Virus record (IMG/VR): IMGVR_UViG_3300009705_000049
Span: 1-36,251 of that record
Direction: 5' to 3' (one strand)
DNA length: 36,251 nt
From: a virus
Part shown: in pieces, positions 1-36,251 of the stretch
How the letters are laid out: the number at the start of each line of letters is the position of its first letter
Position numbering within the stretch: position 1 is the first letter of the stretch
Made by a program: the position numbers and the translations under genes
Notes under the pieces: model-generated
The model's input: only the letters and a program-made list of their open reading frames with translations
Database searches by the model: none
What the model was told of the DNA's origin: nothing

Positions 1-69
1 ACCTTGACATTCAATAATAACGCCAACGCCATCCCAACTAACTTGCTTCACCAGATCACCGACTTGCAC
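1..69 (-). CDS. GDLV-family small protein, partial at window edge
   Basis: Only the first 23 codons are present; the gene runs off the left edge. A GTG start at 69 is chosen because AGAGGT lies five bases upstream and the reading opens V-Q-V-G-D-L-V, the N-terminal signature shared with at least thirteen other small genes in this window. It overlaps the end of the gene at 56-256 by 14 nt, the same junction seen at 502-515, 3562-3575 and 3755-3768. The following residues V-G-V-I-I resemble a second conserved strand in the paralogs. The function is unknown; an SH3/KOW-like small beta-barrel is inferred from the pattern only. Confidence 0.7.
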   Translation of the reverse strand, partial: MQVGDLVKQVSWDGVGVIIECQG

Positions 70-256
70 TGAGCACCTCTGGATCATTTTCGATTTGCCT
101 GCCAAGTTCGATGTGCCTGCCATCAACGAGTACCTTCCAGTCGTATTCCAAGCTGTCGTTTCTCGGCAACTTTGCAATCAAGAGGGCAACGCCTGTTGGC
201 AGTTCCCAATGATTGCGGCATCCTCTGGGTAGCTTTATCATATCACCGACTTTCAT
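56..256 (-). CDS. GDLV-family small protein (66 aa)
   Basis: The start at 256 is preferred over the longer reading to 439 because AAGGAG sits a few bases upstream and a TATAAT promoter lies at 281-309. The protein opens M-K-V-G-D-M-I-K, then has a G-V-A-L-L-I-A-K strand and a W-K-V-L-V-D-G strand, ending V-L-S-A-S-R. This order (GD motif, hydrophobic strand, W/V strand with G, C-terminal V-V/I-x-E-like tail) recurs in the paralogs and fits a small SH3/KOW-like barrel, which is inference. It is first in its operon and its last 14 nt contain the start of the next paralog. No function can be assigned. Confidence 0.8.
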   Translation of the reverse strand: MKVGDMIKLPRGCRNHWELPTGVALLIAKLPRNDSLEYDWKVLVDGRHIELGRQIENDPEVLSASR

Positions 257-280
257 ATATCTCCTTACTTGATATACTAT

Positions 281-336
281 ATTATACCACAAGGGGAGTG
301 TAATTGCAACAGGTTTCTTTGTCAAGGGATTGTCAA
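281..336 (-). promoter_or_regulatory. Compound TTGACA-box promoter for the 56-256 operon
   Basis: Reading the minus strand: box 1 TTGACA (331-336), 5 nt, box 2 TTGACA (320-325), 10 nt, -35 TTGCAA (304-309), 17 nt, -10 TATAAT (281-286). The -35/-10 pair is a near-consensus sigma-70 promoter. The two extra boxes recur upstream of five other promoters in the window. Box 1 contains the TGA stop of the gene at 333-515, so termination of that gene and the regulatory box share bases. Confidence 0.8.
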
Positions 337-515
337 GAAGGGTTGACAACTGTAAGTCGGCGTTTGATGCGGATAGTTTCACTATCAATAAGGATATCCC
401 AGCTACGATCATATCGCCAATCACCATCGGGGTTGCCATCTGGAACGGCGCGCCGGTGTTCTTTAACGATGAGCGCGACAGTGCCGCGCCACTTTACCAG
501 ATCACCGACTTTCAC
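333..515 (-). CDS. GDLV-family small protein (60 aa)
   Basis: It starts with GTG at 515, giving K-V-G-D-L-V-K-W after the initiator, followed by the strand V-A-L-I-V-K and a W-D-I-L-I-D-S strand, and ends L-T-V-V-N-P-S. The start lies inside the last codons of the upstream paralog (overlap 502-515, 14 nt), so translation is probably coupled; a weak GGTGG precedes it. The TGA stop falls within the first TTGACA box of the next promoter. It is the last gene of the operon that begins at 1221. Function is unknown; a small SH3-like barrel is inferred. Confidence 0.75.
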   Translation of the reverse strand: MKVGDLVKWRGTVALIVKEHRRAVPDGNPDGDWRYDRSWDILIDSETIRIKRRLTVVNPS

Positions 516-690
516 TTACCACCACCAAATGTTTATAATGTAAATACTTTATTTCTCCACCGAAAGCGACACCATAAAGTGATTTAGCGGTCTTATTGAC
601 CTCGACAACGATTTTGGGCATATGCCAAAAACCTTCTCTCGAAATTACTAGATCACCAATTCGTGGGCGCGGATAATTATTGATTTTCAT
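502..690 (-). CDS. GDLV-family small protein (62 aa)
   Basis: The start at 690 (M-K-I-N-N-Y) is chosen over the longer reading to 780 because it places R-I-G-D-L-V near the N-terminus as in the paralogs and gives a short overlap (677-690) with the SWIM gene upstream. After the GD motif come K-I-V-V-E-V-N-K and Y-G-V-A-F-G-G-E strands, and the C-terminus is H-L-V-V-V-S-E-S-R. The S-E-S-R codons also encode the GTG start and first residues of the next paralog in another frame. Function is not known. Confidence 0.72.
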   Translation of the reverse strand: MKINNYPRPRIGDLVISREGFWHMPKIVVEVNKTAKSLYGVAFGGEIKYLHYKHLVVVSESR

Positions 691-988
691 TTTTAATCTC
701 TGTGATATGCCGACACTTACGCCGAAAACCGAAACCGGGACAAGAGCAGGAATAAGAACCCTTAGAGAGTTTAACAGCATAAATATTTCCTTTGCTACCC
801 GTTACACTCCAAGAGTTTTCGCCGGCAACAGGGGCTGCCTCACGGCGCGTATATACCATATACTCTGATAACCCATCGAGAGTAATATCAGCCGGCACCT
901 CAACCCATATGGATCCAGCGATCCCGTAACGGATCCCAGTGTGGCTCGTAAAAAGTGCTGGCTCCATGTCAACTTCGATCGGATTCAT
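677..988 (-). CDS. SWIM zinc-finger small protein (103 aa)
   Basis: The C-terminal part holds a SWIM zinc-binding motif: C81 and C83 in S-C-S-C-P-G-F, then C92 and H94 in K-C-R-H, the CxC-xn-CxH pattern. SWIM domains are known to bind DNA or proteins in helicases, transposases and phage accessory proteins. The start at 988 (M-N-P-I-E-V) overlaps the TGA of the preceding 32-aa gene in an ATGA arrangement, which is why it is preferred to the longer reading to 1042. The N-terminal 70 residues match nothing I recognise. It lies in the operon of two tiny membrane proteins and GDLV paralogs. Its target is unknown. Confidence 0.78.
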   Translation of the reverse strand: MNPIEVDMEPALFTSHTGIRYGIAGSIWVEVPADITLDGLSEYMVYTRREAAPVAGENSWSVTGSKGNIYAVKLSKGSYSCSCPGFGFRRKCRHITEIKNENQ

Positions 989-1083
989 ATAAGAAGAACT
1001 CCGAGCGCAAAAAGAACGCAAGCCATGGCTGCACACAGGCACCCATGAACCACAAGCCCCATCACATCTTTATCGACTTTCAT
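985..1083 (-). CDS. Tiny membrane protein (32 aa)
   Basis: This short ORF begins M-K-V-D-K-D-V-M and is then almost entirely hydrophobic (G-L-V-V-H-G-C-L-C-A-A-M-A-C-V-L-F-A-L-G-V-L-L-I), which would make one transmembrane helix with a charged N-terminal tail. AAAGGAGG with ideal spacing precedes the ATG, and its stop overlaps the next ATG, so it looks translated. Two or three cysteines lie in the helix. Small single-helix proteins are common in phage early regions and often act on host membranes, but nothing specific can be said here. Confidence 0.6.
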   Translation of the reverse strand: MKVDKDVMGLVVHGCLCAAMACVLFALGVLLI

Positions 1084-1104
1084 TTACTACCTCCTTTCTG
1101 CTAT

Positions 1105-1221
1105 TTAGCAAGTGAAAAAGTGAATAGCGAAAAACAATAGCGTACCCCAGCACACGGCATCCGCCGCGATTAAAGCCATCGCTAACCTGTTCTGTCCAAT
1201 CTTCATAGCTGTTCTGCCCAT
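1105..1221 (-). CDS. Tiny membrane protein (38 aa)
   Basis: A 38-residue ORF starts M-G-R-T-A-M-K-I-G and continues into a helix of about 22 residues containing A-L-I-A-A-D-A-V-C-W-G-T-L-L-F-F-A-I, ending H-F-F-T-C. The basic N-terminus suggests an N-in single-pass protein. GAAAGGAG precedes the ATG by six bases, and the promoter at 1245-1273 lies just upstream, so it is the first gene of the operon running to 333. It is followed 21 nt later by another tiny membrane protein, and the two may work as a pair. No homolog is recognised. Confidence 0.6.
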   Translation of the reverse strand: MGRTAMKIGQNRLAMALIAADAVCWGTLLFFAIHFFTC

Positions 1222-1244
1222 AAAACTCTCCTTTCTATATATAT

Positions 1245-1299
1245 AATATATCATTGATCTCACCATAAGTCAAGCACTCTCTTGTAAAGAAGATGTCAA
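1245..1299 (-). promoter_or_regulatory. Compound TTGACA-box promoter for the 1221-333 operon
   Basis: Minus strand order: box 1 TTGACA (1294-1299), 5 nt, box 2 TTTACA (1283-1288), 9 nt, -35 TTGACT (1268-1273), 17 nt, -10 TATATT (1245-1250). Both extra boxes lie inside the 3' end of the upstream coding sequence, and the TGA stop of that gene (1270-1272) is inside the -35 box. Confidence 0.8.
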
Positions 1300-1473
1300 G
1301 TGAGCCACATCATAGTTTTCCTCGTCGATTACGCACATGTCACCCTCACACCAAACCACCCACATTTCAGGATGCGATTCCGGGTGAAATTGGTATAAAA
1401 CAATCGCAGGATTCGACCAATCGTCATGACCAGAGTATTCTGGCTTAAAAGAAATAAGATCACCTTTATTCAT
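1270..1473 (-). CDS. GDLV-family small protein (67 aa)
   Basis: It opens M-N-K-G-D-L-I-S-F, then P-A-I-V-L-Y-Q-F and M-W-V-V-W-C-E-G-D strands, matching the layout of the paralogs. The ATG overlaps the TGA of the mini-Smr gene (ATGA), so coupling is likely. The C-terminus, L-T-S-S-L-Q-E-S-A, is encoded by DNA that also carries the two upstream boxes and -35 of the next promoter, so it lacks the usual V-V-x-E tail. It is the last gene of the operon that starts at 3027. Function unknown. Confidence 0.78.
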   Translation of the reverse strand: MNKGDLISFKPEYSGHDDWSNPAIVLYQFHPESHPEMWVVWCEGDMCVIDEENYDVAHLTSSLQESA

Positions 1474-1676
1474 TCTACCACCACTCGGCCGGGGTTGTCG
1501 ATTGTGTCGCGCGTTGACAGGCCAAAAGGTTTAACTGCTATGTCCACCAGTCTTTTCATGTCGATAGATTTACCCGTGATGACAACGAACGGGGTGTCAT
1601 GGTCGAGGCAAGCACTTTGAATAATGTTTTCCACGCTGCTGTGCCTGACTCCATGCAAATCAATGATTACGTTCAC
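1470..1676 (-). CDS. Mini-Smr-like protein (68 aa)
   Basis: The protein reads V-I-I-D-L-H-G-V-R-H near the N-terminus, then V-V-I-T-G-K-S in the middle and G-R-V-V-V-E at the end. D-L-H-G-x and (I/V)-T-G-K are hallmarks of Smr domains, found in MutS2 and stand-alone nucleases; phages carry short versions of about 70-90 residues. The family can nick or bind nucleic acid, but the activity of this short version is not established. It starts with GTG at 1676 inside the V-I-S-E codons of the upstream GDLV paralog (17-nt overlap), the same junction register as the GDLV chain, although it is not a GDLV protein. Confidence 0.68.
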   Translation of the reverse strand: MNVIIDLHGVRHSSVENIIQSACLDHDTPFVVITGKSIDMKRLVDIAVKPFGLSTRDTIDNPGRVVVE

Positions 1677-1860
1677 TAATCACCACCAAGGTATGTGTAC
1701 CCACCCAAGCTATATCGCCATCATTAAATAAAACTTCTGCTGACTTTGTTTTGCGTCCTGTCCTAGAAAGTTTAACGACGATCCCACACTCCTGACCGTC
1801 GAGCGCACAATCCTGACCGAATTGTACCAAATCACCAATTTTAATATCGCTTAGAATCAT
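1660..1860 (-). CDS. GDLV-family small protein (66 aa)
   Basis: It begins M-I-L-S-D-I-K-I-G-D-L-V-Q-F, continues E-C-G-I-V-V-K-L-S and A-E-V-L-F-N-D-G-D strands and ends T-L-V-V-I-S-E-R-N-H. AAAGGAG lies about eight bases before the ATG, inside the upstream gene, which it overlaps by 20 nt. The G-I-V-V-K and V-L-F-x-D-G elements line up well with the other paralogs and support an SH3/KOW-like barrel, an inference from pattern. The S-E codons supply the GTG start of the mini-Smr gene. Confidence 0.78.
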   Translation of the reverse strand: MILSDIKIGDLVQFGQDCALDGQECGIVVKLSRTGRKTKSAEVLFNDGDIAWVGTHTLVVISERNH

Positions 1861-2146
1861 AGTCGCACTCCTTTATCTCTACAAATGTTGGGGTACCTTC
1901 ACCACACCATGCGCCGGCTGTATTATAATTAAACCATTCTGCTGCTTCTATTTCCGTACAATCCATCCACTCTTGGATAACATTGATACATAAATCAATG
2001 TTATAAGCAGCAACATTCATTGAATCAACTCTTGTCCAGTGATCCGTCGGCGCTGCAATCACTCCCACAAGGGCTTTGTCAAAATACTTTCGAGGTTCCA
2101 AATAAAGCGCCTCTGGGTGTATCTCTGATATTGGTTGTAATCTCAT
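1841..2146 (-). CDS. Conserved phage hypothetical protein (101 aa)
   Basis: The sequence contains A-L-V-G-V-I-A, then a segment with C-I-N-V-I-Q-E-W and T-E-I-E-A-A-E-W-F-N-Y-N-T, and the closing block G-A-W-C-G-E-G-T-P-T-F. This pattern (A-x-x-G near the start, ...EEA.E.feyN..GAW.GE.TP.f at the end) is familiar from a widespread short protein of bacteria and phages that has no assigned function. AAGGAG precedes the ATG, which overlaps the TGA of the upstream GDLV gene. It sits between two GDLV paralogs in the 3027-1270 operon. Confidence 0.75.
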   Translation of the reverse strand: MRLQPISEIHPEALYLEPRKYFDKALVGVIAAPTDHWTRVDSMNVAAYNIDLCINVIQEWMDCTEIEAAEWFNYNTAGAWCGEGTPTFVEIKECDYDSKRY

Positions 2147-2367
2147 TTATTCTCTCCTTCTTTGTTATCTTCATAAACATGCTCTAAAAACATTTCGTGA
2201 AACTTTAAGTACTCGGTCGTACCTAGGAAAACGACGGTATATGCCTCGGTCCGGTTTCCAGCACCCATGGTGCGCGCGACGATCATGCCGACCCGATGAT
2301 CGGGGATCTTGGGGTCATGGGTTCCATCGCGGATCTTCACCAGATCGCCGGGTTTAAAAGTCGTCAT
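2143..2367 (-). CDS. GDLV-family small protein (74 aa)
   Basis: With the start at 2367 the protein opens M-T-T-F-K-P-G-D-L-V-K-I, and then shows V-G-M-I-V-A-R and Y-T-V-V-F-L-G-T strands before a charged tail. An alternative ATG at 2394 would add nine residues and overlap the upstream gene by 23 nt; neither site has a strong Shine-Dalgarno, and 2367 is preferred only because paralogs keep the GD motif close to the N-terminus. The TGA overlaps the next ATG. Function unknown. Confidence 0.7.
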   Translation of the reverse strand: MTTFKPGDLVKIRDGTHDPKIPDHRVGMIVARTMGAGNRTEAYTVVFLGTTEYLKFHEMFLEHVYEDNKEGENK

Positions 2368-2371
2368 TGTC

Positions 2372-2722
2372 TTAGGTGTCTTCTGCATCGTCATCTATCT
2401 CATTCGGTAAGTCCTCCGATAATGGGTCATACTCCCATGATTTTTCATAATAGCCATCGGTATTATAACCAGCTTCGTGATAGTAAGTGGTATAATCGCT
2501 GAAATGTGGTTCCTCGTCAGAACTATAACTGATCATTGAACCTGTAAGTGTATCCCCCATGCTAACCAAAATCCTTGATAAAACTTCCTGCATATAATCT
2601 ATCTCGGCTTGCGCTTCTGCCTGCTTTGCTTCCGCTTCGATTGCAGCTTCTTCGGCTGCCTTTGCCTCTTTTTCTTCTTCGCGCTGCTTTCGGAAAGCAT
2701 TTAAGTCAACAATATCTCCCAT
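2372..2722 (-). CDS. Coiled-coil and acidic small protein (116 aa)
   Basis: The N-terminus reads I-V-D-L-N-A-F-R-K-Q-R-E-E-E, followed by about 40 residues rich in E, A, K and Q that should form a continuous helix or coiled coil. The C-terminal half is rich in Y, S, D and E (P-H-F-S-D-Y-T-T-Y-Y near the middle, an acidic D-D-D tail) and is probably disordered. N-terminal I-V-D-L-N-x-x-R-K-x-R-E-E-E openings are common in phage orphans of unknown role. Its ATG shares one base with the TAA of the upstream gene, indicating coupling. Confidence 0.72.
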   Translation of the reverse strand: MGDIVDLNAFRKQREEEKEAKAAEEAAIEAEAKQAEAQAEIDYMQEVLSRILVSMGDTLTGSMISYSSDEEPHFSDYTTYYHEAGYNTDGYYEKSWEYDPLSEDLPNEIDDDAEDT

Positions 2723-3027
2723 TAGAAAGGAAGCTCATCGTAAGAAAGTGGCGAAGACGCCCACACAAGCGGGTGCATAACCATATCGGCGGCGCGCTTT
2801 GCAATCGAAACATGCTGAGAAGTGGTCATGGAATGGAACCCGCCGGTTGCCGCCATGAAATTAGCGAGGACACAGACGCCCGCATTCGTGCGCGCGCCAA
2901 TCTTCAAGCGATAGGAGAACAGTTCTCCATCAATTGTCATGAACGTGCTCTTGTGGTTGCGCGCATTTTTTCCTTCCTTCCACGCACGAACAACATTTAG
3001 ATTATCAGTTACCGCTATTCTCGACAT
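2722..3027 (-). CDS. Conserved phage hypothetical protein (101 aa)
   Basis: The start at 3027 (M-S-R-I-A-V-T-D) has AAAGGAG seven bases upstream and lies just below a promoter, so it is preferred to the longer reading to 3132. The middle contains F-M-T-I-D-G-E-L-F-S-Y-R-L-K-I-G and the block S-M-T-T-S-Q-H-V. Short phage proteins with a G-x-L-x-S-Y-x-x-x-I-G segment followed by S-x-T-T-S-x-H-V are frequent and uncharacterised. It is the first gene of a seven-gene operon that includes three GDLV paralogs and a mini-Smr protein. Confidence 0.75.
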   Translation of the reverse strand: MSRIAVTDNLNVVRAWKEGKNARNHKSTFMTIDGELFSYRLKIGARTNAGVCVLANFMAATGGFHSMTTSQHVSIAKRAADMVMHPLVWASSPLSYDELPF

Positions 3028-3055
3028 GCAAATCTCCTTTTGCTTTACTTTACTA

Positions 3056-3110
3056 AGTATACGACATTTGCGAAAAAAAGTCAATGTATTTCTTGTCAGG
3101 GAAATGTCAA
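3056..3110 (-). promoter_or_regulatory. Compound TTGACA-box promoter for the 3027-1270 operon
   Basis: Minus strand order: box 1 TTGACA (3105-3110), 5 nt, box 2 CTGACA (3094-3099), 9 nt, -35 TTGACT (3079-3084), 17 nt, -10 TATACT (3056-3061). The TGA stop of the gene at 3107-3376 is inside box 1. Confidence 0.82.
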
Positions 3111-3376
3111 ATCCCGGGATAGTCTGGATCATTGTTAAACAAATCTTCGGCGTAGTCCTTTGTGAACCTCAAGCCGGCCGGGTCAACGCCATCATTGTGT
3201 GCGGCGATCGCTTTTTTTGCAAATATACGTAGCATCTTGATATGTTTAATCTTTCCGTAAGAAAGTTGTGGTCCGTAGGGCATACCGGCATATTTGCGAT
3301 AAAAATGACCAGCGATTTTGAAAGTATCGCGGATGCCATCAATATCGTCGGTGTCTATTACTAATGTTAACTTCAT
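3107..3376 (-). CDS. Hypothetical protein (89 aa)
   Basis: The protein begins M-K-L-T-L-V-I-D-T-D-D-I-D-G-I-R-D-T-F and continues with a basic, helical middle (K-I-K-H-I-K-M-L-R-I-F-A-K-K-A). No family is recognised. It starts inside the V-V-N-E codons of the upstream GDLV paralog (38-nt overlap), at the same position relative to that tail at which the other paralogs place the next start. Its stop lies in the first box of the next promoter. It is the last gene of the 3967-3107 operon. Confidence 0.7.
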   Translation of the reverse strand: MKLTLVIDTDDIDGIRDTFKIAGHFYRKYAGMPYGPQLSYGKIKHIKMLRIFAKKAIAAHNDGVDPAGLRFTKDYAEDLFNNDPDYPGI

Positions 3377-3575
3377 TTACAACCTCTATTTGATCTCTAG
3401 CTGGCGCCAATATATGTTCCTTTCCACGTTCGATGCACCACATCCTCCAAACGCAAAACTCACCCATGTCGGGTGTCTCAAATATAATCCCGTGATATGG
3501 TTCTGTCCATACAACCTCACGAAGATCATCAACGCCATCGGCGTAACGAACCCTGATCAGGTCACCGACCTTCAT
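3339..3575 (-). CDS. GDLV-family small protein (78 aa)
   Basis: It opens M-K-V-G-D-L-I-R-V-R-Y-A-D-G, has H-G-I-I-F-E-T and E-F-C-V-W-R-M-W strands, and a C-terminal I-E-V-V-N-E-V-N that reads on for eight more residues past the usual end. The start overlaps the V-H-E-G-R end of the previous paralog by 14 nt. The extension after V-V-N-E suggests that the usual TGA was lost when a non-paralogous gene was joined downstream. Function unknown; an SH3-like barrel is inferred. Confidence 0.77.
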   Translation of the reverse strand: MKVGDLIRVRYADGVDDLREVVWTEPYHGIIFETPDMGEFCVWRMWCIERGKEHILAPARDQIEVVNEVNISNRHRRY

Positions 3576-3768
3576 GCACTACCTTCATATCTGCTTGCGG
3601 GATCCCGCGATTATCACCCTTAAAAAGAATGCGAGCAAACGGCTCGTAGGGGATTGCTCCCCAATTTATTTTCTTGCCCATATCATCGGTTCGCCAGCAC
3701 TTGCTATCGTAAACTTCCGTTACCAAACAAATGCTATCGTTCCACATTACTAAATCACCCGCCTTCAT
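3562..3768 (-). CDS. GDLV-family small protein (68 aa)
   Basis: It opens M-K-A-G-D-L-V-M-W, then I-C-L-V-T-E-V-Y and F-A-R-I-L-F-K-G-D strands, ending M-K-V-V-H-E-G-R. The ATG is encoded within the I-N-E-G-G end of the preceding paralog (14-nt overlap), and its own end encodes the start of the following paralog by the same arrangement. It is the middle of three chained paralogs. Lengths and element spacing agree with the family; no catalytic motif is seen. Confidence 0.78.
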   Translation of the reverse strand: MKAGDLVMWNDSICLVTEVYDSKCWRTDDMGKKINWGAIPYEPFARILFKGDNRGIPQADMKVVHEGR

Positions 3769-3967
3769 TTATAACCTCCAGCCATTTTTGCGGTTCCCAA
3801 CATGTTTCTTCATCTTGAATCCAGTAAACTTTAACGCGACCTATTCGCCGATCATGGTACCGATCATCCTTTGTCTTCAAAACAATGGCGATAGGCGTAG
3901 GTTCACCTTCCCTTAGCTTTTGTCCCGGCATTATTACCATATCGCCAACTTTAATCTTCTCAGACAT
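3755..3967 (-). CDS. GDLV-family small protein (70 aa)
   Basis: It opens M-S-E-K-I-K-V-G-D-M-V-I-M, then I-A-I-V-L-K-T and R-V-K-V-Y-W-I-Q-D strands, and ends W-L-E-V-I-N-E-G-G. AAGGAGAGG precedes the ATG, and the compound promoter at 3987-4041 is 20 nt upstream, so it leads the four-gene operon to 3107. It begins the best preserved chain of paralogs in the window. Function is unknown. Confidence 0.8.
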   Translation of the reverse strand: MSEKIKVGDMVIMPGQKLREGEPTPIAIVLKTKDDRYHDRRIGRVKVYWIQDEETCWEPQKWLEVINEGG

Positions 3968-3986
3968 AACCTCTCCTTACTCTTAT

Positions 3987-4041
3987 AATATATCATGCAC
4001 TGCGGCTGTTGTCAATGTTTATTGTGTCAAGGAATTGTAAA
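3987..4041 (-). promoter_or_regulatory. Compound TTGACA-box promoter for the 3967-3107 operon
   Basis: Minus strand order: box 1 TTTACA (4036-4041), 5 nt, box 2 TTGACA (4025-4030), 9 nt, -35 TTGACA (4010-4015), 17 nt, -10 TATATT (3987-3992). Here the element lies fully between genes; the upstream gene ends at 4085. Confidence 0.82.
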
Positions 4042-4084
4042 AGGAAAATCTGGGCGGAAAAAAATCGCGCGGCGGGGCTGGTAT

Positions 4085-4270
4085 CTATGCTCTCGCTAGT
4101 CCGTTCTTAAAATACCACCGGGGTTCCCCGGCGTGGTTCCACTTCACTATGTATCTAGGATCCCCGTGTGTGTATTCAACAGACAGTATAAGTCCAAGTT
4201 TGCCCTTCCAATAATCTCGTGGACTTTTGCGCCGAACTAGATCACCTGCCTTAAACTTAGAATATACCAT
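4085..4270 (-). CDS. GDLV-family small protein (61 aa)
   Basis: It opens M-V-Y-S-K-F-K-A-G-D-L-V-R-R-K, then L-G-L-I-L-S-V-E and Y-I-V-K-W-N-H-A-G strands, followed by R-W-Y-F and a short end without the V-V-x-E tail. The strand pattern is the clearest KOW/SH3-like one of the set (G-L-I-L, I-V-K-W, then W-Y). It starts one base after the stop of the upstream gene and is the last gene of the long tRNA-containing operon. Function unknown. Confidence 0.78.
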   Translation of the reverse strand: MVYSKFKAGDLVRRKSPRDYWKGKLGLILSVEYTHGDPRYIVKWNHAGEPRWYFKNGLARA

Positions 4271-4271
4271 T

Positions 4272-4574
4272 TTATCTACTACTCGCTTTTAATGGGGCTA
4301 CGCCCGGCGGAACCTCTCCCGCAACCATGCCACCATGCTTGGCGATCACCATTGTAACTACTTGAGTGGGTACCCAACCATAAATAGTCCCTGTTAGATT
4401 ATCTGGATCTTCTGACCATTCAGAGAGCAAGGGTTCCTCCCGATTTGGGAAACCTACTTCTACTTCTGTGTACTTTTCTGCGTTATTGATTCGTGGAGTA
4501 CAGTAAGATGATTCAGAAGCCTGAACACTCATCATAAACCCATCGACGCACTCGACCATTTCATATTGATTCAT
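4272..4574 (-). CDS. Conserved phage hypothetical protein (100 aa)
   Basis: The sequence starts M-N-Q-Y-E-M-V-E-C-V-D-G-F-M-M-S-V-Q-A-S and contains Y-C-T-P-R, E-V-G-F-P, G-T-I-Y-G-W-V-P and a final H-G-G-M-V-A-G-E-V-P-P-G-V. This series of short blocks is familiar from an uncharacterised phage protein of about 100 residues. It starts one base from the stop of the 4575-4799 gene. Nothing in it suggests a catalytic site. Confidence 0.75.
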   Translation of the reverse strand: MNQYEMVECVDGFMMSVQASESSYCTPRINNAEKYTEVEVGFPNREEPLLSEWSEDPDNLTGTIYGWVPTQVVTMVIAKHGGMVAGEVPPGVAPLKASSR

Positions 4575-4799
4575 TTATATATCTCCGTCTAAGATACTCT
4601 GAATGGTATCTGAAAGTTCTACAACGCTCATCGCTTTCTCTGACAGTTCATTTAGAATCTGCTGAATATCATACAGCTTTTTTTGCGGTGAAATAACTTG
4701 TATTCTAGGGTTTTTTGTTTGCTTCTTCATTTCTTCTGCTTCGCTTTTTTTAAGGCTACTCCATTTGGAAGTATAGCCGCCGTAATCGTGGTAAGACAT
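4575..4799 (-). CDS. Hypothetical helical protein (74 aa)
   Basis: A small protein beginning M-S-Y-H-D-Y-G-G-Y and then basic (K-K-S-E-A-E-E-M-K-K-Q), with a C-terminal helix of about 30 residues (Y-D-I-Q-Q-I-L-N-E-L-S-E-K-A). I recognise no family. It lies 30 nt below tRNA-Asn and is probably released from the same precursor by tRNA processing. An AGAGAGA stretch precedes the ATG. Confidence 0.65.
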   Translation of the reverse strand: MSYHDYGGYTSKWSSLKKSEAEEMKKQTKNPRIQVISPQKKLYDIQQILNELSEKAMSVVELSDTIQSILDGDI

Positions 4800-4829
4800 T
4801 TTGTTCTCTCTCTATTGTAAGTTGTTAAA

Positions 4830-4906
4830 TGGCTCCCGTTGAAAGACTTGAACTTTCGACCCTCTGATTAACAGTCAGATGCTCTAACCAACTGAGCTAA
4901 ACGGGA
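4830..4906 (-). tRNA. tRNA-Asn (GUU)
   Basis: A full cloverleaf can be folded: acceptor TCCCGTT with AACGGGA, D-arm TAGCTCAGTTGGTTAGA, anticodon loop C-T-GTT-A-A, T-loop TTCAAGT, and an encoded CCA end at 4830-4832. It shares a transcript with four other tRNAs and with mRNA genes; only 7 nt separate it from tRNA-Arg. Confidence 0.95.
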
Positions 4907-4913
4907 ATGTAGA

Positions 4914-4990
4914 TGGTACACCCTGTTGGATTCGAACCAACGACCCTCGGCTTAGAAGGCCGATGCTCTATCCAGCTGAGCTAAGGGTGT
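4914..4990 (-). tRNA. tRNA-Arg (UCU)
   Basis: Acceptor ACACCCT pairs with AGGGTGT, the anticodon loop is C-T-TCT-A-A, the T-loop is TTCGAAT and CCA is encoded at 4914-4916. UCU reads AGA/AGG, codons often served by phage-borne tRNAs. Confidence 0.95.
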
Positions 4991-4995
4991 ATAGC

Positions 4996-5241
4996 TCATG
5001 CTATCTCAAAGAGATCGTGATTCTGCATGAGTGTCCTATTCCCGCGAGCGGCGTTATCTTCGACGAAGTCTTCGTAAAAATAAACTGGATGGTCACCAGA
5101 CACAAGGGCAATCAAACATTCACCGGCACTGGCAGCCAAACGCATAGCAGTGAGCCATGCATCTTTCCTATCCATCACGCCAGTATATCGAGTCCGGTAT
5201 AGCTGTCCCTGAGCACCTTGGTAGATTGCTGTGTAAATCAT
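4996..5241 (-). CDS. Hypothetical protein (81 aa)
   Basis: The start at 5241 (M-I-Y-T-A-I-Y-Q-G) is chosen because TGGAGA lies about eight bases upstream and it follows the stop of the 5246-5494 gene; a longer reading to 5259 would overlap that gene. The protein has a beta-like start, an A-W-L-T-A-M-R-L-A-A helix and an I-A-L-V-S-G-D strand. No family is recognised. It ends five bases before tRNA-Arg, with which it is presumably co-transcribed. Confidence 0.68.
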   Translation of the reverse strand: MIYTAIYQGAQGQLYRTRYTGVMDRKDAWLTAMRLAASAGECLIALVSGDHPVYFYEDFVEDNAARGNRTLMQNHDLFEIA

Positions 5242-5245
5242 TATA

Positions 5246-5494
5246 TTATTCTCCATCATTTGATTTTAATTCTTCCTCAATCTCTTTACATATAATAACA
5301 GGAATAGATTCTTTTGTCAACTTTAAAATGTAAAAAGTATCCCCTTCTTTGATCTCGCACGGAAACGCGGTGAGGGGTAGCACTGCGTGTCCTATTTGAT
5401 TGGTACTTGGATTCGTGTTGATTTCAACCGTTGCCAAAAAATCATCGGTGGAGTCTATCGTTCCGATTAGAACGAATGTTGTTAGTAATTTCAT
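5246..5494 (-). CDS. Hypothetical beta-rich protein (82 aa)
   Basis: An 82-residue protein starting M-K-L-L-T-T-F-V-L-I-G-T-I-D-S-T, mostly beta-forming, with I-K-E-G-D-T-F-Y-I-L-K-L-T and an acidic C-terminus. The E-G-D-x-F-Y segment loosely recalls the GD motif of the small paralogs but sits in the middle of the chain, so I do not place it in that family. AGGAGAG precedes the ATG. It lies between tRNA-Met and tRNA-Arg. Confidence 0.68.
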   Translation of the reverse strand: MKLLTTFVLIGTIDSTDDFLATVEINTNPSTNQIGHAVLPLTAFPCEIKEGDTFYILKLTKESIPVIICKEIEEELKSNDGE

Positions 5495-5518
5495 ATCTTG
5501 TATTCTCTCCTGTTAAAA

Positions 5519-5595
5519 TGGTGGGCATTCTCGGGCTTGAACCGAGGACCATCCCGTTATGAGCGGGGTGCTCTGACCAACTGAGCTAAATGCCC
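5519..5595 (-). tRNA. tRNA with CAU anticodon (Met, or Ile2)
   Basis: Acceptor GGGCATT pairs with AATGCCC; anticodon loop C-T-CAT-A-A; T-loop TTCAAGC; encoded CCA at 5519-5521. It lacks the G-C triplets of initiator anticodon stems and has a fully paired first acceptor base pair, so it is not an initiator. Elongator Met and lysidine-modified Ile2 cannot be told apart from this alone. Confidence 0.92.
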
Positions 5596-5607
5596 TATGG
5601 GGTAAAA

Positions 5608-5683
5608 TGGTGGGTCCACCGGGACTCGAACCCGGAACCTGCGGATTAAAAGTCCGATGCTCTACCAGTTGAGCTATGGACCC
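5608..5683 (-). tRNA. tRNA-Lys (UUU)
   Basis: Acceptor GGGTCCA pairs with TGGACCC; anticodon loop C-T-TTT-A-A; T-loop TTCGAGT; encoded CCA at 5608-5610. It lies 12 nt before the CAU tRNA on the minus strand. Confidence 0.95.
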
Positions 5684-5693
5684 GTTTATTGCA

Positions 5694-5894
5694 TTATTCT
5701 GTGGGCGCCTTGATTTTCTTCGGGGACTGACACAATCCTTCTTCAATCAAACTCATCGCGTGGCGACCAAACCAACCTTGTAACGTCCAAGCAAGTCCTG
5801 AATCGATCAAGTGCTGCCATGCTTCATAATACTGGGATGGGCGATCATGGGCAATAAATCCTTCTGCAATACCAATCGCATCGTAATCAGACAT
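5694..5894 (-). CDS. Conserved small phage protein (66 aa)
   Basis: The start at 5894 (M-S-D-Y-D-A-I-G) overlaps the end of the upstream gene by 8 nt and is preferred over 5906. The core is Y-Y-E-A-W-Q-H-L-I-D-S-G-L-A-W, then L-Q-G-W-F-G-R-H-A and L-I-E-E-G-L-C. Short phage proteins with E-x-A-W-x-x-L-(I/V)-D-(S/T)-G-L-A-W-x-L-Q-G-x-(F/Y)-G-R are common and uncharacterised. It ends 10 nt before tRNA-Lys, so the mRNA must be cut close to its stop codon when the tRNA matures. Confidence 0.78.
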   Translation of the reverse strand: MSDYDAIGIAEGFIAHDRPSQYYEAWQHLIDSGLAWTLQGWFGRHAMSLIEEGLCQSPKKIKAPTE

Positions 5895-6096
5895 CCATTT
5901 CACCATTGTGTAAAGTCTCTTCGTGGACTGTCAGTAGCTCACCAGTCTCCAGCAGGTGAATCACCCAGCCGCGCTCAGTGGTCTGAACTACGTCGTCGAC
6001 CTCATCGAGCGCAATACACTCACCCTCGACCTCGCACTCATCTAGCAACACCGCTGGACCTTGATCCAACCATGCTTTTACTTGCCCCGCTTTCAT
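5887..6096 (-). CDS. Small acidic protein, distant GDLV-like (69 aa)
   Basis: It opens M-K-A-G-Q-V-K-A-W, then P-A-V-L-L-D-E-C and W-V-I-H-L-L-E-T-G-E strands. Strand order and length resemble the GDLV proteins, but the GD pair is G-Q, so membership is uncertain. AAAGGAAG lies upstream of the ATG. It begins 23 nt after tRNA-Leu and is the first protein gene of the mixed tRNA operon. Confidence 0.7.
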   Translation of the reverse strand: MKAGQVKAWLDQGPAVLLDECEVEGECIALDEVDDVVQTTERGWVIHLLETGELLTVHEETLHNGEMDV

Positions 6097-6119
6097 AATA
6101 CTTCCTTTGTTAATTTAAA

Positions 6120-6206
6120 TGGTAGGACCGGCGGGAATCGAACCCGCATGCTCGATCGAGCGAGAGATTTTAAGTCTCTTGTGTCTACCAATTCCACCAC
6201 GGTCCC
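6120..6206 (-). tRNA. tRNA-Leu (UAA)
   Basis: A class II tRNA with a long variable arm (stem CGCTCG / CGAGCA). Acceptor GGGACCG pairs with CGGTCCT with one G-U pair; anticodon loop C-T-TAA-A-A; T-loop TTCGATT; encoded CCA at 6120-6122. It is the first gene after the promoter at 6222-6250. Confidence 0.95.
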
Positions 6207-6221
6207 TCTTACTACTCTACT

Positions 6222-6286
6222 ATAATACCACTACCGGCGCCGAATGTCAACCACTTTCTACACCTTTTCTGTCAAGAAGATGTCAT
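6222..6286 (-). promoter_or_regulatory. Compound TTGACA-box promoter for the tRNA/mRNA operon
   Basis: Minus strand order: box 1 ATGACA (6281-6286), 5 nt, box 2 TTGACA (6270-6275), 19 nt, -35 TTGACA (6245-6250), 17 nt, -10 TATTAT (6222-6227). The gap from box 2 to the -35 is 10 nt longer than the usual 9, about one helical turn. The first base of tRNA-Leu lies 16 nt below the -10. Confidence 0.82.
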
Positions 6287-6657
6287 CATACTTTCTTCAA
6301 CCAATCTTCCGGGCACCAATTTTCTTCCTCTTTAGACATTGATTCGTATGCCGAGGGTTTCTTGAACCATCGTATACGTGCGAACTTATATTTTGGCTTC
6401 TTGCACCAGCCATGGCCATTGTACGTAAAGAACACTTTCGCAGCTTTAGGATTATTGCAGCGGTCCATTAGCTCGTCTCGGTATTTTATTCTATCCCCGT
6501 ATCTCTTCATTGAAGTCAGGGTAGTGATCACTTCAGAAAGAGGCACGTCGAGTCCCGCTTCTTCTGAAGCATCCTCGATCTTTTCTATGACGATACCAAG
6601 CCCCTTATTCTTTCTTCGATACAAGCATACTAAATCTCCTACATTGACTTTTGGCAT
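6286..6657 (-). CDS. GDLV-family protein, long member (123 aa)
   Basis: The start at 6657 has CGGAGG upstream and is preferred to 6687. The protein opens M-P-K-V-N-V-G-D-L-V-C-L-Y-R-R-K, then G-L-G-I-V-I-E-K-I. An inserted, mostly helical segment of about 60 residues separates this from a second half with F-A-R-I-R-W-F and W-C-P-E-D-W-L-K-K-V. The end resembles the W-x-x-x-x-W-L-x-V ending of the paralog at 3755-3967. It is the only gene of its own promoter before the tRNA operon promoter. Function unknown. Confidence 0.78.
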   Translation of the reverse strand: MPKVNVGDLVCLYRRKNKGLGIVIEKIEDASEEAGLDVPLSEVITTLTSMKRYGDRIKYRDELMDRCNNPKAAKVFFTYNGHGWCKKPKYKFARIRWFKKPSAYESMSKEEENWCPEDWLKKV

Positions 6658-6677
6658 ATAACCTCCGTATAATATAT

Positions 6678-6732
6678 AGTATAGCATTGAGTTGGGCTTA
6701 ATGCAACAGTGTAGTTGTCAAGGAAATGTCAG
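6678..6732 (-). promoter_or_regulatory. Compound TTGACA-box promoter for the 6286-6657 gene
   Basis: Minus strand order: box 1 CTGACA (6727-6732), 5 nt, box 2 TTGACA (6716-6721), 9 nt, -35 TTGCAT (6701-6706), 17 nt, -10 TATACT (6678-6683). The TGA stop of the 6729-7025 gene is inside box 1. Confidence 0.82.
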
Positions 6733-7025
6733 TAGTCATCTCGTTTCGGAGCTTCTAAGATTGCGTCGATGTAGCCCGCCGGCACTTTCAAAATTATGTA
6801 ACGCCACCCCATCCACTTTGCTGAATGAAGCGTTTGAGTTAAAAATGGGTCAAGGTTATCGGAAGGATCGGCGACTTCTAAAACCAATACAATATGATTT
6901 CCACCATCGTCTGAGTCAAAGCAAACGGTAAATCGGCCGTCAAACACGCTAGCGGCATGCTGCATTAAGTTTTTCTTAGCATCACTCTTCTCTGCTTTTT
7001 CGCCACCAAAATATAAACTAGCCAT
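6729..7025 (-). CDS. Hypothetical protein (98 aa)
   Basis: The protein begins M-A-S-L-Y-F-G-G-E-K and contains F-T-V-C-F-D-S-D-D-G-G, then H-I-V-L-V-L-E-V and a W-R-Y-I-I-L-K-V-P strand, so an alpha/beta fold is likely. I recognise no family. The ATG overlaps the stop of the upstream GDLV paralog by 8 nt. Its stop codon is inside the first box of the next promoter. Confidence 0.68.
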   Translation of the reverse strand: MASLYFGGEKAEKSDAKKNLMQHAASVFDGRFTVCFDSDDGGNHIVLVLEVADPSDNLDPFLTQTLHSAKWMGWRYIILKVPAGYIDAILEAPKRDDY

Positions 7026-7269
7026 AGCTCGCTCCCCCTTTACTTAAAATTTCAATATCATCTTCTGCCCCGTCTAATATTATTAAACGGTAATCAGGAT
7101 CAAACCCGCAGGAGTGAACCACTATGGCGGACTCTCTCACGGGAGATATTTGCATCACAATCCCATATTTATAAATGGGATCGGCGCCCACTAACTTATC
7201 GGGGTAGGCAGCAAACGTCGCATGTCCTATTATCCAACGCACTAAGTCACCTTTAGAGAATCTATCCAC
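7018..7269 (-). CDS. GDLV-family small protein (83 aa)
   Basis: A GTG start at 7269 gives D-R-F-S-K-G-D-L-V-R-W after the initiator. The next elements are Y-G-I-V-M-Q-I-S and S-A-I-V-V-H-S-C-G-F, then Y-R-L-I-I-L and I-E-I-L-S-K. There is no clear Shine-Dalgarno and the gene follows glutaredoxin after 15 nt, so the start is less certain than for its relatives. It ends in an 8-nt overlap with the next gene. Function unknown. Confidence 0.7.
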   Translation of the reverse strand: MDRFSKGDLVRWIIGHATFAAYPDKLVGADPIYKYGIVMQISPVRESAIVVHSCGFDPDYRLIILDGAEDDIEILSKGGASYG

Positions 7270-7284
7270 ATAATAACTATGTAG

Positions 7285-7539
7285 CTATATGGCGTCCGGG
7301 ATAGCTAAGTGGTCTTTAAGTTGATCGTAGCCACCAATAACGATAGTTTCATGTTCAGACTGCTGAATAACAATAGGAAAAGTGGGCCAATTATATTGCT
7401 CTTTGAGCCGGCTCCTATATGTTTTGGAGAAGTCCGTTTCAACAAAAACATATTCCTTTTCTGGGTAATACTCTAACAAATCTGCGCAGGCGCGCAAGCA
7501 CGCTGGGCAATCCGTGATACCGTACACTATATAAATCAT
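7285..7539 (-). CDS. Glutaredoxin-like protein (84 aa)
   Basis: A short thioredoxin-fold protein with the redox motif C11-P-A-C14 directly after the first strand (M-I-Y-I-V-Y-G-I-T-D), the cis-proline segment T-F-P-I-V-I, and the G-G-Y-D-Q-L glutathione-side motif. The length is typical of glutaredoxins. Phage glutaredoxins commonly reduce ribonucleotide reductase, and this phage carries one at 34178-36145. The ATG overlaps the TGA of the upstream gene. Confidence 0.88.
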   Translation of the reverse strand: MIYIVYGITDCPACLRACADLLEYYPEKEYVFVETDFSKTYRSRLKEQYNWPTFPIVIQQSEHETIVIGGYDQLKDHLAIPDAI

Positions 7540-7805
7540 TCTTTTAACTTTGTTTTATATATTGTAACTACTGAACGGTTTGTCCGATAATCTACATGCA
7601 AATCACACTTACCCTTGAAGGTGTTTCTTAGATTGGACACGGTAGGTTCCGTCTTTTTTCCTTCATAGAACATTATAACTTGGGTCTGACCCCTATTAGC
7701 TAGTTTAAGGGCATCGCGATGTACCGCTTTTATTGAGGAATATACCCCCTTGAACAATTCTGCTCTCGTTGTGTCAAATAAGCAATAAATATAAATGTTA
7801 GTCAC
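7536..7805 (-). CDS. Hypothetical protein (89 aa)
   Basis: A GTG start at 7805 overlaps the stop of the preceding gene (GTGA). The protein opens T-N-I-Y-I-Y-C-L-F-D-T-T-R-A-E, includes a basic helix and ends V-V-T-I-Y-K-T-K-L-K-E. Alternating strands and helices suggest a small alpha/beta domain. No family is recognised. It is coupled to glutaredoxin downstream. Confidence 0.65.
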   Translation of the reverse strand: MTNIYIYCLFDTTRAELFKGVYSSIKAVHRDALKLANRGQTQVIMFYEGKKTEPTVSNLRNTFKGKCDLHVDYRTNRSVVTIYKTKLKE

Positions 7806-8068
7806 TGTGACACTCCCTCGCCGTTGTCCAGCATCGCAACTGTTATTTGCACAGTAGTCTCACACGCCTTCAGTTGAAGTTCTTTCTCTATGACTGCTTG
7901 TGGATTGTCGCTATTACAGGCTGTCTTATATTCTTGCTCAGCAGCTTCTAAACGCTCCATTGATTCTAGCATCATAAGAGAAGTAAATAGACCCGACGCA
8001 ATCTCTTCCACTTTCTCGGTAGCTTCAGATAGCGGACCCACCAATAAGATGTTACCTCTGGAGTTCAC
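7802..8068 (-). CDS. Hypothetical helical protein (88 aa)
   Basis: After M-N-S-R-G-N-I-L-L-V-G-P-L-S the chain is nearly all helix-forming (E-A-T-E-K-V-E-E-I-A; M-L-E-S-M-E-R-L-E-A-A-E-Q-E-Y), suggesting a helical hairpin or coiled coil. No family is recognised. It overlaps the small gene upstream by 17 nt and is coupled to the gene downstream. Confidence 0.65.
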   Translation of the reverse strand: MNSRGNILLVGPLSEATEKVEEIASGLFTSLMMLESMERLEAAEQEYKTACNSDNPQAVIEKELQLKACETTVQITVAMLDNGEGVSQ

Positions 8069-8219
8069 TGTTACCGCCCAAATCTTGAATGGTTTTAGTT
8101 AAGAACTCTTCCTGAATCTTACAGTTTAGTAACTCCTTTCTTAAAGTTTCTTTTCTATCTTGCAGAATTTGCAACTGTATCATACAAAAATCCTTCACTG
8201 TCTTTACTTGCTTATTCAT
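8052..8219 (-). CDS. Small coiled-coil protein (55 aa)
   Basis: This ORF fills the gap between its neighbours exactly: its ATG overlaps the TGA of the 8216-8458 gene (ATGA) and its TAA lies 17 nt inside the next gene. The product starts M-N-K-Q-V-K-T-V-K-D-F-C and is helical and charged (D-R-K-E-T-L-R-K-E-L-L), probably a short coiled coil. The tight fit into the overlap chain is the main evidence that it is real. Function unknown. Confidence 0.62.
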   Translation of the reverse strand: MNKQVKTVKDFCMIQLQILQDRKETLRKELLNCKIQEEFLTKTIQDLGGNSELQR

Positions 8220-8458
8220 TTCTTTTTACAACTTCCGCATCTTTGGGATTTTCTAGATTTGGTTCTCTCTTCTTTCGACATACTTATCTTTTTGAAGTTG
8301 ACAATCTTATCGGAAAACATCTTACCTCTTGCCATAGCACGAATGTCGCCGGAGTCCGGGCTGAAAGCACCACAAAGGACAACTTGATTTGTGGGTACGT
8401 GCAGGATATACTCGCCAGGAAAAACTTTGGCGCCTTCTAGAATTTCTACAAATTTCAT
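8216..8458 (-). CDS. Conserved small protein with C-terminal CxxC (80 aa)
   Basis: The N-terminal half reads F-P-G-E-Y-I-L-H-V-P-T-N-Q-V-V-L-C-G-A-F, then I-R-A-M-A-R-G-K-M-F and D-K-I-V-N-F-K-K-I, and the basic tail ends C-G-S-C-K-K-K. The P-G-E-Y-I and V-V-L-C-G-A-F blocks look like a family motif in large phages, but I cannot name a function. The C-terminal CxxC could bind metal or pair between subunits. Its start overlaps the stop of the nucleotidyltransferase gene. Confidence 0.7.
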   Translation of the reverse strand: MKFVEILEGAKVFPGEYILHVPTNQVVLCGAFSPDSGDIRAMARGKMFSDKIVNFKKISMSKEERTKSRKSQRCGSCKKK

Positions 8459-9417
8459 CCAAGCTCCATGCTCATTACATTGTCGTATGCGTTGTATTTC
8501 AAGTCGTTTAGCCTTTGCAGAGCTTCTTCTCTACGGAGAATTTTAAAAGCAATGTTTTCAGCGGAGTATTCCTGCTCTGGACTATCTAATCCTGCTCTTC
8601 TCATCGATCGGATCTTCATCTTAAGCCTTTTGATTGCGGCGAGTGCCGAGCGGGGCTTCTTCTCTGCGAACTTCTCGATCATACTTATTTGGGTTAACGT
8701 ATCGTCACTCTTAGCGCGCGCCAAAGCAAAATCAAAATGTACATCCGTGGGGTCAGGTTCGATAGCCCATGTATCTTCAAATATAGAATATACGCCGGAA
8801 GATCTATGTGCATCTCCAACGTTTTCCACATAAACCTCTACCTCGTAACCGAATATTCGAATGGTGTGCAATTCGTTCCAGCGCATGCGTGCTGCGTCAA
8901 AAAATGCTTTTACCAGCTCTGTATCTGAATCAATTTTTGCGAAGTCCACGACCAAGTGTAAGTCTATATCCGAGTACATAGACCAGTTATAGTTGGCGAG
9001 GCTACCGGTGAATCTCAGGTCAATCATTTCTGCCGGTACTTCAAGACCCTCGGCGAAGTCTTCTGCTATTCTTTTTAGGCGCCGAGCTACCTTCTTGTCT
9101 AGTTTCTTGTTCTCCCAGAAGTGTGGCTCTAGCTCAGGTTGTTTCTCAAATGATTCAGACTCTATTTCCTCACCAAGATTCCCAGTCTGCTTATCAAAGG
9201 TAACATGGGAGCCCATCTTTTGAGTGTAAGGTGGAGTATTTTTCTGGCCACCAACGTTCAGTAATTCATCACGATCTTTGGTATATGCGCGTACGCGCTT
9301 CAGGAAAGAAGGGTTCTTAGATTCTTCAATCTCTACATCTTCTTCCGGTGCTGTGCCGGCGCTGGTGGCGTCAATAGATGTTCTTTCTTCTCTTAATATT
9401 CTAAACCATTTGTCCAT
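8455..9417 (-). CDS. Nucleotidyltransferase-fold protein (320 aa)
   Basis: Residues about 136-157 contain F-T-G-S139-L followed by Y-S-D150-I-D152-L-H-L-V-V, the GS...DxD motif of the DNA polymerase beta-type nucleotidyltransferase superfamily, which transfers an NMP to protein, RNA or small molecules. A third acidic residue may be in Y-E-V-E-V-Y-V-E. The first 110 residues are polar and look disordered, opening M-D-K-W-F-R-I-L-R-E-E; the 10790-14335 protein has a similar W-F-R-Y-L-K-E-D near its start. The C-terminal 90 residues are helical and basic. Related proteins are frequent in large phages, but the substrate is unknown. Confidence 0.8.
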   Translation of the reverse strand: MDKWFRILREERTSIDATSAGTAPEEDVEIEESKNPSFLKRVRAYTKDRDELLNVGGQKNTPPYTQKMGSHVTFDKQTGNLGEEIESESFEKQPELEPHFWENKKLDKKVARRLKRIAEDFAEGLEVPAEMIDLRFTGSLANYNWSMYSDIDLHLVVDFAKIDSDTELVKAFFDAARMRWNELHTIRIFGYEVEVYVENVGDAHRSSGVYSIFEDTWAIEPDPTDVHFDFALARAKSDDTLTQISMIEKFAEKKPRSALAAIKRLKMKIRSMRRAGLDSPEQEYSAENIAFKILRREEALQRLNDLKYNAYDNVMSMELG

Positions 9418-9446
9418 GTTATAATTAGTCCTTATAAAAGTTAAAT

Positions 9447-9782
9447 CTACCCACCATCATACATGGTCTGTTCGCCATCTTCAAAGGTGATGATCGTTTT
9501 GTTTGTTGGATGTGATTTAATATGTATCTTCAAAAAATCATCAAACGCATCGAAGAACGCGATGGATCCTCTTGGCGCCGGAGTCAGCCAGTGAATAACC
9601 GTATGACCAGTAGCGAATGTGGCGCCCTCAATGACAACACCCTCGCCAGAGATCCCTGTCTCATCGCTCTGCCGGCATACTGTGAAAGTCCTGATCCCTT
9701 CGGGCGCCCTATTGCTAGGTTTCTTCGGCTTCAGATCTTCTGGTTCTGTCGACAACTCTACTATGCTCTTGGTCGCTTTCAT
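9447..9782 (-). CDS. Conserved phage hypothetical protein (111 aa)
   Basis: After a polar 30-residue start the protein reads R-T-F-T-V-C-R-Q-S-D-E-T-G-I-S-G-E-G-V-V-I-E-G-A, then V-I-H-W-L-T and I-I-T-F-E-D-G-E. The R-x-x-D-x-(S/T)-G-x-S-G-x-G-x-V-x-E-G pattern is found in small uncharacterised proteins of phages and bacteria. It is beta-rich. The ATG overlaps the TGA of the upstream gene. Confidence 0.75.
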   Translation of the reverse strand: MKATKSIVELSTEPEDLKPKKPSNRAPEGIRTFTVCRQSDETGISGEGVVIEGATFATGHTVIHWLTPAPRGSIAFFDAFDDFLKIHIKSHPTNKTIITFEDGEQTMYDGG

Positions 9783-10012
9783 GCGTCACCCTCTGGTTCT
9801 TCTTCTGCGAGTGCTTCCACGCAAATGTCTTTCATCAATTCCATCATTGCAATTTCAGAGTCCATCTCATCAGGGCAAATCTCTTCTTCCTCTGTGCAAA
9901 AAACAGTTTTTAGTTTATCTATTTTCATCTTCATATCCTTTATTGCTTTGTCCATGCTTTGTATTTTCTGCACCAGTGGTGCATAGCAAAGTGGTCCTTT
10001 CGTTTTAGCCAT
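9779..10012 (-). CDS. Hypothetical helical acidic protein (77 aa)
   Basis: It opens M-A-K-T-K-G-P-L-C-Y-A-P-L-V, then an amphipathic helix (I-Q-S-M-D-K-A-I-K-D-M-K-M-K-I-D-K-L) and an acidic, methionine-rich C-terminus. Three cysteines are present. AGGAGG lies upstream of the ATG. No family is recognised. It is the first gene after the serine protease gene and is coupled to the next gene. Confidence 0.68.
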   Translation of the reverse strand: MAKTKGPLCYAPLVQKIQSMDKAIKDMKMKIDKLKTVFCTEEEEICPDEMDSEIAMMELMKDICVEALAEEEPEGDA

Positions 10013-10026
10013 TTCTTTTCCTCCTA

Positions 10027-10788
10027 TTATAACATATCCCAGTCAATCTTGTACAGCGGAATAACTATTACAATATCTTCTAAAACATCAATTCCAAATT
10101 CTGTTGATCCTACGCTGATCGCGACAATTATCCCAATCAGTTTTCCTGAATCGCTGAACACTCCTGACCCGGACGACCCGGGCCAAGCAAAAGAATGTAC
10201 GTATACGTTCTCACTGCTATCATGCCCGCTGATCTCTCCAGCAAAAGTTAACGGACCCTGCCCGTTGGGATATCCGGTATAGTACGTGCCTCGCTGGATC
10301 GATAGATGGCTGTGCCAATCATTTGCTCTCGGGTAATCGGCGGGTATCTTAACTGCAATCCTCCCTGGGATCCTGTCTACTTGTATTATAGCATAATCGA
10401 TTCGCCTGTCAAGGATTTTAATTTCAATACACTCAAACATACCACTATCTGTCACTACTCTAATCGAGGAACATTCTCCAACGATGCCATGGCTAACTGT
10501 TATAATATAATATTGTTCATCTATGGTGAAGTACGTGCCTGATGAAGAAGAAACTGTACCTTCTTCAGAAATAGACATAACGTTTACTGCACTGTTTCTT
10601 GACTTTCTAATTGCCAATGACGCACGACGTTCTAATAATTCTGAAACATTGTTGGGGGATTGTATCTCGCTCACGCTTGACAACTGAGCATGTTTAAACG
10701 AAGAAGCCAACGCCAGCCCAACTAATAAAGAGACTAAAGTAACAGCGGACACAATTCTACCCAAGCTGCTCTTTAAGCGCGCGAACAC
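10027..10788 (-). CDS. Trypsin-like serine protease with N-terminal membrane anchor (253 aa)
   Basis: Residues 1-30 contain a basic start and the hydrophobic stretch A-V-T-L-V-S-L-L-V-G-L-A-L-A, a signal peptide or membrane anchor. The PA-clan catalytic triad is visible: H100 in T-V-S-H-G-I, D131 in R-R-I-D-Y-A-I-I, and S206 in P-G-S-S-G-S-G-V. Length and motif order fit a compact S1-type protease without a PDZ domain. It starts with GTG one base after the stop of the 1181-residue gene, so the two may be co-expressed. It could act in the periplasm, at the envelope, or on virion proteins; the substrate is unknown. Confidence 0.85.
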   Translation of the reverse strand: MFARLKSSLGRIVSAVTLVSLLVGLALASSFKHAQLSSVSEIQSPNNVSELLERRASLAIRKSRNSAVNVMSISEEGTVSSSSGTYFTIDEQYYIITVSHGIVGECSSIRVVTDSGMFECIEIKILDRRIDYAIIQVDRIPGRIAVKIPADYPRANDWHSHLSIQRGTYYTGYPNGQGPLTFAGEISGHDSSENVYVHSFAWPGSSGSGVFSDSGKLIGIIVAISVGSTEFGIDVLEDIVIVIPLYKIDWDML

Positions 10789-10789
10789 T

Positions 10790-13700
10790 TTATACCTGCT
10801 TTTGGAAACTCAAGAAAACAGGGAGTTCTGCTAACCCTGATTTCTTGGCAAACCAGATAAGGTCTTCACTACCTGTCACTTTGGCGCGGCCGTTTTGTCC
10901 TATTGCGAGGTACACAGGGTGAGTTGCACCAGTCCTAATAAAGTTTTTATATCTTCCGTCAAAGTCCATCTTGTTCCCTCGGTATACTCTGGACATATAT
11001 GGAAGAAGATCTTCGACCGCCATCATAGTGTGGTATCTCATATCAGTTGAGTCAGTGGGAGCGTCATATGCCATAACGCCGCCTTCCGCCCAATCGTCAA
11101 TCATTGATTGAACGGGTGGGCGTGGTGTGGTGCGGCGGTTGCTGATGTTACTTCTCTGCGAGCCTAACGCTCCTGCCAATCCGCCAAAGCCTCCCGCCTG
11201 TTCAGCGAGGTATTCTTGCATTACCTTGGTTTCCCGTACCGTACGAATCGTGCCTTGCCTGTTGGTGCGATGCATCGAAGACACCGTTAAAACTTTAAGT
11301 CCCTTAATCAGACGGAGTGCGGGTAACAACACTTGGTCTCGATATTCAACCCGGGATTTTGCACCGAGTAGTCCAAACTTAATATCGTAAAGCACATATT
11401 CCGATTGTGCCGTTATATCCCTCTTCTTGTCTGCGATTGGTCGTACAGTTGTGACGCCGGGGATTCCGCGTATCTCGGTTGCTGTTTCGGACTCGGTGCC
11501 GCCAAATTCTTTAGAGACGGTGACACCCAATTTTATAGCATAAAGACGCAGATCATATTGTTCATCGGCTTCTTCAAGCATTCTTTCTATCCTCGCGATC
11601 TGTTCTTCGGGTGATTCGTTTAACGATGTCGCGGCGGTTGATTGACCTGGTGCTGCTCCAAGCTTTTGCGTGTGGTTGAACACCTTGTCATCAAACATCC
11701 GGGGCTTGCCAAGATTTGCTTTGTCATCTAATTCGATGCCGGAATTTTCTCCGAACATTCTAAACCGGCGATCAACCAATGGGTTCAACCAATACTTCCA
11801 CATAACGTATCTTTGGACTTCATTCATCCTTTCGATATTGTTCTCAAACCATAAGGTGAATAAGATTACTTTTTCCGCTTCTGGGTTGCCTGTGTCTGCA
11901 TTAGCAGAGTGGATCGACTTGATCTGCTGGATTGCTTTAGCAAATTCTTGGTTGCTTAAAACTTTGTCCTTTCTCTTCTCGGCTTTTTCGATCTGTGGTT
12001 CAAGGGCGATCTCTATAATTTCGTTGGCGGCACTTATGATCAACTGTGGGTTCTCGTCCAAGACCTGTATGACATTTTTAATTATATCAACCTCTCCTTC
12101 GGGAGATTTAGAGCTTATACCAATAGTATACTTCCACGCGATTCCCATATCGGCGTATCTGTTTGGGTACTGCCGATTGCGACTTATTTGTGGCACGATG
12201 GCGAATCGCGAATCTTTAGCTAACACTAATCGTGGGTCGACGCGGCTATATTTTGATCCGAAGCCTAACGAAAGTTGTTTAGGATCGAGCTGCATTGACT
12301 TTCTATACGCAGTCTGGATATGCGCCGCCATCCGGACGTTGAGGTGCTCTGTCGATATTTGCTTTTGATGAGCAAGTCCAAAGCGGGACCCAAACATGTC
12401 ACCAAACAATTTTTCGGTGTGTCCGATATTGTCGTCGGAATCACTCACATATTGTTTAACGTCAACTGGAATCGTTACATCGGTGATGATTAAGTTCCCA
12501 TCAGCTTCGGTTGGTGGTGTAAACCAGAACTCAACGCCTGAGTCGTCTTTGAATACCTTAAAGTTTTGTAGCTGCATCTCAGCTAAACCTTCTTCGGCAC
12601 GATCGTAGGAATTCTTTGACATATAATTACCTTCAACGAGCGACCTGCGAAGCCTCTCCGAGTACTCATCAAAACCATGGTCAAATTCTAACATCCCATC
12701 GGCAAAGCTTTGGTATTCATAGACCTCACCTGGATCATCGATATCGGAGTCACCGGTTTGGTCGCTGCGGATCCTTATTATAAGGTGCGCGGTTGGGGTT
12801 GAGTCAGGCATGCCTGTCTCCCAGTTAGGATCTGCGTGAATAAGCATTTCGACTTCGTACTCGATCTCGGGATCCTCACCGGGCATTTCGTAGCTCAGGT
12901 CGTCAAGATTGATCTCGTTGACGAAATCTCTTGCCCCGCCACCCCATGTGTTCTCTGGGATCGTTTCAAGGTTTTCGTCTCGGGTGGTGTCGTCCGGACC
13001 AAGGGTGGGGGTGAATTCGTTGTTTCTGAGTTCAAATCCTTTCCAGCCAAGGTTGATTTGGAAGCTTACTTCGCCACTCATGCTTAAGTATATACTTCGG
13101 GCATCGCCTCCGAAGTCCTCGCCAGTCTGTACATCACAGCCAATTGAAGTGTTCTCGTTTTCGGACCGGGTGTCGTAGAATGTCGATTCAATAGTGGTGA
13201 CGTTGTCTTGGACCATTTCTACGATCTCTTCGAGATTGCCGCTGAAGCTAGCGCTTGTATTACGCGCTAGCCAATCATTCATTTCAACAAAACCATCGAC
13301 ATCGTTTGAATGTTCGCCGTTTTCCTCAACGGTGTCGATCTGCATATTGTCGATGAACCATGCAATATGCTCCCAGACCTCTTCCGGTGGTGCGTCGTTG
13401 TTCCGACCCTTGATTTGATAGAGCGTCTCACCGTCCCAAGTCATTGTGACATAAGATGAAGATTCTTTGCGCTTTTCTTTCCTCTTGCGGAGCGAGACGA
13501 GGACGCCGCGAGTGTCGCTGCCGCAGTGTCCCATTCGTTCACCCTCTACGGAGCAGTTAGACACCTGCAAGTTATACCAATACGAGCCATCATCAAACGT
13601 GTGCATAACCCCGTCTGGGTCTTCTTTGTTCTCAAGATACGAGGTTGCTATTGTAGACAACTCCTCTATATCAAAGCCGGAGCCATCGTGAAGCTTCGCG

Positions 13701-14335
13701 TCCTTCGCTAACTCATAGTTACTGGGATCCTCGTTCAAAAATACAGCGATTGTGTCGTATTTGTTCCAGAAGTTACGGAAGCGAGATTGAAGCATGTTGT
13801 TTAAATCTTCTTTTGTCGTCTCGACCTTTTCGGAGGGGATGCCGGCTTTGCTCAGAGCTTTAACTGCCTTCATTATCATCTTGCGCCATGTACCAAAAGG
13901 TTTAGCTACGCCGTTCTTTACATTCTGAATAACAAATTTAACGCGCTTGCCTTGTTCAATCTTCTCTTCGTCGTACGCTTTGCGAGTTGATGGCTCACGA
14001 ACCATTCCATCAACAGTACCGGGATCCCGCTGGCGTACACCGACGTCGCTAGGTCTGCCTTCGTCATCTTTCACTCCTTCTGGATATACATACTCACTGT
14101 ACTCGTTAATCAGAGTGTTAACGAGAGTAAATTGTAGTTCCGTCAGCGGCCGGCGGGTTTCGGTGCCAGCCTTCCATAAATTGCCCATAAGCATCTTGGA
14201 TTTTTCAGGAGCCTTCGGCATTGCCGACTCGATAAAGTCGGTGACGAATTCTGGAAGACCAATATCTCGTAAGCCTTCGGTTAGTGTATGATCCTCTTTT
14301 AAATAACGGAACCACATATCTGTAGATTTTTGCAT
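10790..14335 (-). CDS. Large phage protein with PcfJ-like HCG block (1181 aa)
   Basis: This is the longest gene in the window. Residues about 242-330 contain F-D-D-G-S-Y-W-Y-N-L, E-G-E-R-M-G-H-C-G, G-V-L-V-S-L-R and L-Y-Q-I-K-G-R-N-N-D-A-P, the arrangement of PcfJ-like regions in many large phage proteins, whose role is unknown. The N-terminus carries M-W-F-R-Y-L-K-E-D, similar to the start of the 8455-9417 protein. The remainder is polar, acidic in the middle (residues ~340-560) and helical towards the end. Size and N-terminal tag would fit a virion-associated or injected protein, which is inference. A T-rich stretch, but no clear promoter, precedes the ATG. Confidence 0.75.
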   Translation of the reverse strand: MQKSTDMWFRYLKEDHTLTEGLRDIGLPEFVTDFIESAMPKAPEKSKMLMGNLWKAGTETRRPLTELQFTLVNTLINEYSEYVYPEGVKDDEGRPSDVGVRQRDPGTVDGMVREPSTRKAYDEEKIEQGKRVKFVIQNVKNGVAKPFGTWRKMIMKAVKALSKAGIPSEKVETTKEDLNNMLQSRFRNFWNKYDTIAVFLNEDPSNYELAKDAKLHDGSGFDIEELSTIATSYLENKEDPDGVMHTFDDGSYWYNLQVSNCSVEGERMGHCGSDTRGVLVSLRKRKEKRKESSSYVTMTWDGETLYQIKGRNNDAPPEEVWEHIAWFIDNMQIDTVEENGEHSNDVDGFVEMNDWLARNTSASFSGNLEEIVEMVQDNVTTIESTFYDTRSENENTSIGCDVQTGEDFGGDARSIYLSMSGEVSFQINLGWKGFELRNNEFTPTLGPDDTTRDENLETIPENTWGGGARDFVNEINLDDLSYEMPGEDPEIEYEVEMLIHADPNWETGMPDSTPTAHLIIRIRSDQTGDSDIDDPGEVYEYQSFADGMLEFDHGFDEYSERLRRSLVEGNYMSKNSYDRAEEGLAEMQLQNFKVFKDDSGVEFWFTPPTEADGNLIITDVTIPVDVKQYVSDSDDNIGHTEKLFGDMFGSRFGLAHQKQISTEHLNVRMAAHIQTAYRKSMQLDPKQLSLGFGSKYSRVDPRLVLAKDSRFAIVPQISRNRQYPNRYADMGIAWKYTIGISSKSPEGEVDIIKNVIQVLDENPQLIISAANEIIEIALEPQIEKAEKRKDKVLSNQEFAKAIQQIKSIHSANADTGNPEAEKVILFTLWFENNIERMNEVQRYVMWKYWLNPLVDRRFRMFGENSGIELDDKANLGKPRMFDDKVFNHTQKLGAAPGQSTAATSLNESPEEQIARIERMLEEADEQYDLRLYAIKLGVTVSKEFGGTESETATEIRGIPGVTTVRPIADKKRDITAQSEYVLYDIKFGLLGAKSRVEYRDQVLLPALRLIKGLKVLTVSSMHRTNRQGTIRTVRETKVMQEYLAEQAGGFGGLAGALGSQRSNISNRRTTPRPPVQSMIDDWAEGGVMAYDAPTDSTDMRYHTMMAVEDLLPYMSRVYRGNKMDFDGRYKNFIRTGATHPVYLAIGQNGRAKVTGSEDLIWFAKKSGLAELPVFLSFQKQV

Positions 14336-14372
14336 ATTTTTACCTCAACACAATAAATAGTCAGGTTTCCAA

Positions 14373-15140
14373 CTAACCGCTGGCAAAAAGGTCAGTGGAT
14401 AGTAGCTTGGCGGTGTCTCTCCAGCTTTCGACTTCGACGGCATGTCCATTCTTGTGCTCCTTCAACAGCACTGCAAGAGAGTGATCGTTACCGGGGAAGG
14501 GTATCCTGTCGCCCACGAACACAATGCGGTGGTCTTTGAGCTTATCTTTCAAGACTCTATCAATGACTTGCGATTTATCATTACCTTTGTTAAATATATC
14601 TATACTCACCGCGCCGCCGATCACAAAGTCAATGCCTTTATACTTTTTCGAGAGCTTCTTGACTATCTTTTCTCGTTCCTTAAACTCTGCGTCATATTCT
14701 TCATAGGCTTTTCGTTGTTCCATTGTGGCGTTTCTACCCACAATTGAAAAGTTTATCATGCCGACGCGCTCTTCATAGTGGCGACCGGTCTTAATATGAA
14801 ACGGAGAGTCTTTCACGATCCAGTCGAGTGCTGCATAGAAGTCTTCCTTCTTTTTGATATCAAAACTATTCTCGTACAACCTTATCCACTCGCCATAACC
14901 ATCACTCTTGTTACGGTGATTCCTGTAATATGCGTTGCCCATGCAAGCAAATATTCCCTGCACCTGATCAAGAATGGGGCGCTTTACCTGATTCAAGATT
15001 CTTATAAAAGATCCGCCCGACACAATGTATACTTCTCGAGCCTTTGACCAGTTCAAAAACTGCGTAGCGAACTTAGGGTCTATGTCTTTTTTTGCGGGTG
15101 TGAGCGTGCCGTCTACATCAAACAAGTATATGGTATTCAT
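14373..15140 (-). CDS. Eukaryotic-type phosphomannomutase, HAD superfamily (255 aa)
   Basis: The start at 15140 (M-N-T-I-Y-L) has GGAAG upstream. HAD motif I is F-D8-V-D10-G-T-L-T-P. The cap region has N-F-S-I-V-G-R-N-A-T-M-E-Q-R and Y-E-E-Y-D, matching the G-R-S-x-T-x-E-E-R sugar-phosphate block of human PMM. The end has I-G-G-A-V-S-I-D-I-F-N-K-G-N-D-K-S and V-G-D-R-I-P-F-P-G-N-D-H. Full length fits the alpha-PMM family (about 245-260 residues), which converts mannose-6-P and mannose-1-P. Bacteria normally use the unrelated ManB/AlgC type, so this form in a phage is notable. It could feed GDP-sugar synthesis for glycan or DNA modification. Confidence 0.88.
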   Translation of the reverse strand: MNTIYLFDVDGTLTPAKKDIDPKFATQFLNWSKAREVYIVSGGSFIRILNQVKRPILDQVQGIFACMGNAYYRNHRNKSDGYGEWIRLYENSFDIKKKEDFYAALDWIVKDSPFHIKTGRHYEERVGMINFSIVGRNATMEQRKAYEEYDAEFKEREKIVKKLSKKYKGIDFVIGGAVSIDIFNKGNDKSQVIDRVLKDKLKDHRIVFVGDRIPFPGNDHSLAVLLKEHKNGHAVEVESWRDTAKLLSTDLFASG

Positions 15141-15144
15141 TCGC

Positions 15145-15495
15145 TTACTTCCAAAATAGTTGGATTCCAACTATCGCGAAGGAGAGTGTCACACAAATCA
15201 TTGTCTTGGTGGTGAACATGCTCTCATTTAAAAAGTAGTAAGTCAATAGAGGGAAGGTGAAATAAGACATACTAAAGATCAAAAACCTTGGTCCCCATAT
15301 TTGACCCATCTCTTCGTATGCAATCTTAACCCCATACCAAAAACAAATTCCAGTGGGTATTGAAAACATAATTGCTGAGATGAGGGGTTTATCTTTCCAC
15401 CAATCCCATACAAACTGCGAGTTTAGCTGGAACCAGCCGAGTGTTTGCCCAATGGCGAACAAGCAGCATGCGAATAATAAGTTAGAAGTTGGCAA
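15145..15495 (-). CDS. Small multi-pass membrane protein, EamA/SMR-like (116 aa)
   Basis: Four hydrophobic segments are visible: F-A-C-C-L-F-A-I-G-Q-T-L near the start, L-I-S-A-I-M-F-S-I-P-T-G-I, F-L-I-F-S-M-S-Y-F-T-F-P-L-L-T-Y-Y-F, and I-C-V-T-L-S-F-A-I-V-G-I-Q-L-F. The T-Y-Y-F-L-N-E-S segment before the last helix recalls EamA and small multidrug transporters. A TTG start at 15495 has GAGGAG at good spacing and overlaps the upstream gene. It ends five bases before the phosphomannomutase start. A transport role is suggested by topology only. Confidence 0.72.
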   Translation of the reverse strand: MPTSNLLFACCLFAIGQTLGWFQLNSQFVWDWWKDKPLISAIMFSIPTGICFWYGVKIAYEEMGQIWGPRFLIFSMSYFTFPLLTYYFLNESMFTTKTMICVTLSFAIVGIQLFWK

Positions 15496-16252
15496 CGATG
15501 ATCTCCTCTGCTCTTTCTTTGTGGGCAGTTTCTACCCCATATTTATCTACCATAATAAGCCTATTGTTTTTAAATGCAGACAATACGCGTTGGTCGTAAT
15601 CATATGTAATTAAAATTTTGATGTTTTTATCTTTGCACAATTTAATCAGTTCTTTGTGATTAATCGAAGTCTGTTCGATGGCCACACTCTTGCCATACTC
15701 AAATAAGTTATAATTGAACCTACCACCCAAAACCAAATTATAGCTTTCTGAGTTTGATTTCTTAATTTGTTTTATGGGATGCTCTGGAGATAAGTTTAGA
15801 TGAAAATTGTCTGGTACAGAGAATGTTTTCAATTTAGCGATCGCGGTTGGTGCCAGTTGTTTTAAGTCCAGCTCTCCCGAAGATACAAGACCGTTCGATG
15901 AACATCTGTTCATGATAAAAAATAAACTAGCTGTAATAATTGGACTGCTATGGCTATGCCACATATCCTGCAACGTTGCCAGTATCGCTTCGCCATCGAA
16001 TCTTAGGGAGTCAGAGGATACCATCGCATGTAACCTGCTTGGATCGTACATTAAGCATCTCCAAAAAGTATATACAGGAAGACTCGTAGTGTTCGCGCTT
16101 ATAAAGCGTTCATCATTGGCCAACGAAAATTCTATCTTACCATCATAAAACGCATAAGAATTGATTACAGAGCCGGCAGGTATTATTTTTTTTACAGTTG
16201 ATGCGCAGTTATTTTTCTTGGTTCTATCTAATATCAGCGTCATTTTCGTCAC
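15482..16252 (-). CDS. Uncharacterised protein, possibly Dam-related (256 aa)
   Basis: The best blocks are V-Y-T-F-W-R-C-L-M-Y-D-P, F-F-I-M-N-R-C-S-S-N-G-L, L-G-G-R-F-N-Y-N-L-F-E and I-L-I-T-Y-D-Y-D. The F-F-x-x-N-R-x-S-x-x-G segment resembles the substrate-side block of D12-class adenine methylases, but no F-x-G-x-G cofactor motif or DPPY catalytic motif is visible, so methylation activity is doubtful. Starts at GTG 16252 or ATG 16243 are both possible; both overlap the upstream gene. It ends inside the start of the membrane protein gene. Confidence 0.6.
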   Translation of the reverse strand: MTKMTLILDRTKKNNCASTVKKIIPAGSVINSYAFYDGKIEFSLANDERFISANTTSLPVYTFWRCLMYDPSRLHAMVSSDSLRFDGEAILATLQDMWHSHSSPIITASLFFIMNRCSSNGLVSSGELDLKQLAPTAIAKLKTFSVPDNFHLNLSPEHPIKQIKKSNSESYNLVLGGRFNYNLFEYGKSVAIEQTSINHKELIKLCKDKNIKILITYDYDQRVLSAFKNNRLIMVDKYGVETAHKERAEEIIVANF

Positions 16253-16631
16253 TACTTTCAGTATCTGCTAACTTGTTCTTGAAATTAGAGATCTTTTCCT
16301 GTAATTCGGAAAGCTCAGGCGCACTGCCGGCTGCCGCCTCTAGCGGATTGGGGGCGCGCGGGACACTCTGCATCATCTCTTGAGATTTATAAGATAAAAA
16401 GGAGCTGATTATCATATTAACATCAGCCAAGATAGCGTCAACATCAGATAGATTGAGCCTGAGCTGATCTATCTGACTGTGTGAATCAACCGACAATGTT
16501 GTGATTGCTCGACTGGTGTTACTATCAGCGCAATCTCGAATAAGAGAAAAAGCTTTGTCGGCTAGCCTTTGTACCTCTTCTTCTAAATCCTCGATTTTAA
16601 CTGAATATTGTATATTAACTCTTTGTGACAT
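16224..16631 (-). CDS. Coiled-coil protein (135 aa)
   Basis: The protein opens M-S-Q-R-V-N-I-Q-Y-S-V-K-I-E-D-L-E-E-E-V-Q-R-L and contains a second helical segment around I-D-Q-L-R-L-N-L-S-D-V-D-A-I-L, then an alanine/proline linker and a C-terminal helix E-L-S-E-L-Q-E-K-I-S-N-F. I recognise no family. AGAGGA lies just before the ATG, within the stop region of the upstream gene. Its neighbours are the FlbD-like and the possibly Dam-related genes. Confidence 0.7.
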   Translation of the reverse strand: MSQRVNIQYSVKIEDLEEEVQRLADKAFSLIRDCADSNTSRAITTLSVDSHSQIDQLRLNLSDVDAILADVNMIISSFLSYKSQEMMQSVPRAPNPLEAAAGSAPELSELQEKISNFKNKLADTESSDENDADIR

Positions 16632-16633
16632 TC

Positions 16634-16927
16634 TTATCCTCTTAGTAATTGTTTTGTCTGGTTTAGTGATTGCTCAACAATATCCGGCGATCCCACTACA
16701 ACTATCTCTGTTCCTGTGTGGCCGCGGTTTATCGTTAATTTTGTAAAGCTGTGTTCATTTGCAAGCCCAGCGGGCAGCATCCCCTGCTCGTTTAGCTGAC
16801 GCATTCTTGCTTCTTCCCGGATCATTATAACATGTTCGGGATTGACAAAAACTTCTCTTAAGCTATAATCTTGCTGTGTTGTAAGGGCGCCATTTTGGCA
16901 CACTTCTGTAAGTTTAACCAATCCCAT
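16634..16927 (-). CDS. FlbD-like small protein (97 aa)
   Basis: The start at 16927 gives M-G-L-V-K-L-T-E-V, with a 14-nt overlap with the upstream GDLV gene. The sequence then shows V-F-V-N-P-E-H-V-I-M-I-R-E, F-T-K-L-T-I-N-R-G and E-I-V-V-V-G-S-P. This order (V-K-L-T start, V-N-P-x-x-I-x-x-I, T-x-L-x-x-G, V-V-x-x-S/P) resembles the short flagellar-region FlbD family and similar phage proteins. A function in the phage is not known. It starts in the same coupled block as groEL. Confidence 0.65.
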   Translation of the reverse strand: MGLVKLTEVCQNGALTTQQDYSLREVFVNPEHVIMIREEARMRQLNEQGMLPAGLANEHSFTKLTINRGHTGTEIVVVGSPDIVEQSLNQTKQLLRG

Positions 16928-17135
16928 CGTTATTCTCCATGGGGTATACGTGTCTTCTTTCAACCGTAGCTTCTCGACCCTGGGCATAAACGCGATACAA
17001 TGACTTGGATGCCTCCTCTCGCAGAAATACCCCAGTGATAGGCTTCTCCGTCTTGGTTACGTTCATGGTTCCCTCTGGTGTGGAACTCCACAAGTTAACA
17101 TCTTGCGGAATATGTACTAAATCTCCCTGTCGCAT
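16914..17135 (-). CDS. GDLV-family small protein next to GroEL (73 aa)
   Basis: It opens M-R-Q-G-D-L-V-H-I-P and continues I-T-G-V-F-L-R-E-E and Y-R-V-Y-A-Q-G-R-E-A strands, then R-R-H-V-Y-P. The ATG comes one base after the groEL stop, so it is probably translated by re-initiation on the groEL transcript. It is the only GDLV member outside the left 7.3 kb, and its next gene again starts inside it by a 14-nt overlap. Whether it has a chaperonin-related role cannot be told from sequence. Confidence 0.72.
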   Translation of the reverse strand: MRQGDLVHIPQDVNLWSSTPEGTMNVTKTEKPITGVFLREEASKSLYRVYAQGREATVERRHVYPMENNDGIG

Positions 17136-17136
17136 A

Positions 17137-18717
17137 TTATTCTACCTCCGTTTGTATAATACCATAATTAGTAGTAATTAGTGTCCCGGCGCAGCTAGCC
17201 GCATTCTGTAATGCGGTCTTGGTGACCTTAACAGGATCAATAACGCCGGCGTCAACCATATCTGAAATTTCATTAGTTAAAAAATTCCAGCCGCGGTTTG
17301 TTTCTTTAGTGGACAGAATCTCTTGGACAATAAGATCGGGGGATTCGCCGGAGTTTAACGCCATCTGCCGGATAGGTTCTTCGCAGGCTGTCCTCACGAT
17401 GGATGCGCCGAGAGCTTGCTCGCTACTGTTCGTTGTTACTACCAAAGAACGGGATGCTCTAAGGAGGGCGATGCCTCCACCAGGGACGATGCCGCCCTCT
17501 TGAGCGGATCTCACTGCCTCTAGTGCATCCTCAATCCTGTGTTTGCGTTCGGTCATTTCCACCTCGGTAGACCCACCAACATGGATAACTGCTACCCCGG
17601 AGGATAGTCGGACCACTCTGGACTGGATCGTCTCACATACCGACAAGGAATCCGTCTGCTTGATTTCGTTCTTAAGGGACTCGATCTTTGTTTCTATCGC
17701 TGTGTGATCGCAAGCACCTCCGACGATAGTTGTATTATATTTATTGCTCTCGACGCTTTTTGCAGATCCCAAGTGGGACATTCTCGTCTCGGAAAGTTTA
17801 ACGCCACTTTCCCTGTTGATGAAAGTTGCCCCAGTTGATAGCGCCAAATCTTCAAGAGTATCTCGGCGTTCTTCACCGTAATAAGGTGCCTTGATAGCAG
17901 CAATCTTAAGGCTACCGCGTACGGCATTCATGATCAATGCTGCCAGAGCCTGTCCCTCAACTTCTTCTGCTACAATAATGAGGGGTCTATTTTCGCGTGC
18001 TACCATCTCTAATACAGGTAGCACTTCTTCTACTGCTGAAATCTTGTAGTCCGTGACGAGTACGAGGGGATTTTCGTGGTACATCGTTGACCGCCTGTCA
18101 TCTGTGATGAATGCACCAGCACAAAATCCTGAGTTAAATCGAAAGCCCTCGGTAATATCCAAGCTAGTCTCAGTTGATCGCGACTCCTCAATCGTAATAG
18201 AGCCATCTTGCCCTACCTTGTCGAGCGCAGTTGCAATTAGTCTTCCGATCGTTGGATCGTTGTTTGCTGAGATTGTTCCGATCTGCTCAATATCTTTGAT
18301 ACTTGTGACTGGGATAGCAAGTTCTTCTAAATTCTTTACTACCTCTTTTGTCGCTAGATCGATTCCTCGTTGTAGCTCCGTCGGAGAGACTCCTGATATA
18401 ATGAACCTTTGAGACTCTCTAAGTATGGCGCGTGCCAAGACAGTAGAAGTAGTAGTTCCGTCGCCAGCCTCATTGTTGGTCTCAATAGCCGCTTGACGTA
18501 TAATCTGGGCTCCAGCATTTTCAAATGGGTCTTCGAGCGCGACAAATTGTGCAACGGTCACTCCGTCTTTCGTAATGAAGGGAGATTTTCCCTTTTCTTG
18601 CAGTAGAACATTTCGACCGCGTGGTCCTAGGGTGGAAGCTACATTATCGGCTAATGTGTTAACCCCTTTGATAATCTTCTGTTGTAATGTTTGATTGTTA
18701 GAATATTCTCTCGACAT
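17137..18717 (-). CDS. groEL: GroEL-type chaperonin (526 aa)
   Basis: All core motifs are present: T-L-G-P-R-G-R-N-V-L near residue 30, the nucleotide loop A-G-D-G-T-T-T-S-T-V-L-A near 85-95, and the hydrolytic aspartate in R-I-E-D-A-L-E-A-V-R followed by G-I-V-P-G-G-G-I-A-L-L. Length is about 20 residues below E. coli GroEL, mainly because the glycine-methionine C-terminal tail is missing (it ends Q-T-E-V-E). No groES is adjacent; a GroES-like gene lies at 33881-34159. A sigma-70 promoter is directly upstream and AAGAGGT precedes the ATG. It probably folds phage structural proteins, as in other large phages. Confidence 0.96.
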   Translation of the reverse strand: MSREYSNNQTLQQKIIKGVNTLADNVASTLGPRGRNVLLQEKGKSPFITKDGVTVAQFVALEDPFENAGAQIIRQAAIETNNEAGDGTTTSTVLARAILRESQRFIISGVSPTELQRGIDLATKEVVKNLEELAIPVTSIKDIEQIGTISANNDPTIGRLIATALDKVGQDGSITIEESRSTETSLDITEGFRFNSGFCAGAFITDDRRSTMYHENPLVLVTDYKISAVEEVLPVLEMVARENRPLIIVAEEVEGQALAALIMNAVRGSLKIAAIKAPYYGEERRDTLEDLALSTGATFINRESGVKLSETRMSHLGSAKSVESNKYNTTIVGGACDHTAIETKIESLKNEIKQTDSLSVCETIQSRVVRLSSGVAVIHVGGSTEVEMTERKHRIEDALEAVRSAQEGGIVPGGGIALLRASRSLVVTTNSSEQALGASIVRTACEEPIRQMALNSGESPDLIVQEILSTKETNRGWNFLTNEISDMVDAGVIDPVKVTKTALQNAASCAGTLITTNYGIIQTEVE

Positions 18718-18739
18718 CGATACCTCTTAGTTATTCTTT

Positions 18740-18768
18740 ATTATATCTCCGAAACTCTATAATGTCAA
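18740..18768 (-). promoter_or_regulatory. Sigma-70-like promoter of groEL
   Basis: Minus strand TTGACA (18763-18768), 17 nt, TATAAT (18740-18745): both hexamers match the consensus. The -10 ends 23 nt before the groEL ATG. The two extra TTGACA boxes of the left-region promoters are not present at the right spacing. Confidence 0.82.
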
Positions 18769-18771
18769 GCA

Positions 18772-20448
18772 CTATTCGTCAGTTTGTAAAATTTCTTTTG
18801 AACTAATATTCTTTGCGTTGCTAACTGACGTGTTGGCAAGCGAATCATTTTCAAGACCGCCGGCAAAGAAACTGTTGAGACTGTCCGAAAGTATCTTGAG
18901 GGATTGGAAAATTTGTGTTACTTCGTCATTAAGAACTTCTCTAACATCTCCGACAATCTTTCCGACTTGAGCACGTCCGACCATAATTGAGCCGACAAAC
19001 TCTGTATTTGTTGGTTCGCCGCTGTTTAGGGATTGCGTCTGGTTCAACGCAAAGTGCATTCTCTTCAGGTATCCATAACTGCTTAAGAGGGCTTGCTTTT
19101 TCTGTGCCGACCCAAGCATCTTATATTGCCGGGCAGACTCTTCAGCAGAAAGAAATTCCTGGTTCGAGACCATATCATCAATTTGCTGATTTCTTTCACT
19201 CTTTTTAGCGGCAGCTTGTTGAGATTTTACGACAGCAGTGTTGGCGTCGACAATTGCCTGTTTGAGTAAGCTGTGTATTTCGGGTATTTTGCTGTAGTTG
19301 CCACTGGTCCAAGAGCCAACTTTTGCTTTGTTCATTGTAACAGAGCCGCGTGTCTTTTTCCCATTAAATAGATCATCATTCTTCTCCCAATTAAGGGCGT
19401 CTGTGAGTTTCTTAAAAGCCTCGTCATCTATCCGATTAATCAGATTCTCTGGGTTTGCGTCTGCAAGGCTCTCAATTTGAGCATACAGCGCTTTGTTGAA
19501 TAACGGTGTCAACTCCTCGGCTGATAATACTTTATCGGCCGTGGATAGCCCAAGCAATTCGACGGCGCCAGATTGTTGACCAGAAGCCAGCGCGCTTATA
19601 ACGGACTGAGGCATTCTTATCACATATGGGTGTTTAGATTTCAAAAGAATGTCGCCGATATTAGCCAAGTTAAAGTCAAACTGATAGAAGTTAATCTTTC
19701 CTTCTATATCTAGACCCTTACCTTCGAGCATCTTTGTGCACACAACATAACGCATACCACCATTGATAGCTGTGGGATAACTTGGGTTGATCATATCGTT
19801 AACCAAATCGGTATAACTACCACCAACTTCCAGACCTCCCTCTCGGTATAACTTCAAACTAACGGGTATGGTTTCTCCAGATGACCGATCCACGTAGTCC
19901 GCGATCGTCTTATTGCCAGTTGGAATTTGCTCTCCGTCAACTAATGCCGCTAAGAAAGATTCGAAACTGAATCCGGCAGAGGACGCGTTAAAATTTGTGA
20001 TAACTTTTGTGAGCGTTTTATAGAATACAAGATAGGACATCGCCTGTACAATACGTGCCGTGCGATCGCTGCCGGCGGATTCGGTTACCATGGATAGCCC
20101 ATTCTCATAAAAGTTGGACACACTGGCAATTTTATCTGTGAAATTAGATCCTTGAATGTTCTTGAGATAATCCTCCAACAACGTTCTTTGGGCGCCTTTA
20201 ATCTCCACACCCTCATCAGTAGTGCGTACATCAGACCATCCGATTTCTGACACCTCTATATTCGGTATCATCTTTAAGACCATCTCTAATACCGCGTCAT
20301 CGTCATCAGGTAAGTTCGGTGGGGGTTCGACCTCTTCATTGGTCTGCGATGACAGCACCTCTTCTACCATCTCTACCAACACGGACAAATTGAAATTATT
20401 AATTTGCTTTAGGTATTCTTCTTTTATAATCTCAGATAATTCAGACAT
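18772..20448 (-). CDS. Uncharacterised phage protein (558 aa)
   Basis: The start M-S-E-L-S-E-I-I-K-E-E-Y-L-K-Q-I is preceded by AAGGAG. The middle (residues ~155-240) has F-S-F-E-S-F-L-A-A-L, an I-A-D-Y-V-D segment and I-P-V-S-L-K-L, then G-G-S-Y-T-D-L-V-N-D. Such E...D...xLK spacing is reminiscent of PD-(D/E)XK nuclease folds, but the canonical D/E-x-K is not intact, so this is a weak guess. The C-terminal 150 residues are helical with Q-Q-A-A-A-K-K and a probable coiled coil. The N-terminal I-I-K-E-E-x motif resembles tags seen on virion proteins of large marine phages. It may be a virion component. Confidence 0.65.
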   Translation of the reverse strand: MSELSEIIKEEYLKQINNFNLSVLVEMVEEVLSSQTNEEVEPPPNLPDDDDAVLEMVLKMIPNIEVSEIGWSDVRTTDEGVEIKGAQRTLLEDYLKNIQGSNFTDKIASVSNFYENGLSMVTESAGSDRTARIVQAMSYLVFYKTLTKVITNFNASSAGFSFESFLAALVDGEQIPTGNKTIADYVDRSSGETIPVSLKLYREGGLEVGGSYTDLVNDMINPSYPTAINGGMRYVVCTKMLEGKGLDIEGKINFYQFDFNLANIGDILLKSKHPYVIRMPQSVISALASGQQSGAVELLGLSTADKVLSAEELTPLFNKALYAQIESLADANPENLINRIDDEAFKKLTDALNWEKNDDLFNGKKTRGSVTMNKAKVGSWTSGNYSKIPEIHSLLKQAIVDANTAVVKSQQAAAKKSERNQQIDDMVSNQEFLSAEESARQYKMLGSAQKKQALLSSYGYLKRMHFALNQTQSLNSGEPTNTEFVGSIMVGRAQVGKIVGDVREVLNDEVTQIFQSLKILSDSLNSFFAGGLENDSLANTSVSNAKNISSKEILQTDE

Positions 20449-20458
20449 GCTCTTCTCC

Positions 20459-21127
20459 TTAGATAATTATGTCAGCGATGCCCAATTCGACAGCTTCTTC
20501 AGCAGTTAAATAGACATTTACTTTCCGATCAAGCATTTTCTTGATTTGTGACTTCGACATCTTGGTCTCTGCAGATAAGCAGTCGATGTACATTTCCTGC
20601 AATTGCTCAATCGCTTCCATTTCGTTCATCATATTATGTAGTGATCCATGGTTTGCACCTAAGACAGAGTGGATCATAACACGACAATTCTTTCCGATCT
20701 TTCGCTGACCATGAGTTCCTGCTGCCAATATCAAGACTCCCGCCGACATTACTTTTCCCATACCTATTGTATGAATTTCGTTATTAGTCTTTATATTGCG
20801 CATAATATCGTACAACGAAAACATGTCATCGGCTGAGCCACCGTATGTCGATACATAAAAATCGATTGGCTTTCTTTTTTCTGGAGTTGCGCTGTACAAG
20901 TGGTCAAGGTACAGGAGCCCGTGAATAACCTCCGCCACTTTCTCTTCAGTCACATCGCAGAATAGTCCGATAGTATTCATCGGCTCCGGTTCATCCGCTA
21001 ACTCTTCCACAAAAGCGGAGGGGTCGAGGACAACTATCTTTTGGGCGGCGACTTCAGGAGATTCACTCTCTGTTTTCTTCTCATTATTAATCAAGGTCTT
21101 GATCACTTCCTTAATCTCTTTAATCAT
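20459..21127 (-). CDS. ClpP-like serine protease (222 aa)
   Basis: The C-terminal 175 residues are a ClpP fold: substrate-side Y-V-S-T-Y-G-G-S-A-D, nucleophile S128 in G-K-V-M-S-A-G-V-L-I, H153 in C-R-V-M-I-H-S-V, and the third residue D200 before R-K-V-N-V-Y-L-T-A-E-E-A-V-E-L-G-I-A-D. The triad appears complete. About 45 extra residues precede the core. In phages, S14-family proteins act either with host ClpX-type ATPases or as prohead proteases. A second paralog lies at 26894-27499. It overlaps the upstream membrane-anchored gene by 8 nt. Confidence 0.9.
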   Translation of the reverse strand: MIKEIKEVIKTLINNEKKTESESPEVAAQKIVVLDPSAFVEELADEPEPMNTIGLFCDVTEEKVAEVIHGLLYLDHLYSATPEKRKPIDFYVSTYGGSADDMFSLYDIMRNIKTNNEIHTIGMGKVMSAGVLILAAGTHGQRKIGKNCRVMIHSVLGANHGSLHNMMNEMEAIEQLQEMYIDCLSAETKMSKSQIKKMLDRKVNVYLTAEEAVELGIADIII

Positions 21128-21554
21128 TTTGAGTTCCCTCTTTGTTGTTGAAACGTTTTATATATTCAATGCCCTCCTCATTCAAGAGGCGCATTGCGGA
21201 CTCCCAGTCATCATACTTAAAAAGATCGTGATAAAACTTGGGATGTATATTAATTATCTCCCTGATTGACTTATCTTTATAAAGTTTTATATCCGCATCA
21301 AAATTTAATTGATAAGCCTTGATATTTCTTTCTGATTCTACCGTGCGGCGCATCTCGCCGATCCGTATAGATTTTGTATATTCTAAGCTTTCAATACCTT
21401 TGACCAAGGTATAGAGACTCAGATAGTGCGATAACTTAAGCATTACAAGCCCTACTCGCACCTCTCTAAAGAGATAAAATGTTTTGCAGGTAAAGTATCC
21501 AAATACAAAAACCAGCAGGTACAACCACCAAATATGTCCCAATACGTCCTCCAA
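21120..21554 (-). CDS. Membrane-anchored phage protein (144 aa)
   Basis: Residues about 8-30 (I-W-W-L-Y-L-L-V-F-V-F-G-Y-F-T-C) form one N-terminal transmembrane helix, followed by a mostly helical cytoplasmic part with K-A-Y-Q-L-N-F-D-A-D-I-K-L-Y-K and H-P-K-F-Y-H. D-W-E-S-A-M-R-L-L near the end resembles a conserved segment of uncharacterised proteins in T4-like marine phages. The promoter and palindrome at 21560-21622 control it and the ClpP gene coupled to it. Function is unknown. Confidence 0.72.
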   Translation of the reverse strand: MEDVLGHIWWLYLLVFVFGYFTCKTFYLFREVRVGLVMLKLSHYLSLYTLVKGIESLEYTKSIRIGEMRRTVESERNIKAYQLNFDADIKLYKDKSIREIINIHPKFYHDLFKYDDWESAMRLLNEEGIEYIKRFNNKEGTQND

Positions 21555-21559
21555 ATAAA

Positions 21560-21589
21560 TTAACCACTAGTCAGGTGACTAATGGTTAA
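21560..21589. promoter_or_regulatory. Palindromic operator or 5' hairpin
   Basis: A 30-base inverted repeat with arms TTAACCA-CTAGTCA and TGACTAA-TGGTTAA around a 2-base centre; only one of fourteen pairs is a mismatch. It begins 4 nt below the -10 of the minus-strand promoter, so it covers about +1 to +28 of the transcript. It is either a repressor operator at the start site or a leader hairpin upstream of the 21120-21554 gene. Confidence 0.75.
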
Positions 21590-21593
21590 TATT

Positions 21594-21622
21594 ATTATAA
21601 CAGGCTCGTTATCTTTTGTCAA
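21594..21622 (-). promoter_or_regulatory. Sigma-70-like promoter with palindrome at start site
   Basis: Minus strand TTGACA (21617-21622), 17 nt, TATAAT (21594-21599), both consensus. The upstream compound boxes are absent. The palindrome at 21560-21589 covers the expected start site. It serves the membrane protein and ClpP genes. Confidence 0.8.
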
Positions 21623-21623
21623 A

Positions 21624-22232
21624 TTACTTTGAGAGTCTCTTCATAATTCTTTCAGCAAGCTGGTTGACAATCACTTCCTTTTTGCTTTCAGCTTTGAGGC
21701 GAGCAGCTACACGACGTGCAACTTCAGCGACGATAGCTTCTTCATCTTCATCATCATCATCTTTTTCGCCTTCTAACATGGGGTCTTCTTCCTCTTCAGC
21801 GTCCATTGTGTCCATTTCGGTATCACCCCCTTCCGGCGCTTCGAGGTCATCTTCTGGTTCCAACTCCATTTCAGCGTCACCTTCTTCACCGCCCATGGCA
21901 GCGCGAAGTTTGTCGGCCAAGGCGATAATAGCCTGTGCTTCATCATCAGAAAGTTCCATGTCACCTTCTGGTTCGGCGTCCATTGCTGGCTCGTCGTCCA
22001 TCGGTGGTTCATCGTCCATGGGTAGTTCGTCAACAGGAGCTTCTTCAGCACCCATATCACCCATGTCCATTTCTTCTTCATCGTCCACCATTTCTTCAGG
22101 ATCACGGGCACCGGGTGGGGCATTGCCGCCGTATCCCATCTCCTGAATCTTCTTCTCGCCAAGCGGACGTATGCTAGCGAGTGTCATGAAGCGACGTAAT
22201 TCGCTCTCTGTTAATAAATTTTTACGAGCCAT
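21624..22232 (-). CDS. Highly acidic low-complexity protein (202 aa)
   Basis: The N-terminus reads L-L-T-E-S-E-L-R-R-F-M-T-L-A-S-I and the C-terminal 40 residues are basic and helical (V-A-R-R-V-A-A-R-L-K-A-E-S-K-K). Between them about 140 residues are dominated by D, E, M, P and G, with repeats of M-D-D-E-P and P-E-D-D type. The layout (short amphipathic start, acidic disordered centre, helical end) fits a scaffold, core or nucleoid-mimic protein, and L-T-E-x-x-L-R-x-x-I-like starts recur on virion proteins of some marine phages. That assignment is inference. GGGAGA precedes the ATG. Confidence 0.7.
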   Translation of the reverse strand: MARKNLLTESELRRFMTLASIRPLGEKKIQEMGYGGNAPPGARDPEEMVDDEEEMDMGDMGAEEAPVDELPMDDEPPMDDEPAMDAEPEGDMELSDDEAQAIIALADKLRAAMGGEEGDAEMELEPEDDLEAPEGGDTEMDTMDAEEEEDPMLEGEKDDDDEDEEAIVAEVARRVAARLKAESKKEVIVNQLAERIMKRLSK

Positions 22233-22297
22233 TATAAATTCTCCCTTAAGGTTTTCGAAAACTCAAATATAAATAGTGTTCAGTTGCTTATAGTTCC

Positions 22298-22558
22298 CTA
22301 AAATTCAAAACAACTCAAAATTTTAGTGTTTTTAATCTTGCCAACTGCCTTCGTTTCTATCTGTTTTACTCTTGCAAATGATATACCAGAGCGCTCAGCA
22401 ATTTCACGCAAGGTCATTGGTCCGTTTTCGTAAATAGATATTAAAGTACAGTTGTACTCATTTTTAAAATCTATCCACATTCGGCATTCTTCGTTAGGGC
22501 ATGCCGTTTTTAATTCTATGCATTTTCGGGAGCATAGCCGAAGTCCATCTTTTTTCAT
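22298..22558 (-). CDS. Mini sigma-like protein: Cys cluster plus sigma region 4 (86 aa)
   Basis: The C-terminal half is a helix-turn-helix of sigma-70 region 4 type: G-P-M-T-L-R-E-I-A-E-R-S-G-I-S-F-A-R-V-K-Q-I-E-T-K-A-V-G-K-I read in segments, with the R-V-K-Q-I-E recognition helix. The N-terminal half holds four to five cysteines (C-S-R-K-C, C-P-N-E-E-C, N-C) that probably bind zinc. There is no region 2, so it cannot act as a complete sigma. It may bind the -35 element or the RNA polymerase beta flap and redirect transcription. It is coupled by ATGA to the possible ribbon-helix-helix gene upstream. Confidence 0.8.
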   Translation of the reverse strand: MKKDGLRLCSRKCIELKTACPNEECRMWIDFKNEYNCTLISIYENGPMTLREIAERSGISFARVKQIETKAVGKIKNTKILSCFEF

Positions 22559-22884
22559 AACTCTGGGTGCTCCTCTTCTATCAGATCAAATATATTGTCT
22601 ATCTCGCCATCTGTGAACCCAAAGTCTCTTACTTTTTGCTCTCCAGAAGTACGCAGCTTTTTAGACTTTGCTTTACGATCTTTTGACAAAGAACTAACTT
22701 CATCAATATATGATTGTATCCTCTCGTCTCCAGAAAGATAGGCAGTAATTATTGAACGAAAAAACTGTGATTGTTTCATACCATCGTGTTTTAGTTTCAA
22801 TACCAACTGTGCGTGCCTGTGATCATTCTCAGTAAAGACGATCCGCTTTGTTAGCTTGCCGTAGTCTATCTCGGGTGGCATCAC
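22555..22884 (-). CDS. Possible ribbon-helix-helix DNA-binding protein (109 aa)
   Basis: The N-terminal 55 residues show L-T-K-R-I-V-F-T-E-N-D as a strand, then H-A-Q-L-V-L-K-L-K-H and S-Q-F-F-R-S-I-I-T-A-Y-L as two helices, the arrangement of Arc/MetJ-type repressors. The middle is basic (K-D-R-K-A-K-S-K-K-L) and the end acidic. It is coupled on both sides (IMPDH-like upstream, mini-sigma downstream), so a regulatory pair with the mini-sigma is plausible. The fold assignment is by pattern only. Confidence 0.65.
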   Translation of the reverse strand: MMPPEIDYGKLTKRIVFTENDHRHAQLVLKLKHDGMKQSQFFRSIITAYLSGDERIQSYIDEVSSLSKDRKAKSKKLRTSGEQKVRDFGFTDGEIDNIFDLIEEEHPEL

Positions 22885-23903
22885 CAGTTCCTCGTAGTGA
22901 TATGGGTACGACTCTCGGAAAGCCCAGAAGTTGTTTGTATCAGAAACTTAGCTTTAGCTTGTAGTTCTCTCAGGTTTCGGGCGCCTGAGTATGAGAATCC
23001 AGAGCGGATGCCTCTCTCAATATCTTCCATCACAACCCTAACTGAGCCGCGATAAGGCACCCTGCTGGCTACACCTTCGAACGAAGAGTATTTTCCGCGC
23101 CACGATATTTGAGCTTCCTTAGAAGCCATGCCGCGATACTCTTTCCAAGCCTGACCATGGTTATCTTTACTAATTGAACCGGGTGTTTCTGTTGTGCCGG
23201 CGAGTAAAGATCCTACCATTACGGCATCGGCGCCGGCGGCTAGCGCCTTGACGACGTCACCAGAATTTTTAATACCACCGTCAGCAATAATTTTAACATC
23301 CCTGTCTGTCTGTGCGCATTCGATTATAGTTTGTAGTCCAGGTAACCCGTGACCGGTCTGGATTCTCGTCGAGCAGATGGAACCACCGCCAATATTGCAC
23401 CGGACGCTATTGGCGCCCCAGTCGGCGAGGTCATTGATACCCTGTAAAGTTGCTACATTTCCGGCCATAATGTGGTATTCGTCGCCGAATAAAAGCCTTA
23501 GCGCTTGTAGAGCTTCTTTCATCATTATGTGGTGTCCGTGAGCAACATCGACGCACAAAAAATCTATGCCAGTTTCTACCAGCGCATGCGCTCTTTCTAA
23601 ATAATCTCCGGAGACACCGATGGCGCCTCCAATCATACGTGGAGATGCGACCTTGTTTGCTTCGTCCACTTGTCCCTCGATTGTATTATAACGATGAAGA
23701 ATCGCGCTGGCGCCACAAAATCCCATTGCGTTTGCCATGGCTCCTTCAGATACTGTGTCCATTGGAGAGGCAAAGATAGGCAGCTTAAGAAGTACGCCGC
23801 GCTCCAAGTCTGAGGATATGTCAATTTCCGATCTGCTCCTTATGTCTGAATATTGTGGGCGCAACAATACATCGTCATATGCCAAGTTGTACTTGCTATT
23901 CAC
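22881..23903 (-). CDS. IMP dehydrogenase / GMP reductase family enzyme without CBS domains (340 aa)
   Basis: The TIM-barrel motifs are clear: D-D-V-L-L-R-P near the start, A-S-P-M-D-T, the catalytic loop G-G-G-S-I-C177-[13 protein letters not shown] and [10 protein letters not shown]. The flap [12 protein letters not shown] and the closing G-L-S-E-S-R-T-H resemble IMPDH (Y-R-G-M-G-S; G-L-x-E-S-H-x-H) more than GMP reductase. The two CBS domains normally inserted in IMPDH are missing, which gives the 340-residue length. It most likely makes XMP for GTP synthesis; GMP reductase activity cannot be excluded. Thioredoxin is coupled upstream. Confidence 0.88.
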
Positions 23904-24289
23904 TTTATCCTCTCTTCTTCAATAAACTTCTTTATGTCCCGGACTTTGTACCAAGTCTTCTTATGTGGATCTTTGGGTTCTGGCATGGACACAAACTTTG
24001 CCGGCTTACGCGGTGGTAAGTCAGGGTTTGGGTTTATCGCTAAGATAGTGGGTACCCCAGTAAACTTAAGACGCTTTTCAATAGCTGGATCATCATCTAC
24101 ATTATATGCGTAAAAAACTATCTTGGGATCCAACTCGTATTGGTTCGATATGTCCAAATAATATTCCTGCAGCGAATGACACATATGGCAATTATTTGAA
24201 TAAAATTTAATCACGCAGGTTACGGGCGCCAGGACACGGTTATTCAAAATCTGATTGAGTCCTTCTTCTGAAATTCTTGTTACACTCAT
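23900..24289 (-). CDS. Thioredoxin-like protein (129 aa)
   Basis: The redox site C34-H-M-C37 follows the strand V-I-K-F-Y-S-N-N, and T-G-V-P-T carries the cis-proline. The active-site W is replaced by N (N-N-C-H-M-C), and about 35 residues after the cis-proline are unusual, rich in proline (P-N-P-D-L-P-P-R-K-P). It can be expected to reduce disulphides, for instance in the ribonucleotide reductase. The ATG overlaps the upstream TAA by one base and its stop overlaps the IMPDH start. Confidence 0.86.
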   Translation of the reverse strand: MSVTRISEEGLNQILNNRVLAPVTCVIKFYSNNCHMCHSLQEYYLDISNQYELDPKIVFYAYNVDDDPAIEKRLKFTGVPTILAINPNPDLPPRKPAKFVSMPEPKDPHKKTWYKVRDIKKFIEEERIK

Positions 24290-24540
24290 TATTCTTCCTC
24301 CTGTTCATAGTGTTTGACTACTGCCTGTGCTGTGTCCCAGCATCTTGGGCAGTACAATCGGACGGTATCAGTATCTCTGACCACGACATTCCAAGTAAGA
24401 GCCATCTCTTTGTCCTTTCTGTCAAAAGGTCTAATACAAGCTGAACACTCACTAGGTAAATTCTGAAACATGGCGAGCTTTTCTGAGATATCTTCATGGT
24501 GTTCCTCCTTGGCTGCGGCACGGCGCTGTTTACGATTCAC
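24289..24540 (-). CDS. Small zinc-ribbon-like protein (83 aa)
   Basis: It begins M-N-R-K-Q-R-R-A-A-A-K, a basic start often seen in phage small proteins, and has two CxxC pairs: C-S-A-C around residue 33 and C-P-R-C around residue 66. Four cysteines at this spacing fit a zinc ribbon. The tail is acidic. It is coupled to thioredoxin downstream and to the 24537-24905 gene upstream. Nucleic-acid or RNA polymerase binding is possible but unproven. Confidence 0.72.
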   Translation of the reverse strand: MNRKQRRAAAKEEHHEDISEKLAMFQNLPSECSACIRPFDRKDKEMALTWNVVVRDTDTVRLYCPRCWDTAQAVVKHYEQEEE

Positions 24541-24905
24541 TTGGTTTTACCTTTCTTTTTACCTGACGGCTTAAATTTCACACCCTTTGACTTTCGAAAG
24601 GTAGCGGAGCGTTCCGCTAAATCTTCTTCCGTGATCACCCTTGTCTCAGGGGGCTCCTCTGGCTCAGGTTCTGGTCCGACCAACACCGACTTTTCAGTGG
24701 GGGTAAGTTCCGACAACGGTTTCGTATACTGCTGCAGCGTAATCATGGCGCCCTCAAGTTGGGCCAAGTTAATAGCATGCTTGCTTATAGAGCCAACTGT
24801 TTGGTCGCTTGCCGGCTGATGGTATAAATCTTTAATCAGCGCATATTGTTCTAGTGCCATTCCGCGTAGTTTTTGAATAGCTGCGTTTAAAATATCTTCA
24901 GTCAT
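24537..24905 (-). CDS. Hypothetical protein (122 aa)
   Basis: The first 65 residues are helical (I-L-N-A-A-I-Q-K-L-R-G-M-A-L-E-Q-Y; I-N-L-A-Q-L-E-G-A-M). They are followed by a proline- and glutamate-rich linker (P-E-P-E-P-E-E-P-P-E) and a lysine-rich end with K-P-S-G-K-K-K-G-K. A helical domain with a basic tail could bind nucleic acid. I recognise no family. An AAGGAGAT site precedes the ATG. Confidence 0.68.
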   Translation of the reverse strand: MTEDILNAAIQKLRGMALEQYALIKDLYHQPASDQTVGSISKHAINLAQLEGAMITLQQYTKPLSELTPTEKSVLVGPEPEPEEPPETRVITEEDLAERSATFRKSKGVKFKPSGKKKGKTK

Positions 24906-24914
24906 TATATCTCC

Positions 24915-25388
24915 TTATTTGTTAATGCCTTCAACTCTCCACAGCTCTTCTGCGCCATCAAATACTATAACAGCAGACGGAAAAGGTGCGGAATTCTTAC
25001 TGTCGCCAAATTTAAGGCGACCCTTGACGAAATGTATCTCTGATGCCTTCATCACATACTTGTGCCAATACTTTGTATCGGTGCGAGCAGGGATAAGCAT
25101 CACAACTTTTGTTTCGTTCTTCATAGCTTCATTATAGCCTTTCTCGATCCACTTGTCAATACCTCTTCCATACGGTGGGTTCACAAAAGAAGTAAAACCT
25201 TCCCAACTCTTGTCCAAGCCATTTTCAGCTTCCGTGAAGAAGTTAGCACACTTTGTATTATGTGTACTCGCGCAGGGATCCAAGGTAAATGGTCCGAAGC
25301 GCCAGTTTAACTTATCAAAGAAGTCTTGTGGGGTTGCCCAGTTGCCGGTGGCAGAGCTAAACATTGTTTTTTGTGTTGTTCTATTCAT
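24915..25388 (-). CDS. dam: Phage N6-adenine DNA methyltransferase (157 aa)
   Basis: The short phage Dam family is recognised by W-A-T-P-Q-D-F-F near the start, F-T-L-D-P-C-A-S, the catalytic N-P-P-Y at about residue 71, V-V-M-L-I-P-A-R-T-D-T-K-Y-W-H and the end block G-R-L-K-F-G...A-P-F-P-S-A-V-I-V-F. Length of about 157 residues is normal for this class, which methylates adenine from SAM. In phages it usually protects DNA from host restriction. It overlaps the dUTPase gene by 8 nt. Confidence 0.92.
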   Translation of the reverse strand: MNRTTQKTMFSSATGNWATPQDFFDKLNWRFGPFTLDPCASTHNTKCANFFTEAENGLDKSWEGFTSFVNPPYGRGIDKWIEKGYNEAMKNETKVVMLIPARTDTKYWHKYVMKASEIHFVKGRLKFGDSKNSAPFPSAVIVFDGAEELWRVEGINK

Positions 25389-25842
25389 CTGTGCTCCCTA
25401 GGGCGCCTGCATTGCGATCACTCATTGTAATCGATTCAGAGTAAAGCTTATCTGACGTCGATTCTTGTGCATTAAAGTGGACCACTGGAGTCATTACAAG
25501 TTGGGCGATTTTGTCTCCGGGTGAAACAAATTGTGGTTCTTTACCGATGTTATGTAAATCAACGAATACCTCGCCGGTATATCCAGAATCGACTACGCAG
25601 GCGCCAACGATTAGTCCGAGGCGCGACGCTACTCCCGATCGATTCTTAACCTCTATCATATATCCGTGAGGTATGCCAAACTTAAGCCCGGTAGGAAATA
25701 AGCTAGAGGTGCCGGGTTGCAACCACTTCCCGGCAACATATGTTTCCTCGGGACTATAGAATACATCTAAGCCGGCGTCTGACGGGTTTGCCCTTTCGGG
25801 GGTGCGCGCATTGTGGCGCGCCTTAGAAAACTGAATAATCAA
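25381..25842 (-). CDS. dut: dUTPase (153 aa)
   Basis: Trimeric dUTPase motifs are visible: I, P-S-D-A-G-L-D-V (residues ~20-27); II, N-R-S-G-V-A-S-R (67-74); III, V-V-D-S-G-Y-T-G-E-V (83-92); IV, G-D-K-I-A-Q-L-V (109-116); V, G-A-L-G-S-T near the C-terminus. Motif V is shortened but keeps G-S-T. The enzyme hydrolyses dUTP to dUMP and keeps uracil out of phage DNA. The start is a TTG at 25842 overlapping the TGA of the upstream gene. Confidence 0.93.
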   Translation of the reverse strand: MIIQFSKARHNARTPERANPSDAGLDVFYSPEETYVAGKWLQPGTSSLFPTGLKFGIPHGYMIEVKNRSGVASRLGLIVGACVVDSGYTGEVFVDLHNIGKEPQFVSPGDKIAQLVMTPVVHFNAQESTSDKLYSESITMSDRNAGALGSTDE

Positions 25843-26096
25843 CTCTCACCCCCAGCTTCACCGGAGATCATGTTGAAATTTTCAACAACCTCATCGATGT
25901 TTACTTTACCCTTAAAAAGGCGGTATGCCTTTACTGCCGCTCTAATCTCATCTGTATTAAGCCAGCCGTTCTCTCGGAACTCCGAGCGCAAGTCGCGCTT
26001 CTGATCCTTGTACGGCTCCATTGCCTCTTCGATTGCATTTAGCGAGCGAATGTATTCCTTTACATACCGCTTGCGTTCTTCGTTAGTGTTAGCCAT
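25839..26096 (-). CDS. Small helical protein, perhaps GapR-like (85 aa)
   Basis: A charged, almost wholly helical protein: Y-V-K-E-Y-I-R-S-L-N-A-I-E-E-A-M, then K-D-Q-K-R-D-L-R-S-E-F, N-G-W-L-N-T-D and A-V-K-A-Y-R-L-F-K-G-K. The helix, x-x-K-x-D-(I/L), E-x-x-x-N-G-(F/W) and R-(K/L) pattern has some likeness to GapR/DUF2312 proteins, which bind overtwisted DNA, but the likeness is weak. It is the first gene after the promoter at 26128-26156 and leads the dUTPase and methylase genes. Confidence 0.7.
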   Translation of the reverse strand: MANTNEERKRYVKEYIRSLNAIEEAMEPYKDQKRDLRSEFRENGWLNTDEIRAAVKAYRLFKGKVNIDEVVENFNMISGEAGGES

Positions 26097-26127
26097 GATG
26101 GCCCTCCTTTGTTGTTACTACTCTATT

Positions 26128-26156
26128 AATATAACAGATGCGGAACCGGTTGTCAA
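26128..26156 (-). promoter_or_regulatory. Sigma-70-like promoter for the 26096 operon
   Basis: Minus strand TTGACA (26151-26156), 17 nt, TATATT (26128-26133). AAGGAGGG and the ATG of the 25839-26096 gene follow within 37 nt. No upstream compound boxes at the spacing used in the left region. Confidence 0.8.
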
Positions 26157-26160
26157 TAGA

Positions 26161-26880
26161 TTATTGTATATGAAGTTGAAAAACTTGTTGCATAAAGTTT
26201 TTTATCAACTGGTCTCTCTCTTCGTCGGTCTCTGCTTCCGAAAATATAAAATTATATGTAGACTTCTGCTTATTGATTTCTTGTTCAATGATAGCGTTCT
26301 CTCTCTTCATCCAACGCACTTGTTGGGAAAAATTTTTTGGAGTTGTTATACCCAGTTGTGCGGCGATATCAAGCAAAACATAATATTTTTTCTGTTCAAA
26401 TGACTTGTTGGCATTTTGAAACATACTTAACATGGATTCACGTTCGATAGGAGGAGTGTTTGCACTGAGCCTATCAGGGTGAATTTTAAGGGCAATTCGT
26501 TTAAAGAGCTTAGAGAAGGCTTCGTGTACTGCTATTTCATCGGTAGTCATCTGGTGTTCTTTCTGTTTTTCGTTGGATTCTTTGGAGGCACCACTATGCA
26601 AAGCTACCGCCGTATCATTCGTGGGGTCTACTTCGGATTGCCGATCGTCATGTTTATCTGGTATTGTTTTTCCAACGTCGTATAAAACGCTCACTCTTTC
26701 TCGATGCTCGCTGTTAAGCTTAGAGATATCAATTCCGCGGGAGGTGCAATATTGCTCATAATATTTTTGGAAATCCTGCGCGGTCTCTCGACTAACCTCT
26801 TTTATAAGGTCAAGCTCTTCATAGTTAAAACGTAATCTAGAGAGTGTACGTTTCCACTTGAGTTTCTTAGCTATAGACAT
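26161..26880 (-). CDS. J-domain protein (239 aa)
   Basis: Residues about 118-172 form a J-domain: H-E-A-F-S-K-L-F-K-R-I-A-L-K-I-H134-P-D136-R, then F-Q-N-A-N-K-S-F-E and Y-Y-V-L-L-D-I-A. The HPD motif that stimulates Hsp70 ATPase is intact. The N-terminal 115 residues are polar and helical, and the C-terminal 65 residues are helical; there is no G/F region or zinc domain, so this is a class III J protein. It could direct host DnaK to phage clients or compete with host J proteins. Upstream lies a ClpP-like gene, 13 nt away. Confidence 0.82.
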   Translation of the reverse strand: MSIAKKLKWKRTLSRLRFNYEELDLIKEVSRETAQDFQKYYEQYCTSRGIDISKLNSEHRERVSVLYDVGKTIPDKHDDRQSEVDPTNDTAVALHSGASKESNEKQKEHQMTTDEIAVHEAFSKLFKRIALKIHPDRLSANTPPIERESMLSMFQNANKSFEQKKYYVLLDIAAQLGITTPKNFSQQVRWMKRENAIIEQEINKQKSTYNFIFSEAETDEERDQLIKNFMQQVFQLHIQ

Positions 26881-26893
26881 ACCATAAGTAGTT

Positions 26894-27499
26894 TTACTTA
26901 AAGCTGAACTGAACCTTTGTTTCTATTTTTAGTTCCGGGACTCGCAAGTGATTAGCAAGATTGTGTCTCTTACACAAATCTGGAGTTATAAACCAGTCGG
27001 CATGCCCGCGGTGGTGTACTATATCTATGAAATAGTCTTGATCCTGTCCGCAATTTTCTGCCATCATTTTATATATCTTCTGATTTAAACGATCTGTCTC
27101 TTCGGCCGAGGCTTTAATCTCTTCTACTTTTCCCCAACCCATCGAACTTACATCGTGAATCATCACTGTGGCGTCGGGATCCATATATCTCTTGCCTTCT
27201 GCCCCAAAGCTAAATAAGATGGCTCCGCACGACATCGCTTTGCCTTGTACAATCGTTGCGATTGGGATTCGACTATGTTTGATATCAGAAATCATAGACA
27301 TCAGACTGTACACTTGACCGCCGTAGCTGTCAATGACAATCGGCAGAACGGGTTGTCCGGTGTTTTGTGCCTTTGATACCAGTGAGCTAAACTCTTTGGC
27401 TGCAGCGTCATCAAATTTGCGTACCCTGATGACAACCGGAAGATCGGTAATTAGGCTATGTTCCTTGAGAAGCGGGCTAAATGTTTTAAGTATATTCAT
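26894..27499 (-). CDS. Second ClpP-like serine protease (201 aa)
   Basis: ClpP features are I-D-S-Y-G-G-Q-V-Y-S-L, nucleophile S90 in G-K-A-M-S-C-G-A-I-L-F, H115 in A-T-V-M-I-H-D-V, and D168 in H-A-D-W-F as the likely third residue. It is shorter and quite different from the 20459-21127 paralog, so the two are old duplicates or separate gains. It has an extra C-terminal strand segment (E-L-K-I-E-T-K-V-Q-F). AGGATAAG precedes the ATG. It sits between DnaE and the J protein. Confidence 0.86.
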   Translation of the reverse strand: MNILKTFSPLLKEHSLITDLPVVIRVRKFDDAAAKEFSSLVSKAQNTGQPVLPIVIDSYGGQVYSLMSMISDIKHSRIPIATIVQGKAMSCGAILFSFGAEGKRYMDPDATVMIHDVSSMGWGKVEEIKASAEETDRLNQKIYKMMAENCGQDQDYFIDIVHHRGHADWFITPDLCKRHNLANHLRVPELKIETKVQFSFK

Positions 27500-27503
27500 T
27501 TTC

Positions 27504-30500
27504 TTATCCTAATAATTTAAATGTTTTACCGATAGCGTACGTTGAGAACCCCCAGTTTTCATCATAGTTGAGTCTCGCCATATACGGACGGTTGAGGTGT
27601 ACTCGATCCCTTTCTGGCTTGACTCCCCAACACCTTATCCTAGTTAGTTCATTGTTGGAGTCTATCACTTCAACAATCCAATAGTCCTTACCTTTCTTTG
27701 TCTTCTTCGGGACGATTTTACGAGGGATAAACCAGCATACCTGAAGATCCTTGTCGTACTCAGAGATTGGTGGCACAAACCTATCCTGCAACCTCTGTAT
27801 TGTTTCCGGCTTTATAACTAAGTTCATCGGGAACACTCCAGTCAAATCCGACTTGAACTGGATTATTTCAGTTTCCGAGAAATCTCCTTCTGGTCGATAT
27901 AACTCAATATTCTCGCCAAGCTTCTTTAGATTCTTAGGTCGGTCAACTACACATGCTGACCAGAAATGTTTGCGTCCGCTGAACCTCTCATCGACTATAT
28001 TGTCAAGGGCGCCGCCGCGACACAAGGCGTCTAAGCACTTCTTGTTAAGTTTTGAATAAGTAATATTCTCATTAAACAAAAGGTCTTCGGCATTGTTTAA
28101 CGGACGGTTAGACAGAATCTGCTCAATAGCAGCCACTCCTAAACCCTTAATGGAGGTGAGCGGTTGAATGAGTGTCTTTGCATCTTCGCTGATCTCCCAT
28201 ACCGTGCCCGACTTATTAACATCAAGCGGCGCGATATCAAATCCATACTGCTTAGCAATATTAATAGCCTTCTCTTTTCGCGTCTCTGGTTCCTTATCCA
28301 AGAAAGCGGCCATCCATTCTGCTGGGTAATAGTTCCACAACCAAGCGCACTGATATGAAATGATCGAGTAACTTACTGCATGTGATTTATTGAAACCGTA
28401 GCCCGAGAAGAACTCAAACTTATCCCATAGAGCTTGCGCATTCTCACGATCAATATTGTTTTCTACACAGCCCTTGATGAACTTATCATGCAGCTTGCCC
28501 TTTACTGATCCTTTGCCGGTACCCTTCTTGGTTAACACTTTACGGAGTAGGTTACCCTCATCGAGAGTAAGTCCACCAAGCTTGTGAGCCAACAGCGCAA
28601 TCTGCTCTTGAAAAATAAGGAACCCATAAGTCTCTTCAGTGATCTCCCGGGCTGCATCTGACAAGTATCCGATGCGCTGCGGGTGCCCCTTCGCTTCTAC
28701 GTAGTCTGAATCGACACCAGCAGATAAAGGTCCCGGGCGGAAGATCGAGGTGACTGCGGAAACATCGATAATGTTATTTGGCTTCGCTTTCACACAAAAC
28801 TGTTGGGCGCCGGGTTCTGTAAACTGGAACACTCCAGCCCACTTGCCAGTGTGAAAAATGTTCTCATAGATGGCTGCATCGTGCATATCCATCTTGTCAG
28901 GGTGTAACTTTTCTTCATAATAATCTCGCACTTGTGCGAATGTCGGATTCTCTACACCATGGTGGCGCTGCAGAATATGTTCAATACAACCCTCCATCAT
29001 TTTGAGAGTAGACAAGCCAAGCAAATCGAACTTAATGAACCCCATTGGTTCAAGGTGTCGAACGTTCTGTCCCTCTGCCCACGGAGCCTGTCGAACGCCG
29101 CCCGAGTTAATCAGGGGCATATTCTCATTGAGGTTTTCTGCGATTACAACGCCGCCGGCATGTCGTGAACATGATCGTACTTGACCGACAAGACCCTCAA
29201 CGTGCGTCTTGACTTGAGGATACTTATTTAGATAGGAACTAAGCGCCGGAGAGAACTCCATGACTTCTTCCCATGTCGGAGCGTAAACACCTGCCTTAAT
29301 TCCATGCTTCCGCTTTGCTTCTGGCGTTGCCTCGCGGATCATAATAGAAGTAACAGTGTTAACTTCTGTGAACGGGATGTTATAAAGCTTAGAGATATCC
29401 TTAATCAAAGATTTCAATTGTAGTGTGTTCCAGTTTGAGATCGGCGCAACACAGTCTTCTCCCCACATCTCAACCAGTTTCTCCTTAAGCGCCATGCTGT
29501 CGGATACATCATAATCGATATCTGGATAATCCTGTGCGTCCGAACGCAAGAAGCGCGAGAACAGCAAATCGTATTTAATCGGATCAACTTGGGTAATGTT
29601 TAGTGCGTATGCCACGAGTGATCCTGCGGCCGAGCCTCGACCGGGGCCGGTCAACATCATCTCGGTTGCAACATCGACAATAGACTTCATCGTCAAGAAG
29701 TATTTAGAGAAGCCCCGATCATCGATGACGTTTAACTCATGTTTCAGTCGCTCGACATATTCTTTGTTTTTATGGAGACCTCTATCTTTTAAGCCTTCAA
29801 GCGCATAATTAACAAGCGCTTGGGTTGCAGTGAATCCAGCCGGGACAACGAACTCGGGCAAACGTACAGTGTTATCTGGTAAGAAGGCATCAATTCTATC
29901 GTGGGCAATTCGGTGAGTCTCTTCGATACTCTGGAGAATCAACTCGTCATCATATTCAAACCCCTGTTCTTTGGAGTATTGTTTGTAACTCTCCCACATC
30001 TGATCACCGTTCTTTGGATACAACTCGTAGCCAATTTCTTCAACACCTGCGGGGAGTTGTGACTCTTCGTCTGCCCAGGACGGTCGACCCTTGCCAAGCC
30101 AGCCCAATTGTTTATATAGTTCACGATCCTTCCAGGCGTCGGGGGTCGGGTAGTGACTGTCTGCAGTACTGATTAGATTAACGTCCATCTCTTTCGCAAC
30201 CTGAATCACATGTTGATTCAGTTCGTGCTGCTCCTGGATGTTATTCCATTGGACTTCAGCATACCAACGGTCACCAAAAATATCTACCATTTTCTGCGTG
30301 GTATTACGCATAGCCTCCAGCACTGCCTCTGGTCCTTCCTCGCGGTTCTCCCAGTAGTTTCCGGCGTAGACTCCACCAAGACATGCGCTAGCGGCTATAA
30401 TACCCTCGTTGTACTTCTTTAAAAGTTTATAGTCTATACGAGGGTACCTATAGAAATTCTCGCTCTTGTACGACTCTGAGACCAGCTTAAAGAGATTGTT

Positions 30501-30935
30501 AAGTCCGGTCTGGTTCTGTGCGAGCAGTACAAGGTGCCGTCGGGCTTTGAGGATATCTTGAGTCTTCTTACTCGCGCCCTCATCCTCGACTGTTGCGCCG
30601 GACTGTTCATCCTTCTTGGCAGATCGCGCGCGCTTCTTATCTTCCATCGCTCGCGTATACTCTTCTCGCCAGTCATCGATGGATGGAATGAAGTAAGCTT
30701 CACAGCCAAAAATAGGTTTAAACTCCTTGCCAGAATCATGCATGTTCTTCGCATGTAGGACTTGGTACGCCAAGCCGTTCATGTTGCCATGGTCTGTTAA
30801 CGCCAAAGCGTCACCACCATTCTCATAGCAAAAGTCCATGTGTGCCTGTGGGTACCCGATTGCGTCAAAAATTGACCCTGCTACGCTATGGGCATGTAGC
30901 CCAACAAATTTAATCTTAGAATCAGTGCGATTCAT
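27504..30935 (-). CDS. dnaE: DNA polymerase III alpha subunit, DnaE type (1143 aa)
   Basis: The start at 30935 has AAGGAGG upstream. The PHP domain is at residues ~8-250 with H14-x-H16 (G-L-H-A-H-S) and L-T-D-H-G-N. The polymerase core has G-P-G-R-G-S-A-A-G-S at 430-439, the catalytic P-D-I-D-Y-D at 471-476 and F-D-L-L-G-L. Helix-hairpin and OB-like parts follow (I-K-G-L-G-V-A-A-I near residue 940; W-F-I-P-R-K-I-V-P). No proofreading exonuclease domain or beta-binding tail is obvious. Phages usually carry family A or B polymerases, so a full C-family replicase is notable. A promoter lies in the upstream gene at 30968-30996. Confidence 0.95.
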   Translation of the reverse strand: MNRTDSKIKFVGLHAHSVAGSIFDAIGYPQAHMDFCYENGGDALALTDHGNMNGLAYQVLHAKNMHDSGKEFKPIFGCEAYFIPSIDDWREEYTRAMEDKKRARSAKKDEQSGATVEDEGASKKTQDILKARRHLVLLAQNQTGLNNLFKLVSESYKSENFYRYPRIDYKLLKKYNEGIIAASACLGGVYAGNYWENREEGPEAVLEAMRNTTQKMVDIFGDRWYAEVQWNNIQEQHELNQHVIQVAKEMDVNLISTADSHYPTPDAWKDRELYKQLGWLGKGRPSWADEESQLPAGVEEIGYELYPKNGDQMWESYKQYSKEQGFEYDDELILQSIEETHRIAHDRIDAFLPDNTVRLPEFVVPAGFTATQALVNYALEGLKDRGLHKNKEYVERLKHELNVIDDRGFSKYFLTMKSIVDVATEMMLTGPGRGSAAGSLVAYALNITQVDPIKYDLLFSRFLRSDAQDYPDIDYDVSDSMALKEKLVEMWGEDCVAPISNWNTLQLKSLIKDISKLYNIPFTEVNTVTSIMIREATPEAKRKHGIKAGVYAPTWEEVMEFSPALSSYLNKYPQVKTHVEGLVGQVRSCSRHAGGVVIAENLNENMPLINSGGVRQAPWAEGQNVRHLEPMGFIKFDLLGLSTLKMMEGCIEHILQRHHGVENPTFAQVRDYYEEKLHPDKMDMHDAAIYENIFHTGKWAGVFQFTEPGAQQFCVKAKPNNIIDVSAVTSIFRPGPLSAGVDSDYVEAKGHPQRIGYLSDAAREITEETYGFLIFQEQIALLAHKLGGLTLDEGNLLRKVLTKKGTGKGSVKGKLHDKFIKGCVENNIDRENAQALWDKFEFFSGYGFNKSHAVSYSIISYQCAWLWNYYPAEWMAAFLDKEPETRKEKAINIAKQYGFDIAPLDVNKSGTVWEISEDAKTLIQPLTSIKGLGVAAIEQILSNRPLNNAEDLLFNENITYSKLNKKCLDALCRGGALDNIVDERFSGRKHFWSACVVDRPKNLKKLGENIELYRPEGDFSETEIIQFKSDLTGVFPMNLVIKPETIQRLQDRFVPPISEYDKDLQVCWFIPRKIVPKKTKKGKDYWIVEVIDSNNELTRIRCWGVKPERDRVHLNRPYMARLNYDENWGFSTYAIGKTFKLLG

Positions 30936-31153
30936 ATTGCCTCCTTGGAAATCTTGATTACATCTATAATATAACATACTATGGCTGAAGATGCAAGTAA
31001 AATACTTTCACGATCACCATCTCCTATGTTAGTAATGAGTGCGGCGCTTTGTCCATCAATTTTATTTATGATCTTCCACGCTCTTTCTTGATGAACAATG
31101 ATCGAGCCCACCGGGACACGACCTAATTTGACTTCTTCAGTCTTGAACTTCAT
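30932..31153 (-). CDS. Small protein, distant GDLV-like (73 aa)
   Basis: With the start at 31153 the protein opens M-K-F-K-T-E-E-V-K-L-G-R-V-P-V-G-S-I-I-V-H, then A-W-K-I-I-N-K-I-D-G and A-A-L-I-T-N-I-G-D-G strands. The K-x-G-x-x-x-V-G-S-I-I start differs from the GDLV proteins but the size and strand order are similar. It starts inside the V-D-E codons of the upstream gene (17-nt overlap), the same register as the GDLV chain, and its stop overlaps dnaE by ATGA. Function unknown. Confidence 0.65.
   Translation of the reverse strand: MKFKTEEVKLGRVPVGSIIVHQERAWKIINKIDGQSAALITNIGDGDRESILLASSAIVCYIIDVIKISKEAI
30968..30996 (-). promoter_or_regulatory. Putative internal promoter for dnaE
   Basis: Inside the 30932-31153 coding region the minus strand has TTGCAT (30991-30996), 17 nt, TATATT (30968-30973), the same -35 variant as the promoter at 6678-6706. 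It would start transcription close to the dnaE ATG at 30935. Overlap with coding sequence makes it less certain than the intergenic promoters. Confidence 0.5.
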
Positions 31154-32027
31154 CCACATAAGGTATATTAGCATGTGTGTGCGAAGATGTCAACTGTTTT
31201 CTCGGTGATTCTATAGATTTTTCGGATCCAAGATATTCAACATAGCCCTCCCATGTTGAGATATCGTAATACCAATCGACTTCAGCATATGCACAACCCT
31301 CTTCACTCAAGGGAATCAATACCTGTTCCAGCGAAAAGCTTTTTGCTGTCCACCTGTCCTGTATCGGCCGCTTTTGGGTCGGATACTTTTGGTCGGGTAA
31401 GGGGGGTAAAAACTCCCTTGTGGTCGTTTTGTTTATTAGGTTTCTGCATGCTTTAAAATCTCTTCCTTTCATCGTGAAAGAGAGATACTTCCCATCTTTC
31501 ACTGTTTGGTTGTTGTGTTTTAGAAAAAAATTAGCCTTCGAAGATGAAATAACCTTTCTATAGTTTCTTACACTATAGATATCATATGTCGACATTGGAA
31601 AGCTAATATAGTAATTCTGTGGGGTGATCCATTTTGATATCTTATATGCAGTATACCACGAAGAATATACGCCATATAAAATTGACCACCCATACGAATC
31701 ACGACGATCGCGATCCTTTGGGTGTATCGGAACGTAGTAAATAGGTATCTCGCGACGATGATCCGAATAAAATTTAGTAAAAGTTCTCTCGTAATAAACG
31801 GGGTCATAGATCCAGTCACCTACAACCTTTCGAATGATGGGTGCTAAATCGTTATTTGCAACAATCCAGATAGTGTTGCAGCCAGCCATGGCACATTCAA
31901 AAACAGATTTCTGTATCGCCGAAAATCCGTTATTTACAGGTAATAGTATCTCCGGAATTGGTGTCTCTATATCTGTTTCCAGATTAGCTACTGGGATTAT
32001 TCCTGCAGTGTGTACGTGTATGCTCAC
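31137..32027 (-). CDS. Nucleotidyltransferase / GT-A-fold-like protein (296 aa)
   Basis: The N-terminal 110 residues read like a nucleotide-sugar transferase: A-G-I-I-P-V-A-N, P-E-I-L-L-P-V-N-N-G, A-M-A-G-C-N-T-I-W-I-V-A-N-N and I-P-I-Y-Y-V-P-I-H-P, the order start-loop, product hint, helix, (V/I)-V-A-N seen in GT-A pyrophosphorylases. I see no complete G-x-G-T-R-x-x-P-x-x-K signature, so activity is uncertain. The C-terminal half is rich in Y and W and unlike known domains. A GTG start at 32027 has GAGGATC upstream and overlaps the upstream gene by 44 nt. It and that gene probably act together. Confidence 0.66.
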   Translation of the reverse strand: MSIHVHTAGIIPVANLETDIETPIPEILLPVNNGFSAIQKSVFECAMAGCNTIWIVANNDLAPIIRKVVGDWIYDPVYYERTFTKFYSDHRREIPIYYVPIHPKDRDRRDSYGWSILYGVYSSWYTAYKISKWITPQNYYISFPMSTYDIYSVRNYRKVISSSKANFFLKHNNQTVKDGKYLSFTMKGRDFKACRNLINKTTTREFLPPLPDQKYPTQKRPIQDRWTAKSFSLEQVLIPLSEEGCAYAEVDWYYDISTWEGYVEYLGSEKSIESPRKQLTSSHTHANIPYVDEVQD

Positions 32028-32913
32028 TTGATCCTCTTAAAAATCTATTGTAGTCCATGTGAATCGATTGTAAATTTTCGTACAACTGTTTTTCATCAAC
32101 TTCTTTAGTTTTAAAGCCATTCGCTTTGAATGGTGTGTTCTTTTCTTTCTCATATTTCTCTCTTCGTATGTGGGTGGTTTTAAATTTGTAATATTTCGGA
32201 TTACCATTTGGTCCATATCCGTTAAACTGACCCTTCATTCCTCTCGATTCCATTTCAGAAATCAATTTAAACTTTGCCATAGTCTCTGAATAATTAAAGT
32301 CTTTGGTTTGTTCTTCTGTTAATGCTGACAGGATACAAGCATCTCTAACAGCAGTATTTCCATCAATACGGTCTGATGAGTAAAACCATACTCGTTTAAC
32401 AAAATCATCATTTGTCTCAATAAAGTCAATATCATGTTTTCCTCCTTTATTAAATGCTATCCAATCATAACATGTATATTCGTAATTATCAAGAACTTTT
32501 TGTTCAAGCAACCCCTGAACATTGTCATCTCCAAAATAATAACAATTGTTGAATCTTATTTCTGCTATTTTTGAGTACTCGTTGTAGCAGCTTATTTTGT
32601 TATCGGAGGCTCGGATATTCTTGCACAAATTAGAAAGAGGTACATGACCCCTCATCGATAATAGAAAAATCATGTGCTCCCAAGCCAAATATTTCGCTAC
32701 GCCGACGTCAAACTGTCCACTAAGTGTCGTTAAACTTTTTGGCCGGTGGCCATGCGGTAGATTCAAAAAAGACAAATCAGTCGCGGGGTCAAAGTAATCA
32801 AACCTGAACGGTCTTCTAAGATCTGAAAAAACTAAGGGGTAAAAATTTTGGGCTGCGAACAGTATTGCGTTTAAGGAGCTACCCAGGACTATGTTATCAT
32901 ATTCAAGTATCAA
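31984..32913 (-). CDS. Uncharacterised phage protein with Rossmann-like start (309 aa)
   Basis: The beginning, I-L-E-Y-D-N-I-V-L-G-S-S-L-N-A-I-L-F-A, has the strand-G-x-S/G-x-x-A-helix form of a dinucleotide-binding turn, and further segments such as F-D-Y-F-D-P follow. The rest contains many Y, N and F residues and S-E-M-E-S-R-G-M-K-G near residue 230. I cannot place it in a characterised family. The TTG start at 32913 overlaps the endolysin stop (TTGA). Its last 44 nt overlap the start of the GT-A-like gene, the longest overlap in the window. Confidence 0.62.
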   Translation of the reverse strand: MILEYDNIVLGSSLNAILFAAQNFYPLVFSDLRRPFRFDYFDPATDLSFLNLPHGHRPKSLTTLSGQFDVGVAKYLAWEHMIFLLSMRGHVPLSNLCKNIRASDNKISCYNEYSKIAEIRFNNCYYFGDDNVQGLLEQKVLDNYEYTCYDWIAFNKGGKHDIDFIETNDDFVKRVWFYSSDRIDGNTAVRDACILSALTEEQTKDFNYSETMAKFKLISEMESRGMKGQFNGYGPNGNPKYYKFKTTHIRREKYEKEKNTPFKANGFKTKEVDEKQLYENLQSIHMDYNRFLRGSSEHTRTHCRNNPSS

Positions 32914-33860
32914 TCTTCACACAAATCGGTGGTGGCGGTGCATCCCGCTTTCTCTTCTTCAACGACGTCCTCTAATAAGGTTTTGATGTCTAAACCCGCG
33001 CAATCAATTTTTCGTTTACTGACGTGATAGTGACTAACAAATCCACTAAACTTTCCATACGTGACCCGCTGTTCATATTGAGTCGAGGTGTTACCGAATT
33101 GATTTAGTGGCGTCTCATATGGTATGCCAGTTGCCTTGTGTACAGCTACCCAAAGAGCTTTAAGAGCAAGTTTCTGCTGGGGGTAAAAGTCCATGAAGGG
33201 CTCTAACTTGCTATGGTGTACCCATGCATTCTCCACCATTGGTCTCTCTCCAAACCCGTTCTTGACGTACCATTGCTGATACTTGGGATAGTAAGCATTG
33301 CTGATCTCTACGCCTACTGATGCTCTGTTCGCTCTTTCGGAGCCGGCATGCCAGGCGCTATGCTGCATGTCTATCGTCTGATATATTGTACCGTCATTAT
33401 CTATCAAGAAGTGAACCGATATGCCGCGTTTATCTAGCACCGATTGACAAGATCTAGAACTCAAGCAAACATCCCAGTGGTTAACAAAGTAGCGTACACT
33501 GCGTTTTGGTCGGCCGGCGTAGCTATAATGGGTGCCTGGACCTGCCTTTAGTCCGCCGCGCTCGGACCACAACACAACCTTATCCCAATCTATTGGAAAA
33601 AATTCGTTGTTGTAGACGATGTAGTTAGAATAGCTACAGTCAGTCGGCTTAAAATCATCTATTTCTGCTTGACGTTCAGTCCAAAGCCGACGAAATGTGC
33701 TCGGTCCGCACAGACCATCGCTGTTCAGTCCGTTGTTTTTCTGCCACTTCTTTATGGCGCGAGTCAGCTTGTCATCAAAATATTTTTCGTCGAACCAGCT
33801 TGGATCCCAGCCGAACTTGGCGGCAGAAGACTCGTTATAAAAGTTTTTGTCAATAGGCAT
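32910..33860 (-). CDS. Endolysin: N-acetylmuramoyl-L-alanine amidase with peptidoglycan-binding domain (316 aa)
   Basis: Residues ~25-62 form a peptidoglycan-binding type 1 domain (L-T-R-A-I-K-K-W-Q-K, L-N-S-D-G-L-C-G-P-S-T). The Amidase_2 domain follows: H128 in F-V-N-H-W-D, F-L-I-D-N-D-G-T-I-Y-Q, H-S-A-W-H-A-G, G-V-E-I-S-N, H277 and H279 in V-S-H-Y-H, and C287 in K-I-D-C-A-G-L. Zinc would be held by H128, one C-terminal histidine and C287; T7 lysozyme also uses Cys rather than Asp. No signal peptide is seen, so export would need a holin or other factor not in this window. AGGGAG precedes the ATG. Confidence 0.92.
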   Translation of the reverse strand: MPIDKNFYNESSAAKFGWDPSWFDEKYFDDKLTRAIKKWQKNNGLNSDGLCGPSTFRRLWTERQAEIDDFKPTDCSYSNYIVYNNEFFPIDWDKVVLWSERGGLKAGPGTHYSYAGRPKRSVRYFVNHWDVCLSSRSCQSVLDKRGISVHFLIDNDGTIYQTIDMQHSAWHAGSERANRASVGVEISNAYYPKYQQWYVKNGFGERPMVENAWVHHSKLEPFMDFYPQQKLALKALWVAVHKATGIPYETPLNQFGNTSTQYEQRVTYGKFSGFVSHYHVSKRKIDCAGLDIKTLLEDVVEEEKAGCTATTDLCED

Positions 33861-33880
33861 CCTATATACTCCCTCACATA

Positions 33881-34159
33881 TTAAGAAATTATGCCTAATA
33901 TATAGTTCTCCAAAATAACATTAATGCATTTGTCTCCAAAGTTAATCACCTCGACCATGGTTTTGTCAACGATGATCTGTGTGCCCTTCTCTATGGATTC
34001 TGAGAATCTGACGTCTTCTGATGCAGAAACCACTATTGCAGAAGTATATCTCTCTTCTGTCGGCTTGAAGTCTTGGGGCAATAAGATTCCCGTAGTTGTT
34101 TCGTTTGTCTTTTCGGCTCCAAATTCAATCTGAACATGCCTATTTAATGGTTTAAACAT
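33881..34159 (-). CDS. GroES-like co-chaperonin (92 aa)
   Basis: The sequence follows GroES: M-F-K-P-L-N-R-H-V-Q-I at the start (GroES R-P-L-x-D-R-V), a mobile loop with T-N-E-T-T-T-G-I-L-L-P (GroES S-A-G-G-I-V-L), G-T-Q-I-I-V-D (V-G-D-x-V), and E-N-Y-I-L-G-I-I (E-x-D-I-L-A-I). Length is right for a single heptamer subunit. Phage co-chaperonins such as T4 gp31 replace host GroES and enlarge the folding cage. It is about 15 kb from groEL, an unusual separation. AAGGAAA precedes the ATG, 22 nt upstream of the endolysin region. Confidence 0.84.
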   Translation of the reverse strand: MFKPLNRHVQIEFGAEKTNETTTGILLPQDFKPTEERYTSAIVVSASEDVRFSESIEKGTQIIVDKTMVEVINFGDKCINVILENYILGIIS

Positions 34160-34177
34160 TTTGTTTCCTTTTTTGTG

Positions 34178-36145
34178 TTAAATTGTACAGGTGTCGTTGG
34201 TGCAAAACTTGCTCCCGGCGCCGCCTTCTTGAAAAGACATCCTCTGAATGGGTCTAATGCCTGCTGACATCTTATTGAATTCTTCTTCGGTGATCGACTC
34301 GTAGGGCGCTTGTACATACCCAGTTTCTTGATATTTCAAAAATGATACCGCCTTCAGTCGAGTCTCGTACATCTCAAGTGCGCTCTTGATTTGAGTTGAT
34401 TCAGCTTGATTGAAAGTAACGGTAATCGATACAGAATTATCTGCCCAGTAATGTTGATATTGCGCGGCGATCTCAAGCTGCTCCCAAATGGAGACATCTT
34501 TCTTACCCTTCTGAAAGTATGGTTCATGTACAGGGAATTCTACCACCATTGTATTCGGAGAGTATGAGTCTTTCTCTATATTGTAGCCAGCCTCTTCTAG
34601 TTGTTCAAGCATCTCTGAACTCTCTGCGAATCTAATTCTTCTGATATAAAATTCGCTCTCAGGGAAATGGATACCGGGAGTGGATCCGTTAAGCAGTGAC
34701 ACGGTACCGGATGGTTTAATCGAGGTCATTCTAACTGACTTAGGAATGCATAACCAGTTGGAATACTCTTCATCTAATAATTTAACGTGTTCGTAAGCTT
34801 TATCGCACATTTCGTAAACTTCTCGGCGACCAAACTTATTAAAAGCTTGAACAACACCCGATTGTGATAAGCCGATGCGGCGATTCTTGAGCATCTTTGC
34901 ATTAGTCTCTGGCCAGTGAGTGTTAGAGAGAGTGATCGTCTTTCCGTATAAATACGCAATTTTAAGAGTGCGTAGGTAATCTTCCATGTCTTCATGCTTG
35001 GCAGGATAAGTCTCGACCAGACAGCACAGCTCAGCATCTTCTAATTGCTGCTCAACACAAGGGTTAAAGCCTGCTACGTTCATATCGTCATACCGAAGAC
35101 CGTCTTTAAATCTGCCGTGGGTTCGCGCGTTATCGAGCCAAATATAGCCCGGCTCACCATTCTTCTGACTTTGTGCGGCATGCCACGTGTAATCCATACC
35201 CACCACTGCGTTAAAGGAATTATTCGATCCCCATCGGTGATGCATTAATTTCTCTGAATCATTCTTCATCTCAAGATAACGTTTGTCGTCGTGGCGACCC
35301 ATAGCTAGCGCAGCGGAACGACGTACGTTCCCTGAGACAACACAACGACCGATCAGGTTTTGGGTGTCAACTATATCTACCGAGGTCATCAGTTCTCCGA
35401 TCTTTCCGGAAAACAGTTCGTTCAAGTTCTCGTGTAATTCAATGAGCGGACCGGCGCCCGAGGAGGTGCCTCCAAACCCATGGATGAGGGCGCCTTCAGG
35501 TCGAATAATCGAGTAGTCGAATTTGGGAACCTTTGCTCCGAAAAAGAATCCGTCAAGAAGAGTATGCACTGAATCCACCCAGCCTTCGCGTGAGTCCTCT
35601 ATAATGAGAACATCCTTTGTATATTGTGGTTCACAAATAGATATGCTGCCGGCGCCTTCGGTATCAAATCCTACGCCAATACCGACCATCAAAGCATCCA
35701 TCATCCAGGCGAAAAGATAGCCGCCCTTGGTAGCGATCTCGCGAGTGGAGCGAAAAGCGCAGTTGAACAAGCCAGCAGCAGTCCGTTCTTCGACAAACTT
35801 AGTTCCCATCATCCACAAGCCTCGTCCCGGAGGAGTCCACTTAAGATTGAATAGACGATCATAAGCATCTTTAGCGGTACGCTGAGCTTTTGCATCGTTC
35901 CACTCAAGACCTAACATAAAGACATGCTGTTTCTGCATATTAAACATACCCTCAACAACACGGCGGCAAGTTTGCCACCACTCCTCAGTGCCAGTAGCTT
36001 CAGCATCAAACTCGCTTAGTCTTCTCGCGTATGTTCTCTTAAAAGTAACATACCCGAGCGGTCCCCATGGGACTTCCTGCTGCTTGTACGGTTCCACAAA
36101 AGTGTCCGAAAGTCTAAAGCGTCTGATGTTGTCAATTGTTCTCAT
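34178..36145 (-). CDS. nrdJ: Class II (adenosylcobalamin-type) ribonucleoside-triphosphate reductase (655 aa)
   Basis: The chain follows monomeric RTPR of Lactobacillus: R-G-L-W-M-M-G near residue 110, N-C-A-F-R-S-T with the first redox cysteine, G-I-G-V-G-F-D, the active site N-P-C-V-E-Q with the thiyl cysteine and glutamate, K-P-S-G-T-V-S-L-L and a C-terminal C-T-N-D-T-C cysteine pair used for re-reduction. At 655 residues it is about 80 shorter than the lactobacillus enzyme. It makes dNTPs from NTPs and would require host cobalamin. GAAGGAAG precedes the ATG, which shares one base with the stop of the partial gene upstream. Phage thioredoxin and glutaredoxin are possible reductants. Confidence 0.94.
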   Translation of the reverse strand: MRTIDNIRRFRLSDTFVEPYKQQEVPWGPLGYVTFKRTYARRLSEFDAEATGTEEWWQTCRRVVEGMFNMQKQHVFMLGLEWNDAKAQRTAKDAYDRLFNLKWTPPGRGLWMMGTKFVEERTAAGLFNCAFRSTREIATKGGYLFAWMMDALMVGIGVGFDTEGAGSISICEPQYTKDVLIIEDSREGWVDSVHTLLDGFFFGAKVPKFDYSIIRPEGALIHGFGGTSSGAGPLIELHENLNELFSGKIGELMTSVDIVDTQNLIGRCVVSGNVRRSAALAMGRHDDKRYLEMKNDSEKLMHHRWGSNNSFNAVVGMDYTWHAAQSQKNGEPGYIWLDNARTHGRFKDGLRYDDMNVAGFNPCVEQQLEDAELCCLVETYPAKHEDMEDYLRTLKIAYLYGKTITLSNTHWPETNAKMLKNRRIGLSQSGVVQAFNKFGRREVYEMCDKAYEHVKLLDEEYSNWLCIPKSVRMTSIKPSGTVSLLNGSTPGIHFPESEFYIRRIRFAESSEMLEQLEEAGYNIEKDSYSPNTMVVEFPVHEPYFQKGKKDVSIWEQLEIAAQYQHYWADNSVSITVTFNQAESTQIKSALEMYETRLKAVSFLKYQETGYVQAPYESITEEEFNKMSAGIRPIQRMSFQEGGAGSKFCTNDTCTI

Positions 36146-36251
36146 TATTTTATCTTCCTTCTTAGTTTGGTATATTTGGCTTGAAGGTACTGTTTTTGTG
36201 CAACAGGACCCAAAGAAACTGGGGAGGTAACAACTGCCGGGTTGCTAGATG
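36145..36251 (-). CDS. C-terminal end of an unknown gene, partial at window edge
   Basis: An open frame enters from the right edge and ends with TAA at 36147-36145, sharing one base with the ATG of the ribonucleotide reductase. The 34 visible residues include P-V-S-L-G-P-V-A-Q-K-Q-Y-L-Q-A-K and end T-K-L-R-R-K-I-K, a basic tail. The tight TAATG junction is the main reason to call it coding. Its identity cannot be told from this fragment. Confidence 0.6.
   Translation of the reverse strand, partial: SSNPAVVTSPVSLGPVAQKQYLQAKYTKLRRKIK

Follow-up and report, generated by a model that had tools for sequence, protein, structure and literature searches.

The first half of the DNA analysed here (the window, 36,251 nucleotides of IMG/VR virus record IMGVR_UViG_3300009705_000049) holds many small genes whose products begin with nearly the same G-D-(L/M)-(V/I) motif, often end alike, and differ strongly in between. 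How does a single virus come to carry so many of them, and what might they do? The window represents part of the genome of a T4-type marine phage that has no close cultured relative. We think it probable that its GDLV genes form a recombination-friendly cassette array of small SH3-like barrel genes, whose products are probably host-directed binders. The architecture of the array and the shuffling of its genes are well supported; a role in binding or counter-defence is our inference.

Members of the family and where they occur

The fourteen genes listed in the initial annotation are all present, on the minus strand and with the motif (Table 1). The last of them (16914-17135) has the motif but belongs to a separate lineage, which stands outside the arrays in several relatives. 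Two ORFs that had been added as looser members (5887-6096 and 30932-31153) lack the G-D and have no convincing family support, and we do not count them; another, at 2372-2722 (MGDIVDLNAF...), fits the start pattern and was rejected by eye as long, acidic and alanine-rich. No Pfam or PHROG family accounts for the window cassettes or for the A1 members, and no family library gives the GDLV proteins a name. As to their neighbours, genes resembling the SWIM-like gene 677-988 stand before cassettes in two other contigs (L071 and L112), no relatives of the PHROG_13182-like gene 1841-2146 were found in viral contigs, and five tRNA genes (Asn, Arg, Met, Lys, Leu) lie in the array region at 4830-6206.

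Table 1. Family members, junctions, promoter-like sites and an adjoining gene, in window positions
Feature	Position	Strand	Remarks
GDLV cassette, cut by contig end	1..69	-	14-bp overlap with gene ending at 56
Junction overlap, 14 bp	56..69	-	56-256 end / 1-69 start
GDLV cassette, cluster 28	56..256	-	relatives in L083, L094
Overlapping sigma-70-like promoter sites ahead of 56-256	281..325	-	consensus match only
GDLV cassette, cluster 9	333..515	-	
Junction overlap, 14 bp	502..515	-	502-690 end / 333-515 start
GDLV cassette, cluster 14	502..690	-	
SWIM zinc-finger-like gene	677..988	-	its end shares 14 bp with 502-690; Pfam SWIM E 0.0012, narrowly short of cut-off
Sigma-70-like promoter site	1245..1273	-	consensus match only
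GDLV cassette, cluster 5	1270..1473	-	
GDLV cassette, cluster 0	1660..1860	-	predicted SH3-like barrel; AF2 pLDDT 82.1, pTM 0.69
GDLV cassette, cluster 2	2143..2367	-	
GDLV cassette, cluster 27	3339..3575	-	
Junction overlap, 14 bp	3562..3575	-	3562-3768 end / 3339-3575 start
GDLV cassette, cluster 4	3562..3768	-	predicted barrel; AF2 pLDDT 86.3, pTM 0.68; located elsewhere in G001
Junction overlap, 14 bp	3755..3768	-	3755-3967 end / 3562-3768 start
GDLV cassette, cluster 6	3755..3967	-	heads overlapping three-gene run
Sigma-70-like promoter site ahead of 3755-3967 run	3987..4015	-	11/12 consensus match
GDLV gene, weakly DUF1918-like	4085..4270	-	Pfam DUF1918 E 6.7e-5, 22.9 bits, below cut-off of 24
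Longer GDLV gene at array flank	6286..6657	-	orthologues in G001, G002
GDLV gene at array flank	7018..7269	-	orthologue in G001
GDLV gene directly after groEL	16914..17135	-	one conserved copy in relatives; no array cassette

The window is not alone. With its GroEL as query, 66 viral loci were found, and several of these records carry the 20-bp start motif 12-31 times on one strand, with reversed-pattern controls near zero. When IMG/VR was scanned for a 26-bp junction pattern, 39 stretches came back, most of which are arrays. Dozens of related contigs have arrays, the largest holding 32 family genes (by gene calling) in one 17-kb stretch of L071. A protein match to the window GroEL is present in 23 of 30 records checked (only marginal in 2 of the 23). 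Gp23 and portal of T4 type, as well as a RecA-family protein, are encoded by all seven large relatives (136-204 kb). Cultured phages gave no match to the single array protein and the single stretch of array DNA with which they were compared, and their closest GroEL shares about 46% identity with that of the window. Two matches in bacterial MAGs were considered as pointers to a host and rejected, misbinning or chimaerism being likely: L116 is a short Red Sea contig, and L117 (CP070664.1, a WOR-3 MAG) has a run of N near the switch from bacterial to phage-like genes, so that its array-like phage genes probably sit beside bacterial ones in a chimaeric or misbinned assembly.

Some other genes of the window deserve mention. 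A DnaE-like PolIII alpha polymerase (27504-30977), whose best cultured-phage matches are about 29-33% identical, occurs in this phage clade carrying T4-type Gp23 and portal. GroEL (17137-18717) is accompanied in the same phage by a GroES-like ORF (33881-34159, by eye), and there are two ClpP-like ORFs (20459-21127 and 26894-27499, the second by eye only) and an IMP dehydrogenase-like ORF (22881-23903, by eye).

Are the GDLV genes a real family, or only genes with a similar beginning? On the examined loci the 20-bp start motif gives 385 starts on the sense strand and 0 on the opposite strand, and the reversed start pattern finds about none, so that the clustering of these genes greatly exceeds what chance would give. 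By body similarity, 531 genes, with starts picked by a simple rule, fall into 324 clusters, 235 of them singletons. When both ends are removed, the profiles of the bodies still resemble each other more than reversed profiles do (9 pairs against 0 at Prob>=10; Mann-Whitney p = 7e-10), which indicates that the homology reaches past the GDLV start, if weakly.

Predicted fold and expression

The suggestion that these are KOW/SH3-like proteins is supported by two AlphaFold2 models of divergent members, 1660-1860 and 3562-3768. In both, five predicted strands follow in the same order and a short helical turn precedes the fifth; in 3562-3768 some 20 additional residues are inserted between strands 2 and 3. 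Among the fold matches of the first model are PetP, Tudor, PWWP, HspQ, YorP and KOW, with seven BFVD matches below E 0.001 and no PDB match below that value (best E 0.006, TMq about 0.66-0.71); for the second, the PDB matches are weak, all with E > 0.001. At the sequence level, profiles match SPT5, UBE2O-like and uL24 chains only marginally, and the Pfam KOW threshold was not reached (KOWx_SPT5, 13.6 bits against a cut-off of 20). Conservation lies in the regions of strands 1, 2, 3 and 5, and variation in the loops and around strand 4. A similar predicted fold and size are found in YorP of B. subtilis (PDB 2heq), Gp30.5 of phage TuIa and other BFVD entries. We are not aware that small SH3-like proteins of the YorP or Gp30.5 type have been reported in tandem arrays overlapping by 14 bp. 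About a dozen of the best 50 BFVD matches of model m7981372fc06f bear accessions A0A516L* or A0A516M* and may be paralogues deposited together in a single submission of environmental viruses.

Sub-arrays follow sigma-70-like promoter sites, and probably they would therefore be made early by the host RNA polymerase as translationally coupled operons, early expression being read here from such sites only. The one at 3987..4015 has TTGACA, 17 nt, TATATT, and a TG before the second hexamer; overall, promoter-like sites exceed shuffles moderately (28 against 17.1, sd 4.4). Directly before the ATG of three array-head genes (L072 2444, L069 10815, L096 13253, sense-oriented) we also observed TATATTATATAT, a -10-like element lying some 6 nt ahead of the start, which suggests leaderless transcripts or a promoter joined at the gene junction.

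One may ask, then, whether the barrels are KOW-like binders of nucleic acids or ribosomes that regulate phage or host transcription or translation, with no part in counter-defence. The presence of KOW/uL24/SPT5 and Tudor/PWWP among the sequence and fold matches, together with the early-type promoter-like sites, speaks for this, but every match is marginal, SH3-like barrels serve many roles, and so many divergent bodies suit many targets better than one. We consider it unlikely, while regarding it as a serious alternative.

The junction and the exchange of cassettes

In the arrays, adjoining family members usually overlap by exactly 14 bp, as they do at four places in the window (Table 1), a feature that the initial annotation does not mention. 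This length was found in 222 pairs, the next commonest (4 bp) in 27; most loci outside the groEL set were retrieved by the junction pattern itself, so that junction counts there are enriched by choice, whereas the set reached through groEL, before any pattern retrieval, contains 52 exact overlaps. Around the overlap lies a junction of 33 bp (consensus TGGAGGTGATCAGTGAAAGTCGGTGATTTGGTA) with a mean identity of 0.84 over 207 overlapping pairs, against 0.35 for an equal stretch of body. Within it, the final strand and stop codon of the preceding gene coincide with the ribosome site, start codon and opening strand of the gene that follows: in ...GGAGGTTATAAATGAAGGCGGGTGATTTAGT... one frame ends E-V-I-N-E-G-G-stop and the other opens M-K-A-G-D-L-V. 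Since the stop TGA lies inside GGT-GAT (the G-D codons) and the ribosome-binding site GGAGG inside the E-V codons, the V-(V/I)-x-E ending that had been listed as a family motif is present but is not an independent one; in overlapping pairs it is the last strand and, largely, the start of the neighbour in the other frame. A further 35 overlaps of 14 bp link a cassette to an ORF outside the strict family pattern. Some of these partners are variant members (MKVGSLV, MKVGNLV). Others are unrelated to the family, a GIY-YIG-looking ORF in L114 among them, and such genes acquire an N/S-E-S-R-like tail. The four window junctions contain no overlapping minus-strand promoter-like site and no minus-strand terminator-like site, and the RNA fold of a single junction was unremarkable (z -1.0).

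Because gene ends overlap in one common 33-base sequence, whole genes can be gained, lost and reordered with their frames intact, and comparison between contigs indicates that they are. For orthologues in different contigs with an overlapping right neighbour, that neighbour is of the same cluster in 7 cases and of a different one in 81. Ends of BLASTN matches fall at junctions in 41 of 71 cases on the left and 30 of 76 on the right (expected 11.5%), these ends not all being independent because some contigs are related. An allele series (numbers are body clusters) reads 0=20 in L099, 0=19=20 in L109 and 0=19=19=55=54=20 in L071; the shared bodies are about 83-99% identical and the differences are whole-cassette indels with both edges inside the junction. 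Cassette 55 has a body 100% identical between L071 and L094, yet neither of its neighbours is the same in the two contigs. The window run 6=4=27 (3967 to 3339) is kept in L075, whereas in G001 cassette 4 is elsewhere and 6 is joined directly to 27. A family radiating inside one genome is thus not the best description; what we see is a clade-wide pool of cassettes, with orthologues of window genes in other phages, often beside other neighbours.

These observations are consistent with a simple mechanism. Each gene body would be flanked by two copies of the 33-bp junction and, as all junctions are nearly the same, homologous recombination inside them could add, remove or swap whole genes while preserving both frames and the overlap, probably assisted by the phage's own RecA/UvsX-type protein.

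The point to be raised against this is that the junction could be conserved just for translation and folding, with shuffling as a by-product: constraint alone (overlapping frames, ribosome site, strands 1 and 5) would keep it, and of illegitimate recombination events only those that kept the boundary would have survived. Nearly all junction positions are indeed coding or translational, with TGA fixed and GGAGG lying within codons as described, and homogenisation of junctions within genomes, for which a strong effect had been expected, is slight (0.769 against 0.754, p = 0.015). On the other hand, breakpoints fall inside the common junction, and when cassettes are swapped the variant base in the tail of the upstream one (S-A-S-R / M-Q-V) remains attached to it. 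A bias is also seen at third positions outside the overlap, although codon preference could cause this. On balance, we find constraint without recombination in the junction rather improbable.

The strong differences between bodies with common ends also invite the idea of an arms race, which the initial annotation mentions. The bodies would then owe their divergence to rapid change of amino acids in response to host targets. The pairwise test that had been proposed there gives the opposite picture: over 88 comparable pairs dN/dS is 0.31 pooled and 0.25 in the median, that is purifying, and it exceeds 1 in just 3 pairs, all near saturation. Since, in addition, the ORF behind the motif start is intact in 384 of 385 cases, with a length of at least 40 codons, we see no arms race by positive selection, and think it very unlikely. 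The genes are therefore kept; cassette turnover and long divergence account for their diversity, in which no positive selection is detectable. A neutral or selfish expansion, in which unequal crossing over multiplies tandem repeats and their products do little, would fit the widely varying copy number, the many singleton bodies and the repeated MKVGDLVRMKVGDLVR start in L088, which resembles a slip product, but given the intact ORFs and the low median dN/dS it was already disfavoured and is the least credible of all. The L088 stretch in question (5071-5286, sense-oriented) has the repeated start MKVGDLVRMKVGDLVRMW, likely a trace of slippage or unequal exchange.

Known systems and possible significance

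Integrons are also arrays of exchangeable single-gene cassettes, with attC sites and an integrase; the exchange points of the GDLV arrays differ in being near-identical junctions within coding sequence. Among open-licence papers we found no exact precedent for such arrays, the closest being the shuffling associated with PeSLs, promoter-plus-stem-loop elements of T4-type phages (Arbiol et al. 2010, Comeau et al. 2014, as cited in PMC4503421). As far as that citing account describes them, the likeness lies in a T4-type phage, a repeated short boundary element and regions of gene shuffling. The GDLV junction differs in having neither promoter (in the window junctions) nor stem-loop (in the one folded), in lying within the overlap of two coding sequences and carrying start, stop and ribosome site, and in mostly joining members of one protein family. 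The "ORFanage" of cyanophage S-PM2, for which its authors propose mispackaging and illegitimate recombination, is likewise a run of small orphan genes with rarely conserved synteny, carried by a marine T4-like phage; the portions of PMC4503421 concerned with it report no common gene-overlap junction or paralogous barrel family.

What would such an array be used for? With core strands conserved and loops variable, the most likely use would be a changeable set of small binders against host machinery or defences, and it is plausible that the GDLV proteins are aimed at several targets. We put forward a part in counter-defence or host takeover only tentatively. Nip of phage phi3T is a counter-defence protein with predicted SH3-like domains (PMC11984713), but it offers a functional analogy only, being a single gene for 279 aa with two SH3-like domains and an HU-like domain. 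A bolder and more doubtful proposal is that we are looking at an undescribed diversification system, in which a clade-wide pool of barrel binders would be held as frame-safe cassettes, the overlapping coding ends would serve as recombination sites, and each lineage would reassemble from them its early anti-defence repertoire.

The cassette array gives a concrete account, at the level of DNA, of how genes may turn over in the variable "dark matter" regions of large phages without being broken, and the idea of a start-stop overlap as exchange point is directly testable. Such arrays are easily recognised, one 26-bp pattern being enough to find them, and if the barrels are host-directed binders they would be a large source of candidate host-takeover and counter-defence proteins. 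If our reading is true, the virus would have a simple route to keep altering its toolkit of small binders.
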